Shown here: piece after piece, positions 1 through 64,000 of the stretch | Layout: the number at the start of each line of letters is the position of its first letter | How positions within the stretch are numbered: the first letter of the stretch is position 1 | From: Planctomycetaceae bacterium | GTDB lineage: Bacteria; Planctomycetota; Planctomycetia; Planctomycetales; Planctomycetaceae | Direction of reading: 5' to 3' | Assembly (NCBI GenBank): GCA_021732785.1 | Contig: JAKFUG010000028.1 | Location: 1-64,000 of the forward strand | Length of the DNA stretch: 64,000 nucleotides | The notes under the pieces: generated by a model | What the model saw: only the letters and a program-made list of their open reading frames with translations | Databases searched by the model: none | What the model was told of the DNA's origin: nothing | Translations under genes and position numbers: made by a program

Positions 1-1219
1 AGGCTCCCAGTCCCGCGATGAACTCGAACGATTTGAAATACTGCTGCCGATACCGCATCCGGGCGCGATACGGCGTGATCGCCGTGCATTCGATCACGTC
101 GCTGTAGTAAATCCGAATCGAATCGCCATCGACGGTCGTGTTGTTGATCACCGCAAACGCGAATTCCAGATCTTTGGTCGTGAACGGGGCACCATCGGAC
201 CATTTCACGTCGTCCCGAAGGTGCAGGGTGGTGTACGTCTCTTCCTGCCGGTCGATCCAATCGTCTTTGGATAATTTCAGTTCGGCCTTGTTGGCGGCTT
301 TCAGTTCCGCCGTCAACGGGTTGTCTTCGTTCAACGGCGTGACGGTGAGGGAACCGTCTTCTGCCAGTTTGGATTTGCCGTAAATCTCCGCACCAACTTT
401 GACGGTATATTTTCCGGTGGGAATGCCGCTGATCGCGATCTTGCCCGCCGCGTCACTCCAGAGGTGATAACCGTTCCGCGGAGCACCAACGATCCGTTCC
501 TTCGCGAAGACTCCTACCCAGACGTTGCCCAGCGGTTTGCCGTCGTCGCCGAAGGTCGTGAGATCGATCTTCATGGGGACGGCTTTTTCGTCGCCCTTGG
601 GGGGAGCGACGTAGTCGATTTCCAAGGTCGCTACCGGTTCGCCACCACTGTCGCGCTTGATCCGCCGTTTTTTCCCGGTGGTGTTGGGCGACAATTTGAT
701 CGAGTCTTCGCGGTCCCATTTCGTGGCAATTAGCGGCTCGAATTCAAAGGTTTCCGGGTTCTGCCGAACCAGCGCTTCCATGATGTACTGACCAATATAC
801 GTCTGGACCGCCGATGTTTCGGTAATCGGGTTCAGCACTTTGGGTTCGGAATTGAACCGAATAATCACGGCATCTCCGGTTGCTTTTTCGCCCGGTTTGT
901 TGCGGGAGTGTTCATTGCCGACATCGGCCGGCAAGGCACCGGCGAGTTGCATCGTCTTCGCGCTGGTTTTGATGCGGGGAATCTTGATCCCGTCGACTTC
1001 GGTCATTAACTCAACGGACAGCGGATCCGACGAAGAAGCTGGGGTGGAACCGTTCGCGGCGACCGTTGCCCCCGTGATGGGATCTTTGCTGTCATCGGTG
1101 GTGGACTGCGACCCGGAAGAAGCAGGCGGGGTCGAGGGTTTCGATGATGACGTGCAACCGGGGGCGACGAGTGCCAGTCCCAGCAATCCCAAGAAATATG
1201 GTCGCAACGTCTTCTGCAT
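1..1219 (-). CDS. ABC-type peptide/nickel substrate-binding lipoprotein (family 5), 3' end outside window
   Basis: The open frame runs from an ATG at 1219 off the left edge, so only about 406 N-terminal residues are visible. Residues 1-22 form a basic start, a hydrophobic stretch and a cysteine (LVAPGC), which fits a lipoprotein signal. A Ser/Thr/Pro-rich linker follows. From about residue 107 the sequence resembles bacterial family 5 solute-binding proteins: VLNPITETSAVQTYIGQYI, a basic-rich stretch, then LRDDVKWSDGAPFTTKD, a family hallmark. Such proteins capture oligopeptides, nickel or similar ligands outside the membrane for an ABC importer. Between the two hallmark segments lies an insert of roughly 100 residues that reads like a carboxypeptidase-regulatory or Ig-like beta domain (GKIAISGIPTGKYTVKVGAE). 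Family assignment is good; the ligand is unknown and permease genes would lie off-window. Confidence 0.85.
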   Translation of the reverse strand, partial: MQKTLRPYFLGLLGLALVAPGCTSSSKPSTPPASSGSQSTTDDSKDPITGATVAANGSTPASSSDPLSVELMTEVDGIKIPRIKTSAKTMQLAGALPADVGNEHSRNKPGEKATGDAVIIRFNSEPKVLNPITETSAVQTYIGQYIMEALVRQNPETFEFEPLIATKWDREDSIKLSPNTTGKKRRIKRDSGGEPVATLEIDYVAPPKGDEKAVPMKIDLTTFGDDGKPLGNVWVGVFAKERIVGAPRNGYHLWSDAAGKIAISGIPTGKYTVKVGAEIYGKSKLAEDGSLTVTPLNEDNPLTAELKAANKAELKLSKDDWIDRQEETYTTLHLRDDVKWSDGAPFTTKDLEFAFAVINNTTVDGDSIRIYYSDVIECTAITPYRARMRYRQQYFKSFEFIAGLGA

Positions 1220-1335
1220 CGAGCCGTATCCTTCCGGAACATGCGGGCGCGACGATCACCCGGGGAGGGCAATCCGTCCGGCCCACCAGTCTTCAGAGCC
1301 GATTCTGGCAAACAGATGTCAAACTGGCAAGGTCG

Positions 1336-1424
1336 GCGGAAAGCGGAAGGCTGAAAGCAGAAAGCGGGGTGGATGCACTTGTGGAGGCCTCTTTGCTGTT
1401 CGCTTTGTGCTTTGAGCTTTCCGC
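1336..1424. repeat. Inverted heptamer tandem-repeat element, locus A
   Basis: Left arm 1338-1365 reads as four 7-bp units: GGAAAGC, GGAAGGC, TGAAAGC, AGAAAGC. The right arm 1395-1424, read on the minus strand, is GGAAAGC, TCAAAGC, ACAAAGC, GAACAGC. The arms are therefore degenerate short tandem repeats with period 7, placed head to head across about 30 bp. The element lies in the 298-bp spacer between the divergent substrate-binding and TPR genes. I saw no other gene or RNA in that spacer. Three other loci in this window have the same plan with other heptamers. Confidence 0.7.
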
Positions 1425-1517
1425 ATCCGGCACACCGCAATTGACCACTTCCGCCATTGTGGATACAACCCGGAATGCACGAATTGGCTTTCGGTTATGG
1501 CCACAAGGAGCGCAAGG

Positions 1518-2900
1518 ATGCGTCGCCCGTGGATCTGGTTGGTGTTGTCAACGGCAATGTGCGGATGCGGCTCTCGTGATGGAGCGCCGGCTTCTGCGAC
1601 AACGTCATTGCCGCTGTTGAGCATTCCCGCTTCGAATGACCCGGCCGTCAAAAAGGCGCTGGAGCTTCTCCAGCAGGGGCAGACGGACGAAGCCTTGGCG
1701 ATGGCGACCGCCGCGGTCAATCAGCACCCGGAAAATGCGGCGCTGTACGACGCGCGGGCGCACATCTCCCACGCGGCGGGTCAGATCAACGCCGCCCTGG
1801 CGGACCTACATCGGGCCGTGCAACTGGAACCAAAAAACGCGCGGTATCTGAACAATCGCGGTTTTCTGCTGCTTGGTTTGCACCAGATGGAAGCCGCATA
1901 TGCGGATTTCAATCTCGCGAATCAAAGCGATCCCGAACTCGTGAGCGTTTACAACAATCGAGCCCTCGTGGAGATCACGCGCGGACGCTTCCGCCAGGCG
2001 GTGGTCGATCTCGATGAAGCCTTGAAACGCGATCCGAAATACGTTGATGCGTTGAACAATCATGGATTCGCCCTGATGCAACTCGGACGGCTGGACCGGG
2101 CTCTCGCCGACTTCAACGCCGCCGTGACGTTCAATCCCAAATACACGAATGCGTGGAATAACCGCGGGCTGGTGAAGCGGCAGATGGGCGATCTCGAAGG
2201 AGCCATGCTCGATTTTACTCAGGCAATGTTGCTCGACCCGAACAATCCGAAATACTACGACCATCGCCACGATGTTTACCTGCTGCAGGGCGAGGTGAAG
2301 AAGGCGAAAGAAGACGAGCGGAAGATTCAGTTCCTCGTCGGATTGAAAGCCCTTTCGGAAGCGATCCAGCAAACACCGAAAGAACCGGCGGTTTACCTCG
2401 CTCGGGCCGATCATTACCGCAAGCAGGGTGATGAATCGTCCGCGCGGCGTGACTTCGATCAAGCCGTGACGTTGTCCCCGGCGAATGACACCACGGCGTT
2501 GCTGCGACGGGCCAGTTTCTTGCTCGAAACGAAAAATACTGCTGCGGCCATCGCCGACTGCGAACGGGTGTTGCAATTCGGACCGCATCAATTGGCGCAG
2601 TCGATTCGGGGTGATTGTCGCAAAGCCCAGCGCGACTACGACGGGGCGATTTCCGATTTCGAAGCGTCCAAACGCCTCGACGAAGCCGTGATTGAGACGT
2701 ATGCTTTGAAAGCGGACGATTTTGCCCGTCGCGGTAAGACCGAAGAGGCGGACCGACTTCGGGCCAAAGCGAGCGAATTGACGGCCATGCTGGAAAATTC
2801 GAAAGCAGCCTCCGGTGTCATCGCTCAACCCTTCCCGACTGAAGCGGAAGGAATTGATGTGAAACGAACCGCGGCTGTCGTCCAACCGCTGCCGGAGTGA
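1518..2900 (+). CDS. TPR-repeat lipoprotein
   Basis: The product is 460 residues. I chose the ATG at 1518 because AAGGAG sits seven bases before it; the in-frame ATG at 1497 lacks such a site. The N-terminus (MRRPWIWLVLSTAMCGCGS) looks like a lipoprotein signal ending in a Cys-Gly-Cys cluster. From about residue 40 to 410 the protein is a series of 34-residue tetratricopeptide repeats, with recurring patterns such as YNNRALVEITRGRFRQAVVD and WNNRGLVKRQMGDLEGAMLD. TPR arrays form helical scaffolds for protein-protein contact; here the scaffold would be tethered to a membrane and face outward. No catalytic domain is visible and partners are unknown. It is divergent from the substrate-binding gene and is followed by a long hairpin. 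Confidence 0.85.
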   Translation: MRRPWIWLVLSTAMCGCGSRDGAPASATTSLPLLSIPASNDPAVKKALELLQQGQTDEALAMATAAVNQHPENAALYDARAHISHAAGQINAALADLHRAVQLEPKNARYLNNRGFLLLGLHQMEAAYADFNLANQSDPELVSVYNNRALVEITRGRFRQAVVDLDEALKRDPKYVDALNNHGFALMQLGRLDRALADFNAAVTFNPKYTNAWNNRGLVKRQMGDLEGAMLDFTQAMLLDPNNPKYYDHRHDVYLLQGEVKKAKEDERKIQFLVGLKALSEAIQQTPKEPAVYLARADHYRKQGDESSARRDFDQAVTLSPANDTTALLRRASFLLETKNTAAAIADCERVLQFGPHQLAQSIRGDCRKAQRDYDGAISDFEASKRLDEAVIETYALKADDFARRGKTEEADRLRAKASELTAMLENSKAASGVIAQPFPTEAEGIDVKRTAAVVQPLPE

Positions 2901-2906
2901 AACGAA

Positions 2907-2994
2907 GTCGCCCTGTCGCTCCGCGACAGGAAACGCCGGTGATGACAACGCTTTGAATTGCCTCGGCTTTCCTGTCGCGGAGCGACAGGGCGAC
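2907..2994. repeat. Long inverted repeat, CCTGTCGCTCCGCGACAGG family, copy 1
   Basis: Arms 2907-2933 and 2968-2994 are perfect inverted copies (27 bp) around a 34-bp loop. Each arm is itself palindromic (CCTGTCGC-tcc-GCGACAGG), so it could fold as two small hairpins or one long one. It sits seven bases after the TPR stop codon. A second copy with the same core lies at 20074-20164. Confidence 0.85.
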
Positions 2995-3066
2995 AAAAGC
3001 ATGTTGGAGCGGGGGCTCTGGCATGAACGAGAACAGGATTGGCTCACGGACGGGGGGAGATTCCGC

Positions 3067-3870
3067 ATGGCAGTGTCGTTGCCCAGTAAGATTCAGGGGC
3101 CGGTCTCAGTGATCGGCGACGTTCACGGGCAGGTCGACAAGCTCGAAGCGGTGCTCGATCAATTGGCCGCACGGCCCGATTTCGACCAGCGCTGGCTCGT
3201 CTTCATGGGCGATTTCGTCGACCGCGGTCCCGATCCCAAAGCCGGGATCGACATGTTCCTGCGGTTGCTCAAGCAACACCCGAAAACCACGTCGGTGGCC
3301 GGCAATCACGAATTCGCGATGGGGGCATCGCTCGGCTGGTTTCCCACGGCGGAATATACCAACTGGGGCGAGCGCTGGGTCGCCCATTACGATTCGGACA
3401 CGACGTTCGCCTCGTATGGGGTGGCGCATGGCGATCTGGCCGGGCTGAATGCCGCGATGCCCGCCCGTCATAAAGAATTGTTGCTGCACTTGCCGTGGGT
3501 GGTGGAGCATCCGCAGTTTCTGTTCGTGCATGCGGGACTGGATCCAAATGCTCCCTACGACATGCAGTTGCGAATTTTGCGGCAAAAAGATTTCACGTTG
3601 AACCGCCCGCTGTGGTTGTGTTCAAAAACGTTTGTCGATTCCGATCCGCCGACGGATTGCCCGCTCGCGGTGGTGAGTGGCCATGTCCGCGTCCCCACGG
3701 TGCAGATTCGTCCGAAACGGGTGCTGTGTGACACCACCGGCGGGACCGAAGGCGAACTGAGCTGCGTGCTGTTGCCGGAACGAAAAGTGATTACGTCTGC
3801 CGGTCCCGCGGAACCGATGACCGTCGGTGCGGGCGCTGGAGGCAATGGCTCGTGGTGGAAGTTCTGGTAG
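3067..3870 (+). CDS. Calcineurin-like (PPP family) metallophosphatase
   Basis: The product is 267 residues if it starts at the ATG at 3067, which follows GGGGGAGA; upstream in-frame starts at 2953 and 3001 overlap or abut the hairpin repeat and are less likely. The metal-binding signatures are all present in order: GDVHG at 17-21, GDFVDRG at 48-54, GNHE at 79-82, a later HAGLD, and SGHVRV. This arrangement is typical of bacterial PPP serine/threonine phosphatases and of diadenosine tetraphosphatase (ApaH)-like enzymes. The substrate could be phosphoproteins or a dinucleotide; sequence alone does not decide. The C-terminal 20 residues are Gly-rich and end in WWKFW. A protein kinase lies 5 kb downstream but is not in the same transcription unit. 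Confidence 0.85.
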   Translation: MAVSLPSKIQGPVSVIGDVHGQVDKLEAVLDQLAARPDFDQRWLVFMGDFVDRGPDPKAGIDMFLRLLKQHPKTTSVAGNHEFAMGASLGWFPTAEYTNWGERWVAHYDSDTTFASYGVAHGDLAGLNAAMPARHKELLLHLPWVVEHPQFLFVHAGLDPNAPYDMQLRILRQKDFTLNRPLWLCSKTFVDSDPPTDCPLAVVSGHVRVPTVQIRPKRVLCDTTGGTEGELSCVLLPERKVITSAGPAEPMTVGAGAGGNGSWWKFW

Positions 3871-3936
3871 TTTTGCTCGCGCTTTGCAAAATCTCAGCGC
3901 AGGCGGTCTCTCGGGACCCGTCGCTTGCGCTTCGGG

Positions 3937-5217
3937 CTAGTTTGCCGTCACCGCGCGCCGCGCGGCCTGCCGGTGAAACGCGGCGTCTCGTTCATCGCCG
4001 GTGACTTTGAAGGCGTGCCGCAACAGGTGCTCTTGCGGTTCCGTCAGCGTCTTGCCGCGGCGTTCCATGGCAGCTCGCGCGGTGGCCAATCCGTCTTCCA
4101 GGGGGAAACCATCGGCGAGTTTGCCGTGCCAGACTCGGGAAAAAGACGGAATGTGCTTCGGCAGCAACTCACCGGCGGGCAAGACCTGGCACATGATGCC
4201 GACGGACGTCCCCGTGTTGAAGCAACTGCCGATGGCCGTTTTCGTGTGATCGCCGATGAAGCAGCCGACTTTCTTCTGGCCGCTTTCGATCGCTTCGCCG
4301 ATGAGCGGCACCTTCACAGTCGAGTAATCGTTTTTCAAATCACTGTTCGTGGTGAGCGCGCCGAGATTGCACCACGGTCCGACATAACCGTGACCGAGAA
4401 AGCCGTCGTGGTATTTGTTGACGTAACCGTGCAGGATCGCCCCTTCGATCTCGCCACCGACGCGGCAGACCGGGCCGATCGATGTCCCTTCGCGCAGATT
4501 GGTGCGGAACAATTGTGACTCGCGACCGATGTAGCACGGTCCTTCCAATCGCGTGAACGCCTGGACCATCGCGCCGACATCGACAAAGACCGGACCTTTG
4601 CGGGCGTCGATCACCACGAACGGGTCGATGGACGCCGTGGCATCCACATAGACATCGTTCAACGATCCCACGACCGCGGCTTGCGTTCCCGCCAAATCTT
4701 GTGGTGCGGATTTCGGCCGGGCGCGAAAATCGGCGATCAGTTGTTCGCTGTTGTGTGCAATCAAGTCCCACGGAAATTGTGCCAGTTTCCCGGCCGCTTT
4801 CACACGACGACGGCTGCGTGCCAGTTGCTCGGCGGCGGTCGCACAATCCTGCATCAGAAAGAGTGGCGTTTCCCACGGTTCGACGGTGATCCACGCCACT
4901 TCGCCATCGATCAATCCCGCGGCGTCGGGATCACACGCCGCTAAATCGCCGGGCGATGCCAGCCACCGCCCATTCAGCAGTAACGTTCTCCCCTGCGACA
5001 ACCATCGGGGGGCGTTGATCTGAGCTTCCGGATGATCTTCGAGGTAACTGTCGACAAGTTCAGGGCGGCAGAAAGCGCCCCATTCGGTGATGGGGAGAAA
5101 ACGCATGGCCCGTTCGCGTGCCGAAAAATGGCCGCAGAGGAGTTCAAACACCGGCCGCAACCACGTCAACGGCAAGAAGTTGACGGATTTATCATCTTCG
5201 AACAGGGCGATACGCAT
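3937..5217 (-). CDS. GlmU-like sugar nucleotidyltransferase / left-handed beta-helix acyltransferase
   Basis: The 426-residue product starts at the ATG at 5217, which is preceded by GGAGG with a six-base spacer; a longer frame upstream has no such site. The N-terminal half (MRIALFEDD, FLPLTWLRPVFELLCG) is a divergent nucleotidyltransferase-like region. From about residue 175 there are hexapeptide-type turns (VVGSLNDVYVDATASIDPFVVID, EGPCYIGRESQLFRTNLREGTSIG), followed by HGYVNKYHDGFLGHGYVG and NTGTSVG, as in the alternative GlmU-type proteins of Bacteroidetes and planctomycetes. The likely role is making or modifying a UDP-amino sugar such as UDP-GlcNAc for cell envelope synthesis. Substrate is inferred from the family only. 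The canonical nucleotidyltransferase LAAGxGTRM loop is not visible, which makes the first half's activity uncertain. Confidence 0.75.
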   Translation of the reverse strand: MRIALFEDDKSVNFLPLTWLRPVFELLCGHFSARERAMRFLPITEWGAFCRPELVDSYLEDHPEAQINAPRWLSQGRTLLLNGRWLASPGDLAACDPDAAGLIDGEVAWITVEPWETPLFLMQDCATAAEQLARSRRRVKAAGKLAQFPWDLIAHNSEQLIADFRARPKSAPQDLAGTQAAVVGSLNDVYVDATASIDPFVVIDARKGPVFVDVGAMVQAFTRLEGPCYIGRESQLFRTNLREGTSIGPVCRVGGEIEGAILHGYVNKYHDGFLGHGYVGPWCNLGALTTNSDLKNDYSTVKVPLIGEAIESGQKKVGCFIGDHTKTAIGSCFNTGTSVGIMCQVLPAGELLPKHIPSFSRVWHGKLADGFPLEDGLATARAAMERRGKTLTEPQEHLLRHAFKVTGDERDAAFHRQAARRAVTAN

Positions 5218-5287
5218 CGGAATCCTCCATGAATCCGCGGGAATGTATCGCAATCCTGCCGATGTGCGAAGATGAACCCACGCCATC

Positions 5288-5381
5288 GTTTAGCCGCGAC
5301 CCGGTAGGGCAACGCCGGGTTGAGCGGACGACATGCGCCGTATGCACCATCTGGCGCTCCCCTGCCGGTGCGCGGCTAAAC
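5288..5381. repeat. Imperfect long inverted repeat upstream of gap
   Basis: The left arm begins GTTTAGCCGCG at 5288 and the right arm ends CGCGGCTAAAC at 5381. The outer 11 bp are perfect; pairing continues imperfectly for about 35 bp through CCGG/CCGG and AGGG/CCCT blocks. It fills most of the spacer between the divergent GlmU-like gene and gap and ends 13 bp before the gap promoter. Confidence 0.65.
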
Positions 5382-5394
5382 GGCGGCGCTAAAC

Positions 5395-5423
5395 TTGTGG
5401 TGCGACACGACGTTCCCTATAAT
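5395..5423 (+). promoter_or_regulatory. Sigma-70-like promoter for gap
   Basis: TTGTGG at 5395-5400 and TATAAT at 5418-5423 are separated by 17 bp. The -10 box is a perfect consensus match and lies about 100 bp before the gap start, leaving a roughly 95-base leader. No terminator-like fold was noticed in the leader. Confidence 0.6.
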
Positions 5424-5524
5424 TCCGCTGGTTCGTACACTGAAACCGTGTCGCGGAGACGACTTGTGATCCGCCCCCGTGTGGGACGATCCCGTGTCCG
5501 GTTTCGTTTGTCAGGAGTTGATCT

Positions 5525-6550
5525 GTGGCCCCGGTTCGCGTCGGTATTAATGGTTTCGGTCGGATTGGTCGCATTGCGTTTCGGGCGATGGCGGCCCGTC
5601 CCAGCGAATTTGAAATTGTCGCCATCAACGACTTGGGCAAGCCGGACGCTCTGGCCACCCTCTTGAAATATGACAGCGTTCAAGGTCGGTTCCCCGGCAC
5701 CGTGACCTGCGAAGGCGATTCGATCATCGTCAACGGCAAGGCGGTCAAAGTGGTCGCCGAACGCGATCCGTCGAAGCTGCCGTGGAAAGATCTCGGCGTC
5801 GAAATCGCCCTCGAATCGACCGGGTTCTTCACCGGCCGGGCGAAGGATGGCAAGCCGGGTTACGACAGCCACATCGCGGCTGGTGCTCGTAAGGTGATTC
5901 TGTCGGCCCCGGCCAAAGATAAGCCGGACATGACCGTCGTGATGGGGGTGAACTGCGATCAGCTCACCGCCGAACACAAGACGATCTCGAATGCCAGTTG
6001 TACGACGAACTGCCTCGCACCGGTCGCCATGATTCTGCAGGAGAAGTTCGGCATCGCCCGCGGATTGATGACGACTTGCCATGCTTACACCAACGACCAG
6101 CGCGTGTCGGATCAGTTGCACGACAATATCTACCGTTCCCGTGCGGCAGCGATCAACATCATTCCGACCACCACAGGTGCCGCGAAGGCTGTGGGTGAAG
6201 TGTTGCCGGCACTGAACGGCAAGCTCACGGGGATTTCGCTTCGCGTGCCGGTGCCGGTCGGCAGCATTGTCGACCTCGTGGTGGAAGTCGAAAAGGACGT
6301 CACCGTTGAGGAAATCAATGCCGCAATGAAGGAAGCCTCGGAAGGCCGCCTGAAGGGCATCCTCGAATACTGTGTCGACCCGATCGTCTCCAGTGACGTC
6401 ATTGGCAACCCTGCCAGCAGCATCTTCCACGCCGAGTGGACGATGGTGATGCAGAAGCGGATGGTCAAGATCCTGAGTTGGTACGATAACGAGTTCGGTT
6501 ACTCAAACCGCACCGCCGACCTGATCGCCAAGGTGGCGAAGCTCGGCTAA
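5525..6550 (+). CDS. gap: Type I glyceraldehyde-3-phosphate dehydrogenase
   Basis: The 341-residue product begins at a GTG preceded by CAGGAG with a good spacer. It has the Rossmann start [10 protein letters not shown] (7-16), the acidic NDLG segment that favours NAD binding (35-38), and the active site SNASCTTNC with catalytic Cys159. Later conserved blocks are [25 protein letters not shown] and [12 protein letters not shown]. Full family length. It catalyses the NAD-dependent, phosphate-dependent oxidation of glyceraldehyde 3-phosphate in glycolysis and the reverse step in gluconeogenesis. It is followed by a hairpin with a T-rich tail and then by rpe, another sugar-phosphate enzyme. Confidence 0.97.
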
Positions 6551-6580
6551 TCTCGCGGTACGGATGTGATTGACCCCGGA

Positions 6581-6613
6581 AGCCCAGGGACTGCCGTCCC
6601 TGGGTTTCTGTTT
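6581..6613 (+). terminator. Hairpin with T-rich tail after gap (CCCAGGGA type)
   Basis: GCCCAGGGAC (6582-6591) pairs with GTCCCTGGGT (6596-6605) around a four-base loop, followed by TTCTGTTT. This fits a Rho-independent terminator or attenuator between gap and rpe. Near-identical stems occur at 11297-11318 and 33011-33037. Confidence 0.6.
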
Positions 6614-6632
6614 AACGGATGTGGATCGTTCG

Positions 6633-7316
6633 ATGCCGCAGCGATTACTCCCCGCCACGGGACCGATTATCGCCCCGTCGATGTTGAAGTGCGATTACGC
6701 CCATTTGGGCGAACAGATTGCGCAGTTGGATCGCGCCGGGGCGAAGGTGCTGCACTGGGACGTGATGGACGGCCATTTCGTCCCGAATTTGTCGTACGGC
6801 GCGATGGTCATCGCCGGGACGCGAAAACAGACCGATCTGTTTTTTGAAGCCCACCTGATGATCAGCGATCCGGAAAAATACCTCGACGATTACATCAAGG
6901 CCGGTTGTGATGCGATCACATTTCATATTGAAGCCGTGCCGGATCCACGCTCGCTGCTGAAACGCATTCGCGCTGCGGGTGTGCTCGCCGGCTTGGCGAT
7001 CAATCCGCAGACCCCGGTCGACGGTGTGATGCGCGTGCTGGATGATGTCGATAATGTCCTGGTGATGAGCGTCGAACCTGGCTTCGGCGGGCAATCGTTC
7101 ATGCCCGAAGTGTTGCCGAAGGTCACGCAGATTCGCCAAGCCGCGAACCCGCAAACGTTGATTTCCATCGACGGTGGGATTAGTCCCGAGACGATTTCCG
7201 CCGCCTCGAAAGCCGGGGCGCGGTTCTTCGTCTGCGGCAGTTCCATTTTCGATCAGTCGGATTTTGCTCACGCGATGGATAGCATGGCGACGCTGGCAAA
7301 CGCGGCGTCTGCATAA
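6633..7316 (+). CDS. rpe: Ribulose-phosphate 3-epimerase
   Basis: The product is 227 residues from the ATG at 6633. A longer frame begins at 6570 but would translate the terminator hairpin. A GTG at 6621 is another option. Family landmarks are [14 protein letters not shown] (12-25), [11 protein letters not shown] (42-52), the segment EAHLMI, the phosphate-binding [12 protein letters not shown], and DGGI near the C-terminus. The protein is a TIM-barrel metalloenzyme that interconverts ribulose 5-phosphate and xylulose 5-phosphate in the pentose phosphate pathway. Length matches the family. It is close to gap on one side and accD on the other, in the same direction. Confidence 0.95.
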
Positions 7317-7324
7317 ACCCAGAG

Positions 7325-8179
7325 ATGGACACGATGAGTACCGGACCGACCACGGAATCCCAAGACGACAGCCTCCCCAAAAAGCGGGGCGTGCCCGAAG
7401 GCCTCTGGATTCGTTGTGATTCCTGTCACAACACGGTGTTCCGCGCGCAGGTGGAACGCAATCTCCATCTGTGCCCGGACTGTGGCCACCATTTTACGGT
7501 TCCCGGGCAAGTCCGCGTGCAGCAATTGCTGGACGAAGACAGCTTCGAGGAATGGTGGACCGATCTCGAACCAAGCGATCCCCTCGGTTTTGTGGACTCC
7601 AAACCGTACAAAGACCGGCTGAAGAGCGAACAGAAGCGCACCGGCATGAAAGAAGCCTGCGTCGTCGGCCGCGGCTATTTGCGCGGTCGACCGTTGGTGC
7701 TCGGCCTCACCGATTCCGCGTTCATCATGGGGAGCATGGGTTCCGTCGTCGGCGAGAAATTGACGCGCGCCGTCGAACAAGCCACCGCCATGAAGTTGCC
7801 GCTGGTCATTGTCAGCGGTTCCGGCGGCGGGGCCCGTATGCACGAAGGCATTCTGTCGCTGATGCAGATGGGCAAAGTCTCCGCGGCATTGGCCCGTTAC
7901 CAGAAGAGCGGCGGTTTCTTCATCTCCGTGCTGACGAATCCCACGATGGGGGGCGTTGCCGCCAGCTTTGCTTCTTTGGGGGATATCGTGCTGGCCGAGC
8001 CGAAAGCCCTCATCGGTTTTGCCGGCCCGCGCGTCGTGAAAGCGACGTGCAAAATCGAATTGCCGCCGGGCTTTCAGACCAGCGAATTTCTGATGCAACA
8101 CGGTTTCGTCGACCGCATCGTCGCCCGCCCGCAACTCCGCGCCGAGATTTCCAAGCTGATCGATTATTGCAGCATGTGA
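7325..8179 (+). CDS. accD: Acetyl-CoA carboxylase carboxyltransferase subunit beta
   Basis: The 284-residue product starts nine bases after the rpe stop; an ATG three codons later (7334) is an alternative. It has the four-cysteine zinc ribbon typical of AccD (C31, C34, C50, C53), then the crotonase-like carboxyltransferase fold with [32 protein letters not shown] and [13 protein letters not shown]. Together with AccA it moves a carboxyl group from biotin carboxyl carrier protein to acetyl-CoA, forming malonyl-CoA for fatty acid synthesis. accA is not in this window, so the two subunits are encoded apart. The short gap to rpe suggests cotranscription. Confidence 0.95.
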
Positions 8180-8182
8180 ATG

Positions 8183-8331
8183 GGCTGAGGGTCGATGGCT
8201 AAGGGCTAAGAGACGGAAGAAATGCCGCTCTTTTGGTCGTCGGCTGCTCTTGACGGCATCGCGTGATACATTGACGGAATCGCGGGGTGTTCTGCCTCCG
8301 GCCCTTAGCTCTCAGCCTTTAGCCATAAGCC
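8183..8331. repeat. Inverted heptamer tandem-repeat element, locus B (GGCTAAG type)
   Basis: The left arm 8183-8210 is GGCTGAG, GGTCGAT, GGCTAAG, GGCTAAG. The right arm 8301-8331 read on the minus strand is GGCTTAT, GGCTAAA, GGCTGAG, AGCTAAG, GGC. The element occupies nearly the whole 158-bp spacer between accD and the kinase, and its right edge is six bases from the kinase start codon, which has no purine-rich ribosome-binding site of its own. The same heptamer recurs at 58604-58706. Confidence 0.8.
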
Positions 8332-8337
8332 ATCCCC

Positions 8338-9216
8338 ATGGACTTCTTCAAAAAGCTCTTCGCCCGCAAGCCGAAGATCGAGCGCGTGGATGTCGCCAAG
8401 CGGTTCGAGCTGCTCGCGCGGACCGGGCAAGGGAGCATGTCGAAGGTCTGGCGGGCGAAGGACTACATGTCCGGCCGCGTGGTGGCGCTGAAACTGCTCG
8501 ACATCGACAAGACCAAACGCTTTGAAGCCCGTTTCTACGGCATGAAAGTCCGCAAGCCGACCGAAGGCGAAGTCGCCGTTCAACTGAAGCACGAGCACAT
8601 TGTCCAGACCTTCGAGCACGGCATCACGACGAACAACGAACAATATCTGGTGATGGAATTCGTCGAAGGCGTCGGTCTCAGCTATCTGATCGATCTGCAA
8701 AATGACGTGATGAAACAGAACCGGCTGCGGTTCGTGATCGAGCTCGGCGAAGCGATCGAATACTTTCATCGACAGAACTGGATTCATCGCGACCTCTGCC
8801 CGCGGAACGTGCTGCTCGACCGGCAATGGTCGATCAAGCTCATCGATTTTGGGCTCGTCGTGCCCAATACGGAGTTGTTTCAACTGCCGGGCAATCGTAC
8901 GGGGACCGCGAATTACATGGCCCCGGAACTCATCAAACGGATGCGGACCGACCAGCGGATCGACATCTTTTCGTATGCGGTGATGTGTTACGAAATGTAC
9001 GCCCGCCGGTTGCCGTGGGACGCCGCGGAAACACTGGAAGCGGTCATGCAGCACATCAATCAGCCTCCGGTCGATTTGCAGAAAACGGCGAAAGGAATCG
9101 ACCCGCAAGTGGCCGAAACGATCATGCGCGGCCTCGCCGTCCGTCCTGATGAGCGCTGGCAAACCATGGGACAAATGCTGGAACAGTTCCGGGAAGCGTA
9201 CGAGCGGCAGGCGTGA
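8338..9216 (+). CDS. Serine/threonine-type protein kinase, variant catalytic loop
   Basis: The 292-residue protein is a stand-alone kinase domain without a membrane segment or C-terminal sensor. Visible motifs are the glycine loop TGQGSMSKVW (29-38), the ATP-binding lysine in VALKLL (K52), HRDLCPRN (150-157), DFG (170-172) and MAPEL (194-198). The catalytic loop lacks the lysine that Ser/Thr kinases place after HRDL; a cysteine (C154) is there, and the downstream RN resembles the tyrosine kinase pattern. The catalytic Asp152 and metal-binding Asn157 remain, so activity is plausible. It probably phosphorylates cytoplasmic proteins; targets are unknown. It sits between accD and a helicase, flanked on both sides by inverted heptamer repeats. 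Confidence 0.9.
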   Translation: MDFFKKLFARKPKIERVDVAKRFELLARTGQGSMSKVWRAKDYMSGRVVALKLLDIDKTKRFEARFYGMKVRKPTEGEVAVQLKHEHIVQTFEHGITTNNEQYLVMEFVEGVGLSYLIDLQNDVMKQNRLRFVIELGEAIEYFHRQNWIHRDLCPRNVLLDRQWSIKLIDFGLVVPNTELFQLPGNRTGTANYMAPELIKRMRTDQRIDIFSYAVMCYEMYARRLPWDAAETLEAVMQHINQPPVDLQKTAKGIDPQVAETIMRGLAVRPDERWQTMGQMLEQFREAYERQA

Positions 9217-9225
9217 TGATCCGGA

Positions 9226-9302
9226 GTGGGCAGGGGACAGTGGACGGCCGGAGAGAAAGCCGTTCCAACTTCCCCTCTGGCTGTCCCCTATCCACTTTTC
9301 CC
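9226..9302. repeat. Inverted heptamer tandem-repeat element, locus C (GGGGACA type)
   Basis: The left arm 9226-9246 is GTGGGCA, GGGGACA, GTGGACG. The right arm 9269-9302 on the minus strand is GGGAAAA, GTGGATA, GGGGACA, GCCAGAG, GGGAAG. It fills the spacer between the kinase stop and the helicase start and ends 12 bases before that ATG. Confidence 0.7.
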
Positions 9303-9314
9303 TTAGCTTCCCCC

Positions 9315-11285
9315 ATGAGTCACGGATTGACAACACCGCCGCGCCCCACTTCCTCTGCGGACGGTCTCAATCCGGCTCAGCGGGATGCCGTCATCACCAT
9401 GCGTGGCCCGCTGCTGGTTCTTGCCGGGGCAGGCACAGGCAAGACACGCGTGATCACCATGCGGATGGCAGAACTGATTCGGCAAGGTGTCCCCCCGGAA
9501 CGCATCCTGTCGGTCACCTTCACGAACAAAGCCGCGAAGGAAATGCAGGAACGGACGCAGGCGATTCTCGGTCGACGCATGAAGACCCGGCCGGCAATCT
9601 CAACGTTTCACGCGTACTGCGTCCGCGTGCTGCGGGATGAAATCGAAGCGCTGGGATATCCGTCGCAGTTCGTCATCTATGACCGGGGTGATCAGGAATC
9701 CGCGGCTCGTAAAGCACTGCGGGATATCAAGGTGCCCGATGCCGCGCTGCGACCGGGCGATTTGTTGTCGCAGATCAGCCGCTGGAAGACCGCGGGGGTG
9801 GCCCCCGATGAAGCGTCGCAGTTCATCGACGATGACCGCGGGTATCTCGCCGCGGCGGGGTATCGCCGGTATCAGGCTTCGCTGCGCGCCGCGGGGTCGG
9901 TGGACTTCGACGATTTGTTGATGCTCACGTTGCGACTGTTCGACGAGTTCCCGGAAGTTCTCGAACGGCAGCAGAATCGGTTCGAGCATGTGCAGATCGA
10001 CGAGTATCAAGACACGAATGAGTTGCAGTTCCGCATCGTCGCCGAGTTAGTCCGACCGCACCGCAACCTGTGCGTGGTGGGCGATGACGACCAATCAATC
10101 TACGGCTGGCGCGGAGCCGAGATCAAACACATCCTCGGTTTCCAACAGCAATTCCCCGGGGCGAAAGTCGTCCGGTTGCAGGACAACTATCGCTGCACGA
10201 CGCAGATCATCGATGTCGCCAACAAGCTGGTGAAGTGCAACCGCGGCCGGCATGAGAAGACGCTGATTGCCCACAAATCCGGGTCGGATGTCCTGTTCAA
10301 ACCGTATCCCGACGAACAAGCCGAAGCGGAAGGTGTGGTGCGGGACATCAACTATCTGGTCACGCAGCTCAACATCCCCCCGGCGGATATCGCGATTCTC
10401 TTTCGCACCAACGAACAGCCGCGGATCTTTGAAACCGAACTGCGGCGACTGCGTGTGCCGTACACGCTCATCGGCGGGCAATCGTTTTTTGATCGCCGCG
10501 AGGTCCGCGACATCCTTGCCTACATGAAGGTGTTGTCGAACCCGCAGGACGAAGTCTCTCTGCTGCGAATCATCAATGTCCCCACACGCGGCATCGGCGA
10601 CGCGGCGATGGATAAGCTGCTCAACGAAGCGGTCAAATCCGGCCGGACGATCTGGTCCGTCGCTCCGGAGTTGGTGGCGACGAAAACGATCTCCGCGAAA
10701 ACCTACGGATCGGTGCAACGGTTTCATGCGCTGCTGGAGTCCTGGCGACCGCGGTTTGCTGAAAAGGGCGCGATGCTGGTCGATCTCTTTCGCCAGTTCC
10801 TCAAAGAAATCGACTACGACAGCGAAATCGAAAAACAGTACGCCGATCAACAGCAACAGGTCGCGCGGAAAGCCGTCGTCGAAGAATGTCTTAGCGCGGT
10901 GAAAGAGTATCAGTCGCGGTCGCTGCGGCCGTCACTGGGCGGTTTCCTCGAAGAAACGGCTTTGACCGGGAAGGACGACAGTTTCGGTGAGAATCCGGAA
11001 CTCGAACGTCCCGCTGTGAAATTGATGACGTTGCACAGCGCGAAGGGCCTCGAATTCCCGCGGGTCTATCTTGTCGGCTTGGAAGAAGGGATTCTGCCTC
11101 ATCAACGCTCGATTGATGGCGGAACGACGGAAGGAATTGAAGAAGAACGCCGGCTGGCGTATGTCGGTGCGACCCGGGCCCGCGATTTCCTGACGATTTC
11201 GTGGGCCCAAGTGCGGCTTAAATGGGGCAAGATGAAGCCCACGATCCCCTCGCGCTTCCTCGCCGAAATGCAACCCGAAGAATAA
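9315..11285 (+). CDS. UvrD/Rep-type superfamily 1 DNA helicase
   Basis: The product is 656 residues from the ATG at 9315; the frame extends upstream to 9213, but that part would translate the heptamer repeat. Helicase motifs are in order: LNPAQRDAV (Q motif), AGAGTGKTR (Walker A), SVTFTNKAAKEM (Ia), QIDEYQDTN (II), VGDDDQSIYGWRGA (III), then LQDNYRC, TLHSAKGLEFPRVYLVGLEEG (V) and EERRLAYVGATRA (VI). It unwinds DNA 3' to 5' with ATP and would act in repair or replication restart. It is somewhat shorter than Escherichia coli UvrD (720 residues), with the difference at the C-terminus after motif VI, so calling it pcrA, uvrD or rep would be a guess. Confidence 0.93.
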   Translation: MSHGLTTPPRPTSSADGLNPAQRDAVITMRGPLLVLAGAGTGKTRVITMRMAELIRQGVPPERILSVTFTNKAAKEMQERTQAILGRRMKTRPAISTFHAYCVRVLRDEIEALGYPSQFVIYDRGDQESAARKALRDIKVPDAALRPGDLLSQISRWKTAGVAPDEASQFIDDDRGYLAAAGYRRYQASLRAAGSVDFDDLLMLTLRLFDEFPEVLERQQNRFEHVQIDEYQDTNELQFRIVAELVRPHRNLCVVGDDDQSIYGWRGAEIKHILGFQQQFPGAKVVRLQDNYRCTTQIIDVANKLVKCNRGRHEKTLIAHKSGSDVLFKPYPDEQAEAEGVVRDINYLVTQLNIPPADIAILFRTNEQPRIFETELRRLRVPYTLIGGQSFFDRREVRDILAYMKVLSNPQDEVSLLRIINVPTRGIGDAAMDKLLNEAVKSGRTIWSVAPELVATKTISAKTYGSVQRFHALLESWRPRFAEKGAMLVDLFRQFLKEIDYDSEIEKQYADQQQQVARKAVVEECLSAVKEYQSRSLRPSLGGFLEETALTGKDDSFGENPELERPAVKLMTLHSAKGLEFPRVYLVGLEEGILPHQRSIDGGTTEGIEEERRLAYVGATRARDFLTISWAQVRLKWGKMKPTIPSRFLAEMQPEE

Positions 11286-11296
11286 CGATCATGACG

Positions 11297-11318
11297 CCCA
11301 GGGATTGGCATCCCTGGG
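11297..11318. terminator. CCCAGGGAT hairpin after helicase
   Basis: CCCAGGGAT (11297-11305) pairs with ATCCCTGGG (11310-11318) around a four-base loop. It begins 12 bases after the helicase stop and ends 22 bases before tsaB. It lacks a T tract, so it may attenuate rather than fully terminate. It is the second of three near-identical stems in the window. Confidence 0.5.
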
Positions 11319-11340
11319 ATGTTTCCTCCAATGTGAAAAC

Positions 11341-12030
11341 ATGCAACTCCTCGCGATCGAAACCAGCGGCCTCTCCGGCTCCGTTGCCCTCTGGCGAGAC
11401 GGCGTGGTGACCGAACGCTCGCTCGCTGTCGAGGGCCGACGCCATGCGCAAACGCTCATCGCCGAATTGAAAGCCCTGCTCGATGACCGCGGCGTCGCTC
11501 TCAAGAACATCGACGGCATCGTCGTCAGCATCGGTCCCGGCAGCTTTACCGGGCTGCGCGTGGGTGTCGTTGCTGCGAAGACGATTGCCTACGCCATCGG
11601 CTGCGGCGTCCTCGCGGTCGATACATTGGCGTCATTCGCAGAGCAAGCCCCGGCCGAGTGGTCGCGCGTGTCGGTCATCAGTGATGCCCAGCGCGGCGAT
11701 CTGTTCGTGGGTGAATATCGACGCGATTCCCACGGCCATTTCGAGCGGCTGACCCCCGTGCGGATCATCGCCGGGGAAACATTTCATGCGGGACTCATCG
11801 TGACGGACATCGTGCTCGGTCCCAGTGCCCGCCGATGGGAAACGGTCGCCGACAGGCCACGGTTCATTCACGACGCATGGTCGCTGCAACCCTCCGCGAC
11901 TGGTGTGATCACTCTCGCCGCTCGACGGTGGGCCGCCGGAGATCGCAGCGATTTGTGGACGCTCGCCCCATTCTATCTGCGACCCAGTGCCGCGGAAGAA
12001 AAACGGGCGCTATCCGAGCCACGACCGTAA
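11341..12030 (+). CDS. tsaB: tRNA threonylcarbamoyladenosine biosynthesis protein TsaB
   Basis: The product is 229 residues from the ATG at 11341. It shows the ASKHA-fold start LLAIETSGLSGSVAL and the family block IDGIVVSIGPGSFTGLRVGVVAAKTIAY, followed by GCGVLAVDTLAS. TsaB is the scaffold partner of TsaD and TsaE in making t6A at position 37 of ANN-decoding tRNAs; it binds TsaD but is not itself catalytic. The C-terminal half is less conserved, as expected, and ends FYLRPSAAEEKR, which matches the usual PxYLRxxxAE tail. Its stop codon lies within the left arm of a 188-bp nested inverted repeat. Confidence 0.93.
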   Translation: MQLLAIETSGLSGSVALWRDGVVTERSLAVEGRRHAQTLIAELKALLDDRGVALKNIDGIVVSIGPGSFTGLRVGVVAAKTIAYAIGCGVLAVDTLASFAEQAPAEWSRVSVISDAQRGDLFVGEYRRDSHGHFERLTPVRIIAGETFHAGLIVTDIVLGPSARRWETVADRPRFIHDAWSLQPSATGVITLAARRWAAGDRSDLWTLAPFYLRPSAAEEKRALSEPRP

Positions 12031-12201
12031 GAGAGCGCGTTCATAACTCGTTCCCATGCTCCGCGTGGGAACGCACGGTCGCGACGCTCTGCGTCGCCTG
12101 GCGACTCGAAGACGACGCAGAGCGTCGAAGAAAGCGGTTCCCACGCGGAGCATGGGAACCAGAAGAGCAACGGAACATGCTCCCTCGCGGTCGCGGCTCG
12201 G
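12014..12201. repeat. Large nested inverted repeat between convergent genes
   Basis: Three arm pairs nest within 188 bp. The outer arms 12014-12042 and about 12172-12201 match imperfectly (CCGAGCC...GACCG...GAGC...GTTC). The middle arms 12050-12072 and 12137-12159 are perfect 23-bp inverted copies starting GTTCCCATGCTCCGCG. The inner arms share GACGCTCTGCGTCG and its complement near 12083 and 12113. It covers the tsaB stop and ends eight bases before the end of the convergent propeller gene. Confidence 0.8.
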
Positions 12202-12208
12202 ACGGAGA

Positions 12209-13288
12209 TCAACCAAACCGGACGGCGTAAATTGGCGGCAAATGGTAAGGCAGCGCGGTCCACTCATCGCCGCCGTTGGATGTGGTCCACAGGTTGCCCG
12301 TCGTGGAGCCGAACGCCAGATTGTCGCCGGTTTCGTCGATATCGAGCGCGTGGCGGAAGACGAGATCGTAACAGTACTTTTGCGGCAAGCCGTTCGTCAG
12401 CACCTCGCACGATTGACCGCCGTCGCGAGTGCGGGTGACCGAGAGCTTGCCGTCGACCGGCACACGCGTTTCGTCTTTGACGGCGGGGACAAACCACGCG
12501 GTGTCGCTCTTCGTGGGATGAACAACCACGCCGAAGCCGAACGACGACGGCTTCAACCCGGTCACGTGCGACCAACTGCGGGCGTTGTCCGTCGTGCGGA
12601 AGACGCCGTTGTGATGTTGCACCCACAGGACATCGGGATTCGACGGGCAGCGGACCATGCGGTGCGGGTCCTGAATGTTCTCGTCGAATTGTTTCTCCGG
12701 CGGCATGTACTCGGCGAAGATGCCCTTCGCTGCCAACGCCCACGTTTGTCCGGCGTCTTCGGTCCGCCAGACGCCGCCGCAGGAAACGGCCATCAGCACA
12801 TGCTGGTGATTCCGCGGATCAACGCAGATCGAATGAATCCCTGGCTTGTCCGCCCCGCCGCCGAACCAGCCCTTGCGCTCTTCGCGATTCCACAAGGTGG
12901 TGTTGAGCGTCCATGTTGCCCCGGCATCCGGAGAATAGAACAGGCCGCCCGGAATGGTCCCCGTCCATAATGTTTCGGGGCGATTCGGATCGGCGACTTC
13001 GAGCGCCCAGATTTGCATCAGGCTGTCGCCGGTGCCATCTTCGGCTTTGGGATACGCCGGGACGGCGACTTCGGTCCATGTCGCGCCGTCGTCATCGGAG
13101 CGATGCAATTTCACGCCAAAGTGACCGTGATTGAGGGCGGCATACACGCGATTCTGTGCCGGTTGCGGCAAGACCATCGAGGTCGGTGCGGCCAGAAACG
13201 AGACGCGTTCAACGTCCCATTTCCCGTTCCGCAACCGCAGATCGAACACCCCCTTGCGTGTCGCCACCCACAACCGATCCGACATCAC
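12209..13288 (-). CDS. BNR-repeat (sialidase-like) beta-propeller protein
   Basis: The 359-residue product starts at a GTG at 13288 (the adjacent ATG at 13285 is equally possible), after GGGGGA. It has at least four Asp-box (S/T-x-D-x-G-x-T-W) motifs: RSDDDGATWTEV, YSPDAGATWTL, RTEDAGQTWAL and RTTDNARSWSHV, plus TTSNGGDEWTAL at the end. These repeats fold as a six- or seven-bladed propeller, as in sialidases and photosystem assembly factors. There is no signal peptide, so it is probably cytoplasmic, and the catalytic Arg/Tyr set of sialidases is not evident. Its start overlaps the stop of an upstream MoaD/ThiS-like gene by one base, indicating translational coupling and a shared job. Confidence 0.85.
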   Translation of the reverse strand: MMSDRLWVATRKGVFDLRLRNGKWDVERVSFLAAPTSMVLPQPAQNRVYAALNHGHFGVKLHRSDDDGATWTEVAVPAYPKAEDGTGDSLMQIWALEVADPNRPETLWTGTIPGGLFYSPDAGATWTLNTTLWNREERKGWFGGGADKPGIHSICVDPRNHQHVLMAVSCGGVWRTEDAGQTWALAAKGIFAEYMPPEKQFDENIQDPHRMVRCPSNPDVLWVQHHNGVFRTTDNARSWSHVTGLKPSSFGFGVVVHPTKSDTAWFVPAVKDETRVPVDGKLSVTRTRDGGQSCEVLTNGLPQKYCYDLVFRHALDIDETGDNLAFGSTTGNLWTTSNGGDEWTALPYHLPPIYAVRFG

Positions 13289-13560
13289 TATCCCCCGGAA
13301 AGGGCCTGGAAAACGTAGATTTCGTCGTTGTCTGCCACCACATCGGTCAATCGAAGGCGATCGTGAATCGCCGATCCGTTGATGAAGATCGTCACATGTT
13401 GCCGCAGCCGGTCCTGGTCATCCAGAACGTAGCCCCGCAGCCGCGGCTCGTCGGTGAATGCCGCGGCAAGCACCGCCGCCAGCGTCGTACCGGAGTAACT
13501 CCGGCGCGACGTGTCAAACAGATGCTGTCGCAGATGCGGCGTCCAGTCGATGGTGGCCAT
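13288..13560 (-). CDS. MoaD/ThiS-like ubiquitin-fold protein ending in Gly-Gly
   Basis: The 90-residue product has the small beta-grasp pattern of sulfur carriers: LAAVLAAAF near residue 30, LRGYVLDDQDRLRQHVTIFINGSAI in the middle, the conserved turn DVVADNDEIYVFQALSGG, and a terminal Gly-Gly. In MoaD and ThiS the terminal glycine is adenylated and thiocarboxylated by an E1-like enzyme to donate sulfur. Here no moaE, thiG, thiF or moeB lies nearby. The gene is coupled directly to the BNR propeller gene (TAGTG overlap). The role could be sulfur transfer to an unknown product or conjugation to a protein. The fold call is strong; the pathway is not known to me. Confidence 0.85.
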   Translation of the reverse strand: MATIDWTPHLRQHLFDTSRRSYSGTTLAAVLAAAFTDEPRLRGYVLDDQDRLRQHVTIFINGSAIHDRLRLTDVVADNDEIYVFQALSGG

Positions 13561-13741
13561 GCTGGTAGTGTACGAATTGGTGAAGGGGTTGCAATCCCGC
13601 TTTGATCACAGACCGAATAAGAGTTGCCATGCAGGGAGCGGGTTGGTTCTGCGAAGCGGCAAGCGTGTTGGTGGCGCTACAGGTGCGATCGGACCAGCGT
13701 TATGATAAACCTCAATTCAATCACTTACCGATGGACCCGCT

Positions 13742-15031
13742 ATGACCGTTTCCCGCCCGCAAAGTCAGCGTCAGTTTGAACGTGCCCAGCGCGTGATTCC
13801 CGGCGGTGTGAACAGCCCGGCCCGCGCCTTCGGCGGCGTCGGCGGCACGCCTGTCTTCATCGACCGCGGCGACGGTCCGTATCTGTATGATATTGATGGA
13901 AATCACTATCTCGATTACATCGGTTCGTGGGGACCGCACATCCTCGGGCACCGCCATCCGGCGATCATGACGGCGATTCAAGCAGCGCTCGAAAAAGGAA
14001 CAAGCTTTGGTGCGCCGACGGTGCTCGAAAGTGAACTCGCCGAGCGGGTGATCGCGGCGGTCCCGTCGATGGAACTCGTCCGCATGGTGAACTCCGGGAC
14101 GGAAGCCACGATGAGCGCAATCCGCGTCGCACGGGGCTTCACGGGTCGCGAAACGATCGTCAAGTTCGCCGGCTGTTATCACGGCCATGTCGACAGCCTG
14201 CTGGTGAAGGCGGGCAGCGGAGCGCTCACGCACGGCAACCCGTCGAGTCCCGGTGTCCCCGCCGGCTGCACGCAGGACACGCTCGTGCTGGAATACAACG
14301 ACAGCCAGCAACTCGCCGAGGCGTTCGCCAAGCAGGGGGACAAAATCGCCGCGGTGATTCTGGAACCGGTTGTCGGCAATATGGGCCTCGTCATTCCGAG
14401 CATGGAGTTCCTCACCACGCTGCGAAAACTCTGCGATCACCACGGCACGGTTCTCATCTTCGATGAAGTGATGACCGGTTTCCGGTTGGCATACGGCGGG
14501 GCACAGGAGCTGTTCGGCATTCGTCCGGATATGACCACACTGGGAAAAATCCTCGGTGCAGGAATGCCGGTCGGGGCGTATGGCGGTCGGGCGGAGATAA
14601 TGCGGAAGGTGTCGCCGCTCGGGCCGGTGTATCAAGCCGGTACGCTCTCCGGCAACCCGGTCGCGATGGCCGCGGGGATGGCGATGCTCGACACGCTCAA
14701 GGCAACCGATCCGTATCCAAAGCTGGCCGATTATACGCGGCGGCTTGCCATGGGGTTGTCCGCGATCGCCACGAAGCACGGCATCCCGCATTCGTGTCCG
14801 CACGTGGGCAGCATGATCACGCTCTTCTTCGCCGCTGAGCCCGTGACGAATTATGCGACCGCGACCATGAGCGACACCGCCCGCTTCGCGAAGTTTTTCC
14901 ATGCGATGCTCGACCGCGGCATCTATCTCGCGTGCAGCCAATACGAAGCGCACTTCGTCTCTGCCGCCCACACCGAAGAGCACCTTCAGGAAACTCTCAC
15001 CGCCGCGGAAGAGGCGCTGGCGATGTGCTAG
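13742..15031 (+). CDS. hemL: Glutamate-1-semialdehyde 2,1-aminomutase
   Basis: The 429-residue product is full length for the family. It shows the N-terminal [13 protein letters not shown], the [15 protein letters not shown] segment, [25 protein letters not shown] and the PLP-binding lysine K269 in [18 protein letters not shown]. It converts glutamate-1-semialdehyde to 5-aminolevulinate in the C5 route to heme and other tetrapyrroles, using pyridoxal phosphate as cofactor. It sits alone: the neighbours on the left are on the other strand, and a 237-bp spacer separates it from the next gene. A TATGAT at 13701-13706 could be its -10 box, but no clear -35 is visible. Confidence 0.96.
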
Positions 15032-15205
15032 ACGAAATGGAAGCTCGAGCACAAGGCCGGCTTATCAAATTGTAATCGGAATGGTATTGGACCAAGGCGC
15101 TGGGCCGTGTATTGTCGGAACGCTTTCGATTCCGGGGCGATGCCTCGGGTTGGTCGCGATTGGACCGTTGGCCCGCAAAGATTCCTGTTAACCCGCCTCC
15201 TGCCC

Positions 15206-15225
15206 CGCTTGCGGTTTCGCTCTGC
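15206..15225 (+). repeat. Dispersed CGCTTGCGGTTTCGC motif, copy 1
   Basis: The sequence CGCTTGCGGTTTCGC occurs here in the spacer between hemL and the cyanophycinase-like gene. Related copies lie at 37325-37348 (inverted), 40759-40800 and 44027-44069. This one is the least complete, since the CCCCGC tail is replaced. Confidence 0.5.
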
Positions 15226-15268
15226 ACATTGATCCCACCCCATTATCTCCCAACAAGGATGTTTGAAG

Positions 15269-16051
15269 ATGAGGTTTGGTTTTTCCACGCTCTTCGTGTT
15301 GATGGTTGCGTCCCCTGGTTTCGCTGCGGAACCGCAAGGAACCGTTGTGCTTCACGGCGGTGGGTCCGTGGATTCGGCCGTGCGCGATAAATTTCTGGAA
15401 CTGGCGGGGGGCAAGAACGCTCGCCTGCTCGTGATCCCGACCGCCGATACCGATACGCCGTATGATGACGGCCGGCTGGAAATCTGGCGTCGACGTTCGC
15501 CGGCATCGGTCGCCCTGTTACACGCTTCCACTCATACCGAAGCGGAACGCGAGGCTTTTGCGGAACCACTGAAGACCGCGACCGGCGTGTGGATCAGCGG
15601 CGGATATCAATCAAAACTGGCGAGCGTTTATCTCCGCACTCCCGTGGAACGAGAACTCGCGGCGCTCCTCAAACGGGGTGGCGTCATCGGCGGCACCTCC
15701 GCCGGCGCGGCGATTCAAAGCCGGGTGATGTTGACTCGCGGTGATATGCTGGAAGGTTTCGATCACGTCCCGGCGACGATTGTCGACCAGCATTTTCTCG
15801 CCCGGAATCGGCAGGAGCGTCTGTGGCACGCACTCGCCCGACATCCGAAATACATCGGCATCGGCATCGACGAGGACACGACCGCCATTATCACGGGCAA
15901 CCGGCTCACCGTCATGGGTGAATCGACCGTTTCCATTTGTTCCGCGCCGCGCCAGGGAGACCGCAAGCTGCGGCAACTGAAGGATGGCGAGCAACTCGAT
16001 TTGAGCACGCTGCGAATGGAACTCACCGGCAACGAAGCCAACGCCGAATGA
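15269..16051 (+). CDS. Cyanophycinase-like S51 family peptidase with signal peptide
   Basis: The 260-residue product starts at the ATG at 15269, behind AAGGA. Residues 1-20 form a signal peptide ending in GFAA. The mature part shows VVLHGGGS, LLVIPTADTDTP, GVWISGGYQS and the nucleophile motif GGTSAGAAI with Ser144, which defines the S51 serine peptidases. Cyanophycinase splits the Asp-Arg storage polymer cyanophycin into dipeptides; other S51 members cut Asp-containing peptides. Export suggests it works on extracellular or periplasmic polymer rather than a cell's own cytoplasmic granule. No cyanophycin synthetase is in the window, so the substrate is unproven. Confidence 0.88.
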   Translation: MRFGFSTLFVLMVASPGFAAEPQGTVVLHGGGSVDSAVRDKFLELAGGKNARLLVIPTADTDTPYDDGRLEIWRRRSPASVALLHASTHTEAEREAFAEPLKTATGVWISGGYQSKLASVYLRTPVERELAALLKRGGVIGGTSAGAAIQSRVMLTRGDMLEGFDHVPATIVDQHFLARNRQERLWHALARHPKYIGIGIDEDTTAIITGNRLTVMGESTVSICSAPRQGDRKLRQLKDGEQLDLSTLRMELTGNEANAE

Positions 16052-16058
16052 TGGTCGG

Positions 16059-16427
16059 CTATTCCTCGTCGCCCGCGGTGTCGTCCAGTTCGTCGTCTTT
16101 CGCACCGCGCGAAGTCCGCTTCTTCTTGGTTTCCGTCTTGCGAAAAATCGCCACGACGTCTTCGATGGGAACCACATAGAGGACGTTGTTCGCTTCGAGA
16201 TCCACCGGGATCGCATTCTTCGGATGGAAAATCACGCGATCGTATTTGCGGATCGGGAAGTCGATGTCCCGTTCAATCTGGGCGCTGATTTCGACAACGC
16301 GCCCAGTAATGGTCGGGATTTCCGCCTGATCGGAAAGGACGATGCCGCCGCGAGTTTTGTGGCGGTTTTCGTCTTTGCGAATCAAAATCCGCTTGCCCAG
16401 CGGCTCAACAACATCGACCACGAACAT
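16059..16427 (-). CDS. Divergent GroES-type co-chaperonin
   Basis: The 122-residue product begins after AGGAG. Residues 7-98 follow the Cpn10 pattern: VEPLGKRILIRKDE, the mobile loop RGGIVLSDQAEIPTITGRVVEI, YDRVIFHP and the late VLYVVPIEDVVAIF. GroES caps GroEL and helps enclose folding substrates. It is longer than the usual 95-100 residues because of a charged tail (KKKRTSRGAKDDELDDTAGDEE). The hydrophobic IVL tripeptide that contacts GroEL is intact. No groEL is adjacent, so this is an isolated paralogue, possibly specialised. It is convergent with the cyanophycinase-like gene, with seven bases between them. Confidence 0.85.
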   Translation of the reverse strand: MFVVDVVEPLGKRILIRKDENRHKTRGGIVLSDQAEIPTITGRVVEISAQIERDIDFPIRKYDRVIFHPKNAIPVDLEANNVLYVVPIEDVVAIFRKTETKKKRTSRGAKDDELDDTAGDEE

Positions 16428-16541
16428 CGCTCCTGAAAACTTGACATCCGTCCCTTGATGGATTGTAGCGCTGGCGGTGGCTGTCGGAAACCCCGGAGCC
16501 CATGTTTGTGCCCACCCCGCGGGCTGTCCAGGTGGATTTGC

Positions 16542-18332
16542 TTAGACGCCAGCCCACGCAGGCTGGGGCGCTTCGAATGTCACCGTCTTGCCATGTTGCG
16601 GATGGGCGAATGTGAGTTGCCAGGCGTGCAGGCACATCGGCGTCTCCCCCATTTGCAGGGTTTGCACATCGCCGAGCTGGTGATCGCGCCGATACATGGC
16701 ATCGCCGACGATGGGCCACCCCAGATACCAGAGATGGACGCGGATCTGGTTCGTCCGTCCGGTTTTCGGCGTGACACACAGGAGCGTTGTGCCGTCGGTC
16801 AAGCGAGTGAGCACTTCAAACTCGGTGCAAGCCGCGACGCCGTTCATTTCATCGACAATACTCGCACCGCAGTGCCCCGTGCTTTGTGTCAGCGCGGCAT
16901 CGCATCGGAAATGATCATCGGGAGGCGTGCCGTGGACCCGCGCGAGATAGCGTTTGGAAACTTCGCCGCGCTCAAATTGCGGTTGCAACAGGCGAGCATA
17001 CGCCGCCGTGCGCGTGAAGACCGCGATCCCGGACGTGTTCGCATCCAGGCGATGGGCCGGTCGCGGTTTCTGCGGTGCATACACCGTCTGCAGAATGGAT
17101 TGCAGCGTATTGCGGTTGTAGCGGCCGCTGGGGTGCATCGGCAGCGGGGCGGGCTTGTTGAGAACAATCAGCGCCGCATCTTCATAGAGCAGTTCGATCG
17201 CGGCGTTCACAGCGGGTTCACTCTGCATCCGCTCAACCGTGAAATACGATTCCCCCGGCTGGACGACATGCGATGCCGCAACCGCACGATGATCACGATC
17301 GACCACTTCCCCGCTCTCGCAGCGCTGCTGCCAGGCGTCGCGCGCAATGAACGGCAGCACGTCACAGAGAAAATCCAGCAGCATCCATCCCGCATGTCGC
17401 GCTGCAATTTTCAATGGACGGAAATTGTCCCGCGGTTCACTGCCGGGCAACGGCGTCGTGACTTCCTTGAGCTGGCAACGATGGGCTTCCAGACTGCGGG
17501 ACTGTTGTTCCTCCGGTGATCGATAGCACCGCGGACACGATACGCCTTCAACGGTCAACGGGTCAGTCATTTCTTCCGGCGTGAGCACGCTTTGACACGC
17601 GAAGCAAAAGCCGTGGCGGGATTCATCCAGATCGGCGGCCAGGCCGACGCGCTTATCGAAGACAAAGCACTCGCCCTCGTAATGGTCGCCGCCGCACTCT
17701 TCGAAGTACTTCAGGATGCCGCCGTCGAGTTGATAGACCTGCTCGAAACCTTTTTGAATCAGGTAGGGTGCCGCCTTTTCACAACGGATGCCGCCAGTGC
17801 AGAAGGTGACGATGGGGGTTTGGTACGCGTCCGGAGAAAGCTGATCGGCAGCGGCGGGAAAATCACGAAACTGCTGGATGTGAATCGGCACCGCATCGCG
17901 AAACGTGCCGAGATTCACTTCAAAATCATTCCGCGTATCCAGCAGCGTGACGGGGCGTCCTTCATCCAGCCAGCGCTTCAATTCCTGCGGGCTCAACCGG
18001 GGTGCCGGGCGGTGGATGGGATCCACGTCATCAACACCGAACGCGATGATTTCCTTCTTGATTTTCACCAGCATGCGCGTGAAGGGTTGCTCGCGGCTTT
18101 CGCTGAACTTGGCCGGCAGTTTTTCGAGCCCGGGAACCGCCCGTACCATTGCCAGCAGTTGATCAATTTCTGCTGACCCACCGGCGACGAAAAGATTGAT
18201 TCCTTCCGTGCTCAGCAGAATCGTCCCTTTCAGCCCCCATTCCCGGCACACCGAAATCAGGCGGTCGCGTAACGGCTGGAGATTTTCGAGTGACGCAAAT
18301 TGATAGGCGGATATATTGACGACCGCAGGCAA
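16542..18332 (-). CDS. Fusion of TrhO-type tRNA U34 hydroxylase and RluA-type pseudouridine synthase
   Basis: The 596-residue protein has two enzymes in one chain. Residues 1-275 match TrhO/YceA: an acylphosphatase-like N-terminus (LSTEGINLFVAG), a rhodanese domain with the active cysteine in CTGGIRC (178-184), and a cysteine zinc-type cluster (C243, C246, C266, C269). Residues 375-596 are an RluA-family synthase with HRLDANTSG at 428-436 (catalytic Asp430) and PKTGRTNQIRVHL. The middle part may act as an RNA-binding linker. TrhO adds a hydroxyl to U34 of some tRNAs; RluA-type enzymes isomerise uridine in rRNA or tRNA. There is no frameshift or internal start that would separate them, so I read this as a true fusion. 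Confidence 0.9.
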   Translation of the reverse strand: MPAVVNISAYQFASLENLQPLRDRLISVCREWGLKGTILLSTEGINLFVAGGSAEIDQLLAMVRAVPGLEKLPAKFSESREQPFTRMLVKIKKEIIAFGVDDVDPIHRPAPRLSPQELKRWLDEGRPVTLLDTRNDFEVNLGTFRDAVPIHIQQFRDFPAAADQLSPDAYQTPIVTFCTGGIRCEKAAPYLIQKGFEQVYQLDGGILKYFEECGGDHYEGECFVFDKRVGLAADLDESRHGFCFACQSVLTPEEMTDPLTVEGVSCPRCYRSPEEQQSRSLEAHRCQLKEVTTPLPGSEPRDNFRPLKIAARHAGWMLLDFLCDVLPFIARDAWQQRCESGEVVDRDHRAVAASHVVQPGESYFTVERMQSEPAVNAAIELLYEDAALIVLNKPAPLPMHPSGRYNRNTLQSILQTVYAPQKPRPAHRLDANTSGIAVFTRTAAYARLLQPQFERGEVSKRYLARVHGTPPDDHFRCDAALTQSTGHCGASIVDEMNGVAACTEFEVLTRLTDGTTLLCVTPKTGRTNQIRVHLWYLGWPIVGDAMYRRDHQLGDVQTLQMGETPMCLHAWQLTFAHPQHGKTVTFEAPQPAWAGV

Positions 18333-18510
18333 GGACCGACTCCGATACCAGACGTACCATCGCGAAACGATTGTGCTTGCGAGTGACGATCAAAACTCGA
18401 CCACCGGGTGAGCATCGCCATCAGCGAGGTTTATCGTGACTTGCTCGCGCAGGATTTTCCATCCCGCAGCGCAGCATCGACCGACCGGTAGTAGTTGGTC
18501 AGATTAAAGA

Positions 18511-18582
18511 GTCGGGGCAGGGGCCCCGACCTATCGAGGTGGAAATTAACTGGAAATCATAGGTTGGGGCCCCCGCCCCGAC
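18511..18582. repeat. Inverted repeat, GTCGGGGC family, copy 1 (in 303-bp spacer)
   Basis: The 24-base arms 18511-18534 and 18559-18582 are inverted copies with one G:T-type mismatch, built on GTCGGGGC and GGGGCCCCGAC. The sequence TTGAATTC follows at 18587. The same core and the same TTGAATTC occur at 53895-53966. The rest of the 18333-18635 spacer, between two minus-strand genes, shows no gene. Confidence 0.8.
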
Positions 18583-18635
18583 ATTTTTGAATTCAAACGG
18601 ACTCACGACCCAACCGGCAGTGTCCGAGGCGCGGT

Positions 18636-19910
18636 TTACGCGGCGATCGATTCCTGCGAACCACCGAAACGATTGCGCGTTGTCAGCAAGTGAATGGCAG
18701 CGGTCAAGCCGTGCAGGGCTTCGTCGAATTGTTGCGTTTCGTGCAGCAGGCGGATGTTGTCGGCCAGAACCTGTTGCAGTTCGACCAGCTTCCCTTCGCC
18801 TTGCGTGAGCCCTTCGAACGACTTGCCCACATCGCGGAAATCGTCGCGCAGGGCGGCGATGCTCTCCAGCGTGCGCTGAATCGTCGCGAGATGTTGCGTC
18901 TGCCGCGATTCGATCTGTGTCAGCATCTGGCCGTGCCGTTGATCGCCCTTATTTTCGAGCGTTTCGTGACGTTGTTCCAATGAGTGCAGGGCCGTCGTCC
19001 ACGCCGCGGCTTCCTGGCGCTGACGGTCGTCGAAACGTTGCAGGAGCATGTCGAACGACTGCGTCCACGCGGCAATCTGGCGGTCGAGTGTCGTCGCAAA
19101 GACTTTAAGGGCGTCATCGTTCGCTTGTTGCAGCACATTCAGGAACGGCGTGAGATTTTCGTGCTTGGCTTCGAAACGGTTGAGCAGTTCCCGTTCGATG
19201 AAGCGATCCACAAACGCATCGATGCTGAATTCCAGCCGTTCGCACAGGAACAGGCCAAACATCATCGTCATGGCTGCCGCGAGGGCCACCGTGGTGGTGT
19301 TGAACGCTTCGCCCATTTCCGAGACGACTTCCGGCAACCGGTTGGCCATGTCGTCGAACGAGATGCCACTGAGGGCTGTGCCGAAGTGGACCACGGTGCC
19401 GAGGAAGCCGAGAATCGGTGTGACGGCGATCACGAACCGCGCGAGCGTGTACCGGGCGTATGTTTCGTCCTGGCCCTGACCGGCGAGGTATTGCAAGTGG
19501 TCGCGGTATTCGTCGACCGAGCGGTTTTCCACGACGTAATCGAGCGCCGCCGCGACGCGCTGGCCGAGACGCGATTGTGTTAACCAGCGTGGCCGCTGCT
19601 GCACGCCTTCCAATAGTTCCACGGCATGGGAAATCGGTTCGCGACCACTGCGCGCGGGCAACCAGCCTTCGCGCAAGGCCAGCAGCTCACGGGGAAATGT
19701 GAACGACTTCATCATCAGGTCGATGACGCCCCAGATGAACATCGCCACAATGACGTAATCGACCGGATGTTCGGTGGTGTACCGCGCGAGCAATGTGCCG
19801 TGCATCGATGGCTGCCACATCACCCAATAGAATGCCACCGTTCCTGCGGCACCCAGGATGAGGGAAACGTCCACACCGCGCGACACAAGCTGCTTGAGTT
19901 TGGTAAGCAT
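18636..19910 (-). CDS. MotA/TolQ/ExbB-type proton channel protein with long C-terminal coiled coil
   Basis: The 424-residue protein has transmembrane segments near 15-35 and 50-68 and a MotA/TolQ/ExbB core near 155-230: FVIAVTPILGFLGTVVHFGTALSGI and NTTTVALAAAMTMMFGLFL. These resemble the two channel helices that use the proton or sodium gradient to energise partners. The C-terminal half (about 240-400) is rich in Q, E, R and L with heptad spacing and should be a cytoplasmic coiled coil, a layout seen in some MotA-like proteins of unknown partners. No exbD, tolR or motB gene lies next to it. I cannot say whether it powers transport, motility or envelope integrity. Confidence 0.8.
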   Translation of the reverse strand: MLTKLKQLVSRGVDVSLILGAAGTVAFYWVMWQPSMHGTLLARYTTEHPVDYVIVAMFIWGVIDLMMKSFTFPRELLALREGWLPARSGREPISHAVELLEGVQQRPRWLTQSRLGQRVAAALDYVVENRSVDEYRDHLQYLAGQGQDETYARYTLARFVIAVTPILGFLGTVVHFGTALSGISFDDMANRLPEVVSEMGEAFNTTTVALAAAMTMMFGLFLCERLEFSIDAFVDRFIERELLNRFEAKHENLTPFLNVLQQANDDALKVFATTLDRQIAAWTQSFDMLLQRFDDRQRQEAAAWTTALHSLEQRHETLENKGDQRHGQMLTQIESRQTQHLATIQRTLESIAALRDDFRDVGKSFEGLTQGEGKLVELQQVLADNIRLLHETQQFDEALHGLTAAIHLLTTRNRFGGSQESIAA

Positions 19911-20073
19911 GGCGATTGCGACCCGTTCTGATCGGAAGACTGTGAATCAGAGCGGCTCATACCGGAGCGAAGCAACGGCGGCAAGATCGCGAGTGATCAG
20001 GACTCGAATGGCATGCTGACATCGGCGAAAGAAGCGAAGTCCGATAGAAGAACATCGGCGGATTCTGCCGAAA

Positions 20074-20164
20074 AGTAGCCCTGTCGCTCCGCGACAGGAA
20101 AGCCGTTTTCAGCAATGGCGCTGTATGTTTCTCGGCTTTCCTGTCGCGGAGCGACAGGGCTACT
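20074..20164. repeat. Long inverted repeat, CCTGTCGCTCCGCGACAGG family, copy 2
   Basis: Arms 20074-20105 and 20133-20164 are perfect 32-bp inverted copies around a 27-bp loop. The central 24 bases of the arm match the copy at 2907-2994. The right arm overlaps the stop codon of the DNA methyltransferase at 20160-20162. The loops of the two copies are unrelated. Confidence 0.9.
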
Positions 20165-21011
20165 TTCGTTGCAATCGTCCCGGTTTCTGCATGAGCAGGA
20201 TGAACTCATGGACCTTGTTGATGCGGAACACCGCGGGATAGCCCAACGGTCGCAGGCTGTTGTATTCGGCTTGCCGGTTCCAGATGACGATGTCATCGAG
20301 CCGATACCCCTCGGTTTCCAATCGGCGGGCCAAGTCGCTGTGAAGCGGATAGAACCGGTCTTTTTTGCGGAGATCCATGACATTGATGCAGCAGTGTGCC
20401 CCCGGCTTGAGTGCGTCGAACACTTGCCGGAAGACATCGGCGAGCGCCTCAAGGTAGGCGTCGTAATCGGCGATGACGGCGAGATCACCGTCGTGGTTAC
20501 CATAATGGCGGACAGTCTTATAATCGGCGGTGCGTTTCTGGCCGAGAATGTTCCAATACGGCGGCGATGTGATGCACAGATCGACCGATTCCGCAGCCAC
20601 GTGGCGTGTGAGTTCCGTCGCCGATGCTTCATGAATCACCGCAGGCGCCGCATCACCGGCGAGACGTTGACGGGCCAGCGCCGCATACTCGGACGACAGT
20701 TCGATTCCCTGCGATCGCTTGCCGCGTCGCTGCGCCGCCACGAGCGTGCTGCCCGATCCGCAGAATGGATCGAGCACGCAATCGTCGCCCGTCGCCGGGA
20801 GAAACGATTCAATCAATCGCTCGGCCAGTGCGACCGGAAACTGCGCGGGATGCTTCAGCCGTTGTTCTTCCGCGGTCTTGCGAAGATCGCTCCAGACACT
20901 GATCGAGTTTTGCAGCCAGCGTTTGCCGTCGAGATCGTTGCACCGCGGCGGTTGTCGGCGCGGGGGCTTGGGGGGCACATCGGCGGCTTTCGTCCGTTTC
21001 CGCGGACTCAT
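20160..21011 (-). CDS. Orphan N4-cytosine/N6-adenine DNA methyltransferase
   Basis: The 283-residue enzyme carries the AdoMet-binding motif DPFCGSGST at 81-89 and the catalytic motif TSPPYW at 148-153, the latter favouring N4-cytosine or N6-adenine methylation of exocyclic amines. HPAQFPVALAERLI just before motif I fits the motif X region. The order is therefore X, I, IV. A basic N-terminal tail (KRTKAADVPPKPPRR) may bind DNA. No restriction endonuclease or specificity subunit is nearby, so it is a solitary methyltransferase. Its ATG overlaps the TGA of the upstream cytochrome gene (ATGA), so it is translated from that message. Its stop lies inside a palindromic repeat. Confidence 0.9.
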   Translation of the reverse strand: MSPRKRTKAADVPPKPPRRQPPRCNDLDGKRWLQNSISVWSDLRKTAEEQRLKHPAQFPVALAERLIESFLPATGDDCVLDPFCGSGSTLVAAQRRGKRSQGIELSSEYAALARQRLAGDAAPAVIHEASATELTRHVAAESVDLCITSPPYWNILGQKRTADYKTVRHYGNHDGDLAVIADYDAYLEALADVFRQVFDALKPGAHCCINVMDLRKKDRFYPLHSDLARRLETEGYRLDDIVIWNRQAEYNSLRPLGYPAVFRINKVHEFILLMQKPGRLQRK

Positions 21012-24000
21012 GGCTGCGGCGATCCCGTCGAACTGACCGTCGCTGCGCGGCGTCCCAGCGAGACGACATACGCATAGAGATCGGCATAATCGCCGGGCGT
21101 CAGGTCTTTCAACAATCCCGCCGGCATCAACGAAACGGGGGACAGCCGGCGTTCATCGATGTTGTTCGCTTCGATACGAAACGTTTGCTGCAACGCATTT
21201 CGCAGCAGCAGACCATCGATCGATTCGTAGACGATCATTCCCGAAAACGACTTGCCCTCTTTCGTGGTGATCATCGTCGTCTGATACCGGGCGGAAACAT
21301 CGCGGCTCGGCATCAGAATCGCGGTGAAAAAATCGTTGCGCGAGAACCGATCGGCCGCCCCGGCGAGATCGGGTCCGAGCGCCGAGCGCCCGCCGTGACA
21401 CTGAATGCAGCCGCGCTTTTCATAGAGCAGACGACCCCGTTCTCCGTCGCCGGTGGTCCACGGTGCGATCGCCAGAACGGCCTGCATCTGTTCGAGATCC
21501 GCTTCGCTGCCGAACGCCCCCGCTGCTTCTTTTGGCCATTGCTTACGAATGGAATCGGTCCAGGCGGTGATGGCGTCCGGCTGTGGTTTGTAACCTGGTT
21601 TCCCGGTGACGAACGGAATTTTTTGACGAGTGTTGCGTTCCAGCAATTTGACGACGCGTTCCCGTGCGGCGTATTCGCGCTCATCCTGACCGAGACGTCG
21701 CAGGGCCGTGAGCAGCGCGACTTGCTCCGCGCCGGTAGCATCGGCGGGCAAGGCTTCCAACGCGGACAAACACGCGGCCAGCACTTCCGCTTGTGATGAT
21801 TCCAACCCGGCGAGAAAACGTGGCCGATCAATCACTTCGGGCTTTTCAGAAAGCGTGCTGAGGACGGCCCCGCGCACCGCGAACCGCTCGAACTGTTGCC
21901 GTACGACTTCCCGATGCTGCGGCAATGGCGACGCACCGAGCAGGAAAATGACGTCGTTGTTCCACGGATAGTCCGGCGACTCGGCTTGCTTTGCAAAGGC
22001 CGCAATCGCATCGGTCACCCGTTGCGGTGGCATTTGGCTCATGAACAGCACATGTCCCGGCCGACCAAAGCCCGGAACGTCGACCATGATCGGCGTGAGG
22101 TATTCATCCAGTTCCGCGTGCCGCGTGAAGAGATCTTTGAAGCGATCATTCCAGGCATTGTCCTGCGGGAGTTTCCGCGTGGTGATTTTTTCCTCAATCC
22201 GCACGAATGCTTCCGCAAGTTTCTGTCGTTGTGCCGCCGTGCGAGTGACGGGAATGCGGGCGGCCACGAGCAGGTGGTGCAAATCCTCGATGGGATCGGA
22301 ATCCACGGTGACGTTGGCTAACACTTTATCGAGCAGTTTTTGATTGAGCGGGCCGAGCATCGCCAACACGCGGCCTAACTCTTCGTCGACCAGCGGTTGC
22401 CGGGTGGGATACAAGTCGGCGAGTTGCGCCCGGAGCGTGTCCCAATCGCGTTCGAGGTCTGCGGGGTCGATGCGCGGGGAGTAACCATCAAACGCTGGCG
22501 GATGGTGATTGGAAGGACCGAGGTCGCCGAGCATCCATTGCAATAGTCGCAAGGCATCCAGCTTGAGATCGACGGGATAATCCCCCTGCAACACGGTCAC
22601 GGCGAGTGGGGACATACTTTTGCGGACGCGCTCGGGATTCGCCTGAGCATGGGCCAACCAGCCCGCGGCATAGGAGACAACCGCCCGCGCCCCCGATTTG
22701 GTACTGGCGTCCGCAATCGCGCCGAGAGCCGCTTCGGGCATCTGAGCGATCACCGTCGCCGCCAGTTGCCGCAGGGAATGGTCATCACTTCCCAGTTGCC
22801 GGACGAGCCCTTCCGTGAGATCGATCCAATTGGTGTTTTCGGGAAGCGTGAACGCGGATTGCAAAGCAGCCCGGGCGACCATCGGATGCGGATCATTCAA
22901 CCCAGCGGCAATGATGGGGACCGGAATCGGTGTCGCCGCTTTCCGTCCCCGTGCCCACAAGGCCCGTGCTCGCACTTCAGGAGAAGTTGACTTCAATAAC
23001 CTCTGGCATGTGGCATCATCGATCCCGTCGAACATCTCCGTCAGGATTTCAATGGCCCGCACACGCTCGGCAGCGGAGCGCGATTCCTCTTCCGCAGCCG
23101 TGCGGAGGACCGAGGCACCGAGTGTTTTCGCGATCGGCATCCATTGGTGACGCGACCAACTGGATAACGGTTGCGGCGCCGACAGGCATTCGTCGAGAGG
23201 CAAGGCTGCCAGACGGCGGGGAGCATCGCTGATGGCCCGCACGCGATACACCGCACCGCGCGTGCCGCGACCGCCGACGCTGATATACAACGAACCATCG
23301 GGGCCGACTTCGCAATCCGTCGGGGCAAAGCCGTGTGAACCGATCCCCGACATGAAGACGTCGGACGTGGCCCGCCAGGTCGAACCCGCGGGCGTTAACT
23401 TCAGACACAGCACGCGGCCGTATGTCCAATCGAGGGCAAAGATCGCGCCGTGGTATTCCGCGGGAAACTGCGTGTGCCGATAACACGTCACCCCGGTGGG
23501 CGATCCGCGGCCAAACGATCCCAGGACCGGCGGCATGTCGAATGAGTAATTGGGACGCTTCCAACTGCGGCTGACCCAACCGAGATCCGAACCGGGCAAC
23601 ATCTGAAACACGCGCGTCGGACGATACCACGGCATCGAAATATCACGTTCATCATCGCTGTCGTAAGTGAACAGGTCACCCGCGGCGTTGAACGCAAAAT
23701 CGTAGGCATTGCGGATGCCGTCGGTATAGATTTCTCCGCCGCGCAGATCGGGTGAGAATCGCAACAAGGCCCCGGCGCGGGGATGTTTCACGGGCGAAGT
23801 TGGCAGCGTGGCATACGCCGCGGTAATTTTCGCCGTATTCCCCGCGATGAGATACCACCAGCCGTCCGGTCCTTGCTGAATCGAGTGCGAATCATGTTCG
23901 CCGCCGGTTTGCAGTTTCAGCAGCACATCGGGCGGTCCATCGGCCTGGTCGTCGCCGTTCTGATCGCGATACCGCAACAGCCCGCCATCGCCAACGCAGA

Positions 24001-24316
24001 GCAATGATCGACCGTGAAAATAGAGTCCCTGCGCCCCGGATTGCGGACCGTCGGCGAATTTTTTGACCTCATCGACGCGCCCGTCGCCATCTTTGTCGAT
24101 CAGGATTTTGACGTAACCCGGACCGCTGACCACAACTCGGCCGAGGGTGTCGATGGTCAGCGCGAAAATATCGTGGGCGTGAGCATCGTTGGCGAACTCT
24201 ACGGCTTCAAAGCCGGACGGGACGCGCACGGGAACCGCGTTGTCGTCCTCAGCCGCGGTGGTTTCCGCGACTGACAACGCCACCACGATTCCCACGAACT
24301 GCAGCCACCCGCGCAT
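21008..24316 (-). CDS. Secreted dehydrogenase-HEAT-cytochrome c protein (PVC-type heme-binding)
   Basis: The product is about 1102 residues from the ATG at 24316, which follows AAGGAT; a longer frame starts at 24379 without a ribosome site. Residues 1-22 are a signal peptide. Residues 30-360 form a soluble-glucose-dehydrogenase-like propeller (VPSGFEAVEFANDAHAHDIFAL, DKDGDGRVDEVKKFADG, GIRNAYDFAFNAAGDLFT, GSLYISVGGRGTRGAVYRV). A long helical middle has HEAT-like repeats. Near residue 970 is a heme c site, CIQCH, in the planctomycete cytochrome c type. It should be a periplasmic oxidoreductase passing electrons to heme; the substrate may be a sugar but is unknown. It is coupled to a DNA methyltransferase gene, an odd pairing. 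Confidence 0.9.
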   Translation of the reverse strand: MRGWLQFVGIVVALSVAETTAAEDDNAVPVRVPSGFEAVEFANDAHAHDIFALTIDTLGRVVVSGPGYVKILIDKDGDGRVDEVKKFADGPQSGAQGLYFHGRSLLCVGDGGLLRYRDQNGDDQADGPPDVLLKLQTGGEHDSHSIQQGPDGWWYLIAGNTAKITAAYATLPTSPVKHPRAGALLRFSPDLRGGEIYTDGIRNAYDFAFNAAGDLFTYDSDDERDISMPWYRPTRVFQMLPGSDLGWVSRSWKRPNYSFDMPPVLGSFGRGSPTGVTCYRHTQFPAEYHGAIFALDWTYGRVLCLKLTPAGSTWRATSDVFMSGIGSHGFAPTDCEVGPDGSLYISVGGRGTRGAVYRVRAISDAPRRLAALPLDECLSAPQPLSSWSRHQWMPIAKTLGASVLRTAAEEESRSAAERVRAIEILTEMFDGIDDATCQRLLKSTSPEVRARALWARGRKAATPIPVPIIAAGLNDPHPMVARAALQSAFTLPENTNWIDLTEGLVRQLGSDDHSLRQLAATVIAQMPEAALGAIADASTKSGARAVVSYAAGWLAHAQANPERVRKSMSPLAVTVLQGDYPVDLKLDALRLLQWMLGDLGPSNHHPPAFDGYSPRIDPADLERDWDTLRAQLADLYPTRQPLVDEELGRVLAMLGPLNQKLLDKVLANVTVDSDPIEDLHHLLVAARIPVTRTAAQRQKLAEAFVRIEEKITTRKLPQDNAWNDRFKDLFTRHAELDEYLTPIMVDVPGFGRPGHVLFMSQMPPQRVTDAIAAFAKQAESPDYPWNNDVIFLLGASPLPQHREVVRQQFERFAVRGAVLSTLSEKPEVIDRPRFLAGLESSQAEVLAACLSALEALPADATGAEQVALLTALRRLGQDEREYAARERVVKLLERNTRQKIPFVTGKPGYKPQPDAITAWTDSIRKQWPKEAAGAFGSEADLEQMQAVLAIAPWTTGDGERGRLLYEKRGCIQCHGGRSALGPDLAGAADRFSRNDFFTAILMPSRDVSARYQTTMITTKEGKSFSGMIVYESIDGLLLRNALQQTFRIEANNIDERRLSPVSLMPAGLLKDLTPGDYADLYAYVVSLGRRAATVSSTGSPQP

Positions 24317-24445
24317 CGCACATCCTTGAACGAACCGCCGGCGCGTGCATCCGTCACGAAATGGCTCGCCCGCCAGCACGGCAACTGTATCGCATGCCCG
24401 GTTTCACGGCAATTCGACCTGCCATCGCGTACCGATGCTCGGCCG

Positions 24446-26725
24446 TCATTCCGTGCGATGGCCGTTGGTATGGCGAAGGCAATCGACGCAATAGATCAAA
24501 TTCCCGTCCCTCACTTCTTCTACCAAGCCGTGGATATCGGTATCGAATCCGGGAAAGCGTTCGTTGAACATGCGGGCGAATTGCAGATACTTCACGATCG
24601 CACCGTTAAAGACTTCGCCGGGAATCAGCAGCGGAATGCCCGGCGGATACGGCGTCAGCAAGACCGCGGTCGAGCGGCCTTCGAGATCATCAATCGGCAC
24701 GCGGTCAATTTCGCGGTGAGCCATCATGTCGAACGCGTCCGAAGGCTTCATCGCCGGCTGCATGTCCGAAAGATACATCTCGGTGGTGACGCGGGCCACG
24801 TCGGATTTCTTGTAGGTATCGTGAATCTGCTGGCACAAATCCCGCAGACCGATCCCTTCGTATTTCGGATAGCTCTGGCAGAACTCCGGCAGGATTCGCC
24901 ACATCGGCTGGTTCTTGTCGTAATCGTCCTTGAACTGCTGGAGCGCGCTCACCAGCGTGTTCCAGCGGCCTTTGGTGATGCCGATGGTGAACATGATGAA
25001 GAACGAGTACAGCCCGGTCTTTTCGACGATGACCCCGTGTTCCACCAGGTACCGCGTGACGATCGATGCCGGAATACCGGACTCCGCGAACTCGCCCGAA
25101 ACATTCAGCCCCGGCGTGATGATCGTCGCCTTGATCGGATCGAGCATATTGAAGCCCGGCGCGAGGTTGCCGAAGCCGTGCCAGTCATCGTTGGCCTGCA
25201 GCATCCAGTCGTCGCGCTGGCCGATCCCGTCTTCCGCGAGGGTCTCCGGGCCCCAGACTTTGAACCACCAGTCTTTGCCCCATTCGTCGGCCACCTTCCG
25301 CATCGCCCGGCGGAAGTTGAGCGCTTCCAGAATCGATTCTTCGACGAGCGCCGTCCCGCCCGGCGGCTCCATCATCGCCGCCGCGACATCGCAGGAAGCG
25401 ATGATCGCATACTGCGGCGATGTCGACGTGTGCATCAGATACGCTTCGTTGAAGATGTGCCGATCGAGCTTCGCCTTCTGCGATTCTTTCACCAGAATCT
25501 GCGAGGCCTGCGAAATCCCCGCGAGCAGTTTGTGCGTGGAGTGGGTCGCAAAAATCATCGTTTGCTCGGTCCGCGGCCGGTCCTTGCCAATCGCGTGCAT
25601 GTCTTTGTAGAAATCGTGGAATGTGGCATGCGGCAGCCACGCTTCGTCGAAATGGAGCGTGCCGATCTTGCCGTCGAGCAACCCTTTCAACGTTTCGACG
25701 TTGTAGATAATGCCGTCGTAGGTGCTCTGTGTGATCGTGAGAATTCGCGGTTGCCGATTCGGATGTTTCGCCTGGGCGGCTTTCGCGAACGGGTTGGCTT
25801 CGATCTTCCGTTGAATGTTTTCCGGCTGGAATTCACTGAGGGGAATCGGTCCGATGATGCCCAGATGATTGCGGGTCGGTGTCAAAAAGACCGGCACGGC
25901 CCCCGTCATGATGATTGAGTGCAGAATCGATTTGTGGCAATTGCGGTCGACCACGACGATATCGCCGGACGCGACCGTTGAGTGCCACACCATCTTGTTG
26001 GACGTCGACGTGCCGTTCGTCACAAAGAAGCAGTGATCGGCATCGAAAATCCGGGCGGCATTCCTTTCCGACGCCGCGACCGGACCGGTGTGATCGAGAA
26101 GTTGACCGAGTTCTTCCACAGCATTGCAGACGTCCGCCCGCAGCATGTTCTCACCGAAGAACTGGTGAAACATCTGGCCAACGGGGCTTTTCAGAAATGC
26201 CACGCCGCCGGAGTGGCCCGGACAGTGCCACGAATAGGAACCGTCCTGTGCGTATTCAACCAACGCGCGAAAAAACGGCGGGGCGAGCCCGTCGGTGTAC
26301 GCTTTGGCTTCGCGCAGGATGTGCCGGGCGACAAACTCCGGCGTGTCTTCAAACATGTGAATGAAGCCGTGTAACTCGCGGAGAATATCGTTGGGGATAT
26401 GCCGCGAGGTGCGCGTTTCGCCGTACAGATAGATCGGGATTTCCGAATTCTTGAAGCGGATTTCCTCGATGAACACCCGCAGCTTCACGATGGCCGGATC
26501 AAGTTCCGCCCCGGGGGTGAACTCCTCATCGTCAATCGAGAGGATGAATGCCGAAGCGCGGCTTTGCTGCTGGGCGAACTGCGAAAGATCGCCGTAGCTG
26601 GTGACGCCGACGACTTCAATGCCTTCCTTCACGATGGCATCGGCGAGGGCGCGAATGCCCAAACCGGACGTGTTCTCGGACCGGAAATCCTCGTCGATAA
26701 TGACGATGGGAAAGCGAAACTTCAT
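24446..26725 (-). CDS. Orn/Lys/Arg-type PLP decarboxylase
   Basis: The 759-residue protein has the layout of the large inducible-type basic amino acid decarboxylases. Residues 1-130 are the response-regulator-like wing domain (FPIVIIDEDF, GLGIRALADAIVKEGIEVVGV). The PLP core follows, with HCPGHSGGVAF, FVTNGTSTSNKMVWH, FDEAWLPH and the PLP lysine in ATHSTHKLLAG. The C-terminal domain includes PYPPGIPLLIPGE. These enzymes remove CO2 from arginine, lysine or ornithine to give polyamine precursors or to raise pH. Substrate choice cannot be read from the sequence. There is no adjacent antiporter gene, which argues for polyamine synthesis rather than an acid resistance pair. Confidence 0.93.
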   Translation of the reverse strand: MKFRFPIVIIDEDFRSENTSGLGIRALADAIVKEGIEVVGVTSYGDLSQFAQQQSRASAFILSIDDEEFTPGAELDPAIVKLRVFIEEIRFKNSEIPIYLYGETRTSRHIPNDILRELHGFIHMFEDTPEFVARHILREAKAYTDGLAPPFFRALVEYAQDGSYSWHCPGHSGGVAFLKSPVGQMFHQFFGENMLRADVCNAVEELGQLLDHTGPVAASERNAARIFDADHCFFVTNGTSTSNKMVWHSTVASGDIVVVDRNCHKSILHSIIMTGAVPVFLTPTRNHLGIIGPIPLSEFQPENIQRKIEANPFAKAAQAKHPNRQPRILTITQSTYDGIIYNVETLKGLLDGKIGTLHFDEAWLPHATFHDFYKDMHAIGKDRPRTEQTMIFATHSTHKLLAGISQASQILVKESQKAKLDRHIFNEAYLMHTSTSPQYAIIASCDVAAAMMEPPGGTALVEESILEALNFRRAMRKVADEWGKDWWFKVWGPETLAEDGIGQRDDWMLQANDDWHGFGNLAPGFNMLDPIKATIITPGLNVSGEFAESGIPASIVTRYLVEHGVIVEKTGLYSFFIMFTIGITKGRWNTLVSALQQFKDDYDKNQPMWRILPEFCQSYPKYEGIGLRDLCQQIHDTYKKSDVARVTTEMYLSDMQPAMKPSDAFDMMAHREIDRVPIDDLEGRSTAVLLTPYPPGIPLLIPGEVFNGAIVKYLQFARMFNERFPGFDTDIHGLVEEVRDGNLIYCVDCLRHTNGHRTE

Positions 26726-27048
26726 CGAGCAACTCCGGGGGGATCATCCGCCACCCAAACCAGCGGGACACCATTCAACGGTGCGAAAGAACGACGCGAC
26801 GGCAGGTTCACATCGCGCAGCAGACCACGACCGGAGGACAGGCCACAACAGGCGCACTGACAGTGAGCGGGCAACGTCGCAGCTCGGGTCGGGCAAAAAA
26901 GCAGTTTTGAACACGACCCGTAGTGTGCGACATCTTTGTTCTGCTGCCAAGGGAAAGTGTTGCCTTCGACCTCATTTTCTACAGACCCGGAGACGCACGG
27001 ACGACCGCGTGAATCAACAGGCGCAATTGGATCCGCTGCCGATGACCA
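26726..27048. other. 323-bp spacer without a recognisable gene
   Basis: This spacer separates the decarboxylase start from the stop of the sulfatase on the same strand. I see no convincing reading frame, strong hairpin or RNA gene. It presumably holds the decarboxylase promoter on the minus strand, but no box matches well enough to call. Confidence 0.5.
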
Positions 27049-28608
27049 TCATTCGAAGCGGGTCTTTTTGCTGTTTTTGCTCTGCTTGGCATCTTTGCTT
27101 GGGGAGGACAGATCGTCCGCTGGTTGATTCCAGAACCGATCGGGATCGTGAAGTCTTAGCATCTCGCTCAGGAGCAACGTTTCCATTTCTTTCAACTTGT
27201 CGGCATAGCGTGGATCGTCAGCGAGATTGACTTGATTTGCCGTGGGAGTGATGCCGGTCAAGGCGACCACTTTGGGGTCGTGATGCTGTTGCAGAAACTC
27301 GTTAGGATTTTCCGCGAGATTGAACAATTGAGTTTCGCGCACCATCCCGTCGAGCACGTCGAATTTGACGAGCTTCCAATCGCCTTGTTTCACGCAGCGC
27401 ATGCCCGGTTTCGTCCCGCCGGAATAGGCACCGAACATCACGTCGCGAATCGTCGATTGCTTCCCTTCCAACACCGGCTTGAAGCTGATGCCTTCGTTGG
27501 AGTCCGGCGGCTTGACACCGGTGAGGTCGCACAAGGTGCTGAACACATCGAGCAGGTAAATGTTGCCCTGAGCACGCGAACCGGCGCGAATGCCGGGGCC
27601 TTTCACGACGAACGGGACACGCCACGTGTGTTCGTAGAGATTCTGCTTTCCCTGCAAACCGTGGCGACCGATCGCGATCCCGTGATCCGCCGTGTAGATG
27701 ATATAGGTGTTGTCGAGTTCGCCCGTCGCCTGGAGTTTGTCGAGCACGCGGCCGATCTGAATATCGATGTTCTCGCTGCAGGCAAATTGACGGCCGATTT
27801 CATTGCGAATCGTGCGCTCATCACGATTTTTCCAGACGCCACTGACCTCTTCTTCGTCGCGCAGTCCCGGATGACCGTGGGAAAACGGATGCGCGGGGAG
27901 ATAGTTGACCGGCAGGGGAGGCTGCTTCGCATTCGCCGCAGGCAACGACTGCGGGTCGGTGTGATTGACCGCACCATATTTCGCGAGCAATTCCGGCCGG
28001 CCGTCCCGCGTGTCATGCGGGTGCGAAAAACCGAAATAGATCAGGAACGGTTTCGTGTCTTTGGATGACTCTCGTTCCTTCAGATAATTCAGCACCTGTT
28101 CGCCATGCCAGGCGCTGCCGGTCTCATCGGTGTCACCCCGTTTCGAGGCATCGTGGCGGACGGTGAAAAGTTTGTTGGCCCCCTCGTAACTATTGCCCAT
28201 TTTGCAGGTCCGCATGGTGGCATAACCCGCGCGATTGAACACCGCGGGAAGTGTGTTCTGCACGATATCCGGCGGGCAATGGTTCTTCGCACCGGGACCA
28301 ATCGGCAAATGCCAGACGGTGCGGCCGGTCATGATCATGTGCCGGGACGGCGTGCAGACCGCTCCCGAAAAGGAACCCATGTGATACGCCCCCTCGAACA
28401 CCATGCCCTCGGCGGCAAGCCGGTCGATATTTGGTGAATGCAGCGTCGATGCCGGGTTGTAGAATTGGAAATCAAACGGCGATTGATCGTCGACGAGGAT
28501 GAACAGAATGTTCGGCCGCCGGGCGGTCACTGCGGCTTGGCCGATGCCAGTGATCGCCGAGAGGACAATTGCAACGGCGGCAATGATGCTGCGGCGATTG
28601 TGCGTCAT
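27049..28608 (-). CDS. Formylglycine-dependent sulfatase, secreted
   Basis: The 519-residue product starts at the ATG at 28608, behind GGAGG; the longer frame from 28737 overlaps the divergent gene. A signal peptide spans about 1-26. The sulfatase signature CTPSR begins at Cys85, which would be oxidised to formylglycine, and the opening RPNILFILVDDQ supplies the first metal-binding aspartates. YTADHGIAIGRHGLQGKQNLYEHTWRVP gives the later metal and active-site residues. It would hydrolyse sulfate esters on polysaccharides or other compounds outside the cytoplasm. Planctomycetes carry many such enzymes. The tail is Lys/Ser-rich (SSPSKDAKQSKNSKKTRFE). Confidence 0.93.
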   Translation of the reverse strand: MTHNRRSIIAAVAIVLSAITGIGQAAVTARRPNILFILVDDQSPFDFQFYNPASTLHSPNIDRLAAEGMVFEGAYHMGSFSGAVCTPSRHMIMTGRTVWHLPIGPGAKNHCPPDIVQNTLPAVFNRAGYATMRTCKMGNSYEGANKLFTVRHDASKRGDTDETGSAWHGEQVLNYLKERESSKDTKPFLIYFGFSHPHDTRDGRPELLAKYGAVNHTDPQSLPAANAKQPPLPVNYLPAHPFSHGHPGLRDEEEVSGVWKNRDERTIRNEIGRQFACSENIDIQIGRVLDKLQATGELDNTYIIYTADHGIAIGRHGLQGKQNLYEHTWRVPFVVKGPGIRAGSRAQGNIYLLDVFSTLCDLTGVKPPDSNEGISFKPVLEGKQSTIRDVMFGAYSGGTKPGMRCVKQGDWKLVKFDVLDGMVRETQLFNLAENPNEFLQQHHDPKVVALTGITPTANQVNLADDPRYADKLKEMETLLLSEMLRLHDPDRFWNQPADDLSSPSKDAKQSKNSKKTRFE

Positions 28609-28761
28609 GGTGTGCCTCCAGTGAAGAGCATTGCCCGAGTATCGTGATTCCTCACGGGCATGACAAGAATGCCGGCCTTCGCGACGATGTGATTGCCGCT
28701 TCCGTTGCCGTGCGTTAGAGTCCAGTGGCAAGATCAATTCGTCAACCGGGCAGGGGCGCGT

Positions 28762-29430
28762 ATGTTTGGGGTTGAAGGGACGCCGTTCGATTTACAGTTT
28801 CCGCTGGGACGAATTCCCGTGCGCGTGCTGCCGACGTTCTGGATCGCCACGGCGTATATGGGTTGGGATCCGGATCGCCTCGATCTGGTGCTGATCTGGG
28901 TTCTGTGCGTCTTCTTCTCGATTCTGATCCACGAACTTGGTCACGCATTGGTGGCGGAAGGATTCGGTTATCCCACGGAAATCATTCTGTACCACTTCGG
29001 CGGACTCGCCCGGTTTCAGCCGGGGTACCGCTTTCCTCCCTATCAGTCGCTGCTGATTTCGCTGGCTGGGCCCTTCGCACAGTTCTTTTTGGCGGGGTTG
29101 ATCCTTGCCGCGATGGGCGGCTATCAGTTGCTAAACCAGCCGGACCACGAATACCTCGAAGTGATTTATTACGACCTGATGTGGATCAACATCGGTTTCG
29201 CGATGATCAATCTGTTTCCGCTGTTCCCGTTAGATGGCGGACAGGTTCTGGAAGCACTACTGGGAATGGCTGGCGTACGGACAGCGCGGATTTGGGCGCT
29301 GCGGGTCAGTATTCTGACGGGGATTCTCGGCGCTGTGCTGATGGTGAATCTGCATCTGACCAGCGTTGCCGTGATGTTCGGTCTGCTCGTGATGATGAAC
29401 GTGCAGATGCTGCAAGCGCGGGCGTGGTGA
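28762..29430 (+). CDS. Site-2 protease family (M50) membrane metalloprotease
   Basis: The product is 222 residues if it starts at the ATG at 28762; the frame is open back to about 28693. It has the zinc-binding HELGHA at 57-62 inside a transmembrane helix and the second ligand motif NLFPLFPLDGGQ near residue 160. Four or more hydrophobic segments are visible, with no PDZ or CBS domain. M50 proteases cleave substrates within the membrane, often to release transcription factors or clear signal peptide remnants. The missing PDZ domain places it with the short Rip/SpoIVFB-like group. It is divergent from the sulfatase. Confidence 0.88.
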   Translation: MFGVEGTPFDLQFPLGRIPVRVLPTFWIATAYMGWDPDRLDLVLIWVLCVFFSILIHELGHALVAEGFGYPTEIILYHFGGLARFQPGYRFPPYQSLLISLAGPFAQFFLAGLILAAMGGYQLLNQPDHEYLEVIYYDLMWINIGFAMINLFPLFPLDGGQVLEALLGMAGVRTARIWALRVSILTGILGAVLMVNLHLTSVAVMFGLLVMMNVQMLQARAW

Positions 29431-29433
29431 CGG

Positions 29434-29466
29434 GAAGCGGCCCACGGTTCAGAAACCGTGGGCTTC
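29434..29466. terminator. Bidirectional hairpin between convergent genes
   Basis: GAAGC plus CCCACGGTT pairs with AACCGTGGGCTTC across a three-base loop, with a two-base bulge. It lies between the M50 protease stop at 29430 and the enolase-superfamily stop at 29477, where a two-way terminator is expected. Confidence 0.6.
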
Positions 29467-29476
29467 CGGATGATGG

Positions 29477-30835
29477 TTATTCGAAGCCCAAGCCTTCGCC
29501 GTTGAGCAGGCCGGTTTGCACGGTGCCGTTCTTGATGTCGAACATGCCGGGGTAGAGTTTCGCGAACGGCTTGTTGAGCGCCGGACAGTATTGACGGCCG
29601 TTGCCTTCAATCGCAGCCACTCCCGGTAACCGGGCGGCGAGACTTGCCGAGTGCAGGAATGAATATCCGGGGCACGTCAGATCCTGCACGCACAGGAACA
29701 TCCCGAATTTCTGCGCCGCGGCTCCAAGCAGCAACGATTCCGTTTGGCCTTTACACGCCTTCAGCGCGACGCCGCTGTAGCCCATCTCGCGGCTGAGGAG
29801 CAGCGAATCATAATCGGTGAGGGCTTCATCGATAATGACCGGCTTCAGCGCCGCCGCCTTGTGCATCTTCTGGTCGGGATGTGCTTTCATGTCGCGATGC
29901 GTCGGCTGTTCGACGTACTGAATCCGCGCGAACGCCGCTGGAGCTTCCTTTTGCAGCTTCGTGAGGAAATCGACGACGTAATCGACGTTGGCGCACTTCT
30001 CATTGAAGTCGAGCGAGTAGAACCACTCTTTGCAGCCGCGTTTGGCTTGCGCTTCGACGGCGACCTTGTCGACGCCGAGCACCCGCGCGACATCCCAGTC
30101 GAAGTCATCACCGGCCAGCTTGATCTTCATGTGGGTCAGGCCGTTGTACGCAATCCATTCCCCCAGCGTATTCGGCAGACCATCGGTCAGCTTCTTGGTC
30201 ACATCGGCTTCAGTCAGCGGATCGAGCGCACCGACGAGGTGGTACAACGGCATCTGCGGCTTCGGTTCGCGCAGCGTGTACTGGTCGAGGTATTCCCCGG
30301 CGAACTGCTTGTCGAGGTACTCCGACAGGTCGTGGTGCATGTACTTCGACGTCAGCGTGTTGTACGAGTTCATCCCGTGCAGACGGCCATACGCATCGTG
30401 CAGCGCGGCATCGAACGGACTGGCGGCGACCAGCCGGGCGAGTTCCGGCATCGTCTCCGGCAGCTTCATCCGCTGACAGATCCGTTTTGCCGTGTGTTCG
30501 TACTCGGCCGATAGATGATAGCTCAGGTCGATCGGATGGTCGTATTCGTTGCAGACGCTGCCGAGATCAACGATCTCTTCGGCGAACGTCCGCATCGCCG
30601 CTTCGGCTTGATCGGAAGTGACCGTCGTTGAGGGCCAGGCCCAGACGTTGCCGATGGGCATGCTGCCGAAACCGGTCGCGTTGCGTTTGCCGTCGCGCGA
30701 TTCCACCGTGAGAGTGACGTTCAGCAAGAACGACTTTTCAATCACGCGTCCACCAAACTTGATTGGCGTCCGGTAAGCCATGGGTTCGACTTCCAGGGCC
30801 GCCATTTTGATGCGTGCGTCGTTAGCTTTCGACAT
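29477..30835 (-). CDS. Enolase-superfamily (mandelate racemase/muconate lactonizing-like) protein beside C1 genes
   Basis: The 452-residue product starts at the ATG at 30835 (GGAG just upstream); the frame upstream overlaps the ATP-grasp gene. Enolase-superfamily residues are present: KIK at 237-239, metal ligands D276 (SLDFNEK), E309 (VEQP) and D336 (IIDEAL), and K359 (ALKACKG). It resembles no member whose reaction I can name. It is longer than the usual 370-400 residues, with extra sequence in the capping domain. It follows an ATP-grasp gene in the same direction, divergent from fae and an mtdC-type gene, so a role in C1 or H4MPT metabolism is inferred from place only. Confidence 0.8.
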   Translation of the reverse strand: MSKANDARIKMAALEVEPMAYRTPIKFGGRVIEKSFLLNVTLTVESRDGKRNATGFGSMPIGNVWAWPSTTVTSDQAEAAMRTFAEEIVDLGSVCNEYDHPIDLSYHLSAEYEHTAKRICQRMKLPETMPELARLVAASPFDAALHDAYGRLHGMNSYNTLTSKYMHHDLSEYLDKQFAGEYLDQYTLREPKPQMPLYHLVGALDPLTEADVTKKLTDGLPNTLGEWIAYNGLTHMKIKLAGDDFDWDVARVLGVDKVAVEAQAKRGCKEWFYSLDFNEKCANVDYVVDFLTKLQKEAPAAFARIQYVEQPTHRDMKAHPDQKMHKAAALKPVIIDEALTDYDSLLLSREMGYSGVALKACKGQTESLLLGAAAQKFGMFLCVQDLTCPGYSFLHSASLAARLPGVAAIEGNGRQYCPALNKPFAKLYPGMFDIKNGTVQTGLLNGEGLGFE

Positions 30836-30923
30836 TGCTCCAAGTCTTTTGAAGGTCAGGTGGTTGCGGGCAGATTCGCCAGTGTGTCTGAGTTTAGCGG
30901 TCGAGCCGCGCCCAATCAAGAAC

Positions 30924-32216
30924 TCATGAAGGTTCGGGGAAGGGATCGGGCCAGTCGCCGAACCAATTTCGGACGCGGCGAGCCCGCCGGACGAGTTTCC
31001 GGCGACACTGTGCGGCATCCCGGCCCGTGGCAAACACGGTACAAAGCGGTTCGCCGGAAAGGAAACTCGTCCCGATGCGCGGGATATCGGCGAGCCAGGG
31101 GACCGTCCATTCGGGCCGTCGCCGGAGAAATCTTCCCAAATCCGGGGCCGTGACTTGAGAGCGGGCATACAGAATCAGCTTGCCGAGGACACCCGGTCGC
31201 ACCGTGGATGGCGGTTCGGTCACCGACGGCAGCGGATCGTTCGGCAACCACGCCTGCCAATGATCCCGCAGCAACGCCCGGCCGAGTACCAGTTCGAGCA
31301 GTTCACACGACGCCGTATATCGCGGGTTGACTTCGATCACCCAGGGCGTGGTGCCGTCCCAGATGAAATCGACGCCGAAAATCCCGCGCAGGCCGAGTTT
31401 CTCTGCGAGAACAGCACCGATTTTCATCACCACAGAGGTCGCCTCATCCGGCAGACTCACCGGAGCGATGTTGCCGCAGTAGGTGAATCGTGTCGGTGCC
31501 GCGGCGGTGATATCGCCGATGATTTGTTCGGTGAGGCCAATCAATTCGACCGGCGAGGTTGCCTGCGGATTCGCCACGAAAATCGCGGACATCGGTTGGC
31601 CGTCGCGGAATTCCTGGAAGTACGTCGGTTCCCATAGTGTTTGTCTCGATGCCCGATTATCCCAGATTTGAACACTTCGCCCGCCCCCGCCCCAGATCGG
31701 CTTGAGAACCCATTTCCCGTCGGCCTTAGGTGGAAAGCCGCGCAACCATTTCACGGGAACGGCTGAATCATCGGTGGCGACAACCCAGGAACCACCAGGC
31801 CTGGTATTTAACGCGGGCAAATTGGCTGAGCGAAGATATTGCGTGATGTCCGCTATTCCTCGCATCCAAACTTGCTGTTCGGGCCCTAATCGACAACCGA
31901 GATAAGATGTCAGATTCCGTTCAATTCGCGGTGGATTCTCAAATCGAGTGAAGTAATCCTGAAGATTCCAGGTCGGTTCTGACACCGCCATCCGCGCTGC
32001 CGTCACGAATTGCGCTTTTCCCGACTGCAATTGCTGCCGCACGTCTGCTTCGTCATGCACTTCCGCGATTTGCCGCAGGTCTTCGTCACCGAAGCGATCC
32101 GCACAGACGGGAAAGAACCCCGCGCGAATGGCCGACCATGCCGCGGCGCGGGTGCTGGCCCCGGTGATGAGCAACCGCGGGCGATGAGAATCGGCAAGCG
32201 GGTGGCGAATCGGCAT
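30924..32216 (-). CDS. ATP-grasp protein, probable H4MPT-related ligase
   Basis: The 430-residue protein has an ATP-grasp core: WVLKPIWGGGGRSVQIW (phosphate-binding region), FQEFRDGQPMSAIFV, and the metal-binding LRGIFGVDFIWDGTTPWVIEVNPRYTAS near 290-320. The N-terminus LLITGASTRAAAWSAIRAGF is the preATP-grasp fold. ATP-grasp enzymes join a carboxylate to an amine through an acyl phosphate. In methylotrophs and planctomycetes an ATP-grasp gene (orf17 in Methylobacterium) sits among H4MPT-dependent C1 genes, and here it is divergent from fae. That context suggests a step in H4MPT synthesis, for example adding a side-chain residue. The start has no clear ribosome site and lies 14 bases from a perfect hairpin. 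Confidence 0.82.
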   Translation of the reverse strand: MPIRHPLADSHRPRLLITGASTRAAAWSAIRAGFFPVCADRFGDEDLRQIAEVHDEADVRQQLQSGKAQFVTAARMAVSEPTWNLQDYFTRFENPPRIERNLTSYLGCRLGPEQQVWMRGIADITQYLRSANLPALNTRPGGSWVVATDDSAVPVKWLRGFPPKADGKWVLKPIWGGGGRSVQIWDNRASRQTLWEPTYFQEFRDGQPMSAIFVANPQATSPVELIGLTEQIIGDITAAAPTRFTYCGNIAPVSLPDEATSVVMKIGAVLAEKLGLRGIFGVDFIWDGTTPWVIEVNPRYTASCELLELVLGRALLRDHWQAWLPNDPLPSVTEPPSTVRPGVLGKLILYARSQVTAPDLGRFLRRRPEWTVPWLADIPRIGTSFLSGEPLCTVFATGRDAAQCRRKLVRRARRVRNWFGDWPDPFPEPS

Positions 32217-32229
32217 GAGGATTCAACAG

Positions 32230-32308
32230 GTAGGGTTTGCCGAGTCTTCGAGGCGAACCACGCTGGTTAAGACGAATTGGTTCGCCTCGAAGACTCGGCA
32301 AACCCTAC
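32230..32308. repeat. 31-bp perfect inverted repeat between divergent C1 operons
   Basis: Arms 32230-32260 and 32278-32308 are perfect inverted copies around a 17-bp loop; the arm begins GTAGGGTTTGCCGAGTCTTC. It lies in the 267-bp region between the ATP-grasp start (32216) and the fae start (32484), nearer the former. It could be a regulatory site or transcript hairpin, or one of the intergenic repeats seen elsewhere here. Confidence 0.85.
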
Positions 32309-32483
32309 GGTCGAACTCAAAAGCAGTCGGGATGCGGGCGAGTTTACACGCCGGAAGAGTGGAAATCCTTGCGGCGGCATGTTATCACAACGGCGTTGGT
32401 GGAAACTGCGTCCCACGGGGGCGACCGCCAGGTGGGGACGCGCCGGGCGTCACCGATTTCGGGGTTTATCAGGAAAACACGCT

Positions 32484-32981
32484 ATGTCGTTCTACGTCGG
32501 TGAAGCGCTCGCAGGAGAAGGCAACGAAATCGCCCATATCGATTTGCTGATCGGTGACAAGACCGGTCCCGTCGGTACCGCATTTTGCAATGCTCTCGCC
32601 GACCAGAAAATGGGGCACAGCAACCTCCTCGCCGTCCTCACGCCGAACCTCGCCGTGAAGCCCGCGACGGTGATGATCACCAAGGTCACCATCAAGGGCG
32701 CGCGTCAAGCCGTCCAGATGTTCGGCCCGGCTCAGGCTGCCGTCGCGAATGCAGTCGCCGACTGCGTGGAACTCGGAGTGATTCCGAAGGATAAAGCCGA
32801 AACGCTGTGTATCGTCTGCGGTGTGTTCATTCACTGGGAAGCCGCCGACGACAAGAAGATCTATCAATACAACTACGAAGCGACGAAGCAGTCGATCATC
32901 AACGCGATGAAGAGTTCGCCCAGCGTGGACGAAATGCTCGCGAAGAAGTCGACCGCCAAGCACCCATTCTACCAGGGTTGA
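32484..32981 (+). CDS. fae: Formaldehyde-activating enzyme
   Basis: The product is 165 residues. I chose the ATG at 32484 (AGGA upstream), because the N-terminus MSFYVGEALAGEGNEIAHIDLLIG then matches the known start of Fae; a longer frame begins at 32277 inside the repeat. The conserved His18 in AHIDLLIG corresponds to the active-site histidine region. Other landmarks are MTIKGARQAVQMFGPAQAAVA-type sequence near 75 and IVCGVFIHW. Fae speeds the condensation of formaldehyde with tetrahydromethanopterin to methylene-H4MPT in the cytoplasm. It is followed by an mtdC-type dehydrogenase, the next pathway step. Confidence 0.96.
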   Translation: MSFYVGEALAGEGNEIAHIDLLIGDKTGPVGTAFCNALADQKMGHSNLLAVLTPNLAVKPATVMITKVTIKGARQAVQMFGPAQAAVANAVADCVELGVIPKDKAETLCIVCGVFIHWEAADDKKIYQYNYEATKQSIINAMKSSPSVDEMLAKKSTAKHPFYQG

Positions 32982-33010
32982 TCCCCACTGTGGTGGTGTA
33001 GCACACTCGA

Positions 33011-33047
33011 AGCCCAGGGATTCTTATCCCTGGGTTTCTTCTTATTC
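33011..33047 (+). terminator. CCCAGGGAT hairpin with pyrimidine tail between fae and mtdC
   Basis: GCCCAGGGAT (33012-33021) pairs with ATCCCTGGGT (33026-33035) around a four-base loop, followed by TTCTTCTTATTCTT. It looks like a Rho-independent terminator or attenuator that would lower downstream expression relative to fae. It is the third near-identical stem in the window. Confidence 0.6.
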
Positions 33048-33063
33048 TTGATGATCGACCATC

Positions 33064-33927
33064 ATGAAGCGCATCCTGATCCAACTCGATACCGACGCGC
33101 TCGCCAGTACCTTCGACCGTGTTGTGGCGATCGACGCCGGTGTGGACGAACTCTTCAGCTATAGCGGCGTCACTCCCGAAAACGTCGAGTCGCTCATTCA
33201 TGGCGCGATGTTCACCCGGAAGCCGTCGGACCTGAATCACACGGCGATTTTCATCGGGGGCAGCAATGTCTCTGCCGGAGAAGCCCTCCTCGCCAAAGTC
33301 CGTAAAACGCTGTTCGATCCGCTGCGGGTCTCCGTGATGATGGATTCGAACGGCTCGAACACCACCGCGGCGGCGGCCGTCATCGCTGCCGCGAAACATG
33401 TCGATCTGGCTCATTCCACGGCGGTGATTCTCGGCGGAACCGGTCCGGTCGGTTGCCGCGCGGCGCAGCTGCTCTTGTCTCACGGAGTCACGGTGCGGTT
33501 GGCATCGCGGACTTTGGACAAGGCGCAAGCCACATGTGCCCAATTGGCGCAGCATCTCGACACGGCGAAATTGACCGCGTGCGAATCGACGACTCCCGAA
33601 GGGTTAGCCGCGGCGTGTGGGGGAGTGCAGATCATCATCGGTGCTGGTGCCGCGCGAGTGCAGTTTCTTACCGCCGAACAACTTTTCGCGTTGCCATCGT
33701 TGAAAGTGGCCCTCGATTTGAACGCCGTCGCGCCGGAAGGATTGGGCGGCATCGCGATGGCGGACAAAGCCATCGTCAAACACGGTAAAGTCTGCTACGG
33801 TGCTCTCGGTGTCGGCGGGACGAAGATGAAAATCCATACCGCGGCCGTTCAAAAATTATTCGAGAAGAACACGTATGTGCTCGACACGGCGGCCATTTTC
33901 GAGATCGGACGCGGTCTGAGTTCATGA
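33064..33927 (+). CDS. mtdC: Methylene-tetrahydromethanopterin dehydrogenase (MtdB/MtdC type)
   Basis: The 287-residue protein shows the MtdB/MtdC pattern: FSYSGVTPENVESLIHGAMFTR near 35-58, the FIGGSNVSAGE segment, a long SNGSNTTAAAAV stretch and the nucleotide-binding loop GGTGPVGCRAAQLL near 120. NAPs such as SRTLDKAQ follow the beta-alpha-beta unit. It oxidises methylene-H4MPT to methenyl-H4MPT with NAD(P). Planctomycetes are known to have an MtdC group; I use the symbol with moderate confidence since MtdB is equally close by eye. Its stop overlaps the glcE start (ATGA), so this C1 gene and the glycolate oxidase genes are on one message. Confidence 0.88.
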   Translation: MKRILIQLDTDALASTFDRVVAIDAGVDELFSYSGVTPENVESLIHGAMFTRKPSDLNHTAIFIGGSNVSAGEALLAKVRKTLFDPLRVSVMMDSNGSNTTAAAAVIAAAKHVDLAHSTAVILGGTGPVGCRAAQLLLSHGVTVRLASRTLDKAQATCAQLAQHLDTAKLTACESTTPEGLAAACGGVQIIIGAGAARVQFLTAEQLFALPSLKVALDLNAVAPEGLGGIAMADKAIVKHGKVCYGALGVGGTKMKIHTAAVQKLFEKNTYVLDTAAIFEIGRGLSS

Positions 33928-35171
33928 CGACACCCCGCGTCGCCGATGATTTCGTTCCCGCCACCGCTGCGGAATTGCAGCGTTTTGTGGCGGAGAACGC
34001 CGCTGGTTCCCGCGAACGGCTGTGCCCCGTCGGTGGTCGTACGGCCCTGCATTACGGGACCGGACATCCGCCGTGCAAGCGTGTCGATCTGCGGGATTTA
34101 TCCAAAGTCATCGACTACCCCGCACGCGATATGACGGTCACTGTCGAGGCGGGCATCCGTATCGCCGCCTTGCAGAAATTGCTCGCGACCGAACGTCAAC
34201 AATTGCCGATTGATATCGCACAATCGGAACGGGCCACACTCGGCGGAGCACTCGCCACCAACACCAACGGCCCGCGTCGGTTCGGTGCGGGAACATTTCG
34301 CGATTACGTGATCGGCATCACGGCCCTCACTGGCGACGGCACGCTCTTTCACGGCGGCGGCCGCGTGGTCAAGAATGTCGCCGGATATGATGTCTGCAAA
34401 CTGCTCGTCGGTTCGCGCGGCGCATTGGCGATTGTCACGCAAGTCACGCTGAAGCTGCGACCGCTTCCCGAAACGATGGCGTGGTGGTGGTTCGCCTTCG
34501 ACACGTTCCCCGAAGTCGAAAACGTGCTGGAACGGTTGTTGACGTCGGCCACGCGTCCCTCGGCAATCGAACTGCTCAACCCCTCCGCAGCAAAAATGAT
34601 CGGCACTGCTGCCCGGTTGACGCTGCCATCGAATGGACCCGTGCTCGCCATCGCCGTGGAAGGGACCGCTCGCGAAGTCGATTGGCAATTGGAAGCACTC
34701 CGAAAGGAAATCGTACCGTTCGGTGTCCAGCAACTCGAAGTCTTGCGTGATGTCGCCGCAACATCGCTCTTGGACACGCTCACCGAATTCCCCGTTTGTG
34801 CGGACGACCCGCTGACGTTCCAGGCCAATCTGCGGCCGTCGCAATGTGTCGCCTTCGCCGAAGAAGCCGCACGGCTGGGGGTGGCAGTGCAATGTCACGC
34901 GGGCAACGGTTTGGTGATCGGCCAGCTTCCCGAAGAAACCGCGACGCTGGCGCAAGCCACGGCGTTGCTGAATCCGCTCCGTCAACAAGCGCAAGCCGCG
35001 GAAGGCAACTTGCAGATTCTGCACTGCGACGAAGAGTGGAAAGCGGGCCTGCCGATGTGTGGCGATGCCGAACCCGCATGGCCGTTGATGGATCGGGTCA
35101 AGCGACAACTCGATCCGCAGGGACTGCTCAATCCGTTTCCCTTTGTGACGCATGACCGGAGGGAACCGTGA
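33924..35171 (+). CDS. glcE: Glycolate oxidase FAD-binding subunit GlcE
   Basis: The 415-residue product has the PCMH-type FAD-binding fold: GGRTALHYG, DMTVTVEAGIRIAALQKLL, the family motif ERATLGGALATNTNGPRRFGAG, and GGRVVKNVAGYDVCKLLVGSRGALAIV. This matches GlcE, the FAD-binding subunit that partners GlcD and GlcF to oxidise glycolate to glyoxylate at the membrane, feeding electrons to quinone. Start and stop codons overlap both neighbours by four bases, so expression should be linked. glcD is not in this block, although the D subunit normally carries the main catalytic flavin domain; it must be elsewhere. Confidence 0.92.
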   Translation: MTTPRVADDFVPATAAELQRFVAENAAGSRERLCPVGGRTALHYGTGHPPCKRVDLRDLSKVIDYPARDMTVTVEAGIRIAALQKLLATERQQLPIDIAQSERATLGGALATNTNGPRRFGAGTFRDYVIGITALTGDGTLFHGGGRVVKNVAGYDVCKLLVGSRGALAIVTQVTLKLRPLPETMAWWWFAFDTFPEVENVLERLLTSATRPSAIELLNPSAAKMIGTAARLTLPSNGPVLAIAVEGTAREVDWQLEALRKEIVPFGVQQLEVLRDVAATSLLDTLTEFPVCADDPLTFQANLRPSQCVAFAEEAARLGVAVQCHAGNGLVIGQLPEETATLAQATALLNPLRQQAQAAEGNLQILHCDEEWKAGLPMCGDAEPAWPLMDRVKRQLDPQGLLNPFPFVTHDRREP

Positions 35172-36523
35172 CTCAGTCCGCGCCGCCGACAACGAACCCG
35201 CTGCCGCAACTCGGGCAGACGATTGACTACGAAAAGTTTCTCGATTGCGTGCATTGCGGACTCTGCACCGCGGCCTGCCCGACATATCTGGAAACCGGTG
35301 ACGAGAACAACAGCCCGCGCGGCCGCATTTATCTGATGCGGGCGGTGACCGATGGCCGCCTCGAATTATCCCCTGCGGTCGAAAAGCATCTCGATCTGTG
35401 CCTCGACTGCCGCAGTTGCGAAACCGCGTGTCCGTCGGGTGTGCAGTATGGGCGGTTGATCGAGCCGTTCCGCATCGAACTGCAACAACGCCGCATGCAG
35501 CAGACGGGCCAACCCGTGGGCGGGTGGTTTCAGAAATGGATTCTGTACGGACTCTTTCCGTATGCGAGCCGGTTGCGGTGGGCGCTCGCGCCGATGCGAA
35601 TGATGCAAGCCCTCGGTCTCGACACGCTGCCGGAACGAATGGGGCTGCTGAAACTGCTGCCGGAAAAGTTGCGGCGGATGCAGCGGTTGCTACCGAAGCT
35701 CAAGCCGCGCGAGAAAGCGCTGCCCGCGCGTCTGCCCGCGATTGGTCCGCAACGGGCGCGGGTGGCGCTCTTCACGGGTTGCGTCGCCGACGCGATGTTT
35801 CATCACGTCAACTGGGCCACCGCGCGGGTGTTGCAAGCCAATGGTTGCGAGGTGATCATCCCACGGACTCAGGACTGTTGCGGAGCGATTCATTATCACA
35901 GCGGTGCCGGCGAACCGGCGTTGGAACGCGCTCAACGCAATGCGAAGGCGTTCCCGCTCGCCGACATCGATGCCGTGATTGTGAATGTCGCCGGTTGTGG
36001 ATCGATGCTCAAAGACTACGGCCATGTCGCCCACGAGACACGGCCGAAGGACGCCGCACTCGCCGATCAACTCGGACAATTTGCAGGCAAAGTGAAGGAT
36101 GTCGCGGAATTTCTCGCCGCTTTGGGACCGATCAAACCGACGGGACCGGTGCCTCTCACGGCGACTTATCACGATGCGTGCCACCTCGCGCATGCCCAGC
36201 GCGTGCGCGAGCAGCCGCGTGAACTGCTGGCAATGATTCCCGAATTGAAGCTGGTGCCGCTCGCCGAATCGGACATCTGTTGTGGTGCTGCGGGAAGTTA
36301 TAATCTCACGGAAGGCGAAATGGCGGACCGTCTCGGACGCCGCAAAATTGAAAACATTCTGGACACGAAGGCCGATGTGGTGATCAGCGGCAACGCGGGC
36401 TGCACGTTGCAGATGCTTGCCCAACTCCGCGATGCAGGTCACCCGTTACCGGTGCTCCACCCGATGGAACTTCTCGACTGGAGCTACCGCGGCGGCCTCA
36501 ATGAAGCACCGCGAATCGTGTAA
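35168..36523 (+). CDS. glcF: Glycolate oxidase iron-sulfur subunit GlcF
   Basis: The 451-residue product starts at GTGA, overlapping the glcE stop. It carries two ferredoxin-type clusters: CVHCGLCTAACPTY (C27, C30, C33, C37) and CLDCRSCETACPSG near 77-90. Two CCG domains follow, with TQDCCGAIHYHSGAGE and SDICCGAAGSYNL. This is the GlcF architecture, and it carries electrons from flavin to the quinone pool. Length is slightly more than the family's 400 because of a longer linker with a hydrophobic, basic stretch at 105-170. The gene ends just before a 26-bp inverted repeat, which may mark the operon end. Confidence 0.94.
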   Translation: MTQSAPPTTNPLPQLGQTIDYEKFLDCVHCGLCTAACPTYLETGDENNSPRGRIYLMRAVTDGRLELSPAVEKHLDLCLDCRSCETACPSGVQYGRLIEPFRIELQQRRMQQTGQPVGGWFQKWILYGLFPYASRLRWALAPMRMMQALGLDTLPERMGLLKLLPEKLRRMQRLLPKLKPREKALPARLPAIGPQRARVALFTGCVADAMFHHVNWATARVLQANGCEVIIPRTQDCCGAIHYHSGAGEPALERAQRNAKAFPLADIDAVIVNVAGCGSMLKDYGHVAHETRPKDAALADQLGQFAGKVKDVAEFLAALGPIKPTGPVPLTATYHDACHLAHAQRVREQPRELLAMIPELKLVPLAESDICCGAAGSYNLTEGEMADRLGRRKIENILDTKADVVISGNAGCTLQMLAQLRDAGHPLPVLHPMELLDWSYRGGLNEAPRIV

Positions 36524-36533
36524 CAATTACCAT

Positions 36534-36604
36534 ACAAGCCCGAAGCGCCAGCGCCGGGTTCCTTCACCATTGAAATACACCCGGCGCTGGCGCTTCGGGC
36601 TTGT
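36534..36604. repeat. 26-bp perfect inverted repeat after glcF
   Basis: Arms 36534-36559 and 36579-36604 are perfect inverted copies around a 19-bp loop; the arm starts ACAAGCCCGAAGCGCCAGCG. It begins ten bases after glcF and ends 30 bases before the HAD gene, so it may terminate or insulate. Confidence 0.85.
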
Positions 36605-36634
36605 CACCCTACCACCGAGCGCCTGCCAATTGCC

Positions 36635-37300
36635 ATGCCCCACCCGCCGATTCGTGCTGTTTGTTTTGATCTCGACGGCCTCATGTTCAACACCGAGCAT
36701 GTCTTCTTCGACGCCGGGGGCGAATTGCTGCGCCGTCGCGGCAAGGAGATGACGATCGAGGTGATGAATGTATTGATCGGTCGCCGTCCGCTGGAATCGT
36801 TCAAAGCGCTGGTGACCCATCTCGATCTGCCGGACGATCCTGTGGAGTTGCTGGCGGAATCGCGAGTGATCTTCGATGCGATGTTGCAGACGCGGCTCGC
36901 CCCGATGCCGGGCTTGTTCGAATTGCTCGATCTGATTGACCGTCGCGGCTTGCCGAAGGGTGTCGCCACGTCATCGCCACGGCACTATTTGCACAACGTG
37001 CTCGATCCGTTCGAACTGCGGCCGCGGTTCCCCATGACGTTGACCGCGGAAGATGTCACACTCGGCAAGCCGAATCCGGAGATTTATCTGAAGGCGGCAA
37101 AGGCTCTCGGCGTGGAACCGGCGGAGATGCTGGTGCTCGAAGACAGTCATGCCGGAACGCAAGCCGGAGTGGCGGCGGGAGCGCACGTGGTGTCGGTGCC
37201 GCATGAGTTCACCATCGCACATGATTTCAGCGGCGCGAAGCACATCGCGAAGGGGTTGAGTGACCCGTATATACTGCGCTTATTAGATTCCGCTGATTAG
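36635..37300 (+). CDS. HAD-superfamily phosphatase / beta-phosphoglucomutase-like
   Basis: The 221-residue protein has HAD motif I as CFDLDGLMFN (Asp11, Asp13), motif II around ATSSPR, and motifs III and IV as LGKPNPEIYLKAA and VLEDSHAGTQAGVAAGA. The helical cap is inserted after motif I, as in subfamily IA. These enzymes hydrolyse sugar phosphates or related compounds; the close resemblance to beta-phosphoglucomutase-like proteins does not fix the substrate. It is 111 bases after glcF; phosphoglycolate phosphatase would fit a glycolate locus, but the sequence alone does not show it. Confidence 0.88.
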   Translation: MPHPPIRAVCFDLDGLMFNTEHVFFDAGGELLRRRGKEMTIEVMNVLIGRRPLESFKALVTHLDLPDDPVELLAESRVIFDAMLQTRLAPMPGLFELLDLIDRRGLPKGVATSSPRHYLHNVLDPFELRPRFPMTLTAEDVTLGKPNPEIYLKAAKALGVEPAEMLVLEDSHAGTQAGVAAGAHVVSVPHEFTIAHDFSGAKHIAKGLSDPYILRLLDSAD

Positions 37301-37324
37301 TCGGTAATCGCGCTGATAGGGTTT

Positions 37325-37348
37325 GCGCGGGGCGCGAAACCGCAAGCG
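37325..37348 (-). repeat. Dispersed CGCTTGCGGTTTCGCGC motif, inverted copy
   Basis: On the minus strand this reads CGCTTGCGGTTTCGCGCCCC, matching the copies at 40759 and 44027. It lies between the convergent HAD and sixA genes. Confidence 0.55.
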
Positions 37349-37359
37349 GAGGTCGAGAG

Positions 37360-37839
37360 TCATCCGAACCAATCGGGGTCGACGTACCAGCGGAGGGTCC
37401 CGCCGCCGGGGACCACCGGGCCGCCGAAATAGAGGGACGCCATTGTTGCGGGTGCGACGGCAAATCGTCCGCCGCCGATGCAGTCATGAATCGCCGCACC
37501 AATGTCCGGCTGGTGACCGACGCAGAGAATGACTTTTGCCGCACTCGTTGCAACGGCCGCCAGCAATCGTTCCGCGCTCATGCCCGGTGCCAGCACGTCT
37601 TTCGATTGTGGTGCGGCGGCAACCCCCAGCGCTTCCGCCATCGCGTGTGCCGTTTGTGTGGTGCGAAGGAGCGGGCTGTGCCACACCAGTTCCGGCGCGG
37701 CGACCCGTTCCCGCAGCCACGCCGCCGCGGCCGAGACCTGTTGCCGACCGAGCTCTGTCAATGCGCGGGCATCATCACTCCCCGCGCGATCCGGGTCTTC
37801 GGCAATTCCGTGCCGCATCAACCACAACTGCAGTGCCAT
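37360..37839 (-). CDS. sixA: SixA-type histidine phosphatase
   Basis: The 159-residue protein has the histidine phosphatase signature LWLMRHGIAEDP (RHG at 9-11), then LTELGRQQVSAAAAWL and the second catalytic His in LCVGHQPDIG. SixA removes phosphate from phosphohistidine, known in E. coli for phosphotransfer proteins. Length fits SixA rather than the larger phosphoglycerate mutases. It lies 17 bases downstream of ispF, at the end of hom-ispF-sixA, an unlinked set by function. Confidence 0.88.
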   Translation of the reverse strand: MALQLWLMRHGIAEDPDRAGSDDARALTELGRQQVSAAAAWLRERVAAPELVWHSPLLRTTQTAHAMAEALGVAAAPQSKDVLAPGMSAERLLAAVATSAAKVILCVGHQPDIGAAIHDCIGGGRFAVAPATMASLYFGGPVVPGGGTLRWYVDPDWFG

Positions 37840-37856
37840 CCTTTCGGTCCCTTGAA

Positions 37857-38348
37857 TCAGACGGTTCGCACAAGGAGCACGATCGCATCGGCATCAATCG
37901 CTTCCTCGCGACCGATGGGTCCGACCTTTTCCCCCGTTTTGGCTTTCACGTTGATTTGTTCGCGCGGGATGCCGAGCAGCGTCGCGAGGCTCTCTGCGAT
38001 TGCCTGTTTATACGGTGACAGCTTCGGGCGTTCCGCATGCACGGTGGCGTCGAGATTGGCGATTTCCCAACCGCGGCGACGGACTTCTTCAATTGCCGCT
38101 TTCACAAAGACCGCCGAGTTCGCCCCGGCCCATTGCGGATCGGTGTTGGGAAACCATTCGCCGATATCGCCGAGCGCGAGCGCCCCCAGCAACGCATCGG
38201 TCACCGCGTGGAGCAACACGTCGGCATCGCTGTGCCCATGCAGCCCGCGATCGAATTCAATCGTCACACCGCCGAGAATCAGCGGCTTGTCCGATACCAG
38301 CCGATGCCGGTCATGACCGAGACCGATGCGCACAGGGGGAATTGTCAA
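37857..38348 (-). CDS. ispF: 2-C-methyl-D-erythritol 2,4-cyclodiphosphate synthase
   Basis: I chose the TTG at 38348, preceded by GGAG with an eight-base spacer and giving 163 residues. A GTG at 38390 would overlap hom, and a GTG at 38333 would start the protein at VRIGLGHDRH. The metal-binding DxH (GHDRH), the segment HGHSDADVLLHAVTDALLGA and DIGEWFPNTD are as in IspF, along with TGEKVGPIGREEAIDADAI. It cyclises CDP-methylerythritol 2-phosphate to release CMP in the MEP isoprenoid pathway. No ispD is fused or adjacent. Confidence 0.94.
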   Translation of the reverse strand: MTIPPVRIGLGHDRHRLVSDKPLILGGVTIEFDRGLHGHSDADVLLHAVTDALLGALALGDIGEWFPNTDPQWAGANSAVFVKAAIEEVRRRGWEIANLDATVHAERPKLSPYKQAIAESLATLLGIPREQINVKAKTGEKVGPIGREEAIDADAIVLLVRTV

Positions 38349-38368
38349 CGAACAGGCTCCCAGGCAAT

Positions 38369-39682
38369 TTAATCGGCGACGGCGAGACACACATGCGGAT
38401 CACGGACCGTGCTCAACTTCGCTAAATCCCGATCCGCGGCAGCTAACTGCCCCGCGGTGGTCTTGTGCGTCATGATGATCAGCGGCACGACGGGCACATC
38501 CGCATTCCCCTCGAATTCCGGCGACTCCGGTTGCACGACGGACGCGAGACTGATGCCGTGCCGACCCAGGATGTCGGTCACGTCGGCCATCACATGCGGT
38601 CGGTCTTCCACGGCGAGCCGCAGGTAATATCGGCTCACCGATTCGGCTTCGGTAAGAACGGCGACGGGCGGCGTTTCGCCCCACAGATCGAGCCGTTTGA
38701 ACGTGAGCTGCGCACGACCGATCGCCATGTCGATGATGTCCGCGGTGACGGCGGACGCCGTCGGCATCTGGCCGGCACCACGGCCGGAGAACCAGACGTT
38801 CCCCACGACATCGCCATCCAGCAGAATGGCATTGAACGGCCCGTGAATGCCCGCCAATGGACGATCTTTACGAATCAATGTGGGCCGCACGCTGATCTGC
38901 AATTTTTCCTGCACCGTGCGGGCGCTCGCCAGCAGTTTGATCGTGTATCCCAACTCCGTGGCGTAACGAATGTCGGTTTGTTCCAGCCGATCAATCCCCG
39001 AAACATGGAACGCGGCGGTCGGGATTTTCGTGCCCCACGCGAGTTGCACGAGCAGGCCCAGTTTCTGTGCGGCGTCCGTTCCGTTCACATCGAGCGCCGG
39101 ATCGGCTTCCGCATAGCCGAGGTCCTGGGCTCCTTTGAGTGCCGTTGCGTATGATTGCTGTCGCAGCAACATTTCGGTGAGGATGTAATTGCTCGTGCCG
39201 TTCAGAATGGCCTGAAGCTGTTGCAGTTGGTTTGCGGCCATCGATTGCCCGACCGCGGCGATGATCGGAATCCCCCCGGCCACCGCGGCTTCAAACGCCA
39301 CGGTGCGACCCAGGCGGCGCGCGGTCTGAAAAATCTCGTCGCCGTGTTCGCACAACAGCGCTTTGTTCGCCGTCACAACATCCTTGCCGGCTTCCAGGCA
39401 CGCCAGCACCACTTCCCGTGCTGGTTTCAGGCCCCCCATCAATTCCACGGCGACATGAATCTCGGGATCACGAATGACGGCCTGCACGTCGGTCGTCAGG
39501 CATCCGGCGGGCAGGTGAATGTCGCGCGGTTTGGACATATCCCGCACCGCCACCTTGCGGATGGCCACCGGACGCCCCGCCCGGCGGGCGATGCGCGCGG
39601 CCTGCTCGGTCAGAATCTTCGCCACCCCGGTGCCGACATTCCCCAGTCCAATGAATCCCAAATTGAGCGGCGCGATCGACAT
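38369..39682 (-). CDS. hom: Homoserine dehydrogenase with ACT domain
   Basis: The 437-residue product starts at the ATG at 39682; a TTG at 39685 is adjacent. It has the NAD(P)-binding GFIGLGNVGTGVAKIL, the VTANKALLCEHG segment, the catalytic block EAAVAGGIPII and ILNGTSNYILTEM, and a C-terminal ACT domain (RLAVEDRPHVMADVTDILGRHGI) for allosteric control by threonine. It reduces aspartate semialdehyde to homoserine on the route to threonine and methionine. It leads the hom-ispF-sixA operon (20- and 17-base gaps). Confidence 0.96.
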   Translation of the reverse strand: MSIAPLNLGFIGLGNVGTGVAKILTEQAARIARRAGRPVAIRKVAVRDMSKPRDIHLPAGCLTTDVQAVIRDPEIHVAVELMGGLKPAREVVLACLEAGKDVVTANKALLCEHGDEIFQTARRLGRTVAFEAAVAGGIPIIAAVGQSMAANQLQQLQAILNGTSNYILTEMLLRQQSYATALKGAQDLGYAEADPALDVNGTDAAQKLGLLVQLAWGTKIPTAAFHVSGIDRLEQTDIRYATELGYTIKLLASARTVQEKLQISVRPTLIRKDRPLAGIHGPFNAILLDGDVVGNVWFSGRGAGQMPTASAVTADIIDMAIGRAQLTFKRLDLWGETPPVAVLTEAESVSRYYLRLAVEDRPHVMADVTDILGRHGISLASVVQPESPEFEGNADVPVVPLIIMTHKTTAGQLAAADRDLAKLSTVRDPHVCLAVAD

Positions 39683-39813
39683 CAATCACCTTCCGGACAC
39701 AGTAAATACGACGCGGAACGGTTATTCTACAGTTCCACACGGAGTGCATTCATTTCGCATGACAGGGCATCGTAAACCGTCAGTTTTCCGCAAGCAACGC
39801 CACTGGAGATCGG

Positions 39814-40734
39814 GTGAGTCGCATGAATGAGCCGGTGGCGTGGTTGAATGGGGCGTTGGTGCCGGTCGCCGAAGCACGGCTGCACGTCTTCGATCTCGGT
39901 ATCGTCGGTGGTGTGTCGGTCGCGGAGATGCTGCGTACATTTCGGCACCAGTTGTTCCGTGTCGAAGAGCATCTCGAACGGTTGCAGCAATCGTTAATCC
40001 TCACTGGATTACGACCGAAGTTAAACGCGGAGGAAATTGCATCCCGGCTGGATGAAGTCGCGGAGCACAATACGGCGTTGATTGCGGCTGAGGATGATTT
40101 GGGGGCAATTGTCTTCGTGACGGCGGGGCTCAATCCGACTTATGTCGGGCGTGATGCCGCGCAATCCGCCGGTTGTTCCGTGGGGATTCACACGTTTCCG
40201 CTACCGTATCGTCAATGGGCGGCGAAGTATGATGAAGGTGTCGCACTCGCTGTTCCCGAGGTGCGTGCGATTCCAACCGATGTGGTGGACCCGCGGATCA
40301 AATCCCGCAGTCGGATACATTGGCATCTCGCCGATCAGGCCGCGAAGCAACTCGAACCGGGTGCCATGGCAATTCTGACCGACCATCAAGGTCAGCTCAC
40401 CGAAACTGCAGCATCGAATTTGATCGCTGTGATTGATGGTGAACTCGTCAGTCCGCCTGTGGGCAGCGTCCTGGAAGGCGTCAGCCTCGGGGTGGTGTCC
40501 GAGTTGGCACAACAGAACGGACGACCGCTGCAACGCCGGGCGATCACGCCGCAGGAATTCGCGACCGCGGATGAGGCGTTCCTGTCGTCCACGCCGTCGT
40601 GTTTGCTACCGGTGACACGATTTCAGGGACAACCGCTGGGAACGGGACAACCCGGTCCGATGTATCGACAACTGCTGTCTGCCTGGAACCAGCTTGTCGG
40701 CCTCGACATTCGCGCCCAGATGCAACGGCCATGA
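39814..40734 (+). CDS. Class IV PLP aminotransferase (branched-chain or D-amino acid type)
   Basis: The 306-residue product starts at a GTG after GGAG; an ATG at 39823 is an alternative. It shows VFDLGIVGGVSVAEMLRTF, the PLP lysine K163 in VDPRIKSRSRIHW, and the cofactor-loop ETAASNLIAV with later PSVLEGVS-like sequence. Class IV members include branched-chain aminotransferase, D-alanine aminotransferase and aminodeoxychorismate lyase. The ETAASN and KSRSRI patterns do not settle which one. It stands alone, divergent from hom. Confidence 0.88.
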   Translation: MSRMNEPVAWLNGALVPVAEARLHVFDLGIVGGVSVAEMLRTFRHQLFRVEEHLERLQQSLILTGLRPKLNAEEIASRLDEVAEHNTALIAAEDDLGAIVFVTAGLNPTYVGRDAAQSAGCSVGIHTFPLPYRQWAAKYDEGVALAVPEVRAIPTDVVDPRIKSRSRIHWHLADQAAKQLEPGAMAILTDHQGQLTETAASNLIAVIDGELVSPPVGSVLEGVSLGVVSELAQQNGRPLQRRAITPQEFATADEAFLSSTPSCLLPVTRFQGQPLGTGQPGPMYRQLLSAWNQLVGLDIRAQMQRP

Positions 40735-40758
40735 TCGCTTCCCTCCGCCCGCCTCTTG

Positions 40759-40800
40759 CGCTTGCGGTTTCGCGTCCCGCCTCGAATGCTCCGTAGTGAT
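40759..40800 (+). repeat. Dispersed CGCTTGCGGTTTCGCG element with downstream similarity
   Basis: The 22-base core 40759-40780 matches the core at 44027-44048 with one difference, and the following stretch to 40800 (CTCGAATGCTCCG...TGAT) resembles the stretch after that copy. The whole unit is about 42 bp. It lies between the aminotransferase and the DUF1553 gene; the other copy sits just after the latter, so the gene is bracketed. Confidence 0.6.
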
Positions 40801-40889
40801 TTCGGTCGTGCTATCCGCAGACAATCTGCGTCCAATCGGTTACATTTGATGTGTCGGGTTTCGGTCGTCGTCAGCGGAGAGTGTTCACC

Positions 40890-43800
40890 GTGAGATTCCT
40901 GCCTCAGCTTCTGTGCTTGCGAACAGCATGCGTTACGCTGATCTGTCTCAGTGTCGTTTCGTCGGCGTTTTCACAAGCCCCGGAAAAAAGCAAGCTCCCG
41001 CCCGATCATGCCGAGCGGATGGCGAAGGGTCTGGTGATGTTCGAGCAGAACATCGCTGGCGTGTTGAAGCAACATTGCGTGAAGTGTCACGGCGGCGAAA
41101 AAACGCGGGCCGACCTTGATCTCGCCACGCGCGAAGGCTTGCTCAAAGGGGGCGAAAGCGGCCCGGCGGTGGTCCCGTTTCATGCTGATGAAAGTCTGAT
41201 CTATAAACTGGTTGCCCATCTCGATGAACCCAAGATGCCGTCGGAAGCAGACAAGTTGCCGGATGACGTCATCACCAAGATCAAGCTGTGGATCGATCAC
41301 GGCGCTCCGTACGACAAGCCGCTCATCGCCGGGAAAAAGCCGCCGCGCGATGGCAGCGTGGTGTCGGCAACGGATCGGCAATGGTGGGCCTTTCAACCTC
41401 TCGCGAAAGTCGCTCCGCCCGCGAACATCGCCGTTCCTGCAGGCGGAAATGATGTCGACCGGTTTATTCTCGCCAAAGCCGCTGAGAAAGGGCTGACGCT
41501 GCCGAAGATCGCCGATCACCGACAGCGCCTGCGTCGCGCCGCGTTTGATCTGCACGGCTTGCCGCCGACGCCGGAAGAATTGGCGAAGTTCCAGACGGAT
41601 GCTTCACCCGAAGCGTGGGCCACCGTTGTGGATCGGTTGCTCGACAATCCGCGTTATGGCGAACGCTGGGCGCGGCATTGGCTGGATGTCGCACGGTTCG
41701 CCGAGAGCCACGGTTTTGAACACGATTATGACCGTCCGGGTGCCTGGGCCTTCCGCGACTTCGTGATTAAGGCCCTCAATGCGGACATGCCCTTCCGGCA
41801 GTTCACGCATTGGCAACTCGCGGGGGATGAACTCGCGCCGAATGATCCCTTAGCGCTTTCTGCGACGGGGTTCCTTGGGGCCGGTGTGTTTCCCACACAG
41901 ATCACTGCCAATGAAGTGGAACGAACCCGTTACGACGCGCTCGATGACATGCTGTCGACCACCAGTTCGGCTTTTCTCGGGCTGACCGTCGGCTGTGCTC
42001 GCTGCCATGATCACAAGTACGACCCGATCCCCACGCGCGACTACTACCGCATGTTGTCGACCTTCACGACGACGGTTCGCAGCAATGTCGATGTGGAACT
42101 CGATCCCGAAAAAGCCCGGGCTGAACGGCAAGCGTGGGAAGTCGCCCTTGCGCCGCTGAAGGAGAGCGTCACGCAATATGAAGCGGATCTCCAATCCAAA
42201 TTCAACACGTGGGCCAAAGCGGGCGGCGAATTCACCGCGGAAGCAACGTGGACGGTCCTCGAACTGACCGACTTGAAATCGCAGGCCGGTGCGAAGTTCA
42301 CGAGACAGGATGACGGCTCGTATCTGGCCACCGGCACCAATGGAAACCACGACACCTACACGGCGACAGCGACCACAAAGCTGCGACGGCTGACAGGGCT
42401 GCGGCTCGAAGCGCTCGCCGATCCCTCGATGCCGCAGAAAGGCCCCGGTCGGGCACCGAATGGAAACTTCGGCCTCAGCCGCATCACCGTCCGCGCAGGA
42501 CAAGCCGGCGGAGAAATCAAACCCGTCAACTTGACGAAGCCGCAGGTCACTTTCGAGCAGAACAACAGCAGTCTTTCGATTGCTGCGTCCCTTGATGACA
42601 ACCCGAGCAGCGGCTGGGCTGTCGATCCGCAGTTCGGCAAAGACCACGCGGCGGCCTTCACGTTTGCGGAACCCATCGACTTCGCGGAAGGAACGCAGCT
42701 CAACATCACGCTCGAATTTCAGGTCAATGGACAACACAACATCGGCCGACCGCGGCTGGCAGTAATCAGTGATGTCGAACCCAACCTGAAAGCCGACACG
42801 CTACCGATGGCTGTCGCCGAACTCTTGCAGAAGCTGAAAGCCAATACCGCGCTGACGGACACGGAACGGAACACCCTGTTCGACTGGTGGAAGCGCCGCG
42901 ATGCCGATTGGCGAGCGCGGCAAGCGAAAGTCGATGAACACCTTGCAAAATCGCCGAAGGGAACGACGTCGATTCTCATTTGCGGCGAAGGCTACAAGCC
43001 GATGCGACACCACTCGCAGGGAGCCGATTTCTTCGAGCAGACCTTCATTCTCGATCGTGGCAACACCGACCGTAAGCGCGATGTGGCTTCGCAAAGTTTT
43101 CTGCAAGTGTTGATGCCAGCGGGAGGCAATGAACAGCCGTGGAAAGTCGCGCCCCCGGACGGTTCCAGGTTCTCCGGCCGTCGGTCGGGATTGGCGAATT
43201 GGATTACCGACGTCGATCACGGAGCGGGAGCGCTGGCGGCGCGGGTGATTGTGAACCGTCTGTGGCAACATCATTTTGGGACGGGGCTCGTTTCTACGCC
43301 GAACGATTTCGGTCAAACCGGCGCGAAGCCGTCGCATCCGGAATTACTCGACTGGTTAGCCGGCGAGTTGATTCGCCACGATTGGCAGTTGAAGCCCATT
43401 CACCGCCTGTTGATGGCGAGTGCGACTTACCAGCAAGCCAGCGCGGCGTCGGATGAAGACGCTTCCGATGAAGCCGTGGCGCTGTTTGTCCACCGGCGTC
43501 CGCAACGTCTCGAAGGGGAAGCCCTGCGCGACAGCTTGCTGGCAATCTCGGGGAAACTCGATCCCGCGATGTATGGCCCCGGCACCAAAGAGGAACGAAG
43601 CCTCCGGCGCAGCATCTATTTCACCATGAAGCGGAGTCAGTTGATCGGCTCGATGGTGGTCTTTGATCAACCCGAACCGCTCATCAGCCAAGGGAGCCGG
43701 CCGGTGACGACGGTGGCTCCGCAAGCGTTGCTGTTGATGAATGGACCGCAGGTTCGTGAATGGGCCGAAGCGTTTGCTCGCCGGACGGAAGCCGAGGCGA

Positions 43801-44015
43801 ACTCGCCGACCGATTTTGCTCCGACCGTCCAACGCCTCTTTGCGACGTCGTTGAATCGGCCTCCGTCGAACGTCGAACTCACAGAAGCGACGGCGTTTCT
43901 GGAGCACGAATCCGCAAGCTATGTCCGTGACGGAAACAACGCCCCGCGGACGATGGCCCTCGCGGATTTGTGCCAGGTGATCTTTGCCTTGAACGAGTTT
44001 GCCTACATCGATTGA
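40890..44015 (+). CDS. Planctomycete cytochrome C / DUF1549 / DUF1553 protein
   Basis: The product is 1041 residues from the GTG at 40890 (GGAGAG before it). Residues 1-29 form a signal peptide. The first domain has the heme-type CVKCH near 63-67 (planctomycete cytochrome C, PSCyt1), followed by ATREGLLKGGESGPAVVP. DUF1549 follows (DRFILAKAAEKGLTLPKIADHRQRLRRAAFDLHG, RYGERWARHWLDVARFAESHGFEHD). After an insertion of about 250 residues, DUF1553 closes the protein (VNRLWQHHFGTGLVSTPNDFG, RRPQRLEGEALRDSLLAISG). It is exported, and electron transfer or polymer degradation at the cell surface has been suggested for the family. It pairs with the DUF1501 gene next to it, as in many planctomycetes. 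Confidence 0.95.
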   Translation: MRFLPQLLCLRTACVTLICLSVVSSAFSQAPEKSKLPPDHAERMAKGLVMFEQNIAGVLKQHCVKCHGGEKTRADLDLATREGLLKGGESGPAVVPFHADESLIYKLVAHLDEPKMPSEADKLPDDVITKIKLWIDHGAPYDKPLIAGKKPPRDGSVVSATDRQWWAFQPLAKVAPPANIAVPAGGNDVDRFILAKAAEKGLTLPKIADHRQRLRRAAFDLHGLPPTPEELAKFQTDASPEAWATVVDRLLDNPRYGERWARHWLDVARFAESHGFEHDYDRPGAWAFRDFVIKALNADMPFRQFTHWQLAGDELAPNDPLALSATGFLGAGVFPTQITANEVERTRYDALDDMLSTTSSAFLGLTVGCARCHDHKYDPIPTRDYYRMLSTFTTTVRSNVDVELDPEKARAERQAWEVALAPLKESVTQYEADLQSKFNTWAKAGGEFTAEATWTVLELTDLKSQAGAKFTRQDDGSYLATGTNGNHDTYTATATTKLRRLTGLRLEALADPSMPQKGPGRAPNGNFGLSRITVRAGQAGGEIKPVNLTKPQVTFEQNNSSLSIAASLDDNPSSGWAVDPQFGKDHAAAFTFAEPIDFAEGTQLNITLEFQVNGQHNIGRPRLAVISDVEPNLKADTLPMAVAELLQKLKANTALTDTERNTLFDWWKRRDADWRARQAKVDEHLAKSPKGTTSILICGEGYKPMRHHSQGADFFEQTFILDRGNTDRKRDVASQSFLQVLMPAGGNEQPWKVAPPDGSRFSGRRSGLANWITDVDHGAGALAARVIVNRLWQHHFGTGLVSTPNDFGQTGAKPSHPELLDWLAGELIRHDWQLKPIHRLLMASATYQQASAASDEDASDEAVALFVHRRPQRLEGEALRDSLLAISGKLDPAMYGPGTKEERSLRRSIYFTMKRSQLIGSMVVFDQPEPLISQGSRPVTTVAPQALLLMNGPQVREWAEAFARRTEAEANSPTDFAPTVQRLFATSLNRPPSNVELTEATAFLEHESASYVRDGNNAPRTMALADLCQVIFALNEFAYID

Positions 44016-44026
44016 CCCCCAACCCA

Positions 44027-44069
44027 CGCTTGCGGTTTCGCGCCCCGCGCTCAATCCGCTCCGTGATTT
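44027..44069 (+). repeat. Dispersed CGCTTGCGGTTTCGCG element, third direct copy
   Basis: Core CGCTTGCGGTTTCGCGCCCC at 44027, followed by CTCAATCCGCTCCGTGATTTG, a variant of the sequence at 40781-40800. It lies between the DUF1553 and DUF1501 genes and ends eight bases before the latter's start, so a transcript linking the two would carry it in the leader. Confidence 0.6.
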
Positions 44070-44077
44070 GCTAGATT

Positions 44078-45529
44078 ATGGAACACCTCATGTCCCCATC
44101 CCTCTGGTCCCGTCGTGAATGGTTGCAACGTGCCGGCGGCGGTTGCGGTTATCTCGCGTTGGCATCCATGCTGGCTCAGGAACAACGGGCCTCTGCGGCT
44201 GCGGAGAGCCTGAACCCGCTGGCTCCGAAAGAACCGCATTTTCCGGCCAAGGCGAAGTCGGTCATCTGGATCTTCATGAACGGGGGGCCCAGCCATGTCG
44301 ACACCTGGGACTACCGCCCGGAACTCGTCAAGCGCGACGGCCAGACGCTTGCCGATTTCGACAACAAAACGGGCTTTTTCCCCGATGCTGTCGGCGGATT
44401 GATGAAGTCGCCGTTCGAGTGGAAGCAGCACGGCGAAAGCGGCACGTGGGCGCCGGACTTGTTCCCGCATCTGTCGCAGCACGTCGACAAAATGGCCTTC
44501 ATCCATTCGTGCTATACGAACTCGAACAACCACAGCCCCGCGCTGTTCATGATGAACACCGGCGTCACACGGATGGGAAATCCGTGCGTGGGATCGTGGG
44601 TCAATTACGGCCTCGGTTCCGTCAGCGACAGCCTGCCGAGCTTCGTGGTGATGTCCGATCCGTTGAATCGCGGACTGCCGAAAGGCAACGCCCTCAATTG
44701 GGGCGCGGGCTTCCTGCCCAGCATTTATCAGGGCACCTGGATGAAGCCGCAGGGGGAACCAATCGATAACCTGAAACCGCCGGCAGCTCTCAATACCGAT
44801 CGACAACGGGCGCAGTTGGATCTGCTCGCGACCTTTAACAAACAGCATCTGCAGCACAGCGCGGCCGAGAGTGAACTCGCCGCACGGATCGAGAGTTTCG
44901 AACTGGCGTTCCGCATGCAAGCCGCGGCACCGGAAGCCCTCGACATCACCCGCGAGCCGGATAACATTCAGAAATTGTACGGCATCGATCAAAAGCATTG
45001 CACACACTTCGCCGCGCAGTGTTTGCGCGCCCGACGCCTGGTCGAACGCGGTGTCCGCTTCGTGCAGATTTATTCCGGCGGGATGGACAATCAACAAAGC
45101 TGGGACTGCCACGCCGATCTCGTCGGCAATCATCGGGGTTTCGCGCTGGAAGCGGACCAACCGATTGCGGCGTTGCTGGGCGACCTGAAGCAGCAGGGAT
45201 TGCTGGATTCGACGCTGGTCATTTGGGCCGGTGAATTCGGTCGGTTACCCGTGGCTCAGAAGGGGGCGAAACCGGGCCGCGATCATAACCCGCACGCGTT
45301 CACCGTCTGGATGGCTGGCGGCGGGATGAAGGGGGGCACGCACTACGGCGAAACCGACGACATCGGCATGCGCGCGGCGGTGAACAAAGTCAGCGTTCGC
45401 GATTTCCACGCCACGATTCTCGCCGCGCTCGGTCTCGATCACGAACGGTTGATTTTCCCGTTCCAGGGACTCGATCAACGCCTCACCGGTGTCGAACAGG
45501 CGTCGGTGGTGAAAGAAGTCTTTGCCTGA
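44078..45529 (+). CDS. DUF1501 protein with Tat signal
   Basis: The 483-residue product starts at ATG 44078; an ATG at 44090 is also possible. A twin-arginine signal SRREWLQRAGG lies near residues 8-18, followed by a hydrophobic stretch. KSVIWIFMNGGPSHVDTWDYRP, GTWAPDLFPHLSQHVDKMAFIHS and AGEFGRLPVAQKGAKPGRDHNPHAFTVWMAGGGMKGG are hallmarks of DUF1501, an alkaline phosphatase/sulfatase-like fold. It is exported folded by Tat and paired with the DUF1553 gene 62 bases upstream. No reaction is established for the family. Confidence 0.93.
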   Translation: MEHLMSPSLWSRREWLQRAGGGCGYLALASMLAQEQRASAAAESLNPLAPKEPHFPAKAKSVIWIFMNGGPSHVDTWDYRPELVKRDGQTLADFDNKTGFFPDAVGGLMKSPFEWKQHGESGTWAPDLFPHLSQHVDKMAFIHSCYTNSNNHSPALFMMNTGVTRMGNPCVGSWVNYGLGSVSDSLPSFVVMSDPLNRGLPKGNALNWGAGFLPSIYQGTWMKPQGEPIDNLKPPAALNTDRQRAQLDLLATFNKQHLQHSAAESELAARIESFELAFRMQAAAPEALDITREPDNIQKLYGIDQKHCTHFAAQCLRARRLVERGVRFVQIYSGGMDNQQSWDCHADLVGNHRGFALEADQPIAALLGDLKQQGLLDSTLVIWAGEFGRLPVAQKGAKPGRDHNPHAFTVWMAGGGMKGGTHYGETDDIGMRAAVNKVSVRDFHATILAALGLDHERLIFPFQGLDQRLTGVEQASVVKEVFA

Positions 45530-45541
45530 TCTTGACGGAAG

Positions 45542-46027
45542 TCATCGCGATTTTTGCGGACCTTCGCGCAAGATGAACTCGGGTGAGACCCAAACTTCTT
45601 TGCCCCGCTGATCGCCGGTCTTGATCCGGACGCGACAGAGATTCGGGCCTTGTTCCAGGAAGATCGCGGGGGTACGGTTTTCCACGAAGATGGCCCGTCG
45701 GGTGCGGACGAGTTTCAACATTCCCGCTTGATCGTTGGCCCGGATCAGATTCGCGATGGTTTCCTCGTCGCTGACGTCGCGGATAAGGCAGATTTTCAGT
45801 TCCGGATCATCATCATCGAGCGTCCCCACAATCACGGGAGCACCGGCGAACGCATTCTCCGGCGTAGGAAGATCCGACTTCACGCCGGCATCACGATTTG
45901 CGGGCGGCCTTTTCAACGAGAGCAGGAAACCCGCTGCCAATACCAGACCAACCAGCGCGATCAGCCATACCGCCGATTGACGCGACGGTTCGACCCTTTG
46001 ACTGCTTCTCGATTCCCTGAGCCCCAT
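45542..46027 (-). CDS. Single-pass membrane protein of unknown function
   Basis: The 161-residue product has one hydrophobic helix near residues 18-37 (SAVWLIALVGLVLAAGFLL) following a basic N-terminus, with the rest outside the cytoplasm or in the periplasm. The soluble part contains acidic LDDDDPELKICLIRD, then TIANLIRANDQAGMLKLVRTRRAIFVENRTPAIFLEQGP and a beta-rich end. I recognise no family. It is convergent with the DUF1501 gene, 12 bases away. The composition and codon use look like its neighbours', so I take it as a true gene. Confidence 0.65.
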   Translation of the reverse strand: MGLRESRSSQRVEPSRQSAVWLIALVGLVLAAGFLLSLKRPPANRDAGVKSDLPTPENAFAGAPVIVGTLDDDDPELKICLIRDVSDEETIANLIRANDQAGMLKLVRTRRAIFVENRTPAIFLEQGPNLCRVRIKTGDQRGKEVWVSPEFILREGPQKSR

Positions 46028-46126
46028 AGCACGATCCGCATCCAGTTTCGTTGCGCATTCTCAACGAGACTGTATGGGATCGGGCAAGAATTCGGCTACC
46101 CCGATTTTAGACGGAGTTGATGACGC

Positions 46127-46918
46127 TCACGGGGCCGCATAGGCGTGTCGCCAGAATTGTTCGCGCAGACGGATATACGCTTCGCCGCCCATGGATTTCG
46201 CCAGTTTCTTGGTGGTCCACCACGCCGATTGCCGCCACCTGGGCCAGGGGGAACGCAACAAGACCGCGGCGGAGGAAGGCGTCATGCCACGATAGACCGT
46301 GAATCGTCCCTGAATCGTGCAGTCCCCCATGCGTTGGGGTGACGTCATGGGTTCAGACGTAAAGAGCAATCGCAGTCCTGCCTTCGCTGCCGATTGTGCG
46401 ACACCGCGCGAGAAAAATCCGCCGGGGACCGAGCCCGAGGTGATCGCGCAGCCGAGAATCGATTCCAATTCCAGTCGACTGTCACGCCATTCGCTGAGTT
46501 GCATCTCGGGCGAACAATGGGACAGTCGCAAGGGATGACTGCACGAATGGCTGCCGATGACATGACCACGGCGGTAGAGGTCCTGCAGTTGGGGCCGCGT
46601 CAAGAATCCGGGCGTATCCAACCGGTCGGTCGTGATGAAGAACCAACCGCGCCAGCCGCGCTCTTCCAGCAGGTCGGCAATCGGCTGCACCGACGACGAA
46701 CCGCCATCGTCGAAGGTCAGCATCCAGGCCTGCGACGACGCTTGTCCGTCCACGAAACAGGCCGCGGGTGATGTTGGGGCGATCCGTTGAATCGCGTCCA
46801 GATGCGCGCGGAAGTCGTCCGGTTGCAACTTGTATCGTGCCGCGCCGGGCCCTGGAAAGCCGCTGAGATCGTCTTGTCCCGCGGGCGTCACATCGTGATA
46901 GAGAAGCACAATCGGCAT
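46127..46918 (-). CDS. Polysaccharide deacetylase family protein (NodB-like)
   Basis: The 263-residue product starts at the ATG at 46918; the frame extends further but would overlap the next gene. NodB motifs are present: LLYHDV at 4-9, MLTFDDGGSSSV near 67 (the metal-binding Asp pair), and IGSHSCSHPLRLS (His-Ser-x-x-His) near 118. This metal triad supports activity. It removes N- or O-acetyl groups from polysaccharides such as peptidoglycan, chitin or exopolysaccharide. No signal peptide is visible, so it may act in the cytoplasm on precursors. It is 49 bases after the formyltransferase gene in the same direction. Confidence 0.88.
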   Translation of the reverse strand: MPIVLLYHDVTPAGQDDLSGFPGPGAARYKLQPDDFRAHLDAIQRIAPTSPAACFVDGQASSQAWMLTFDDGGSSSVQPIADLLEERGWRGWFFITTDRLDTPGFLTRPQLQDLYRRGHVIGSHSCSHPLRLSHCSPEMQLSEWRDSRLELESILGCAITSGSVPGGFFSRGVAQSAAKAGLRLLFTSEPMTSPQRMGDCTIQGRFTVYRGMTPSSAAVLLRSPWPRWRQSAWWTTKKLAKSMGGEAYIRLREQFWRHAYAAP

Positions 46919-46967
46919 GGCGATCTCAGCGAAATGGGATGAACGATCATTCAAAATTGAGCGGGGA

Positions 46968-47819
46968 TTAATGACTGATGGCGGGCCGTGTCCCGACCGA
47001 TGGCAACGCACGGCGGCGTTTCGATTCACGCGATCGATAGCGCAGGTACGCGGTGAGCCACGGTTGGCCCCATTCTCCTGACGGCTCGCTGTGGGTATCG
47101 AGCGGAGTTGCCGTTCCTGCCAGAATCTGCCGAAGCCGCGATTCAATCGCCGGGAGATTGTCGAATACCGTGCGATGCTGAATGACGATGTGCGATTCCG
47201 CGAGCGGGTCCATTTCACAACGGAAGTAGCCAAACACCGGGCCGGTATCGACGCCGCGGTCAATTTTGAGAAGCGTCATCCCGGCGTGCTCGGCGTCGTC
47301 ATTAGCGAGCGCCCAGAAGACGCCGTGGGCATTGCGATACCGCGGACAGATCCCCGGGTGCATCACGAACGTACCCGCGGGGGGGATGGAATAGATCCGC
47401 TCGGCCAGCAAAGTCTTGCAGCGGGCAATGACGAAGTCTGGCTGCCGTTGCTCCAGGAATTCCTGGGCCGCGGCGGAATTGGGGCTGTCGGTCATGAGCG
47501 TGGTGATATTATTCGGCAATGAACCATATTGCGTTTGTAACAACTGAAGTTTCTGCTGCTCCCACTGCTGGTCGGATCGCGCCTGATAAACCTTCGAGTA
47601 AATCCGAAAGGCAACGACATCCAGAAATCGCCGCCAGCCGACGCGTTTGATTTCCCGCCGAATGCGTTGCCGGGCGCGCCGCGCCGGTTCCTGAATGGCG
47701 ACAATCCCGACCACATCGGCCCAGGACGCGAGCCATTGGGCCAGCCCCTCACGGTTGAGCGAATCGTCGGCATGACAAATGAGTGCGACCTTTGGTCGCA
47801 GTTGTTGTGTTTGTTCCAC
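46968..47819 (-). CDS. Formyltransferase-family protein
   Basis: The 283-residue product starts at a GTG. It has the formyltransferase N-domain pattern, with PDFVIARCKTLLAERIYSIP, the active-site region FVMHPGICPRYRNAHGVFWAL and the metal- or folate-binding TLLKIDRGVDTGPVFGYF. In this family, which includes methionyl-tRNA formyltransferase and ArnA, His and Asp in these blocks transfer a formyl group from 10-formyltetrahydrofolate to an amine. It lacks the methionyl-tRNA formyltransferase C-domain and is shorter. With a polysaccharide deacetylase after it, an amino sugar is a reasonable acceptor, but that is inference. Confidence 0.85.
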   Translation of the reverse strand: MEQTQQLRPKVALICHADDSLNREGLAQWLASWADVVGIVAIQEPARRARQRIRREIKRVGWRRFLDVVAFRIYSKVYQARSDQQWEQQKLQLLQTQYGSLPNNITTLMTDSPNSAAAQEFLEQRQPDFVIARCKTLLAERIYSIPPAGTFVMHPGICPRYRNAHGVFWALANDDAEHAGMTLLKIDRGVDTGPVFGYFRCEMDPLAESHIVIQHRTVFDNLPAIESRLRQILAGTATPLDTHSEPSGEWGQPWLTAYLRYRSRESKRRRALPSVGTRPAISH

Positions 47820-48178
47820 AAGCGGTTCCCGGATGTTGCAATTTCGCCACCTTCGCTGAGATGCGAGTTCGATCCTCGGGCGATTTCAGGCGAGGAAACA
47901 AGTGCCTTCAGCGATCAGTGACGGTTGGTCGGAGTCGACAACAGCATGCGAACAGCAACCGCCATGCCGTACGTCGCGGGTGGGGGCGATGACACCGAAA
48001 GTCGTCCTCGGTGATTGAGTCGTGCCTTGGTCATCGGGGAGGGAAATCCCTGCGGTCCCCTCGTGGAGTTGCCGTCGCGGTCTCAAAAGTGGATACAATG
48101 GGGTGAAATTGATCAGGCGAGCGGGCGAGAGAGGAACGAATGGGTTTGAGTGAGTACGCACTCGAATAGGAGCGCAGC
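47820..48178. other. 359-bp divergent intergenic region
   Basis: It separates the formyltransferase (minus) from the PAS-SpoIIE gene (plus). I find no gene in it; frames of up to 91 codons exist but have no family likeness. It contains the possible promoter at 48069-48099. Confidence 0.5.
48069..48099 (+). promoter_or_regulatory. Possible sigma-70 promoter for the PAS-SpoIIE gene
   Basis: TTGCCG at 48069-48074 and TACAAT at 48094-48099 are separated by 19 bp, two more than ideal. It lies 80 bases before the start codon. This is only a consensus match. Confidence 0.35.
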
Positions 48179-49639
48179 GTGCTACAGAATATTATTGACA
48201 ATACTTCCGCGTGTATTTATGTGAAAGATTTGCAAGGCAGATACTTGCACATCAATCGACAGTTTGAAACGGTGTTTCATGTGAGCCGGTTGGATGTTGT
48301 CGGCAAGTCGGACTTCGATCTCTTTCCACCCCGGCTTGCCGAAGCCTTTCAGCACAACGACCAAACGGTCCTGCAGACCGGCAAACTGTTGGAGTGTGAA
48401 GAGGTCGCACCTCACGATGACGGGCTCCACACCTACCTTTCCATCAAGTTCCCGATGCGAAATGACTCCGGCGAAATCTTCGCGATTTCCGGAATCTCGA
48501 CCGACATTACCGAACGGTTGCGGGCCCAGCAGGCCATTGAAGCCCTGCGTCACCGGACCGAATTACTGCTCGAATCCGTCGGGGATGGCATTTGTGGAAT
48601 TGATGTCCACGGCAAGTTGACTTTTCTCAATCCTGCCGCGGAACGGTTATTTAGCTGGCCGATGAACCAACTCGTGGGCCGGTCGCTTTTGGAAGTGCTG
48701 CCGCAGCCTTACGGATGCCTCGATCACGGCCCCTTGGCGCACGTCTTGAAATCGGGCGAAAAACGCCACGTGGAATATGCGGAAGTGGTGCGAATGGACG
48801 GCTACCGCATCCCGGTCGAGTACGTTGCCAGCCCGGTGTATGACGATGGGCGGCTGACGGGCGCCGTGCTAGCCATGCGCGACTTGCGCGATCGCCTGGA
48901 AAGCCGTCGCGCCGAACAGGAAATGCAGGCGGCGTCGCGCGTGCAGCAATTTCTTTATCCGCGCACAGCTCCGCTGATTCCCGGTTTTGATGTGGCCGGA
49001 GGGGCCTACCCTTCCGCCCGGGTTTGCGGAGACTATTTTGACTTCATTCCCTGGGGGCCATCGACGTGGTGTCTCACACTCGGAGACGTCAGTGGTCATG
49101 GACTCGGCCCGGCATTGCAAATGGTGGAAACTCGTGCGTTCCTGCGGGCCGCTTTGCAGGGAACGGATTCTCCCGGGGTTGCCTTGCAGCGACTCAATCA
49201 GGCGCTGTGTGCCGATCTTCCGGAAGGAATGTTCGTCTCCTTATTCGTGGCGCAACTTTGCTCGGAGACGCGTCGTTTTTGCTATTCGTCCGCCGGTCAT
49301 CCTGCCGGGCTGATGCGACGCGATGGCACGATCGTGCCGCTGAAGACGACGGGATTTCTCCTGGGACTGGTTGATTCGGCGGCCTATATCACGTCGGAAA
49401 CCGTCGAATTGCAGGCGGGTGACCTGCTGGTGATCACCTCGGATGGAGTCGCGGAAATGCTTTCTCCGCAACAGAAATTATTTGGCAACCACCGAATGTG
49501 GCAAACCATCGCCGAGCATCGCGAGGCGACTGCGGTCGTCATTCGCGATGCCATTCATCGTGCCGCGCTGGATTTCGCTGAAGGGGAATCACAGCACGAT
49601 GATGTGACAATCCTCGTCGCGAAGTGCCTGCCGTATTGA
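48179..49639 (+). CDS. PAS-PAS-SpoIIE (PPM/PP2C-type) serine phosphatase
   Basis: The 486-residue product begins at a GTG behind AGGAG with a six-base spacer. Residues 1-115 are a PAS domain with its PAC end (ISGISTDITERL); residues 125-245 are a second PAS (ESVGDGICGIDVHGKLTFLNPAAERLF). From about 265 comes a SpoIIE phosphatase with YPSARVCGDYFDF, GDVSGHGLGPAL, YSSAGHPAGLM, ITSDGVAEM and HDDVTILVA, in which the metal-binding aspartates are intact. Such proteins sense a ligand or redox state and dephosphorylate an anti-sigma antagonist. No antagonist or anti-sigma gene lies next to it, so its partner is elsewhere. Confidence 0.92.
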   Translation: MLQNIIDNTSACIYVKDLQGRYLHINRQFETVFHVSRLDVVGKSDFDLFPPRLAEAFQHNDQTVLQTGKLLECEEVAPHDDGLHTYLSIKFPMRNDSGEIFAISGISTDITERLRAQQAIEALRHRTELLLESVGDGICGIDVHGKLTFLNPAAERLFSWPMNQLVGRSLLEVLPQPYGCLDHGPLAHVLKSGEKRHVEYAEVVRMDGYRIPVEYVASPVYDDGRLTGAVLAMRDLRDRLESRRAEQEMQAASRVQQFLYPRTAPLIPGFDVAGGAYPSARVCGDYFDFIPWGPSTWCLTLGDVSGHGLGPALQMVETRAFLRAALQGTDSPGVALQRLNQALCADLPEGMFVSLFVAQLCSETRRFCYSSAGHPAGLMRRDGTIVPLKTTGFLLGLVDSAAYITSETVELQAGDLLVITSDGVAEMLSPQQKLFGNHRMWQTIAEHREATAVVIRDAIHRAALDFAEGESQHDDVTILVAKCLPY

Positions 49640-49766
49640 ATCGAGTCGGCCGAGGAAGTTGTGGGCGACGGATGATTTTTGCCCCGACTTTTGCCAGCAT
49701 GGAGCGGCAGAGATCGAGATCGGATTTCAATCGCAGTGCGCGAATTCAGCAGAAGGTTCGGAACGT

Positions 49767-51095
49767 ATGGCAACGACAATGGCGACATGGGTGTTGGTGG
49801 TCGCGGCCTCGGTTTGGTCGGAAACGGAGATTTCGCAGTTTCGCGGGCCCGCCGGAGATGGTCACATTCCCGCGGCGACGGGCTTGCCGACGTCGTGGAG
49901 TGAAACATCCAACGTGGTGTGGAAAGGGGCGATTCCCGGTCGCGGGTGGTCGTCACCAGTGATTGGCGACGGGATGATCTGGCTCACGACGGCCATCGAA
50001 GAACCTGCCACTGAAGAGCAATTGGCGCTGGCTCAAAAGACGAAGCTGGCAAGCAATCCGTTAGCCAAACAGATGAGCGTCGTGGGGGCGGTCACGCTGC
50101 GCGCGATTGCCATCGATCTGGCCACCGGATCGGTGAAGCAGAATCTCGAACTGTTTCGCGTCGCCGGTCCGGACCCCGTGCATTCGTTGAACAGCTTCGC
50201 TTCGCCCAGCCCGATTTTAGATGACGGCCGACTCTATTGTCATTTTGGAACGTTTGGTACCGCCGCCATCGACACGGCGACTAACAAAATTTTGTGGAAA
50301 AAGGTCCTGCCGACGGAACATTCGGTCGGTCCCGGCAGCACGCCCGTGCTCTACGAAAACCGTCTGATTGTGCCCTGCGATGGAACCGAGGCGCAAAGCA
50401 TCGTCGCGCTCGATGTCGATACCGGAGAGATCGCCTGGTCGACGAAGCGACCCCCGATGCAGGGCACAACGGGCGATCTTCACAAGGCCTTCAGCACCCC
50501 GTTGATCATTCGGGTCGGCAGTCGCGATCAAGCGGTGGTTGTCGGTGCCCAATGGGTGGTGGCGTACGAGCCGCTGTCCGGTAAAGAAATCTGGCGGTTC
50601 CGTCACGGTGAAGGATTTTCGAATGTCCCGCGGCCGGTGTTCGGTAATGGTCTGCTTTATATCTGCACGGGATACATGCAGCCCCACCTGGTCGCGATTC
50701 GTCCCGATGGCAAAGGGGACGTGACCGAAACGCACACCGTCTGGCGCTTCAAAAAGTCGGTACCGGCGATGCCTTCGCCCGTGTTGGTGGACGATGCGCT
50801 CTATTTCGTTTCCGATCAGGGCGTGGCGACGTGCCTCGATGCTCTGACCGGGGAGCAGCGTTGGCAGCGGCGCATTGAAGGGAACTTTTCGGCGTCGCTG
50901 CTGTTTGCCGACGGCAAGATTTTTGCCAGCAATCGCGAAGGTGCAACCAAGGTGATCGGGCCCGGCCGCGAATACAACGAGATCGGGATCGGGACGCTGG
51001 AAGGAGCCATCATGGCTTCACCGGTAGCCGTTACCGGCGCACTCTTCCTGCGCACGCCGACCCATCTTTATCGCATCGGTACTGGAAACAAATAA
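49767..51095 (+). CDS. Secreted PQQ-like beta-propeller protein
   Basis: The 442-residue product starts at the ATG at 49767. The N-terminus (MATTMATWVLVVAASVWS) is a weak signal peptide. Blade-type repeats recur: WKGAIPGRGWSSPVIGDGMIWLT, AIDTATNKILWKKVL, ALDVDTGEIAWSTKR, YEPLSGKEIWRFR and CLDALTGEQRWQRRI, each with the A/G-x-D-x-x-T-G-x-x-x-W pattern of PQQ-type propellers. Cofactor residues of true quinoprotein dehydrogenases are not evident, so it is more likely a binding or scaffold protein. Planctomycetes encode many. The opening FRGPAGDGHIPAATGLPTSW is typical of that group. Confidence 0.88.
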   Translation: MATTMATWVLVVAASVWSETEISQFRGPAGDGHIPAATGLPTSWSETSNVVWKGAIPGRGWSSPVIGDGMIWLTTAIEEPATEEQLALAQKTKLASNPLAKQMSVVGAVTLRAIAIDLATGSVKQNLELFRVAGPDPVHSLNSFASPSPILDDGRLYCHFGTFGTAAIDTATNKILWKKVLPTEHSVGPGSTPVLYENRLIVPCDGTEAQSIVALDVDTGEIAWSTKRPPMQGTTGDLHKAFSTPLIIRVGSRDQAVVVGAQWVVAYEPLSGKEIWRFRHGEGFSNVPRPVFGNGLLYICTGYMQPHLVAIRPDGKGDVTETHTVWRFKKSVPAMPSPVLVDDALYFVSDQGVATCLDALTGEQRWQRRIEGNFSASLLFADGKIFASNREGATKVIGPGREYNEIGIGTLEGAIMASPVAVTGALFLRTPTHLYRIGTGNK

Positions 51096-51137
51096 CGTCC
51101 GCGATTCTGTCAATTGCCCGCATGTCCAAGCCAGCGA

Positions 51138-51341
51138 TCACGCGAAGGTGCGCGTCACCACAATGGCAAGACCAGACAGCAGCCCCGAAACGGCGGCAAT
51201 CATTTGGCGTTGCCAGCCATCGTGGCGAACGGACCGGGGGGGATTTTGTTCCGCCATGCGACGCAATAACTCCCGGCGGAGTTGATCATTGATCCAACTC
51301 AACGTGAGTTCCGAAATCTGAGTAGAGGAACCGGCAGGCAT
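51138..51341 (-). CDS. Small single-helix membrane protein
   Basis: The 67-residue product from the ATG at 51341 has a Gln/Arg-rich N-terminal part (ELTLSWINDQLRRELLRRMAEQNP) and one C-terminal hydrophobic helix (MIAAVSGLLSGLAIVVTR). A longer frame exists up to 51446. There is no recognisable family. It lies between two plus-strand genes on the opposite strand. A weak purine run (GAGGG) precedes the start. I am moderately unsure that it is expressed. Confidence 0.4.
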   Translation of the reverse strand: MPAGSSTQISELTLSWINDQLRRELLRRMAEQNPPRSVRHDGWQRQMIAAVSGLLSGLAIVVTRTFA

Positions 51342-51481
51342 GGTGGCCCTCGCGATAAAAAGCAGGAAAGACCAGCGAAACAAGGAATGATCGACTTTCT
51401 GTCTTTTCGACCATCCGCGATTCAATTCATTGGTGTGAAACAGCACCGCCTGGGAAAACGCTTCCCATTTCGGAGTGTGTA

Positions 51482-52399
51482 ATGATCATGCCCGAGGTAC
51501 GCAAGTTTCCGTTCATGCCGAGGCCGCCCTCTCGTGAGATCGCGCTCAATGCGAGCATCCTCGACGGAATCCAACAAACTGGCCGGACAATCGTTCTTGT
51601 CTGTGTGCTGCTCGCATCCGGACAATCGCTACGCGCTGAAGAACCGGTTGCAGAATGGAGCCCGCCCGAGGATGTGGTCTTCACGGCGCGCTTTGATGGT
51701 TCCGAACAACGGTATGTGTTGCTCCAGCCGAAGACGTTTGATCGCGCGATGTCGTATCACGTTCTGATCGTGCTGCACGGTCACGGTTCGGATCGTTGGC
51801 AGTTTGTGAAAGATCAACGCGGCGAATGCCGCGCGGCCCGGGACGCCGCCGCTCAACATGGATTTCTGTTCGTCTCTCCCGACTACCGCGCCAGAACATC
51901 GTGGATGGGACCCGCCGCCACCGCCGACGTGCGACAAATTCTGCACGACCTGCGCGAGAAATACCGCATCGGCAAAATCATTATCAGTGGTGGCTCGATG
52001 GGCGGGACTTCGGCGATCACTTTCGCGGCGATGCACCCGGAACTGGTGGATGGTGTTGTCTCATTGAATGGGACGGCGAACATGCTGGAATACGCCCAGT
52101 TCTCGGATGCAATCACGGCGGCGTATGGCGGGACCAGGGCTGACAAACCGGACGTGTATCGACAGCGGTCCGCGGAACTTTTTCCGGAGCGCCTGACGAT
52201 GCCAACCGCTTTTACGACCGGGGGCAAAGACCAACTCGTGCCGCCCGACAGCACACTGCGGCTGGTTAAGCTTCTGGAAAAACGCCGGGCACCCGTCCAT
52301 TCGATTCATCGCCCCGATGGCGGGCACGACACCAATTACGATGACTCGCGAGCCGCGTTCGAGTTTGTCATCGAGCACGTGCTGCCAGCGCCGAAATAG
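51482..52399 (+). CDS. Alpha/beta hydrolase, PHB depolymerase/acetyl-xylan esterase-like, secreted
   Basis: The 305-residue product has a signal anchor near residues 33-52 (GRTIVLVCVLLASGQSLRA). The hydrolase core has the oxyanion strand YHVLIVLHGHGSDRW and the nucleophile elbow ISGGSMGGTSAI (Ser within GGSMGG), then TTGGKDQLVPPDST for the acid and RPDGGHDTNYDD for the catalytic His. This is the prolyl oligopeptidase/esterase type. Substrate is unknown. A start at a later Met (51494-51515 area) is possible because the first 30 residues are unusual. Confidence 0.83.
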   Translation: MIMPEVRKFPFMPRPPSREIALNASILDGIQQTGRTIVLVCVLLASGQSLRAEEPVAEWSPPEDVVFTARFDGSEQRYVLLQPKTFDRAMSYHVLIVLHGHGSDRWQFVKDQRGECRAARDAAAQHGFLFVSPDYRARTSWMGPAATADVRQILHDLREKYRIGKIIISGGSMGGTSAITFAAMHPELVDGVVSLNGTANMLEYAQFSDAITAAYGGTRADKPDVYRQRSAELFPERLTMPTAFTTGGKDQLVPPDSTLRLVKLLEKRRAPVHSIHRPDGGHDTNYDDSRAAFEFVIEHVLPAPK

Positions 52400-52421
52400 A
52401 ACCCGGCTGGCCGTCAGGTCG

Positions 52422-53768
52422 TCATCCAAGGGCTTGCAATGAAGCCACCATGGCGTCGCATATCGCCGGTCCCGACACCGGCGTGAACGGGAACTGGTTG
52501 CAATACTTCGGCGACTGGTACCCGGCGTAACTGCGGACCGTGATGTCGTGCTCATCCGGCAAATAACCGATGCGGCCATTGCTGTAACACGCCATCATCA
52601 CGTGCTGCAACGGCGAACGTTGACGAACATCAATCGCGAACGGTGAGAAAAACTCCGAAGAATTCGCGACGATGCCGACATCGCCGAAACGCAGCGATTG
52701 GACCTCGGTTTCCAGCACTTCCGGTCGCGATTGATAATCGACGAGCATCTTGTCGGTCCATTCGATGTGGAACCGGCACATCGCGGCGACTGCTTTCCAC
52801 TCATCGCCGCCGTGGCGACGGATCATGTCCTCCGGCCGATTGGTCATCGACCGGCCGATGGTTTCCCGCCAGTTCGATGAATCCTTCGTCGCGATTCGTC
52901 GTTCGGCTTCGCGACGCCCAACCATCAATTCCTCTTCCGTCCACCGGCGCGTTGGCAAGACGGAAATCCGTTGATCGGCACTCACCGTCGATGTTGATGG
53001 CGTGGCGTCGCGCACCAGTTTCGTCGCTTCCGCAATGAGCCGTTCGCCCGGTTCGCGCCACCGGGTTTCGGTCATGAATTCCCGATAGAAATTCGTATCA
53101 CCGCAAGCTCCCTGAATATACAACGCCGTTGCACCGGGGAATGCGGCTTCGAGACCATCGGAGACGACACCGGGGATATCGCGGCTGACATCCCACGGTC
53201 GCAGTTCCGTCGTAACGGTGGGGTGGGCGCCGAAGTTCGCCACGACAGCAAGCGGGGTACCATCCGCGCGATTGACCCGCAACACCGTCAGGCGAGAATC
53301 GACGACACCGTTGGTTCGCGTCCGGTTAAAACTGATGTCCGGTACATTGATTGAATTGCAGAGGAACGTCGCCGGTTGACGGTTATTCCAGGCGAGAATC
53401 GCCGCCGTGGCTGCTTGCCGACTCGCCCAGTCTTCATAGAACGGGTCGCAGTCTCCCACACCGAGCAGACCGCCTGCCGCCGGGGCGTTGTGACTGTGCG
53501 AACACGTCAGCAGGATCGAACTCGCGGGGATCCCGATCGCTTCCGAGATCATCGACCGTGTGCGCTGGGTGAACGCCGTGTCAATCACCATGAGATCGAG
53601 CGCAATCAGCACCGCCACGTGGTCCTCGTTCTGCGCCACCAGCGCCGTTGCGGCAAGACGGTCGTGAATCCGCTGCCACCGGCGTTCCATGTAATAGCCC
53701 CAACCGGTGAGTTCCACTCCCCAGTAAGGCGTCAAGTCTGTCCGTGCCACTCCGACGTGCAGCATCAT
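52422..53768 (-). CDS. Neutral/alkaline ceramidase-like hydrolase
   Basis: The 448-residue protein opens with VGVARTDLTPYWGVELTGWGYY, the standard start of the neutral ceramidase N-domain family, and contains ILLTCSHSHNAPAAGG and FGAHPTVTTELRP, which supply the zinc-binding histidines, and IQGACGDTNFYRE. Family enzymes split ceramide into sphingosine and fatty acid; planctomycete members are often of unknown substrate. It has no visible signal peptide, unlike secreted ceramidases, so a cytoplasmic or unconventional role is possible. It is convergent with the hydrolase gene, 22 bases apart. Confidence 0.88.
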   Translation of the reverse strand: MMLHVGVARTDLTPYWGVELTGWGYYMERRWQRIHDRLAATALVAQNEDHVAVLIALDLMVIDTAFTQRTRSMISEAIGIPASSILLTCSHSHNAPAAGGLLGVGDCDPFYEDWASRQAATAAILAWNNRQPATFLCNSINVPDISFNRTRTNGVVDSRLTVLRVNRADGTPLAVVANFGAHPTVTTELRPWDVSRDIPGVVSDGLEAAFPGATALYIQGACGDTNFYREFMTETRWREPGERLIAEATKLVRDATPSTSTVSADQRISVLPTRRWTEEELMVGRREAERRIATKDSSNWRETIGRSMTNRPEDMIRRHGGDEWKAVAAMCRFHIEWTDKMLVDYQSRPEVLETEVQSLRFGDVGIVANSSEFFSPFAIDVRQRSPLQHVMMACYSNGRIGYLPDEHDITVRSYAGYQSPKYCNQFPFTPVSGPAICDAMVASLQALG

Positions 53769-53894
53769 TCGTCTCGCTTGTTCGCAGCCTTTAGAAAGCG
53801 CTTACTCCCGGAATATACTCGTGCGGTGGCAAGCGCGTCAGCCTGGAGCAACTTCCTGCCGGTTTCGGTATGGGGTCCGTTTGAATCCAAAGGC

Positions 53895-53966
53895 GTCGGG
53901 GCGGGGGCCCCGACCTAAGATTTTGAATTCATTCTCACATCCATAGGTCGGGGCCCCCGCCCCGAC
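53895..53966. repeat. Inverted repeat, GTCGGGGC family, copy 2
   Basis: Arms 53895-53916 and 53945-53966 are perfect 22-bp inverted copies around a 28-bp loop, which contains TTTTGAATTCATT. The core (GTCGGGGC-GGGGCCCCGACCT) matches the repeat at 18511-18582, and both have TTGAATTC close by. It lies 40 bases upstream of the enolase-superfamily gene. Confidence 0.85.
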
Positions 53967-54006
53967 TCTTCAAACGAACCCACCACCCCGGTTTCATAGG
54001 TGACTG

Positions 54007-55128
54007 ATGAAGATTACCGCTGTCCGCGTCTTCCCCGTCTGCATTCCGCTCAAGCCCGAACGCCGGATGATCTCTGCGCTCGGCAAACACGACGTCTCGC
54101 CATTCGTGCTGATCCGGGTCGAAACCGATGACGGCGTGTTTGGTGTCGGCGAAGCGACCGTCACGCCGCGCTGGAGTGGCGAAACGATGTGGGGAGCCGC
54201 GGCGATCATCGAACACGTTTTCGCGCCGGTGCTCATCGGCGTCGATCCGTGCGATCACTTCGAGATCGATCGCCGGATGGACGCCGTTGCCGTCGACAAC
54301 TGGTTTGCCAAAGCCGCGATGGAAATGGCGTGCTGGGACATCGCCGGTCGTGCCGCCGGGCAGCCGGTTTATCAGTTGCTCGGCGGAGCCCAACGGGGAC
54401 TGACGATCCGCAACCGCTTCTCATTGGGAGCCTACACGCCCGATGTCGCCGCCCAACGCGCTACGGAGCGCGTGGCCGCAGGATTCGACACGATCAAGGT
54501 GAAAGTGGGCACGATTCCCGAGGAAGACGTCGCACGGGTGCAAGCGGTCCGAGCCGCCATCGGTCCGAACATCGCGCTGACGATTGATGCCAACGGTGGT
54601 TGGAACGCCGAGCAGGCCCGCTGGTCGCTGGAGCGATTGGCGAGCTGCAACGTCGCCCTCGTCGAACAACCGTTACCGCGCGGGAACTACACCGAATTGA
54701 GGGAACTGCGGCGCGCGACGGGGTGTCGCATTCTCGCCGATGAAAGCTGTTTTGATGAAGTCCACGCGCGCGAATTGTTCGCTCATGAATGCTGCGATGT
54801 GCTCAGCTTGTACCCCGGCAAGCAGGGGGGCCTCCGCAAGGCGATGCGGATCGCGAAGCTGGCCGAAGACCACGGCATTCCGTGTACCATCGGCTCGAAC
54901 CTCGAATGGGACATCGGGGCGGCAACCATGCTCCACTTCATCGTGGCGACGAAAAACATGAACGTGGAAAACTACCCCGGCGATTGCCTCGGGCCGTTTT
55001 ATCACGAGGTGTCGATCGCCAGAAATCCGTTGAAGATCGACGGTCCATTCAGCACGTTGCACGACAGTCCGGGACTGGGGATCGATGTCGATTGGGACGT
55101 CGTGGAACGGTACCGCGCCAAAAACTAA
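54007..55128 (+). CDS. Mandelate racemase/muconate lactonizing-type enzyme
   Basis: The 373-residue product starts MKITAVRVFPVCIPLKPERRM, which matches the muconate cycloisomerase/dipeptide epimerase-like group. The barrel has KVKVG near 165 (KxK, with K165 and K167), TIDANGGW (metal Asp), VEQPLPRG (metal Glu) and LADES (metal Asp), and the C-terminal SNLEWDIGAATMLHF. Full family length. It abstracts a proton alpha to a carboxylate, giving cycloisomerisation, racemisation or dehydration. The exact substrate cannot be assigned by eye. It is a stand-alone gene between two long inverted repeats. Confidence 0.9.
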   Translation: MKITAVRVFPVCIPLKPERRMISALGKHDVSPFVLIRVETDDGVFGVGEATVTPRWSGETMWGAAAIIEHVFAPVLIGVDPCDHFEIDRRMDAVAVDNWFAKAAMEMACWDIAGRAAGQPVYQLLGGAQRGLTIRNRFSLGAYTPDVAAQRATERVAAGFDTIKVKVGTIPEEDVARVQAVRAAIGPNIALTIDANGGWNAEQARWSLERLASCNVALVEQPLPRGNYTELRELRRATGCRILADESCFDEVHARELFAHECCDVLSLYPGKQGGLRKAMRIAKLAEDHGIPCTIGSNLEWDIGAATMLHFIVATKNMNVENYPGDCLGPFYHEVSIARNPLKIDGPFSTLHDSPGLGIDVDWDVVERYRAKN

Positions 55129-55130
55129 CG

Positions 55131-55225
55131 GCCGGCTGTGCCACTGCTTCGTCCGCGAAGCAGTGCCGAGTGCTTCAAAAGGCGCTGCGAAGACACTGTT
55201 TCGCGGACGAAACAGTGGCACGGCT
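55131..55225. repeat. Imperfect inverted repeat with GCCACTG and CAGTG arms
   Basis: The left arm from 55131 contains GCCACTGCTTCGTCCGCGAA and the right arm ends at 55225; the two pair imperfectly over about 30-38 bp, with the segment TTCGTCCGCGAA matching. It follows the MR/MLE gene stop by two bases. Each arm also contains a smaller palindrome (TTCGTCCGCGAA). Confidence 0.7.
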
Positions 55226-55360
55226 TGTCATTTACTACAAAATGAAAAGACCATGATTTCGGTCCAACGATGGCATCCGGAAGCCGCGACCGCTGGTATG
55301 ATCGTAAGGCACGGAATGATTCACCATTGATTTGCGTCCACGTGAAAGACCCGCGCTCGC

Positions 55361-56422
55361 ATGCCGCTGTTGAACTGGTTGCCGTTGGAATATCTGCTGG
55401 GCATGGGAGCATGGTTGGCCGCGCTGGGCATCGCGGCATGGATGTTGTTGCGCTGGCGGCAATCGCGGCGTCGCGCAAAGCGGTCACTGCGCGGTCCGCA
55501 TGTCGGGTTAGCCGTCTGGATGGTCCTCGTCGCGCTCACCGCACCCGAACTGCTGTGTGCCCTCTTCTACGATGCGACCGATTCCTTCAGTCAGACGAAC
55601 GTCTCTCGCCGCTGGTTTGAGCGGCATGTGAATCCCAATCGGGCCGGTTATCGCGATGATAGGGAACTGCCGCAATCGCGACTCAGCCATCGCAAGTATG
55701 TTGCGTTTGCCGGAGATAGTTTTACATTCGGACATGGAGTGCGCAACGTCGGCGATCGCTTCAGCGACCGTGTGGGACGCGAACTGAAGAACGAGAACGT
55801 CGTCGCGTTCAACGTCGCCCTGCCGGGGGTCGATATCCGGCAGTTGGTCAATGCCTTGCTGCTCGATTTCGATCAGAATTCCGTGCCGATCGATGTGCTG
55901 GTTTACACGTTTGTGCCGAATGATATCGAGTATCTCGATGAGCGTACGGCGGCATTTTATCAGCAGCGTGCCGGACGCGACCCCGCCTTCTTTCTCTGGA
56001 AAAACACGTACTTTTACAACTTGCTGTATCACCGGGTCATGAATTGGATGGGATCGAAATCGAACGATTACTATGGTTACTTAACGGCATCCTACGAAGA
56101 CGGCGAGCCGTGGGATCAGTTTGCCACCAAGCTGAAGCAACTCGATGGGTGGTGCCTTGCGCGGAAGGCAAAATTGCAGGTGGTGATTTTTCCGTTTCTC
56201 ACCTCACTGGGAGAACACGACCGGTTTCTTCCCGCATATGCCAAAATGCGTGAGCATTGCCGTGAGCACAACATTCCGTGCGTCGATTTGACGCCGATCA
56301 TGACGGCGCATCAACGTGAAGGTTTGGTTGTGAGCCGGTTCGATGCCCATCCCAACGAACGGGCCCACGCCCTGGCGGCGGAAGCGATCGCACCCGCCGT
56401 GCGTGATTTGCTGAAACCGTAA
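55361..56422 (+). CDS. SGNH/GDSL hydrolase with N-terminal membrane helices
   Basis: The 353-residue product has two hydrophobic segments, near 8-30 (LEYLLGMGAWLAALGIAAWMLL) and 48-68 (VGLAVWMVLVALTAPELLCAL), followed by the catalytic domain. VAFAGDSFTFGHGV carries the nucleophile Ser of the GDS motif, and the late FDAHPNERAHALAAEAI holds the Asp-x-x-His pair. These enzymes remove acyl or other ester groups; membrane-bound ones can act on lipids or cell-wall polymers. The central VYTFVPNDIEYLDERT supplies the oxyanion Asn. Its stop codon is inside a hairpin shared with the uvrC-like gene. Confidence 0.9.
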   Translation: MPLLNWLPLEYLLGMGAWLAALGIAAWMLLRWRQSRRRAKRSLRGPHVGLAVWMVLVALTAPELLCALFYDATDSFSQTNVSRRWFERHVNPNRAGYRDDRELPQSRLSHRKYVAFAGDSFTFGHGVRNVGDRFSDRVGRELKNENVVAFNVALPGVDIRQLVNALLLDFDQNSVPIDVLVYTFVPNDIEYLDERTAAFYQQRAGRDPAFFLWKNTYFYNLLYHRVMNWMGSKSNDYYGYLTASYEDGEPWDQFATKLKQLDGWCLARKAKLQVVIFPFLTSLGEHDRFLPAYAKMREHCREHNIPCVDLTPIMTAHQREGLVVSRFDAHPNERAHALAAEAIAPAVRDLLKP

Positions 56423-56435
56423 CACACGGTTTCAG
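56411..56435. terminator. Hairpin spanning both stop codons of convergent genes
   Basis: CTGAAACCGT (56411-56420) pairs with ACGGTTTCAG (56426-56435) around five bases. It contains the TAA of the SGNH gene (56420-56422) and the TCA complement of the UvrC-like stop (56432-56434). It would serve as a terminator in both directions. Confidence 0.7.
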
Positions 56436-57772
56436 TCGTCAAACGTCGTCTTCTTCCGCAGCAGGTGATGGTACTGCTGTGCGAACCGGTGGGCTTCATC
56501 GCGAACGTATTGCAAGAGCCGCAGCGCGAACGAATGCCGACTGAGGAGCTTTGGCTCGGATTGACCGGGCAGAAAGATTTCTTCTTCGCGCTTGGCAAGG
56601 GAGATCACGAACGGGGGCTGGATGCCGGTCCCTTCGAACGCCGCCATCGCGGAACTGAGCTGCCCTTTGCCGCCGTCGATCAGCAGGATGTTGGGAAACG
56701 CTTCGCCTTCCTGCTCCAACCGGCGAAACCGGCGGCTGACCACTTCCCGCATCGAGGCGAAATCATCGACGCCATCGACCGTGCGGATTTTGAACCGCTT
56801 GTAACCCGGTTTGAACGGCAGCCCGTCGATGAACTGCACGCAACTGGCAACGGTCTCGCCGCCCTGCAAATGTGCGATGTCCATACCTTCGATGCGCCGC
56901 GGCAACTCGGGAAGCTCAAAGATCTTTTGCAGTCCGCGCACGCCGCGCTTCGGGTCGATCTGAAAGACTTCCGGTTGCGCGTGCTCGCGCAGGTCGCCCC
57001 GCAGGTTGAGGTTTTCCAAAGCCGTGATCTGGTCGCGCAGCCGGGCCGCTTTTTCAAATTTCAACTCTTGGGCCGCGGCCGCCATTTCGGCCCGCAGTTC
57101 CTTGAACAAGGACGCTTTCTTGCCGTCGAGGAACATAATCAGCCGGCGAATGTCACGGCGGTAATCTTCTTTGGTAATTCGCAAATTACACGGGGCCGTG
57201 CATTGTTGAATGCTCGCGAGGAGACACGGACGGAACCACCGCCAGCGCTCTTCCTCCGGCTTGATGTCGAGCGCGCAGTTGCGGAACCGAAAGATTTGTT
57301 GCAGGACCGCAATCGCGCCGCGAAGTTTGCGGGCATTGGTAAACGGTCCATACAACTTCGTGCCGCGCGGTCGGGGTTTGCGGGTGAATTCGACGCGCGG
57401 GAACGGTTCGCGCACATAGATTTGCAGGTAGGGAAAAGTCTTGTCGTCCTTCAGTTCCGTGTTGAACCGCGGCTGGACATCTTTTACCAGCCGCGCTTCG
57501 AGCAGCAGGGCGTCGACTTCGCTGTCGGTGGTGATGAAATCGAGATCGCAGATTTCCGGAACGAGATCGCGCGTGCGAATATCCGTCAGCGCCGGCTTGC
57601 TGAAATAGCTCGAGGCGCGACTCCGCAGATTGACCGCTTTTCCGATGTAGATCACGCGACCAACGGCGTCTTTCATCAGGTAGACGCCGGGCGTCGTGGG
57701 AAAAGTCTTCACTTTTTCACGCGGATCGGCCGGTTCCGGCAGAGCGGCGTCAGCAGTGGGTCCTGCGGACAT
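56432..57772 (-). CDS. Short UvrC-like excinuclease subunit
   Basis: The 446-residue protein has a GIY-YIG nuclease domain (PGVYLMKDAVGRVIYIGKAVNLRSR, TDSEVDALLLEARLVKDVQPRFN), a UVR domain near 225-250 and the RNase H-like C-terminal half (RRIEGMDIAHLQGGETVASCV, ILLIDGGKGQLSSAMA). UvrC makes the dual incisions around a lesion in nucleotide excision repair. Two parts of the standard 600-residue protein are absent: about 100 residues between the UVR and RNase H-like parts, and the C-terminal HhH2 pair, since the chain ends at RKKTTFDD. It may be a UvrC paralogue. It lies 65 bases downstream of a CvpA gene. Confidence 0.9.
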   Translation of the reverse strand: MSAGPTADAALPEPADPREKVKTFPTTPGVYLMKDAVGRVIYIGKAVNLRSRASSYFSKPALTDIRTRDLVPEICDLDFITTDSEVDALLLEARLVKDVQPRFNTELKDDKTFPYLQIYVREPFPRVEFTRKPRPRGTKLYGPFTNARKLRGAIAVLQQIFRFRNCALDIKPEEERWRWFRPCLLASIQQCTAPCNLRITKEDYRRDIRRLIMFLDGKKASLFKELRAEMAAAAQELKFEKAARLRDQITALENLNLRGDLREHAQPEVFQIDPKRGVRGLQKIFELPELPRRIEGMDIAHLQGGETVASCVQFIDGLPFKPGYKRFKIRTVDGVDDFASMREVVSRRFRRLEQEGEAFPNILLIDGGKGQLSSAMAAFEGTGIQPPFVISLAKREEEIFLPGQSEPKLLSRHSFALRLLQYVRDEAHRFAQQYHHLLRKKTTFDD

Positions 57773-57837
57773 GGTTCCTTCCTGGGCTGGTCAAATGGAA
57801 ACGCCCGCCCTGGCGATTTCCACTGGTCTGCGAACGA

Positions 57838-58596
57838 TCAGAAGCCGGGTGCTGCTGTTCCGCCGCCCGACGGAGCCACGGGGGCGGGAACGGCTCCCCC
57901 TCCACCGCCGACGGGCCGCGGAGCCGCCGTCGGGATGACCGGAGCCGCAGCGCCACCGTACAGCAACGCCCGTCGCGTGGCATAGCGAATCGGAAACGAC
58001 GACCACGTATTGTTCGGATACGGACTGCTTTGCTCGCCCACCAGTTCGTAACGGCCATCAAACGAATGCGGGGTTGTGGACAAGCCGCTCACCTGCAGTC
58101 CGAGATCGAATCGCGCTAACGATTTCTCACTGATGTACTGCACGAACGCGATCCACTGCCGATCGGGAGCCGCCATGTTGAACAAATTGGCACGCTCCGG
58201 TTTGAAACCCAAGAACTCGCGGGGCAGCGGTGCGGTGTGCAAGGCCGTCAGCAGGAATGCCATCGTGACATACCCTGCGGCGGCACCGAACAGATAACGG
58301 CCGATGGTGTCCACGATCCCGGGCACCTGGATATACGTCGGTGCGATTCTCTCGGTCCCCATGCGAAAGGCGAAGACGAAGGCAATGAACAATCCCACGA
58401 GGGTGATCATGTCCCACTTGTCGTCCCATTCCCGCACGGTTTTTGCCAGAAAGATCGCCGCCGGTTCGTAGAAGTTCATGGCGACCAGGCCCGCCAGCAC
58501 GACGGACAGAAACGTCACGCCCGCACTCCAGGCACCGTCGTTCGACACCATAAAGGCGACGCCCGCGACAACAGCAATCAGAATCAGGTCGATCAT
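57838..58596 (-). CDS. CvpA-family membrane protein
   Basis: The 252-residue product has four hydrophobic segments in the first 120 residues (LILIAVVAGVAFMV, GVTFLSVVLAGLVAMNFY, MITLVGLFIAFVFAF, YLFGAAAGYVTMAFLLTAL), typical of the CvpA/colicin V production family, whose molecular role is unclear. The tail after about 195 is rich in Pro, Ala and Gly (PTAAPRPVGGGGGAVPAPVAPSGGG). The gene starts eight bases from an inverted heptamer element and is upstream of the uvrC-like gene. Confidence 0.8.
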   Translation of the reverse strand: MIDLILIAVVAGVAFMVSNDGAWSAGVTFLSVVLAGLVAMNFYEPAAIFLAKTVREWDDKWDMITLVGLFIAFVFAFRMGTERIAPTYIQVPGIVDTIGRYLFGAAAGYVTMAFLLTALHTAPLPREFLGFKPERANLFNMAAPDRQWIAFVQYISEKSLARFDLGLQVSGLSTTPHSFDGRYELVGEQSSPYPNNTWSSFPIRYATRRALLYGGAAAPVIPTAAPRPVGGGGGAVPAPVAPSGGGTAAPGF

Positions 58597-58603
58597 GGAG
58601 TCG

Positions 58604-58706
58604 CTTATGGCTAAGGGCTAAGGGCTAAGGGGCGGAGGGTTGGAAGTCGCGGGTTGATGGACATTTTTCTCTGTCCCTTAGCCCTTAGCTCTTGGCCCTC
58701 GGCATC
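58604..58706. repeat. Inverted heptamer tandem-repeat element, locus D (GGCTAAG type)
   Basis: The left arm 58609-58629 contains three perfect tandem copies of GGCTAAG. The right arm 58671-58706 on the minus strand reads GGATGCC, GAGGGCC, AAGAGCT, AAGGGCT, AAGGGAC. The same GGCTAAG unit is used at locus B. It fills the spacer between two minus-strand genes and ends eight bases from the CvpA start. Confidence 0.8.
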
Positions 58707-58707
58707 C

Positions 58708-60549
58708 TTACTTCACCACGCGTAACAATTCATCCAGCGACGTCACGCCTTTCACGACGAGACGCAGGCCTTCTTCTTTCATATACAGCATGCCGTTCTT
58801 GCGGGCTTCAGCTTTCACCGCGGTCATGCTTTGCTTTTCGCGGACCATATCCCGCACGCGATCGTTGATGACGAATAACTCGTAGACACCGACGCGGCCG
58901 AGATACCCCAAGCCATTGCACGTCGGACAAGTCCCTTCCGGATTTCGCGGCGGACGGAAGAACTTGTCGACCTTTTCCGGCGGCAACCCGGCCTTCTGGA
59001 TATCGTCGATGTTCGGCTTGTAGGCTTCTTTGCAGTCGACACACAATTTGCGAACCAGCCGCTGGGCGAGAATCGCGGAGATCGAATCCGCCAGCAGGAA
59101 CGGTTCCACGCCGAGGTCAATCAAGCGGGACAGCGCGGTGATGCTGTCGTTGGCATGCACCGTCGAAAAGACCATGTGACCGGTGTTGGCGGCCTGGCAG
59201 GCGATTTTCGCGGTTTCGCCGTCGCGCATTTCGCCGATCATCACCACGTCGGGGTCTTGACGCAGAATGCTTCGCAGCGCGGTGGCAAACGTCTGTCCGG
59301 CTTTCGTGTTAATCTCGATCTGGGTGACGTTCTCCATCTTGTATTCGACGGGGTCTTCCACCGTGATGATGTTCGATTCATACGCATCGATCTGCTTCAA
59401 CGCGGCGTACAACGTGGTCGACTTACCGGCCCCGGTCGGGCCGCAGACGACGAACATGCCGTGCGGTTGCTGAACGGTGGAGGCGATGGCGTCGAACAGT
59501 TGCTTGCGCATCCCGAGATCTTCGAGCGTCTTCACCGACGCGCTCTGATCCAGAATCCGCAACACCATCTTCTCGCCGATTTGCAGCCCCTGAGAGGCGA
59601 CGCGGAAGTCGATATCGCGGCCTTCCATTTCGGCCCGGAAACTGCCGTCCTGCGCTTTGCGGCGTTCGGTGATATCCATTGCCGACAGGACTTTGAAAAT
59701 GTTGACGATGGCGTCTCCCGTCACCCGGTCAAACGGTTCCGCGGGATACATCACGCCGTCGATACGGAGCCGCACCGACGTTTCATCGTCTTTCGGTTCG
59801 AGATGCACGTCGGTCGAACGGCGCATGATGGCGTCATAGAGCAACTCTTTCGCCGCCATGTAACCCTTTGAGTTCTCCACTTGGCGCGAACGATCGACTT
59901 CCCCCGCACCTTTGGTCTGTTTGCCGATCAATCGAATCGGCGGACCGCCGACGTGGCTGACGGCGTTCTTGCCGCCGACATTGACCCCCATGCGGGCGAG
60001 CACCCGCATGGCCACCGAACGGAGATGCCGCGGGGTCAGCACCTTGCCGGATTCCGGAACGCGCTGATTGCGTTCATTCACATACAGTCCCATGGGCACC
60101 GCATAGCCCAAAGTCATCACGAACCACGCCAGCAGGAAATTCGGGCAGCAGAGGGCGAGCATGAATCCCACCACCCCGACAGCTAAGACCACCCCGTTCC
60201 ACAACTCTTGGCGAACTTTCAGGCTCCCGGCATCTTCGTCAATCCACTTCGCGGTCCAGACCCACACGAGGAACAGACCCACGAGATAGAACAGTTTGAA
60301 GTAGCTGAAATAGTAGCCGGCAAGGTCGGGCCGATCGAAATACGACCCGCGATAGAACCCTTGCGGCGATGGCGGAAACTGTTCTGCGAGGCCGATCACA
60401 CTCCCGGCAACCGGGGCAACGGGAGCATTGCCGACGGGAGCCCCACCGTTCGCGGGGGGCGAATCCTGCGCCACCGCAACGTTCAGGCACGAGAAAGCGA
60501 CGAGAAGGAACGCGATTGCTTCCCACCGCATGGAATACCGAAGGCCCAT
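58708..60549 (-). CDS. Membrane-embedded GspE/PilB-type secretion ATPase
   Basis: The 613-residue product starts at ATG 60549 (GGAG seven bases upstream). Residues 11-28 look like a signal peptide. Hydrophobic helices follow near 83-100, 117-135 and 137-154. From about 225 there is a full type II secretion/type IV pilus ATPase: GPTGAGKST (370-378), EDPVEY, VVMIGEMRDGET (Walker B) and VFSTVHAND, with a zinc-type cysteine set CVDC near 503 and CPTC near 541. These ATPases normally are soluble and dock to the inner membrane. Here the ATPase is probably anchored by its own helices. Neighbours are CvpA and uvrC-like genes rather than pilus genes. Confidence 0.9.
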   Translation of the reverse strand: MGLRYSMRWEAIAFLLVAFSCLNVAVAQDSPPANGGAPVGNAPVAPVAGSVIGLAEQFPPSPQGFYRGSYFDRPDLAGYYFSYFKLFYLVGLFLVWVWTAKWIDEDAGSLKVRQELWNGVVLAVGVVGFMLALCCPNFLLAWFVMTLGYAVPMGLYVNERNQRVPESGKVLTPRHLRSVAMRVLARMGVNVGGKNAVSHVGGPPIRLIGKQTKGAGEVDRSRQVENSKGYMAAKELLYDAIMRRSTDVHLEPKDDETSVRLRIDGVMYPAEPFDRVTGDAIVNIFKVLSAMDITERRKAQDGSFRAEMEGRDIDFRVASQGLQIGEKMVLRILDQSASVKTLEDLGMRKQLFDAIASTVQQPHGMFVVCGPTGAGKSTTLYAALKQIDAYESNIITVEDPVEYKMENVTQIEINTKAGQTFATALRSILRQDPDVVMIGEMRDGETAKIACQAANTGHMVFSTVHANDSITALSRLIDLGVEPFLLADSISAILAQRLVRKLCVDCKEAYKPNIDDIQKAGLPPEKVDKFFRPPRNPEGTCPTCNGLGYLGRVGVYELFVINDRVRDMVREKQSMTAVKAEARKNGMLYMKEEGLRLVVKGVTSLDELLRVVK

Positions 60550-60923
60550 CAAAACACTCCGCGGACAAACGATGGTGGTCCTTGCCCCACGTTGTCTCTC
60601 ATGCGACCAGTCGCCTCGTCTGTAATTGGTTTGATTGTATCGTCAAACGGGGGCTGGTGACAAATGTTCGGGTGGGAAGACTCCGCCTGCGCGACGTCGA
60701 TCTCTGCGATAAGACGCTTCCAATGGCGATTTGTTCCCCGGAATGCGCAAATTGCTGCGACTCAGGCGTCTCTGCGGGCGTGGAACAATTACGGAGATGC
60801 TCGTTTTTGCAACGCGCTCCCCATTGGGCAGGGTCGGGCTTAGCGGGAAATGACCACGCCCATGACGCCGAGAATCCGCGTCATGGGCGCATGGTGATGA
60901 AATCATCGCACCGCAATCGCTCA
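60550..60923. other. 374-bp spacer holding a terminator hairpin
   Basis: It separates the GspE-like gene from the secreted protein gene, both on the minus strand. A 12-bp stem CGCCCATGACGC (60857-60868) / GCGTCATGGGCG (60878-60889) lies 35-67 bases after the stop of the upstream gene and should act as its terminator. I see no gene elsewhere in the spacer. Confidence 0.6.
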
Positions 60924-61826
60924 CTATTCGACACGCGCAACTACGGCGGGTCGCTCTGCTTTCGGACGCGCCGCAGCCCGTTCTTTGGCCCCGTCCACCA
61001 ACTGCTGCGCGGCTTGCACGTCTTTCGTCTGGAAGAGTTTCGCACTCGTCGCCGTCAGACTGCGCAACGGCAGATGCGAAATCTGATTCCAGTTCATTCC
61101 GTTTGAGATATGCCACGCTGCGGCTTGCATCGCGTCCTGATCGACCCGTGGTGAATAGTGTTCGAGCAACTCCGCCAGAACGGGATCGTTGGAATAGGTT
61201 TCGACCGACACCAAACGGTAGGTCATCTTGGACATCGGTTCCGGACGTCCGTAGTTGAGGCACACCGATTTCAACGCGAATTGTACGGACTTCCCCGCTG
61301 GAATGGTCGCGAAGCCGGCGAACTTGTCGAGATCCTTTCGGTCGGCCCATTCCGGCGGCACGGACTGAAAACCGTTGCCGAAAAATCCCTGGCCGAGCGG
61401 CTTCGGATTTTGATTCTGTCCGCCGGGTTGGATCGCATTCAGCACGCCGCCGACGCCTTGTCCCTGGTTTCCGGCGTCCGCCTGGCCCTGACCAAACGGG
61501 TTATTGCCGTTCGCGTTTTGTTGTCCGAAGAAACCGTTCCCGTTGCCGACCTGCGGGAGTATGTGGACACCGACGACCGCTTTAGGAATCGCCATGTTCA
61601 ACGGTGCGTCCGTCGTATTCATGACGAACACATTCGATTGAAACGCATTGATCGGCTGCATGCGGATGGCAAATTGATCCGCTGCCTCCCCTTCAAAGAG
61701 CGGGACAATGGGGAGATTGGGGTCCAGAGTCAATTTGCGAATCGGGCCGGGTCGCGCTCCCGGTAACGCGACCACTCCGCTCACCAGCAACGCCAAAGCC
61801 AGAAATCGGCGAAAACCGTTGGACAT
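60924..61826 (-). CDS. Secreted Gly/Asn/Gln-rich protein
   Basis: The 300-residue product has a signal peptide (FRRFLALALLVSGVVALPGARPG) and no known family. Residues 35-90 include a beta-rich segment (IRMQPINAFQSNVFVMNTTDAPL), then about 75 residues of low complexity rich in G, N and Q (NGNGFFGQQNANGNNPFGQG). The C-terminal 120 residues are more ordered (YRLVSVETYSNDPVLAELLEHYS) and end in an alanine-rich helix with RPKAERPAVVARVE. The start follows GGGAG. A surface or periplasmic structural role is possible but unproven. Confidence 0.7.
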   Translation of the reverse strand: MSNGFRRFLALALLVSGVVALPGARPGPIRKLTLDPNLPIVPLFEGEAADQFAIRMQPINAFQSNVFVMNTTDAPLNMAIPKAVVGVHILPQVGNGNGFFGQQNANGNNPFGQGQADAGNQGQGVGGVLNAIQPGGQNQNPKPLGQGFFGNGFQSVPPEWADRKDLDKFAGFATIPAGKSVQFALKSVCLNYGRPEPMSKMTYRLVSVETYSNDPVLAELLEHYSPRVDQDAMQAAAWHISNGMNWNQISHLPLRSLTATSAKLFQTKDVQAAQQLVDGAKERAAARPKAERPAVVARVE

Positions 61827-62117
61827 GATGTGAGGACTCCCTGCTTTGTTGTGAACAAAATAGTGTTCATTCCCCCGACACGGTCACACCTCAATGGGAC
61901 GCTGGATCGCGTGATCGAGAGACACAAGCGGCTAGAACGCGGAAAGTCGGCGATTGTCAACGTTCGAATCGGCGGATTCTGCCGATTTCCTCTAGACAGC
62001 CGCGGCGCGATCATTAAACTTCGCGGCGCTCAGCCCCCGGGTCATTCCGGCACGCACGATGGTTGACTCTATGTGAGTCCGCTTCGTGTCCAAAAGGCTT
62101 CGAGGTGAGGAACCGCG

Positions 62118-62984
62118 ATGCGATCGATTCCAGCAGTACGGTGTTGCCTGGCAGTTCTCTGGACGGGGCTGTGTGGTTTCGGTTGTGCGCATCCTACCTA
62201 CAGCCCCTATGGCCCCGGTTATGGATCGGGCCCGAATTACGGTCCAACCTATCCGGCCCCCTCGTACATGGGGCCGACTCCCGGGCCGACCTATGTTCCC
62301 CAACCGGGACCATCAATGGGATCGCCGACCCCGCTCACGAATCCGCCGGCCAATAATAATCCCTTGAATTTGCGAACGCCGTCCACTCCGCCGAATAATG
62401 ATGCTCCGTTGTTCAATCCGAGCCCGAACACCGGCGGAACCGTGCCGCCGGGCCGCGATCCCTTGGATGATCTGAACAATGCTAATCCCGGAGCGTCGTT
62501 GCCGCAGAATAATTCCAACATGGCCAAGCTGCCGGTGTTTGAACGGGGGGGCCTCGCCGCCGCCGCACCGCCGGTTGTGGCAGATGTCGTCCAGACGGTG
62601 AGCGGAAGTAATACCGACCCATTCTTTGAAGCCCCGTCCCGACTGCCGGTCGAAACAAATGCGTCTCCGATGGGGACGCCGGAACCGGATCGCTCGCCGT
62701 ATCAATATGACGGGCAATCTTACAAGTGGCTGAAGGGGGCCGTGGACTATGACGACAAGACGCAGACCTGGTCAATTATCTACGACATGACTCCCGACCC
62801 CGGTGACAAATACGGCGGCAGCTTTGCGATCACCGCTCATCCCGATCTCGGCAATTTCCAGGTCGGCGACATCGCCCTGCTGGAAGGGACGATTGATCCG
62901 AAACAACTGGATGCCACCGGTCGTCCGATCTACACCGTGACGAAAGTCACCGGACCGCTGAACCCGCCGGCGCAAAAACCCTGA
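62118..62984 (+). CDS. Pro/Asn-rich lipoprotein of unknown function
   Basis: The 288-residue product has a lipoprotein signal with Cys23 in WTGLCGFGCAHPT. Residues 24-125 are very rich in Pro, Gly, Asn and Tyr (YSPYGPGYGSGPNYGPTYPA), which should be unstructured. The C-terminal part contains a small beta domain (YKWLKGAVDYDDKTQTWSIIYD) with PGDKYGGSFAITAHPDLGNF and DIALLEGTID. I recognise no family. It is followed by a strong terminator, so it is probably transcribed alone. Confidence 0.75.
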   Translation: MRSIPAVRCCLAVLWTGLCGFGCAHPTYSPYGPGYGSGPNYGPTYPAPSYMGPTPGPTYVPQPGPSMGSPTPLTNPPANNNPLNLRTPSTPPNNDAPLFNPSPNTGGTVPPGRDPLDDLNNANPGASLPQNNSNMAKLPVFERGGLAAAAPPVVADVVQTVSGSNTDPFFEAPSRLPVETNASPMGTPEPDRSPYQYDGQSYKWLKGAVDYDDKTQTWSIIYDMTPDPGDKYGGSFAITAHPDLGNFQVGDIALLEGTIDPKQLDATGRPIYTVTKVTGPLNPPAQKP

Positions 62985-63013
62985 TGACGTCTTCGCCGAT
63001 TCGCTGAGAACAG

Positions 63014-63055
63014 AATGCCGGACGTGCTTCATTGCCGTCCGGCATTTTTTTCTTT
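63014..63055 (+). terminator. Strong Rho-independent terminator after the lipoprotein gene
   Basis: AATGCCGGAC (63014-63023) pairs with GTCCGGCATT (63037-63046), followed by a run of seven Ts interrupted by one C. It is 30-70 bases after the lipoprotein stop and is the clearest terminator in the window. Confidence 0.85.
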
Positions 63056-63205
63056 GGCGAACGGGTATTTTCGCGCCGCAGAATTGCATTTGCGGCAGCC
63101 GCAATTGTGATTGCGAATCCGTCCTTGTCGAAAGGCGGGGGCGGGGAGTATGTTCATGGACAGCGGATCGCATGGTCCCTGATCCGCACAATCAGGAACG
63201 GCAAC

Positions 63206-63469
63206 ATGATTACCTACCAATACCATTGTCCGACGAATCAACAAACGCTGGAGGTTCAACACAGCATGCGGGAAGCGCTGCGGACATGGGGCGAAATCTG
63301 CGCGAGAACCGGTCACGATCTCGGCAAGACCCCCGCAGAGACCCCCGTCGAGCGGCTGATTTCCGGCGGCCTGCATGTGAGCGTCGCGGGAGGCACCAGC
63401 CCGTCGTCATCGCTGTTACCGATGGCCGGTTGCTGCGGCAGCCCCGCCAGTTGCCGTCATCATGGTTAA
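63206..63469 (+). CDS. Small Cys-rich zinc-ribbon-like protein
   Basis: The 87-residue product starts at the ATG at 63206 after AGGA; a longer frame from 63032 would run through the terminator. The opening MITYQYHCPTNQQTLEVQHSM resembles FmdB-type zinc-ribbon proteins, which start MPIYEYRC, but the second cysteine is not in the expected C-x2-C place. Four more Cys/His residues lie in the tail (CCGSPASCRHHG). It could bind a metal, with an unknown target. It is 54 bases upstream of the EboA-like gene, in the same direction, so it may be co-expressed with it. Confidence 0.6.
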   Translation: MITYQYHCPTNQQTLEVQHSMREALRTWGEICARTGHDLGKTPAETPVERLISGGLHVSVAGGTSPSSSLLPMAGCCGSPASCRHHG

Positions 63470-63523
63470 CGAACCCGCCCGGAGCGCGAGCGACGGGTGT
63501 CTTGTCTGCCGGAAGCCTCCCGC

Positions 63524-64000
63524 ATGTCTGTCCCCGATGTGAATCCCGCCGCGATCGCAGACGTTCTGACACGCTGGTTATCCACACGGATTGCAACCGA
63601 CCAATCCCGTTGGCTGCGCGATCGAATTCAAGCGGTCTCCGATGGTGACAAGAAAGCCTTGTTCCTCGCTTTTGGATTGGTCTCGCGCAAGCTGGGCAAA
63701 GCTGATTTGGCGTTGTCGGTTGAGGAACTCACGCAAGCGGAGTCCGCTCGCATCGGTTGGAATCCCGCGGCATGGACCATCGACCAAGCGGCCCGGACAC
63801 TCTTGCTGTTGTCGTTCCCGGCCCCAGACGCCGCCACGTGGGTCGCGACACTCGATCAGCTCTTCGCCGCCGGGGAAATGCACGAACTCATCGCGCTCTA
63901 CCAAAGTTTGCCGCTGTTTCCGCATCAATCATCTCATGCCTTGCGCTGTGCGGAGGGGATGCGGACCAACATCACAGCGGTCTTTCAGGCCATCGCGCAT
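63524..64000 (+). CDS. eboA: EboA-like protein, 3' end outside window
   Basis: The first 159 residues are visible, from an ATG at 63524. They resemble the EboA family: the N-terminal VLTRWLSTRIATDQSRWLRDRI, the segment LFLAFGLVSRKLGKADL, then GWNPAAWTIDQAARTLLLLSFPA, EMHELIALYQSLPLFP and RCAEGMRTNITAVFQAIA. EboA is a small helical protein of the ebo cluster, which also has a TatD-like hydrolase (EboB), a UbiA-type prenyltransferase (EboC), a dehydroquinate synthase-like enzyme (EboD) and others. It is implicated in making a precursor exported to the periplasm. Those partner genes would lie to the right. Symbol from recalled family likeness; no search was run. Confidence 0.7.
   Translation, partial: MSVPDVNPAAIADVLTRWLSTRIATDQSRWLRDRIQAVSDGDKKALFLAFGLVSRKLGKADLALSVEELTQAESARIGWNPAAWTIDQAARTLLLLSFPAPDAATWVATLDQLFAAGEMHELIALYQSLPLFPHQSSHALRCAEGMRTNITAVFQAIAH

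Follow-up and report, generated by a model that had tools for sequence, protein, structure and literature searches.

The genome of a Planctomycetaceae bacterium (GenBank assembly GCA_021732785.1; G000) contains many inverted pairs of degenerate heptamer runs, in which two runs of 7-bp units face each other across a loop. The pairs were noticed in a stretch of 64,000 nucleotides (contig JAKFUG010000028.1, positions 1 to 64,000; here called the window), and the observation is confirmed in an 864 kb sample of the source genome, where such pairs are abundant. The runs are modules that occur in many copies, keep a fixed facing polarity in the source genome and in a genome from another genus of the same family (G003), have their units in recurrent order, and are patchily common to two genera. 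They sit in unconstrained DNA, either in spacers or in linkers within genes. On balance, we think that the elements are probably dispersed DNA repeats, resembling REPINs or Rickettsia palindromic elements, that are built of heptamer modules.

Facing heptamer runs in the window and in the source genome

The sequence-only reading of the window had listed inverted heptamer pairs at four loci, and direct reading located all four close to where it had placed them. Judged by the best period-7 score per 21-base window, the pairs at 1336, 8183 and 58604 are clear (scores of 17, 15 and 19, where 14 is the 99.9th percentile across the 64,000 nucleotides), and that at 9226-9302 is borderline on period alone, its score of 14 being equal to that percentile. 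It is matched by copies elsewhere in the genome: its arms exceeded the maximum of 300 shuffles in six of eight comparisons with two of them (L125 and L132). Tandem Repeats Finder reports period-7 arrays at 1336-1367, 1402-1420, 58609-58631 and 58675-58699. Three further, shorter period-7 arrays were reported elsewhere in the window.

The first element lies in a divergent spacer, as called by a gene caller written for this work, and has a purine-rich left arm of GCNGAAA-type heptamers (1330..1371, plus strand) that is separated by 15 nt from its inverted partner (1387..1433, minus strand). The second lies between a carboxyl-transferase-domain gene (7325-8179, PF01039) and a kinase gene (8338-9216, PF00069). 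Its GGCTAAG-type left arm (8182..8210, plus strand) is right behind the stop codon of the former, and its inverted right arm (8301..8335, minus strand) ends 2 nt before the kinase ATG at 8338. By eye, ATACATTGA is found both in the loop between these arms (8211..8300) and in that of the corresponding spacer in G014, from another genus (L063), and the loop is possibly old spacer. At the third locus, a left arm of the GTGGACA/GGGGACA type, identified by direct reading and score and weak in period (9226..9256, plus strand), faces an inverted GTGGACA-type right arm (9269..9302, minus strand) with related copies at L125 and L132; a UvrD-like helicase with an in-frame ATG at 9315, by our own count, lies 3' of it. 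The fourth element separates two minus-strand genes, a type II/IV secretion ATPase gene upstream (58708..60552, PF00437) and a CvpA-like gene downstream (57838..58596, start at 58596, PF02674), with a left arm of three GGCTAAG units on the CvpA-like side (58609..58637, plus strand) and an inverted GGCTAAG-type right arm on the ATPase side (58669..58697, minus strand). The claim that the element directly precedes a start codon holds for the kinase, the helicase and the CvpA-like gene, with the qualification that each of these elements equally fills the gap behind the upstream stop. As RNA, all four fold better than dinucleotide shuffles (z = -4.5 at 1336, -3.3 at 8183, -2.1 at 9226 and -6.4 at 58604), as any imperfect palindrome would.

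By itself the window, with five period-7 regions against 0 to 4 for other periods, is only suggestive, and the proof therefore rests on the genome sample (864 kb, comprising L025-L044, L114-L133 and the window). We found 81 period-7 regions in this sample, compared with 4 to 10 for periods 4, 5, 8, 10, 11, 13, 16, 17, 19 and 20, and 59 for the harmonic period 14. Inverted pairs numbered 36 after merging and zero in one Markov-1 control, which had 7 period-7 regions. The 7-bp period thus exceeds background, and the inverted pairing noticed in the sequence-only reading is real and far more frequent than chance would give. An inverted partner was present within 200 bp for 32 of 44 period-7 regions in 464 kb, so these are not direct, unpaired arrays. 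In G003, 220 kb of sequence contained 27 period-7 regions (0 to 4 for other periods) and 6 pairs.

Across the genome sample, different heptamer words share one architecture of two facing runs, in agreement with what had been proposed from the four loci. Each period-7 region was oriented by its purine content and compared with neighbours within 250 bp. In the source genome, 25 neighbouring pairs were facing, none opposite and one tandem, and 8 more had an arm of unclear orientation; the corresponding numbers for G003 were 6, 0, 1 and 4. Purine-rich runs were thus facing in 31 of the 33 neighbouring pairs with both arms oriented, and the same polarity test returned zero neighbour pairs for the control periods 8, 10, 11 and 13. 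Both arms carry the same word in 23 of the 25 facing pairs of the source genome. At least 2 of these 25 pairs, and 2 of 6 in G003, consist of arms whose words differ and do not pair with each other (scores 4, 6, 8 and 8), and L362 combines, by eye, a GTGCAAA left arm with a GGCTAAG-type right arm. The loops of the copies in the source genome appear, by eye, to be unrelated to one another.

Ordered heptamer scripts and their distribution

The source genome has 41 rotation classes of heptamer words, 12 of which recur. Among the 30 of the 41 classes listed, the commonest are AGAGTCG, AAAGTGC, AAGGGCT, AAATCCG, AAATTCC and AGGGTTG, and the Xanthomonas word GGGANTN is not one of these. Units of the same family are arranged in a recurrent order. 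We tried to quantify this order with a unit-order test, in which 47 of 63 pairs gave p <= 0.05, and rejected the result as biased upward because the arm limits had been optimised on the real alignment; a comparison of own arms with arms from other loci of the same family, which gave only a moderately higher score, was set aside for the same upward bias. An inner motif common to different words (MRGARAA) was found in 26 of 110 arms, where mononucleotide shuffles gave 11, and is not claimed since the excess is partly purine bias.

A 21-mer of the GTGCAAA family, GTGAAAAATGCAAAGTGCAAA, has 16 copies in the source genome and 13 in G003. It has none in the other 146 of the 148 genomes searched, which include the congener G001 (the congener G002, 64% complete, was outside this search), and the reversed pattern had no match in the same 148 genomes. 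By eye, GTGCAAA modules are nearly identical along some 45 nt, from around CAGTGCAAA to around ATGGAAGA, and beyond this the flanking sequence is unrelated. The exact 14-mer GGCTAAGGGCTAAG occurs 15 times in the source genome (overlaps counted), once in G001 and 8 times in G002, and is absent from the other 37 of 40 genomes. In G003, 12 of the 13 GTGCAAA loci have no partner of the same family within about 1.5 kb on each side. The source genome has 15 distinct loci, since L366 duplicates L364; ten have a same-family partner, two of these about 0.5 kb off, and five have none, one of them with a weak partial match. The outer end of the module was closer than the inner end to a gene edge in 25 of the 27 modules that could be counted (the remaining one of 28 loci has no gene on its right), for starts and stops alike, a figure that is partly expected for paired modules since the inner distance spans the partner.

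The AATTCCA family has a 4-nt phase shift in 9 and a common inner end in all of 12 chosen copies from the source genome. With a longer pattern, 20 loci of five other genomes had the phase shift in 14 cases and the inner end in 15, and a reversed-string control gave zero matches. The exact three-unit AATTCCA pattern occurs in at least 117 stretches, whose titles name Acidobacteria, Bacteroidetes, Cyanobacteria, Verrucomicrobia, Chloroflexi, Calditrichaeota, Gammaproteobacteria, Parcubacteria-type and other bacteria. Among the 80 matches listed, an inverted partner was present in 33 (27 to the right, 6 to the left) and absent in 47, a count made without a chance control; 9 had the phase shift and 6 the inner end, in a set that overlaps with the 20 loci. 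For other words at the 80 listed loci of other bacteria, the facing polarity was not seen (4 facing, 3 opposite, 5 tandem). The loops appear, by eye, to be conserved in copies titled Aminicenantes. One near-identical locus in two genomes (L294/L297) differs, by eye, by 7 additional nt in the left arm and 18 fewer in the right, which would be a change of unit number in both arms without compensation. We toned down the idea that the extended AATTCCA script is homologous across phyla, as this locus is shared by genomes titled Acidobacteria and Chrysiogenales and, being near-identical, indicates that titles may not mark independent phyla. Two other leads were dropped: a viral link, since 9 of the 10 matches of TTCCAARTTCCAATGNCC in viral contigs had no inverted partner, and a scan of the phylum for a strict pattern of three AATTCC units, which matched 5 of 392 genomes and was too strict to show spread.

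Closer relatives have a patchy distribution of pairs. Initial sampling of other relatives covered 20 stretches of 4-20 kb, of which 5 had a scored pair; G003 had 10 period-7 regions and no scored pair in its first 20 kb; and small samples of G014 (39 kb, 5 regions against 6 of period 8) and G012 (40 kb, 1 region) had no period-7 excess. Comparison of kinase leaders, which the sequence-only reading had suggested, found a pair in the source genome (GGCTAAG) and in G014 (GGTTGAG) and none scored at the other loci of the 22 genomes, where the upstream gene may differ. The GspE-CvpA spacer has a single arm in G014 (L086), a TAGC-type pair in G012 (L079, by eye only), and nothing in G001 or G003. 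A region aligned between the source genome and G002 at 68-90% DNA identity has two GGCTAAG pairs in common, with loops that change faster. It also has an AATTCCA pair in the source genome only, a GAATAGC pair in G002 only, and one linker with a GGTTGAG pair in the source genome and unrelated sequence of similar length in G002. These sites support what appears to be species-specific gain or replacement of elements, and neither a clean empty site nor a target duplication was seen in the aligned region. Similar copies at L025 and L030 differ, by eye, by whole units.

Placement relative to genes and origin of the elements

The gene caller, a simple one, predicted 662 genes at 78% coding density. 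The 36 pairs of the source genome fall into 25 co-directional, 5 divergent and 3 convergent spacers, with 2 in genes and 1 at the end of a stretch, and gaps of at least 60 bp in the same gene calls are 318 co-directional, 100 divergent and 60 convergent. Pairs therefore avoid genes and show no clear context bias otherwise. Of the co-directional pairs, 20 of 25 are closer to the upstream stop than to the downstream start (medians of 4 nt and 38 nt). Their stem columns have 913 matches among 1,088 aligned positions, with 43 G-U, 44 A-C and 88 other mismatches on the coding strand; G-U is not in excess over A-C, which gives no sign of selection for RNA pairing in these pairs.

Copies inside coding sequence lie in open frames. 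One pair (L031:15135-15257) is within a 511-amino acid ORF with class II (D, K, N) tRNA-synthetase domains, which we take to be an asparaginyl-tRNA synthetase. Its linker is longer than in nine aligned relatives (one more relative, L352, was found and left out of the alignment) and exceeds that of the congener G001 by 24 residues. A 2,359-amino acid ORF (L391:11450-18529) with ketoacyl-synthase, acyl-transferase and FabA-like domains includes several period-7 pairs and single arms that the frame passes without a stop, and the aligned region of G002 is also open, over 2,336 codons. One more in-frame element is in a 1,732-amino acid DUF7133 ORF. In three ORFs, GGCTAAG copies are read in one and the same frame, giving the peptide GLRAKG ... 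QPLALS in all three. As with Rickettsia palindromic elements, unrelated genes thus have in-frame copies, here with the same peptide recurring. Many elements have few open frames (none of six in 14 of 63 and one in 24 of 63; among 391 intergenic 105-mers, which were not length-matched, 17 had no open frame), and a single usable frame is accordingly expected.

Direct flank similarity of 64 elements had means of 5.7-5.8 against 5.7 for an inverted-flank null, with flanks that start at least 5 nt outside the arms, so that short adjacent duplications would be missed. Inverted extension into the flanks was rejected (mean 5.8-6.0 against 5.7 for mismatched pairs; 2-4 strong cases against 1.8-2.7 expected). 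Genes for Y1 transposases are present in 12 of 13 genomes searched. No period-7 region is near the three Y1 loci examined of nine in the source genome, and two of three examined in G003 have such regions where a density of 27 per 220 kb predicts about 0.4 per locus. Across these few loci, a Y1 link finds no clear support.

Each element consists of two facing modules of about 30-80 nt, and a module is an ordered heptamer string, or script, mostly purine-rich towards the loop. If the elements are dispersed repeats, paired, hairpin-capable units would be copied to new sites, as are REPINs and Rickettsia palindromic elements. Replication slippage would then cause the number of heptamers to drift, and through such decay single arms and mixed pairs would appear. 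An influence on neighbouring mRNAs would be a by-product. Several observations count against this reading: no target-site duplication was seen in flanks that start 5 nt outside the arms, no clean empty site was seen, no transposase link showed at the source-genome Y1 loci examined, loops of the source genome look unrelated by eye, and facing polarity was not seen for other words at the 80 loci of other bacteria. Movement may also involve something other than the pair, given that 12 of 13 GTGCAAA copies in G003 have no same-word partner in the DNA examined. Pure slippage, by which heptamers would arise locally and inverted pairs would form by local template switching, seems unlikely to us. In most genomes, heptamers outnumber all other long simple repeats, and slippage has been proposed for them (work cited in the available part of PMC4679880), and the copies at L025/L030 and L294/L297 differ by whole units (by eye); yet a local origin does not predict one ordered script at many loci and in two genera, the fixed phase shift and inner end of the AATTCCA family, or facing polarity in mixed-word pairs. 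We give a slim chance to module addition at DNA breaks, in which a templated system would write a heptamer module on each 3' end before the ends are joined. The facing arms would then be a repair scar with a template-set vocabulary, covering polarity, mixed pairs, single arms and gene-edge placement. Polarity that is fixed even in mixed pairs, outer ends nearer to gene edges (25 of 27 GTGCAAA modules, partly expected for paired ones), spacers that are replaced rather than split at aligned sites, and apparently unrelated loops in the source genome all fit such a system, but neither an enzyme nor a template was found, most facing pairs of the source genome (23 of 25) have the same word in both arms, loops look conserved in the Aminicenantes-titled copies (by eye), and the kinase loop may retain old spacer.

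The sequence-only reading had suggested that the elements could act as leader hairpins that control translation of the next gene, which we now regard as very improbable: 20 of 25 pairs are nearer the upstream stop, copies are also found in genes and in convergent and divergent spacers, arms may be single or mixed, the two arms of L294/L297 change in unit number without compensation (by eye), G-U mismatches (43) do not outnumber A-C (44), and pairs are present at only two of the 22 kinase-homologue loci (source genome and G014), with different words. This is despite the three window elements between a stop and the next start, z values of -2.1 to -6.4 at all four loci, and the transcription of most Xanthomonas repeats (PMC4692102, in its available text). 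A median distance of 4 nt behind the upstream stop, together with strong folds, would fit REP-like 3'-end hairpins kept for protecting or terminating the upstream mRNA, a role that the lack of G-U bias, the copies in divergent spacers and in genes, and the turnover between relatives make hardly credible. Dispersed repeats built of heptamer modules are the reading that we prefer, and annotation should not treat paired heptamers as leader switches.

Comparison with known repeat families

Among the long simple repeats of bacteria, heptamers rank with the most common, and no cause for them is generally accepted; the source genome offers a test bed with a dozen recurrent words, one layout, fixed polarity and cross-genus scripts. 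Our results suggest that some heptamer arrays, at least, belong to dispersed elements and are not products of local slippage, and they place such elements as in-frame linkers within proteins. Full-text literature searching, judged mostly by titles and the beginnings of abstracts and with few subscription papers, did not show such elements to have been recognised in planctomycetes. In cyanobacteria, STRR sequences are intergenic heptamer arrays in direct orientation. The inverted layout does differ from these, as the sequence-only reading held, but it is not new: the excerpted Xanthomonas report prints it for GGGAATC (PMC4692102).

Among other direct arrays, the intergenic TAACTGA heptamers of Beggiatoaceae, with one inverted case among 170 sets in the available text (PMC4679880), are likewise intergenic and are direct where ours are paired. 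The GATAGRA satellites of Chloroflexus resemble our elements in forming many heptamer arrays, there of one word per genome, and inverted pairing is unmentioned in the accessible part of that description (PMC6749651). The degenerate GGGAATC heptamers of Xanthomonas are more similar to ours. Two genomes there have 70 and 75 close convergent pairs; the repeats lie mostly in spacers between aligned genes, closer to the neighbour on the 5' side, and vary in length among relatives (PMC4692102, part of the text). The elements described here are convergent pairs of degenerate heptamers in intergenic DNA of this same type, built from 12 recurrent word classes where Xanthomonas has one word. A G-quadruplex was proposed for the Xanthomonas repeats, whereas several words of the source genome have no G runs (others, such as GGGCTAA, do); and an in-frame recurrent peptide, mixed-word pairs and cross-genus scripts do not appear in the available sections of the Xanthomonas description (PMC4692102).

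In a loose sense, the elements also have terminal inverted repeats of the MITE type, and as head-to-head doublets, some of them mixed, they resemble REPs and REPINs. REP sequences form same-type and mixed head-to-head doublets, and GTAG REPs occur in a planctomycete; the word heptamer is not used in the part of the text available (PMC3733652). REP doublets and REPINs are like our elements in having two inverted modules, same-type and mixed pairs, and singletons (PMC3733652, PMC3116915, both in part). As far as the source goes, REPs are short palindromes with a GTAG or CGTC tag, and those with GTAG are linked to a transposase (PMC3733652); our modules, unlike them, are heptamer runs with no transposase link seen. 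Rickettsia palindromic elements are about 150 bp long, with several families per genome and in-frame copies in unrelated genes (PMC10969869, available part). Our elements share with them the palindromic form, the several families and the in-frame copies, and differ in being mostly intergenic and in being built of heptamers, a make-up that is not part of the Rickettsia description in its available text (PMC10969869).

Heptamer elements within open reading frames

In our genome (contig C28), an ORF of 2,359 aa encoding ketoacyl-synthase, acyl-transferase and FabA domains (stretch L391, positions 11450-18529), the domain limits of which are partly resolved, contains several in-frame heptamer pairs, i.e., facing arms of degenerate 7-bp units, together with single arms. 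The aligned region of the congeneric genome G002 carries a partly different heptamer set. An in-frame GGCTAAG pair also lies inside a 1,732-aa DUF7133 ORF (L399:13984-19182).

Nested and composite arrangements

By visual inspection, a GGCTAAG pair on contig C5 of our genome encloses a GTGCAAA pair (L002:1479-1721), and the loops in L303 and L304 apparently contain nested repeats too. The AATTCCA element in L292 (genome G424) has a loop of approximately 190 nt which, also judged by eye, holds further inverted repeats. Composite arms were recognised by eye at positions 10718-10889 and 15817-15961 of L100 (positions 1-20000 of contig C1 in G003, from another genus of the same family). Each appears to join two heptamer vocabularies in series and in fixed order, and the same composite seems to form the left arm at one site and the right arm at another.

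Unit number and neighbouring tRNA-like sequences

Two elements with similar flanks (L025:11858-11973 and L030:5536-5656) have arms that, compared by eye, differ by whole heptamers, as does a second set of copies with similar flanks (L374 and L380). On contig C14 of G002, sequences that resemble tRNA genes by eye are located on both sides of GGCTAAG pairs (L014 and L016).

Follow-up and report, generated by a model that had tools for sequence, protein, structure and literature searches.

A MoaD/ThiS-like protein with a conserved Gly-Gly end and an Asp-box propeller are encoded as a pair across at least seven bacterial phyla

A 90-residue MoaD/ThiS-like protein (the carrier) and an Asp-box propeller, encoded by neighbouring genes in the window (the whole 64,000-nucleotide stretch of Planctomycetaceae DNA that was analysed), very probably form a unit, and their genomic pairing is near-obligatory. 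Each half belongs to a known, automatically annotated family; what is new, as far as searched, is a propeller-type partner for a ubiquitin-like carrier. No paper describing the pair was found in the open-access literature, and it is not mentioned, at the terms searched, in the surveys PMC1779556, PMC1949818 and PMC2948915, the last of which covers archaeal ubiquitin-like genes and uses neither 'sialidase' nor 'glycosyl' anywhere in its text.

Pairing of the two genes across bacterial genomes

The pairing is seen in loci that were fetched by similarity to the propeller alone, from a set holding one bacterial genome per species. Among the best 80 of 571 relatives, a carrier gene is located at most 200 nt upstream of the propeller gene in 79 and 767 nt upstream in the last, and these loci are distributed over Planctomycetota, Acidobacteriota, Pseudomonadota, Myxococcota, Gemmatimonadota and Latescibacterota. 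Actinomycetota, represented by Arthrobacter and Nonomuraea with the carrier downstream of the propeller, are the seventh phylum. The carrier-propeller order of the window is also seen on annotated plasmids from Pseudomonas aeruginosa and Mitsuaria, and propeller relatives in Cupriavidus and Ralstonia likewise have a carrier upstream. A sample of 392 Planctomycetota genomes contains 111 propeller places scoring ∼350 bits or more, and the carrier is adjacent in 106 of them (104 upstream, 2 downstream) and elsewhere in the genome in the remaining five; three further genomes, which may be truncated or fragmented assemblies, have a strong carrier and no strong propeller match. More distant propellers, for example those of Rhodobacter and Fuscovulum, are found without a carrier.

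Phyla are intermixed on the propeller tree, which suggests transfer of the pair between lineages. The 'downstream' order requires at least four changes on this tree, on well-supported branches, and the linkage therefore outlives changes in gene order; together with the counts of 79/80 and 106/111, these repeated changes rule out chance adjacency. Distances between carriers correlate with those between the corresponding propellers (r = 0.745 for 141 pairs, the largest value from 500 permutations being 0.162). The suggestion of the first-pass annotation that the two could act as a unit is strongly supported by linkage in at least seven phyla, its retention when the order flips and the correlated divergence.

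No third gene is consistently linked to the pair: apart from the two genes of the pair, clustering of the neighbours returned only antisense shadow ORFs and families of sporadic occurrence, and none of the clusters provided a consistently linked metabolic gene that would name an acceptor. Two arrangements depart from the simple pair. At loci L195 and L202 the carrier is followed by two tandem propeller genes, and in the L041 6233–7746 region (G010) a propeller relative shares its reading frame with a serine/threonine kinase-like domain, and the carrier follows immediately downstream.

The carrier and the propeller in the window

The carrier gene occupies 13288–13560 on the minus strand, with an ATG start and a TAG stop at 13288–13290. 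Its product ends in QALSGG (13291–13308, the two glycines at 13291–13296), the predicted activated end, and matches Pfam ThiS (PF02597) over residues 15–90 with a score of 35.3 bits (cut-off 22.5; E = 1.7e-8), in agreement with the first description of it as a beta-grasp protein with a Gly-Gly end. A PF02597 score above the gathering cut-off combined with a C-terminal GG places it in the ThiS family; none of the more specific models claims it. The best curated NCBIfam model is SAMP1 (NF041918), with 47.2 bits under an equivalog cut-off of 60, and the scores for the MoaD family (TIGR01687, 18.6 against 49.5 bits), ThiS (TIGR01683, 14.5 against 37.45 bits) and the Urm1-like model are also under their cut-offs. 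The pair has neither a moaE gene close by, as would be expected for the MoaD of molybdopterin synthase, nor a thiG gene in its neighbourhood, as for the ThiS of thiamine synthesis, and the linkage to cysM and a JAB/Mec protease that marks the CysO type is lacking, with no recurrent third gene in the compared neighbourhoods.

The tail is much more conserved than the body of the carrier. Its sequence is exactly QALSGG in 129 of 144 distinct pairs, the variants being QSLSGG, QALTGG, QALAGG, QAVSGG and similar, and the six tail residues are 98–100% conserved among 141 aligned members compared with a mean of 57% over the first 84 positions. GG is present in all 141, so that the loss of this end among homologues, which the first-pass annotation had named as evidence against its reading, is not what we observe. 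Residues follow the GG in five of the 144 carriers (ST in L100, a long extension in L114, ASDHQDE in L119, N in L223 and V in L227) and would have to be cut off for the GG to act as the active end, and one actinobacterial (Nonomuraea) carrier located downstream of its propeller ends before any GG.

The propeller gene (12209–13285, minus strand) encodes 358 residues from the ATG at 13285, or 359 from a GTG at 13288. A one-base overlap of the two genes had been described; it holds only for the GTG start, whereas the ATG, at which similarity to the family begins (MSDR...), lies 2 nt past the carrier stop. The overlap is in any case not a family trait, since the spacing ranges from −71 to +273 nt across 144 homologous pairs. 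All five Asp-box motifs noted previously were located, namely SDDDGATW (13076–13099, residue 63 of the ATG form), SPDAGATW (12911–12934, residue 118), TEDAGQTW (12740–12763, residue 175), TTDNARSW (12572–12595, residue 231) and TRDGGQSC (12407–12430, residue 286), along with a sixth, degenerate one (TSNGGDEW, residue 335). No signal peptide is seen on reading the sequence, as had been stated before, and judged by its sequence the propeller is cytosolic.

The window propeller shows full-length homology to 3b7f (phmmer E = 2.7e-51), and the predicted fold of a propeller homologue superposes on 345 residues of 3b7f with a Z of 48 and an rmsd of 1.7. This homology and the seven-bladed Asp-box fold place it in the same family as 3b7f, which is Reut_B4987 of Ralstonia eutropha, a seven-bladed Asp-box propeller whose function was given as 'not known' (PMC2716378); no BNR/MoaD paper linking 3b7f to a ubiquitin-like partner was found. 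Among the structural matches listed for the homologue's model, 3b7f comes first and is followed by GH74 enzymes, Ycf48 and sortilin. RefSeq names the carrier 'MoaD/ThiS family protein' and the propeller 'exo-alpha-sialidase'. On the sequence evidence the latter label is misleading, no sialidase-type Pfam model being above its cut-off on the propeller (BNR_2 13.7 against 31.4 bits, BNR 13 against 27). The sortilin model PF15902 does exceed its cut-off (44.1 against 33 bits), but over partial stretches of a 358-residue cytosolic protein; the ten-bladed propeller with a 10CC module and the receptor topology of the sortilin/Vps10 family are lacking, and it is 3b7f, with seven blades, that heads the fold matches. 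Membership of the Ycf48 (PSII_BNR) family was likewise rejected (PF14870, 11.6 bits against a cut-off of 27), as was a role in defence, PADLOC giving no match for either protein.

Regarding the surroundings of the pair, the earlier statement that moaE, thiG, E1-like and rhodanese genes are missing nearby is correct for the first three. A fusion of UPF0176_N, a rhodanese (TrhO-like) and an RNA pseudouridine synthase is, however, encoded at 16545–18332 on the same strand, ∼3 kb upstream; it does not recur beside the pair in the neighbourhoods compared. Just past the propeller gene, a palindromic repeat, CCCATGCTCYGCGTGGGAACG, forms an inverted pair at 12053–12072 and 12137–12156. It has 37 exact copies in the genome (reversed control, 0), and on the minus strand the right copy (12137–12156) additionally resembles a terminator.

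Proposed role of the pair and alternative explanations

Eleven propeller residues (K11, H55, K59, H151, H208, Q223, H225, D271, R274, R311 and H312) are about 99% conserved among 141 members whose median pairwise identity is 56%. From this we infer that the His/Lys/Arg/Asp set is an active or binding site. It had been suggested that the propeller is a target or scaffold of the carrier, which is possible; because this set is nearly invariant, the role of an active partner appears at least as likely.

Modelling of the complex, as the first-pass annotation had proposed, gave a divided answer. Several loci have both genes in frame, and reading the stop codon as a residue yields a carrier-linker-propeller chain, for which 44 paired rows were available. 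The AlphaFold2 model of this chain has a mean pLDDT of 89.8 and a pTM of 0.86 and is poor only in the linker and the last tail residues; since a pTM of ∼0.77 was estimated for an unplaced carrier domain, the carrier is probably placed on the propeller, although fused chains can be packed artificially in models. The swapped-order chain with a free GG end, modelled with few unpaired rows and a shallower alignment, reached a pTM of 0.78 and its tail was not confidently placed. The two models together hint at direct carrier-propeller contact. Ycf48 and sortilin, both structural matches of the propeller, have been solved with peptide ligands, thereby providing a precedent for a tail-binding role of an Asp-box propeller.

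A strong ThiF/MoeB (PF00899) match with E below 1e-55 was found in 27 of the 28 genomes searched, the exception being the window's own genome. These 27 have an E1 with or without the pair, and its presence is therefore permissive rather than specific. A canonical MoeB/ThiF was not found in the window's genome even though MoaD, MoaE and MoaA-like genes exist there; a search with the MoeB of a congener returned nothing better than the sole E1-like gene, which is divergent and has a weak JAB-like gene and a recombinase-like ORF next to it (L025 4178–8412, G000 C20). The place syntenic to the congener's MoeB holds other genes on a continuous contig, and loss, relocation or an assembly gap elsewhere are all possible. 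Three other ThiS-family proteins are encoded in this genome. One is a separate MoaD (G000:C2) located, by reading, beside MoaE-like and MoaA-like genes; another, ending in GG, is encoded at L003 1459–1749 (G000 C25), by reading between a molybdenum hydroxylase-like large subunit, which it follows directly, and a VOC-like protein. For the small protein of the pair, a role in carriage or conjugation, as would be predicted from its tail, fits the conserved GG end and the presence of an E1 in nearly all genomes searched.

The best reading of the pair, for which we consider the case to fall a little short of even, is a dedicated unit of a ubiquitin-like sulfur carrier and a partner propeller that works with an E1 encoded elsewhere. 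In this scheme, for which we infer activation, physical contact, where the polar residues lie, the transfer of sulfur and its acceptor, a general MoeB/ThiF-type E1 would adenylate the carrier at its C-terminal glycine, and the adenylated end would be converted to a thiocarboxylate by a sulfur donor. The carrier would then dock on the propeller, with the QALSGG tail entering a central cavity expected to be lined by the conserved His/Lys/Arg/Asp residues, and sulfur, or less likely the whole carrier, would be handed to a substrate bound by the propeller, which would thus play the part of MoaE for MoaD, ThiG for ThiS and CysM for CysO. More tentatively still, the propeller may represent a novel type of enzyme, seven-bladed and present in seven bacterial phyla (Pseudomonas and Burkholderia among their members), that accepts the thiocarboxylate of a ubiquitin-like protein, receiving the QALSGG tail in its cavity and passing sulfur to a small molecule or macromolecule. 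Against the sulfur-carrier reading stand the poorly placed tail of the swapped-order model, the lack of a consistently linked metabolic gene, the lack of a canonical MoeB/ThiF in the window's genome, the five of 144 carriers with residues after the GG and the one actinobacterial carrier without it.

Some of these observations are also accommodated by a protein modifier of the SAMP1, Urm1 or TtuB type, in which GG would be joined by isopeptide bonds to lysines and the propeller would be the main target, a substrate adaptor or the removing enzyme. SAMP1 is the best curated model by score (47.2 bits, under the cut-off of 60), two lysines of the propeller, K11 and K59, show a conservation of at least 99%, the pair lacks a linked third enzyme, as in SAMP/Urm1 systems needing only an E1, and the carriers that extend past the GG would need trimming like modifier precursors. 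We regard this as unlikely, however, as no JAB-type protease is linked, the sole JAB-like gene of the window's genome being a weak match beside the divergent E1, and the conserved histidines are not explained by a mere target role. Comparably unlikely is that the two proteins bind each other stably but not covalently and serve in structure, regulation or as a chaperone; in such a complex the tail would be kept because it is bound in the propeller and not activated. The peptide-bound structures of sortilin and Ycf48, the lack of a canonical E1 in the window's genome and a conservation of QALSGG that exceeds what an E1 alone needs in other ThiS-family proteins would favour this reading; the absolute conservation of GG in 141 aligned members and the E1 in 27 of 28 genomes would not, and known prokaryotic members of the carrier's fold family are mostly E1-activated.

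That the propeller is a carbohydrate-active enzyme, a sialidase or other glycoside hydrolase with the carrier as regulator or bystander, is suggested by its RefSeq name and by the GH74 enzymes among its structural matches, but is improbable: no sialidase-type model is above cut-off, the obligate pairing with a GG carrier is left unexplained, and most known sialidases and GH74 enzymes work extracellularly, whereas the propeller has no signal peptide. The least probable explanation by far, and one already largely refuted, is that the adjacency is an inherited neighbourhood of no functional meaning. Only two genes are involved, and co-transfer can hold neighbours together for a time, but the adjacency is kept at 54–60% protein identity, in six phyla and in otherwise unrelated surroundings, and survives swaps of gene order.

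Relation to known systems

The propeller resembles those of Ycf48 and sortilin Vps10 in being an Asp-box propeller with peptide ligands in solved structures; the cellular place differs and sortilin has ten blades. We know of no ubiquitin-like protein linked to Ycf48 or sortilin. On the carrier side, SAMP1 (small archaeal modifier protein 1) is the best NCBIfam match, yet below the equivalog level, and the best PDB sequence match, a weak one (E = 0.0059), is CysO (3dwg). In the CysO-CysM-Mec system of Mycobacterium tuberculosis, too, a stand-alone carrier of the ThiS fold ends in GG and has a dedicated partner, but there the partner is a cysteine synthase and here it is a propeller, with no cysM or JAB protease gene consistently linked. 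Molybdopterin synthase (MoaD-MoaE) is also similar in having a carrier, a dedicated acceptor protein and an E1 encoded elsewhere; it differs in that the MoaE-like and MoaA-like genes of the window's genome have a separate MoaD next to them, and the carrier of the pair is below the TIGR01687 cut-off.

To our knowledge, each prokaryotic ubiquitin-like carrier with an identified partner has opened a pathway, be it molybdopterin, thiamine, cysteine, tRNA thiolation or protein tagging. For the carrier described here, genomics has supplied the partner, a widespread protein that has a relative of solved structure and wrongly bears the name of a sialidase in public annotation, and the occurrence of the pair in at least seven phyla points to an undescribed two-protein unit of sulfur transfer or protein tagging.
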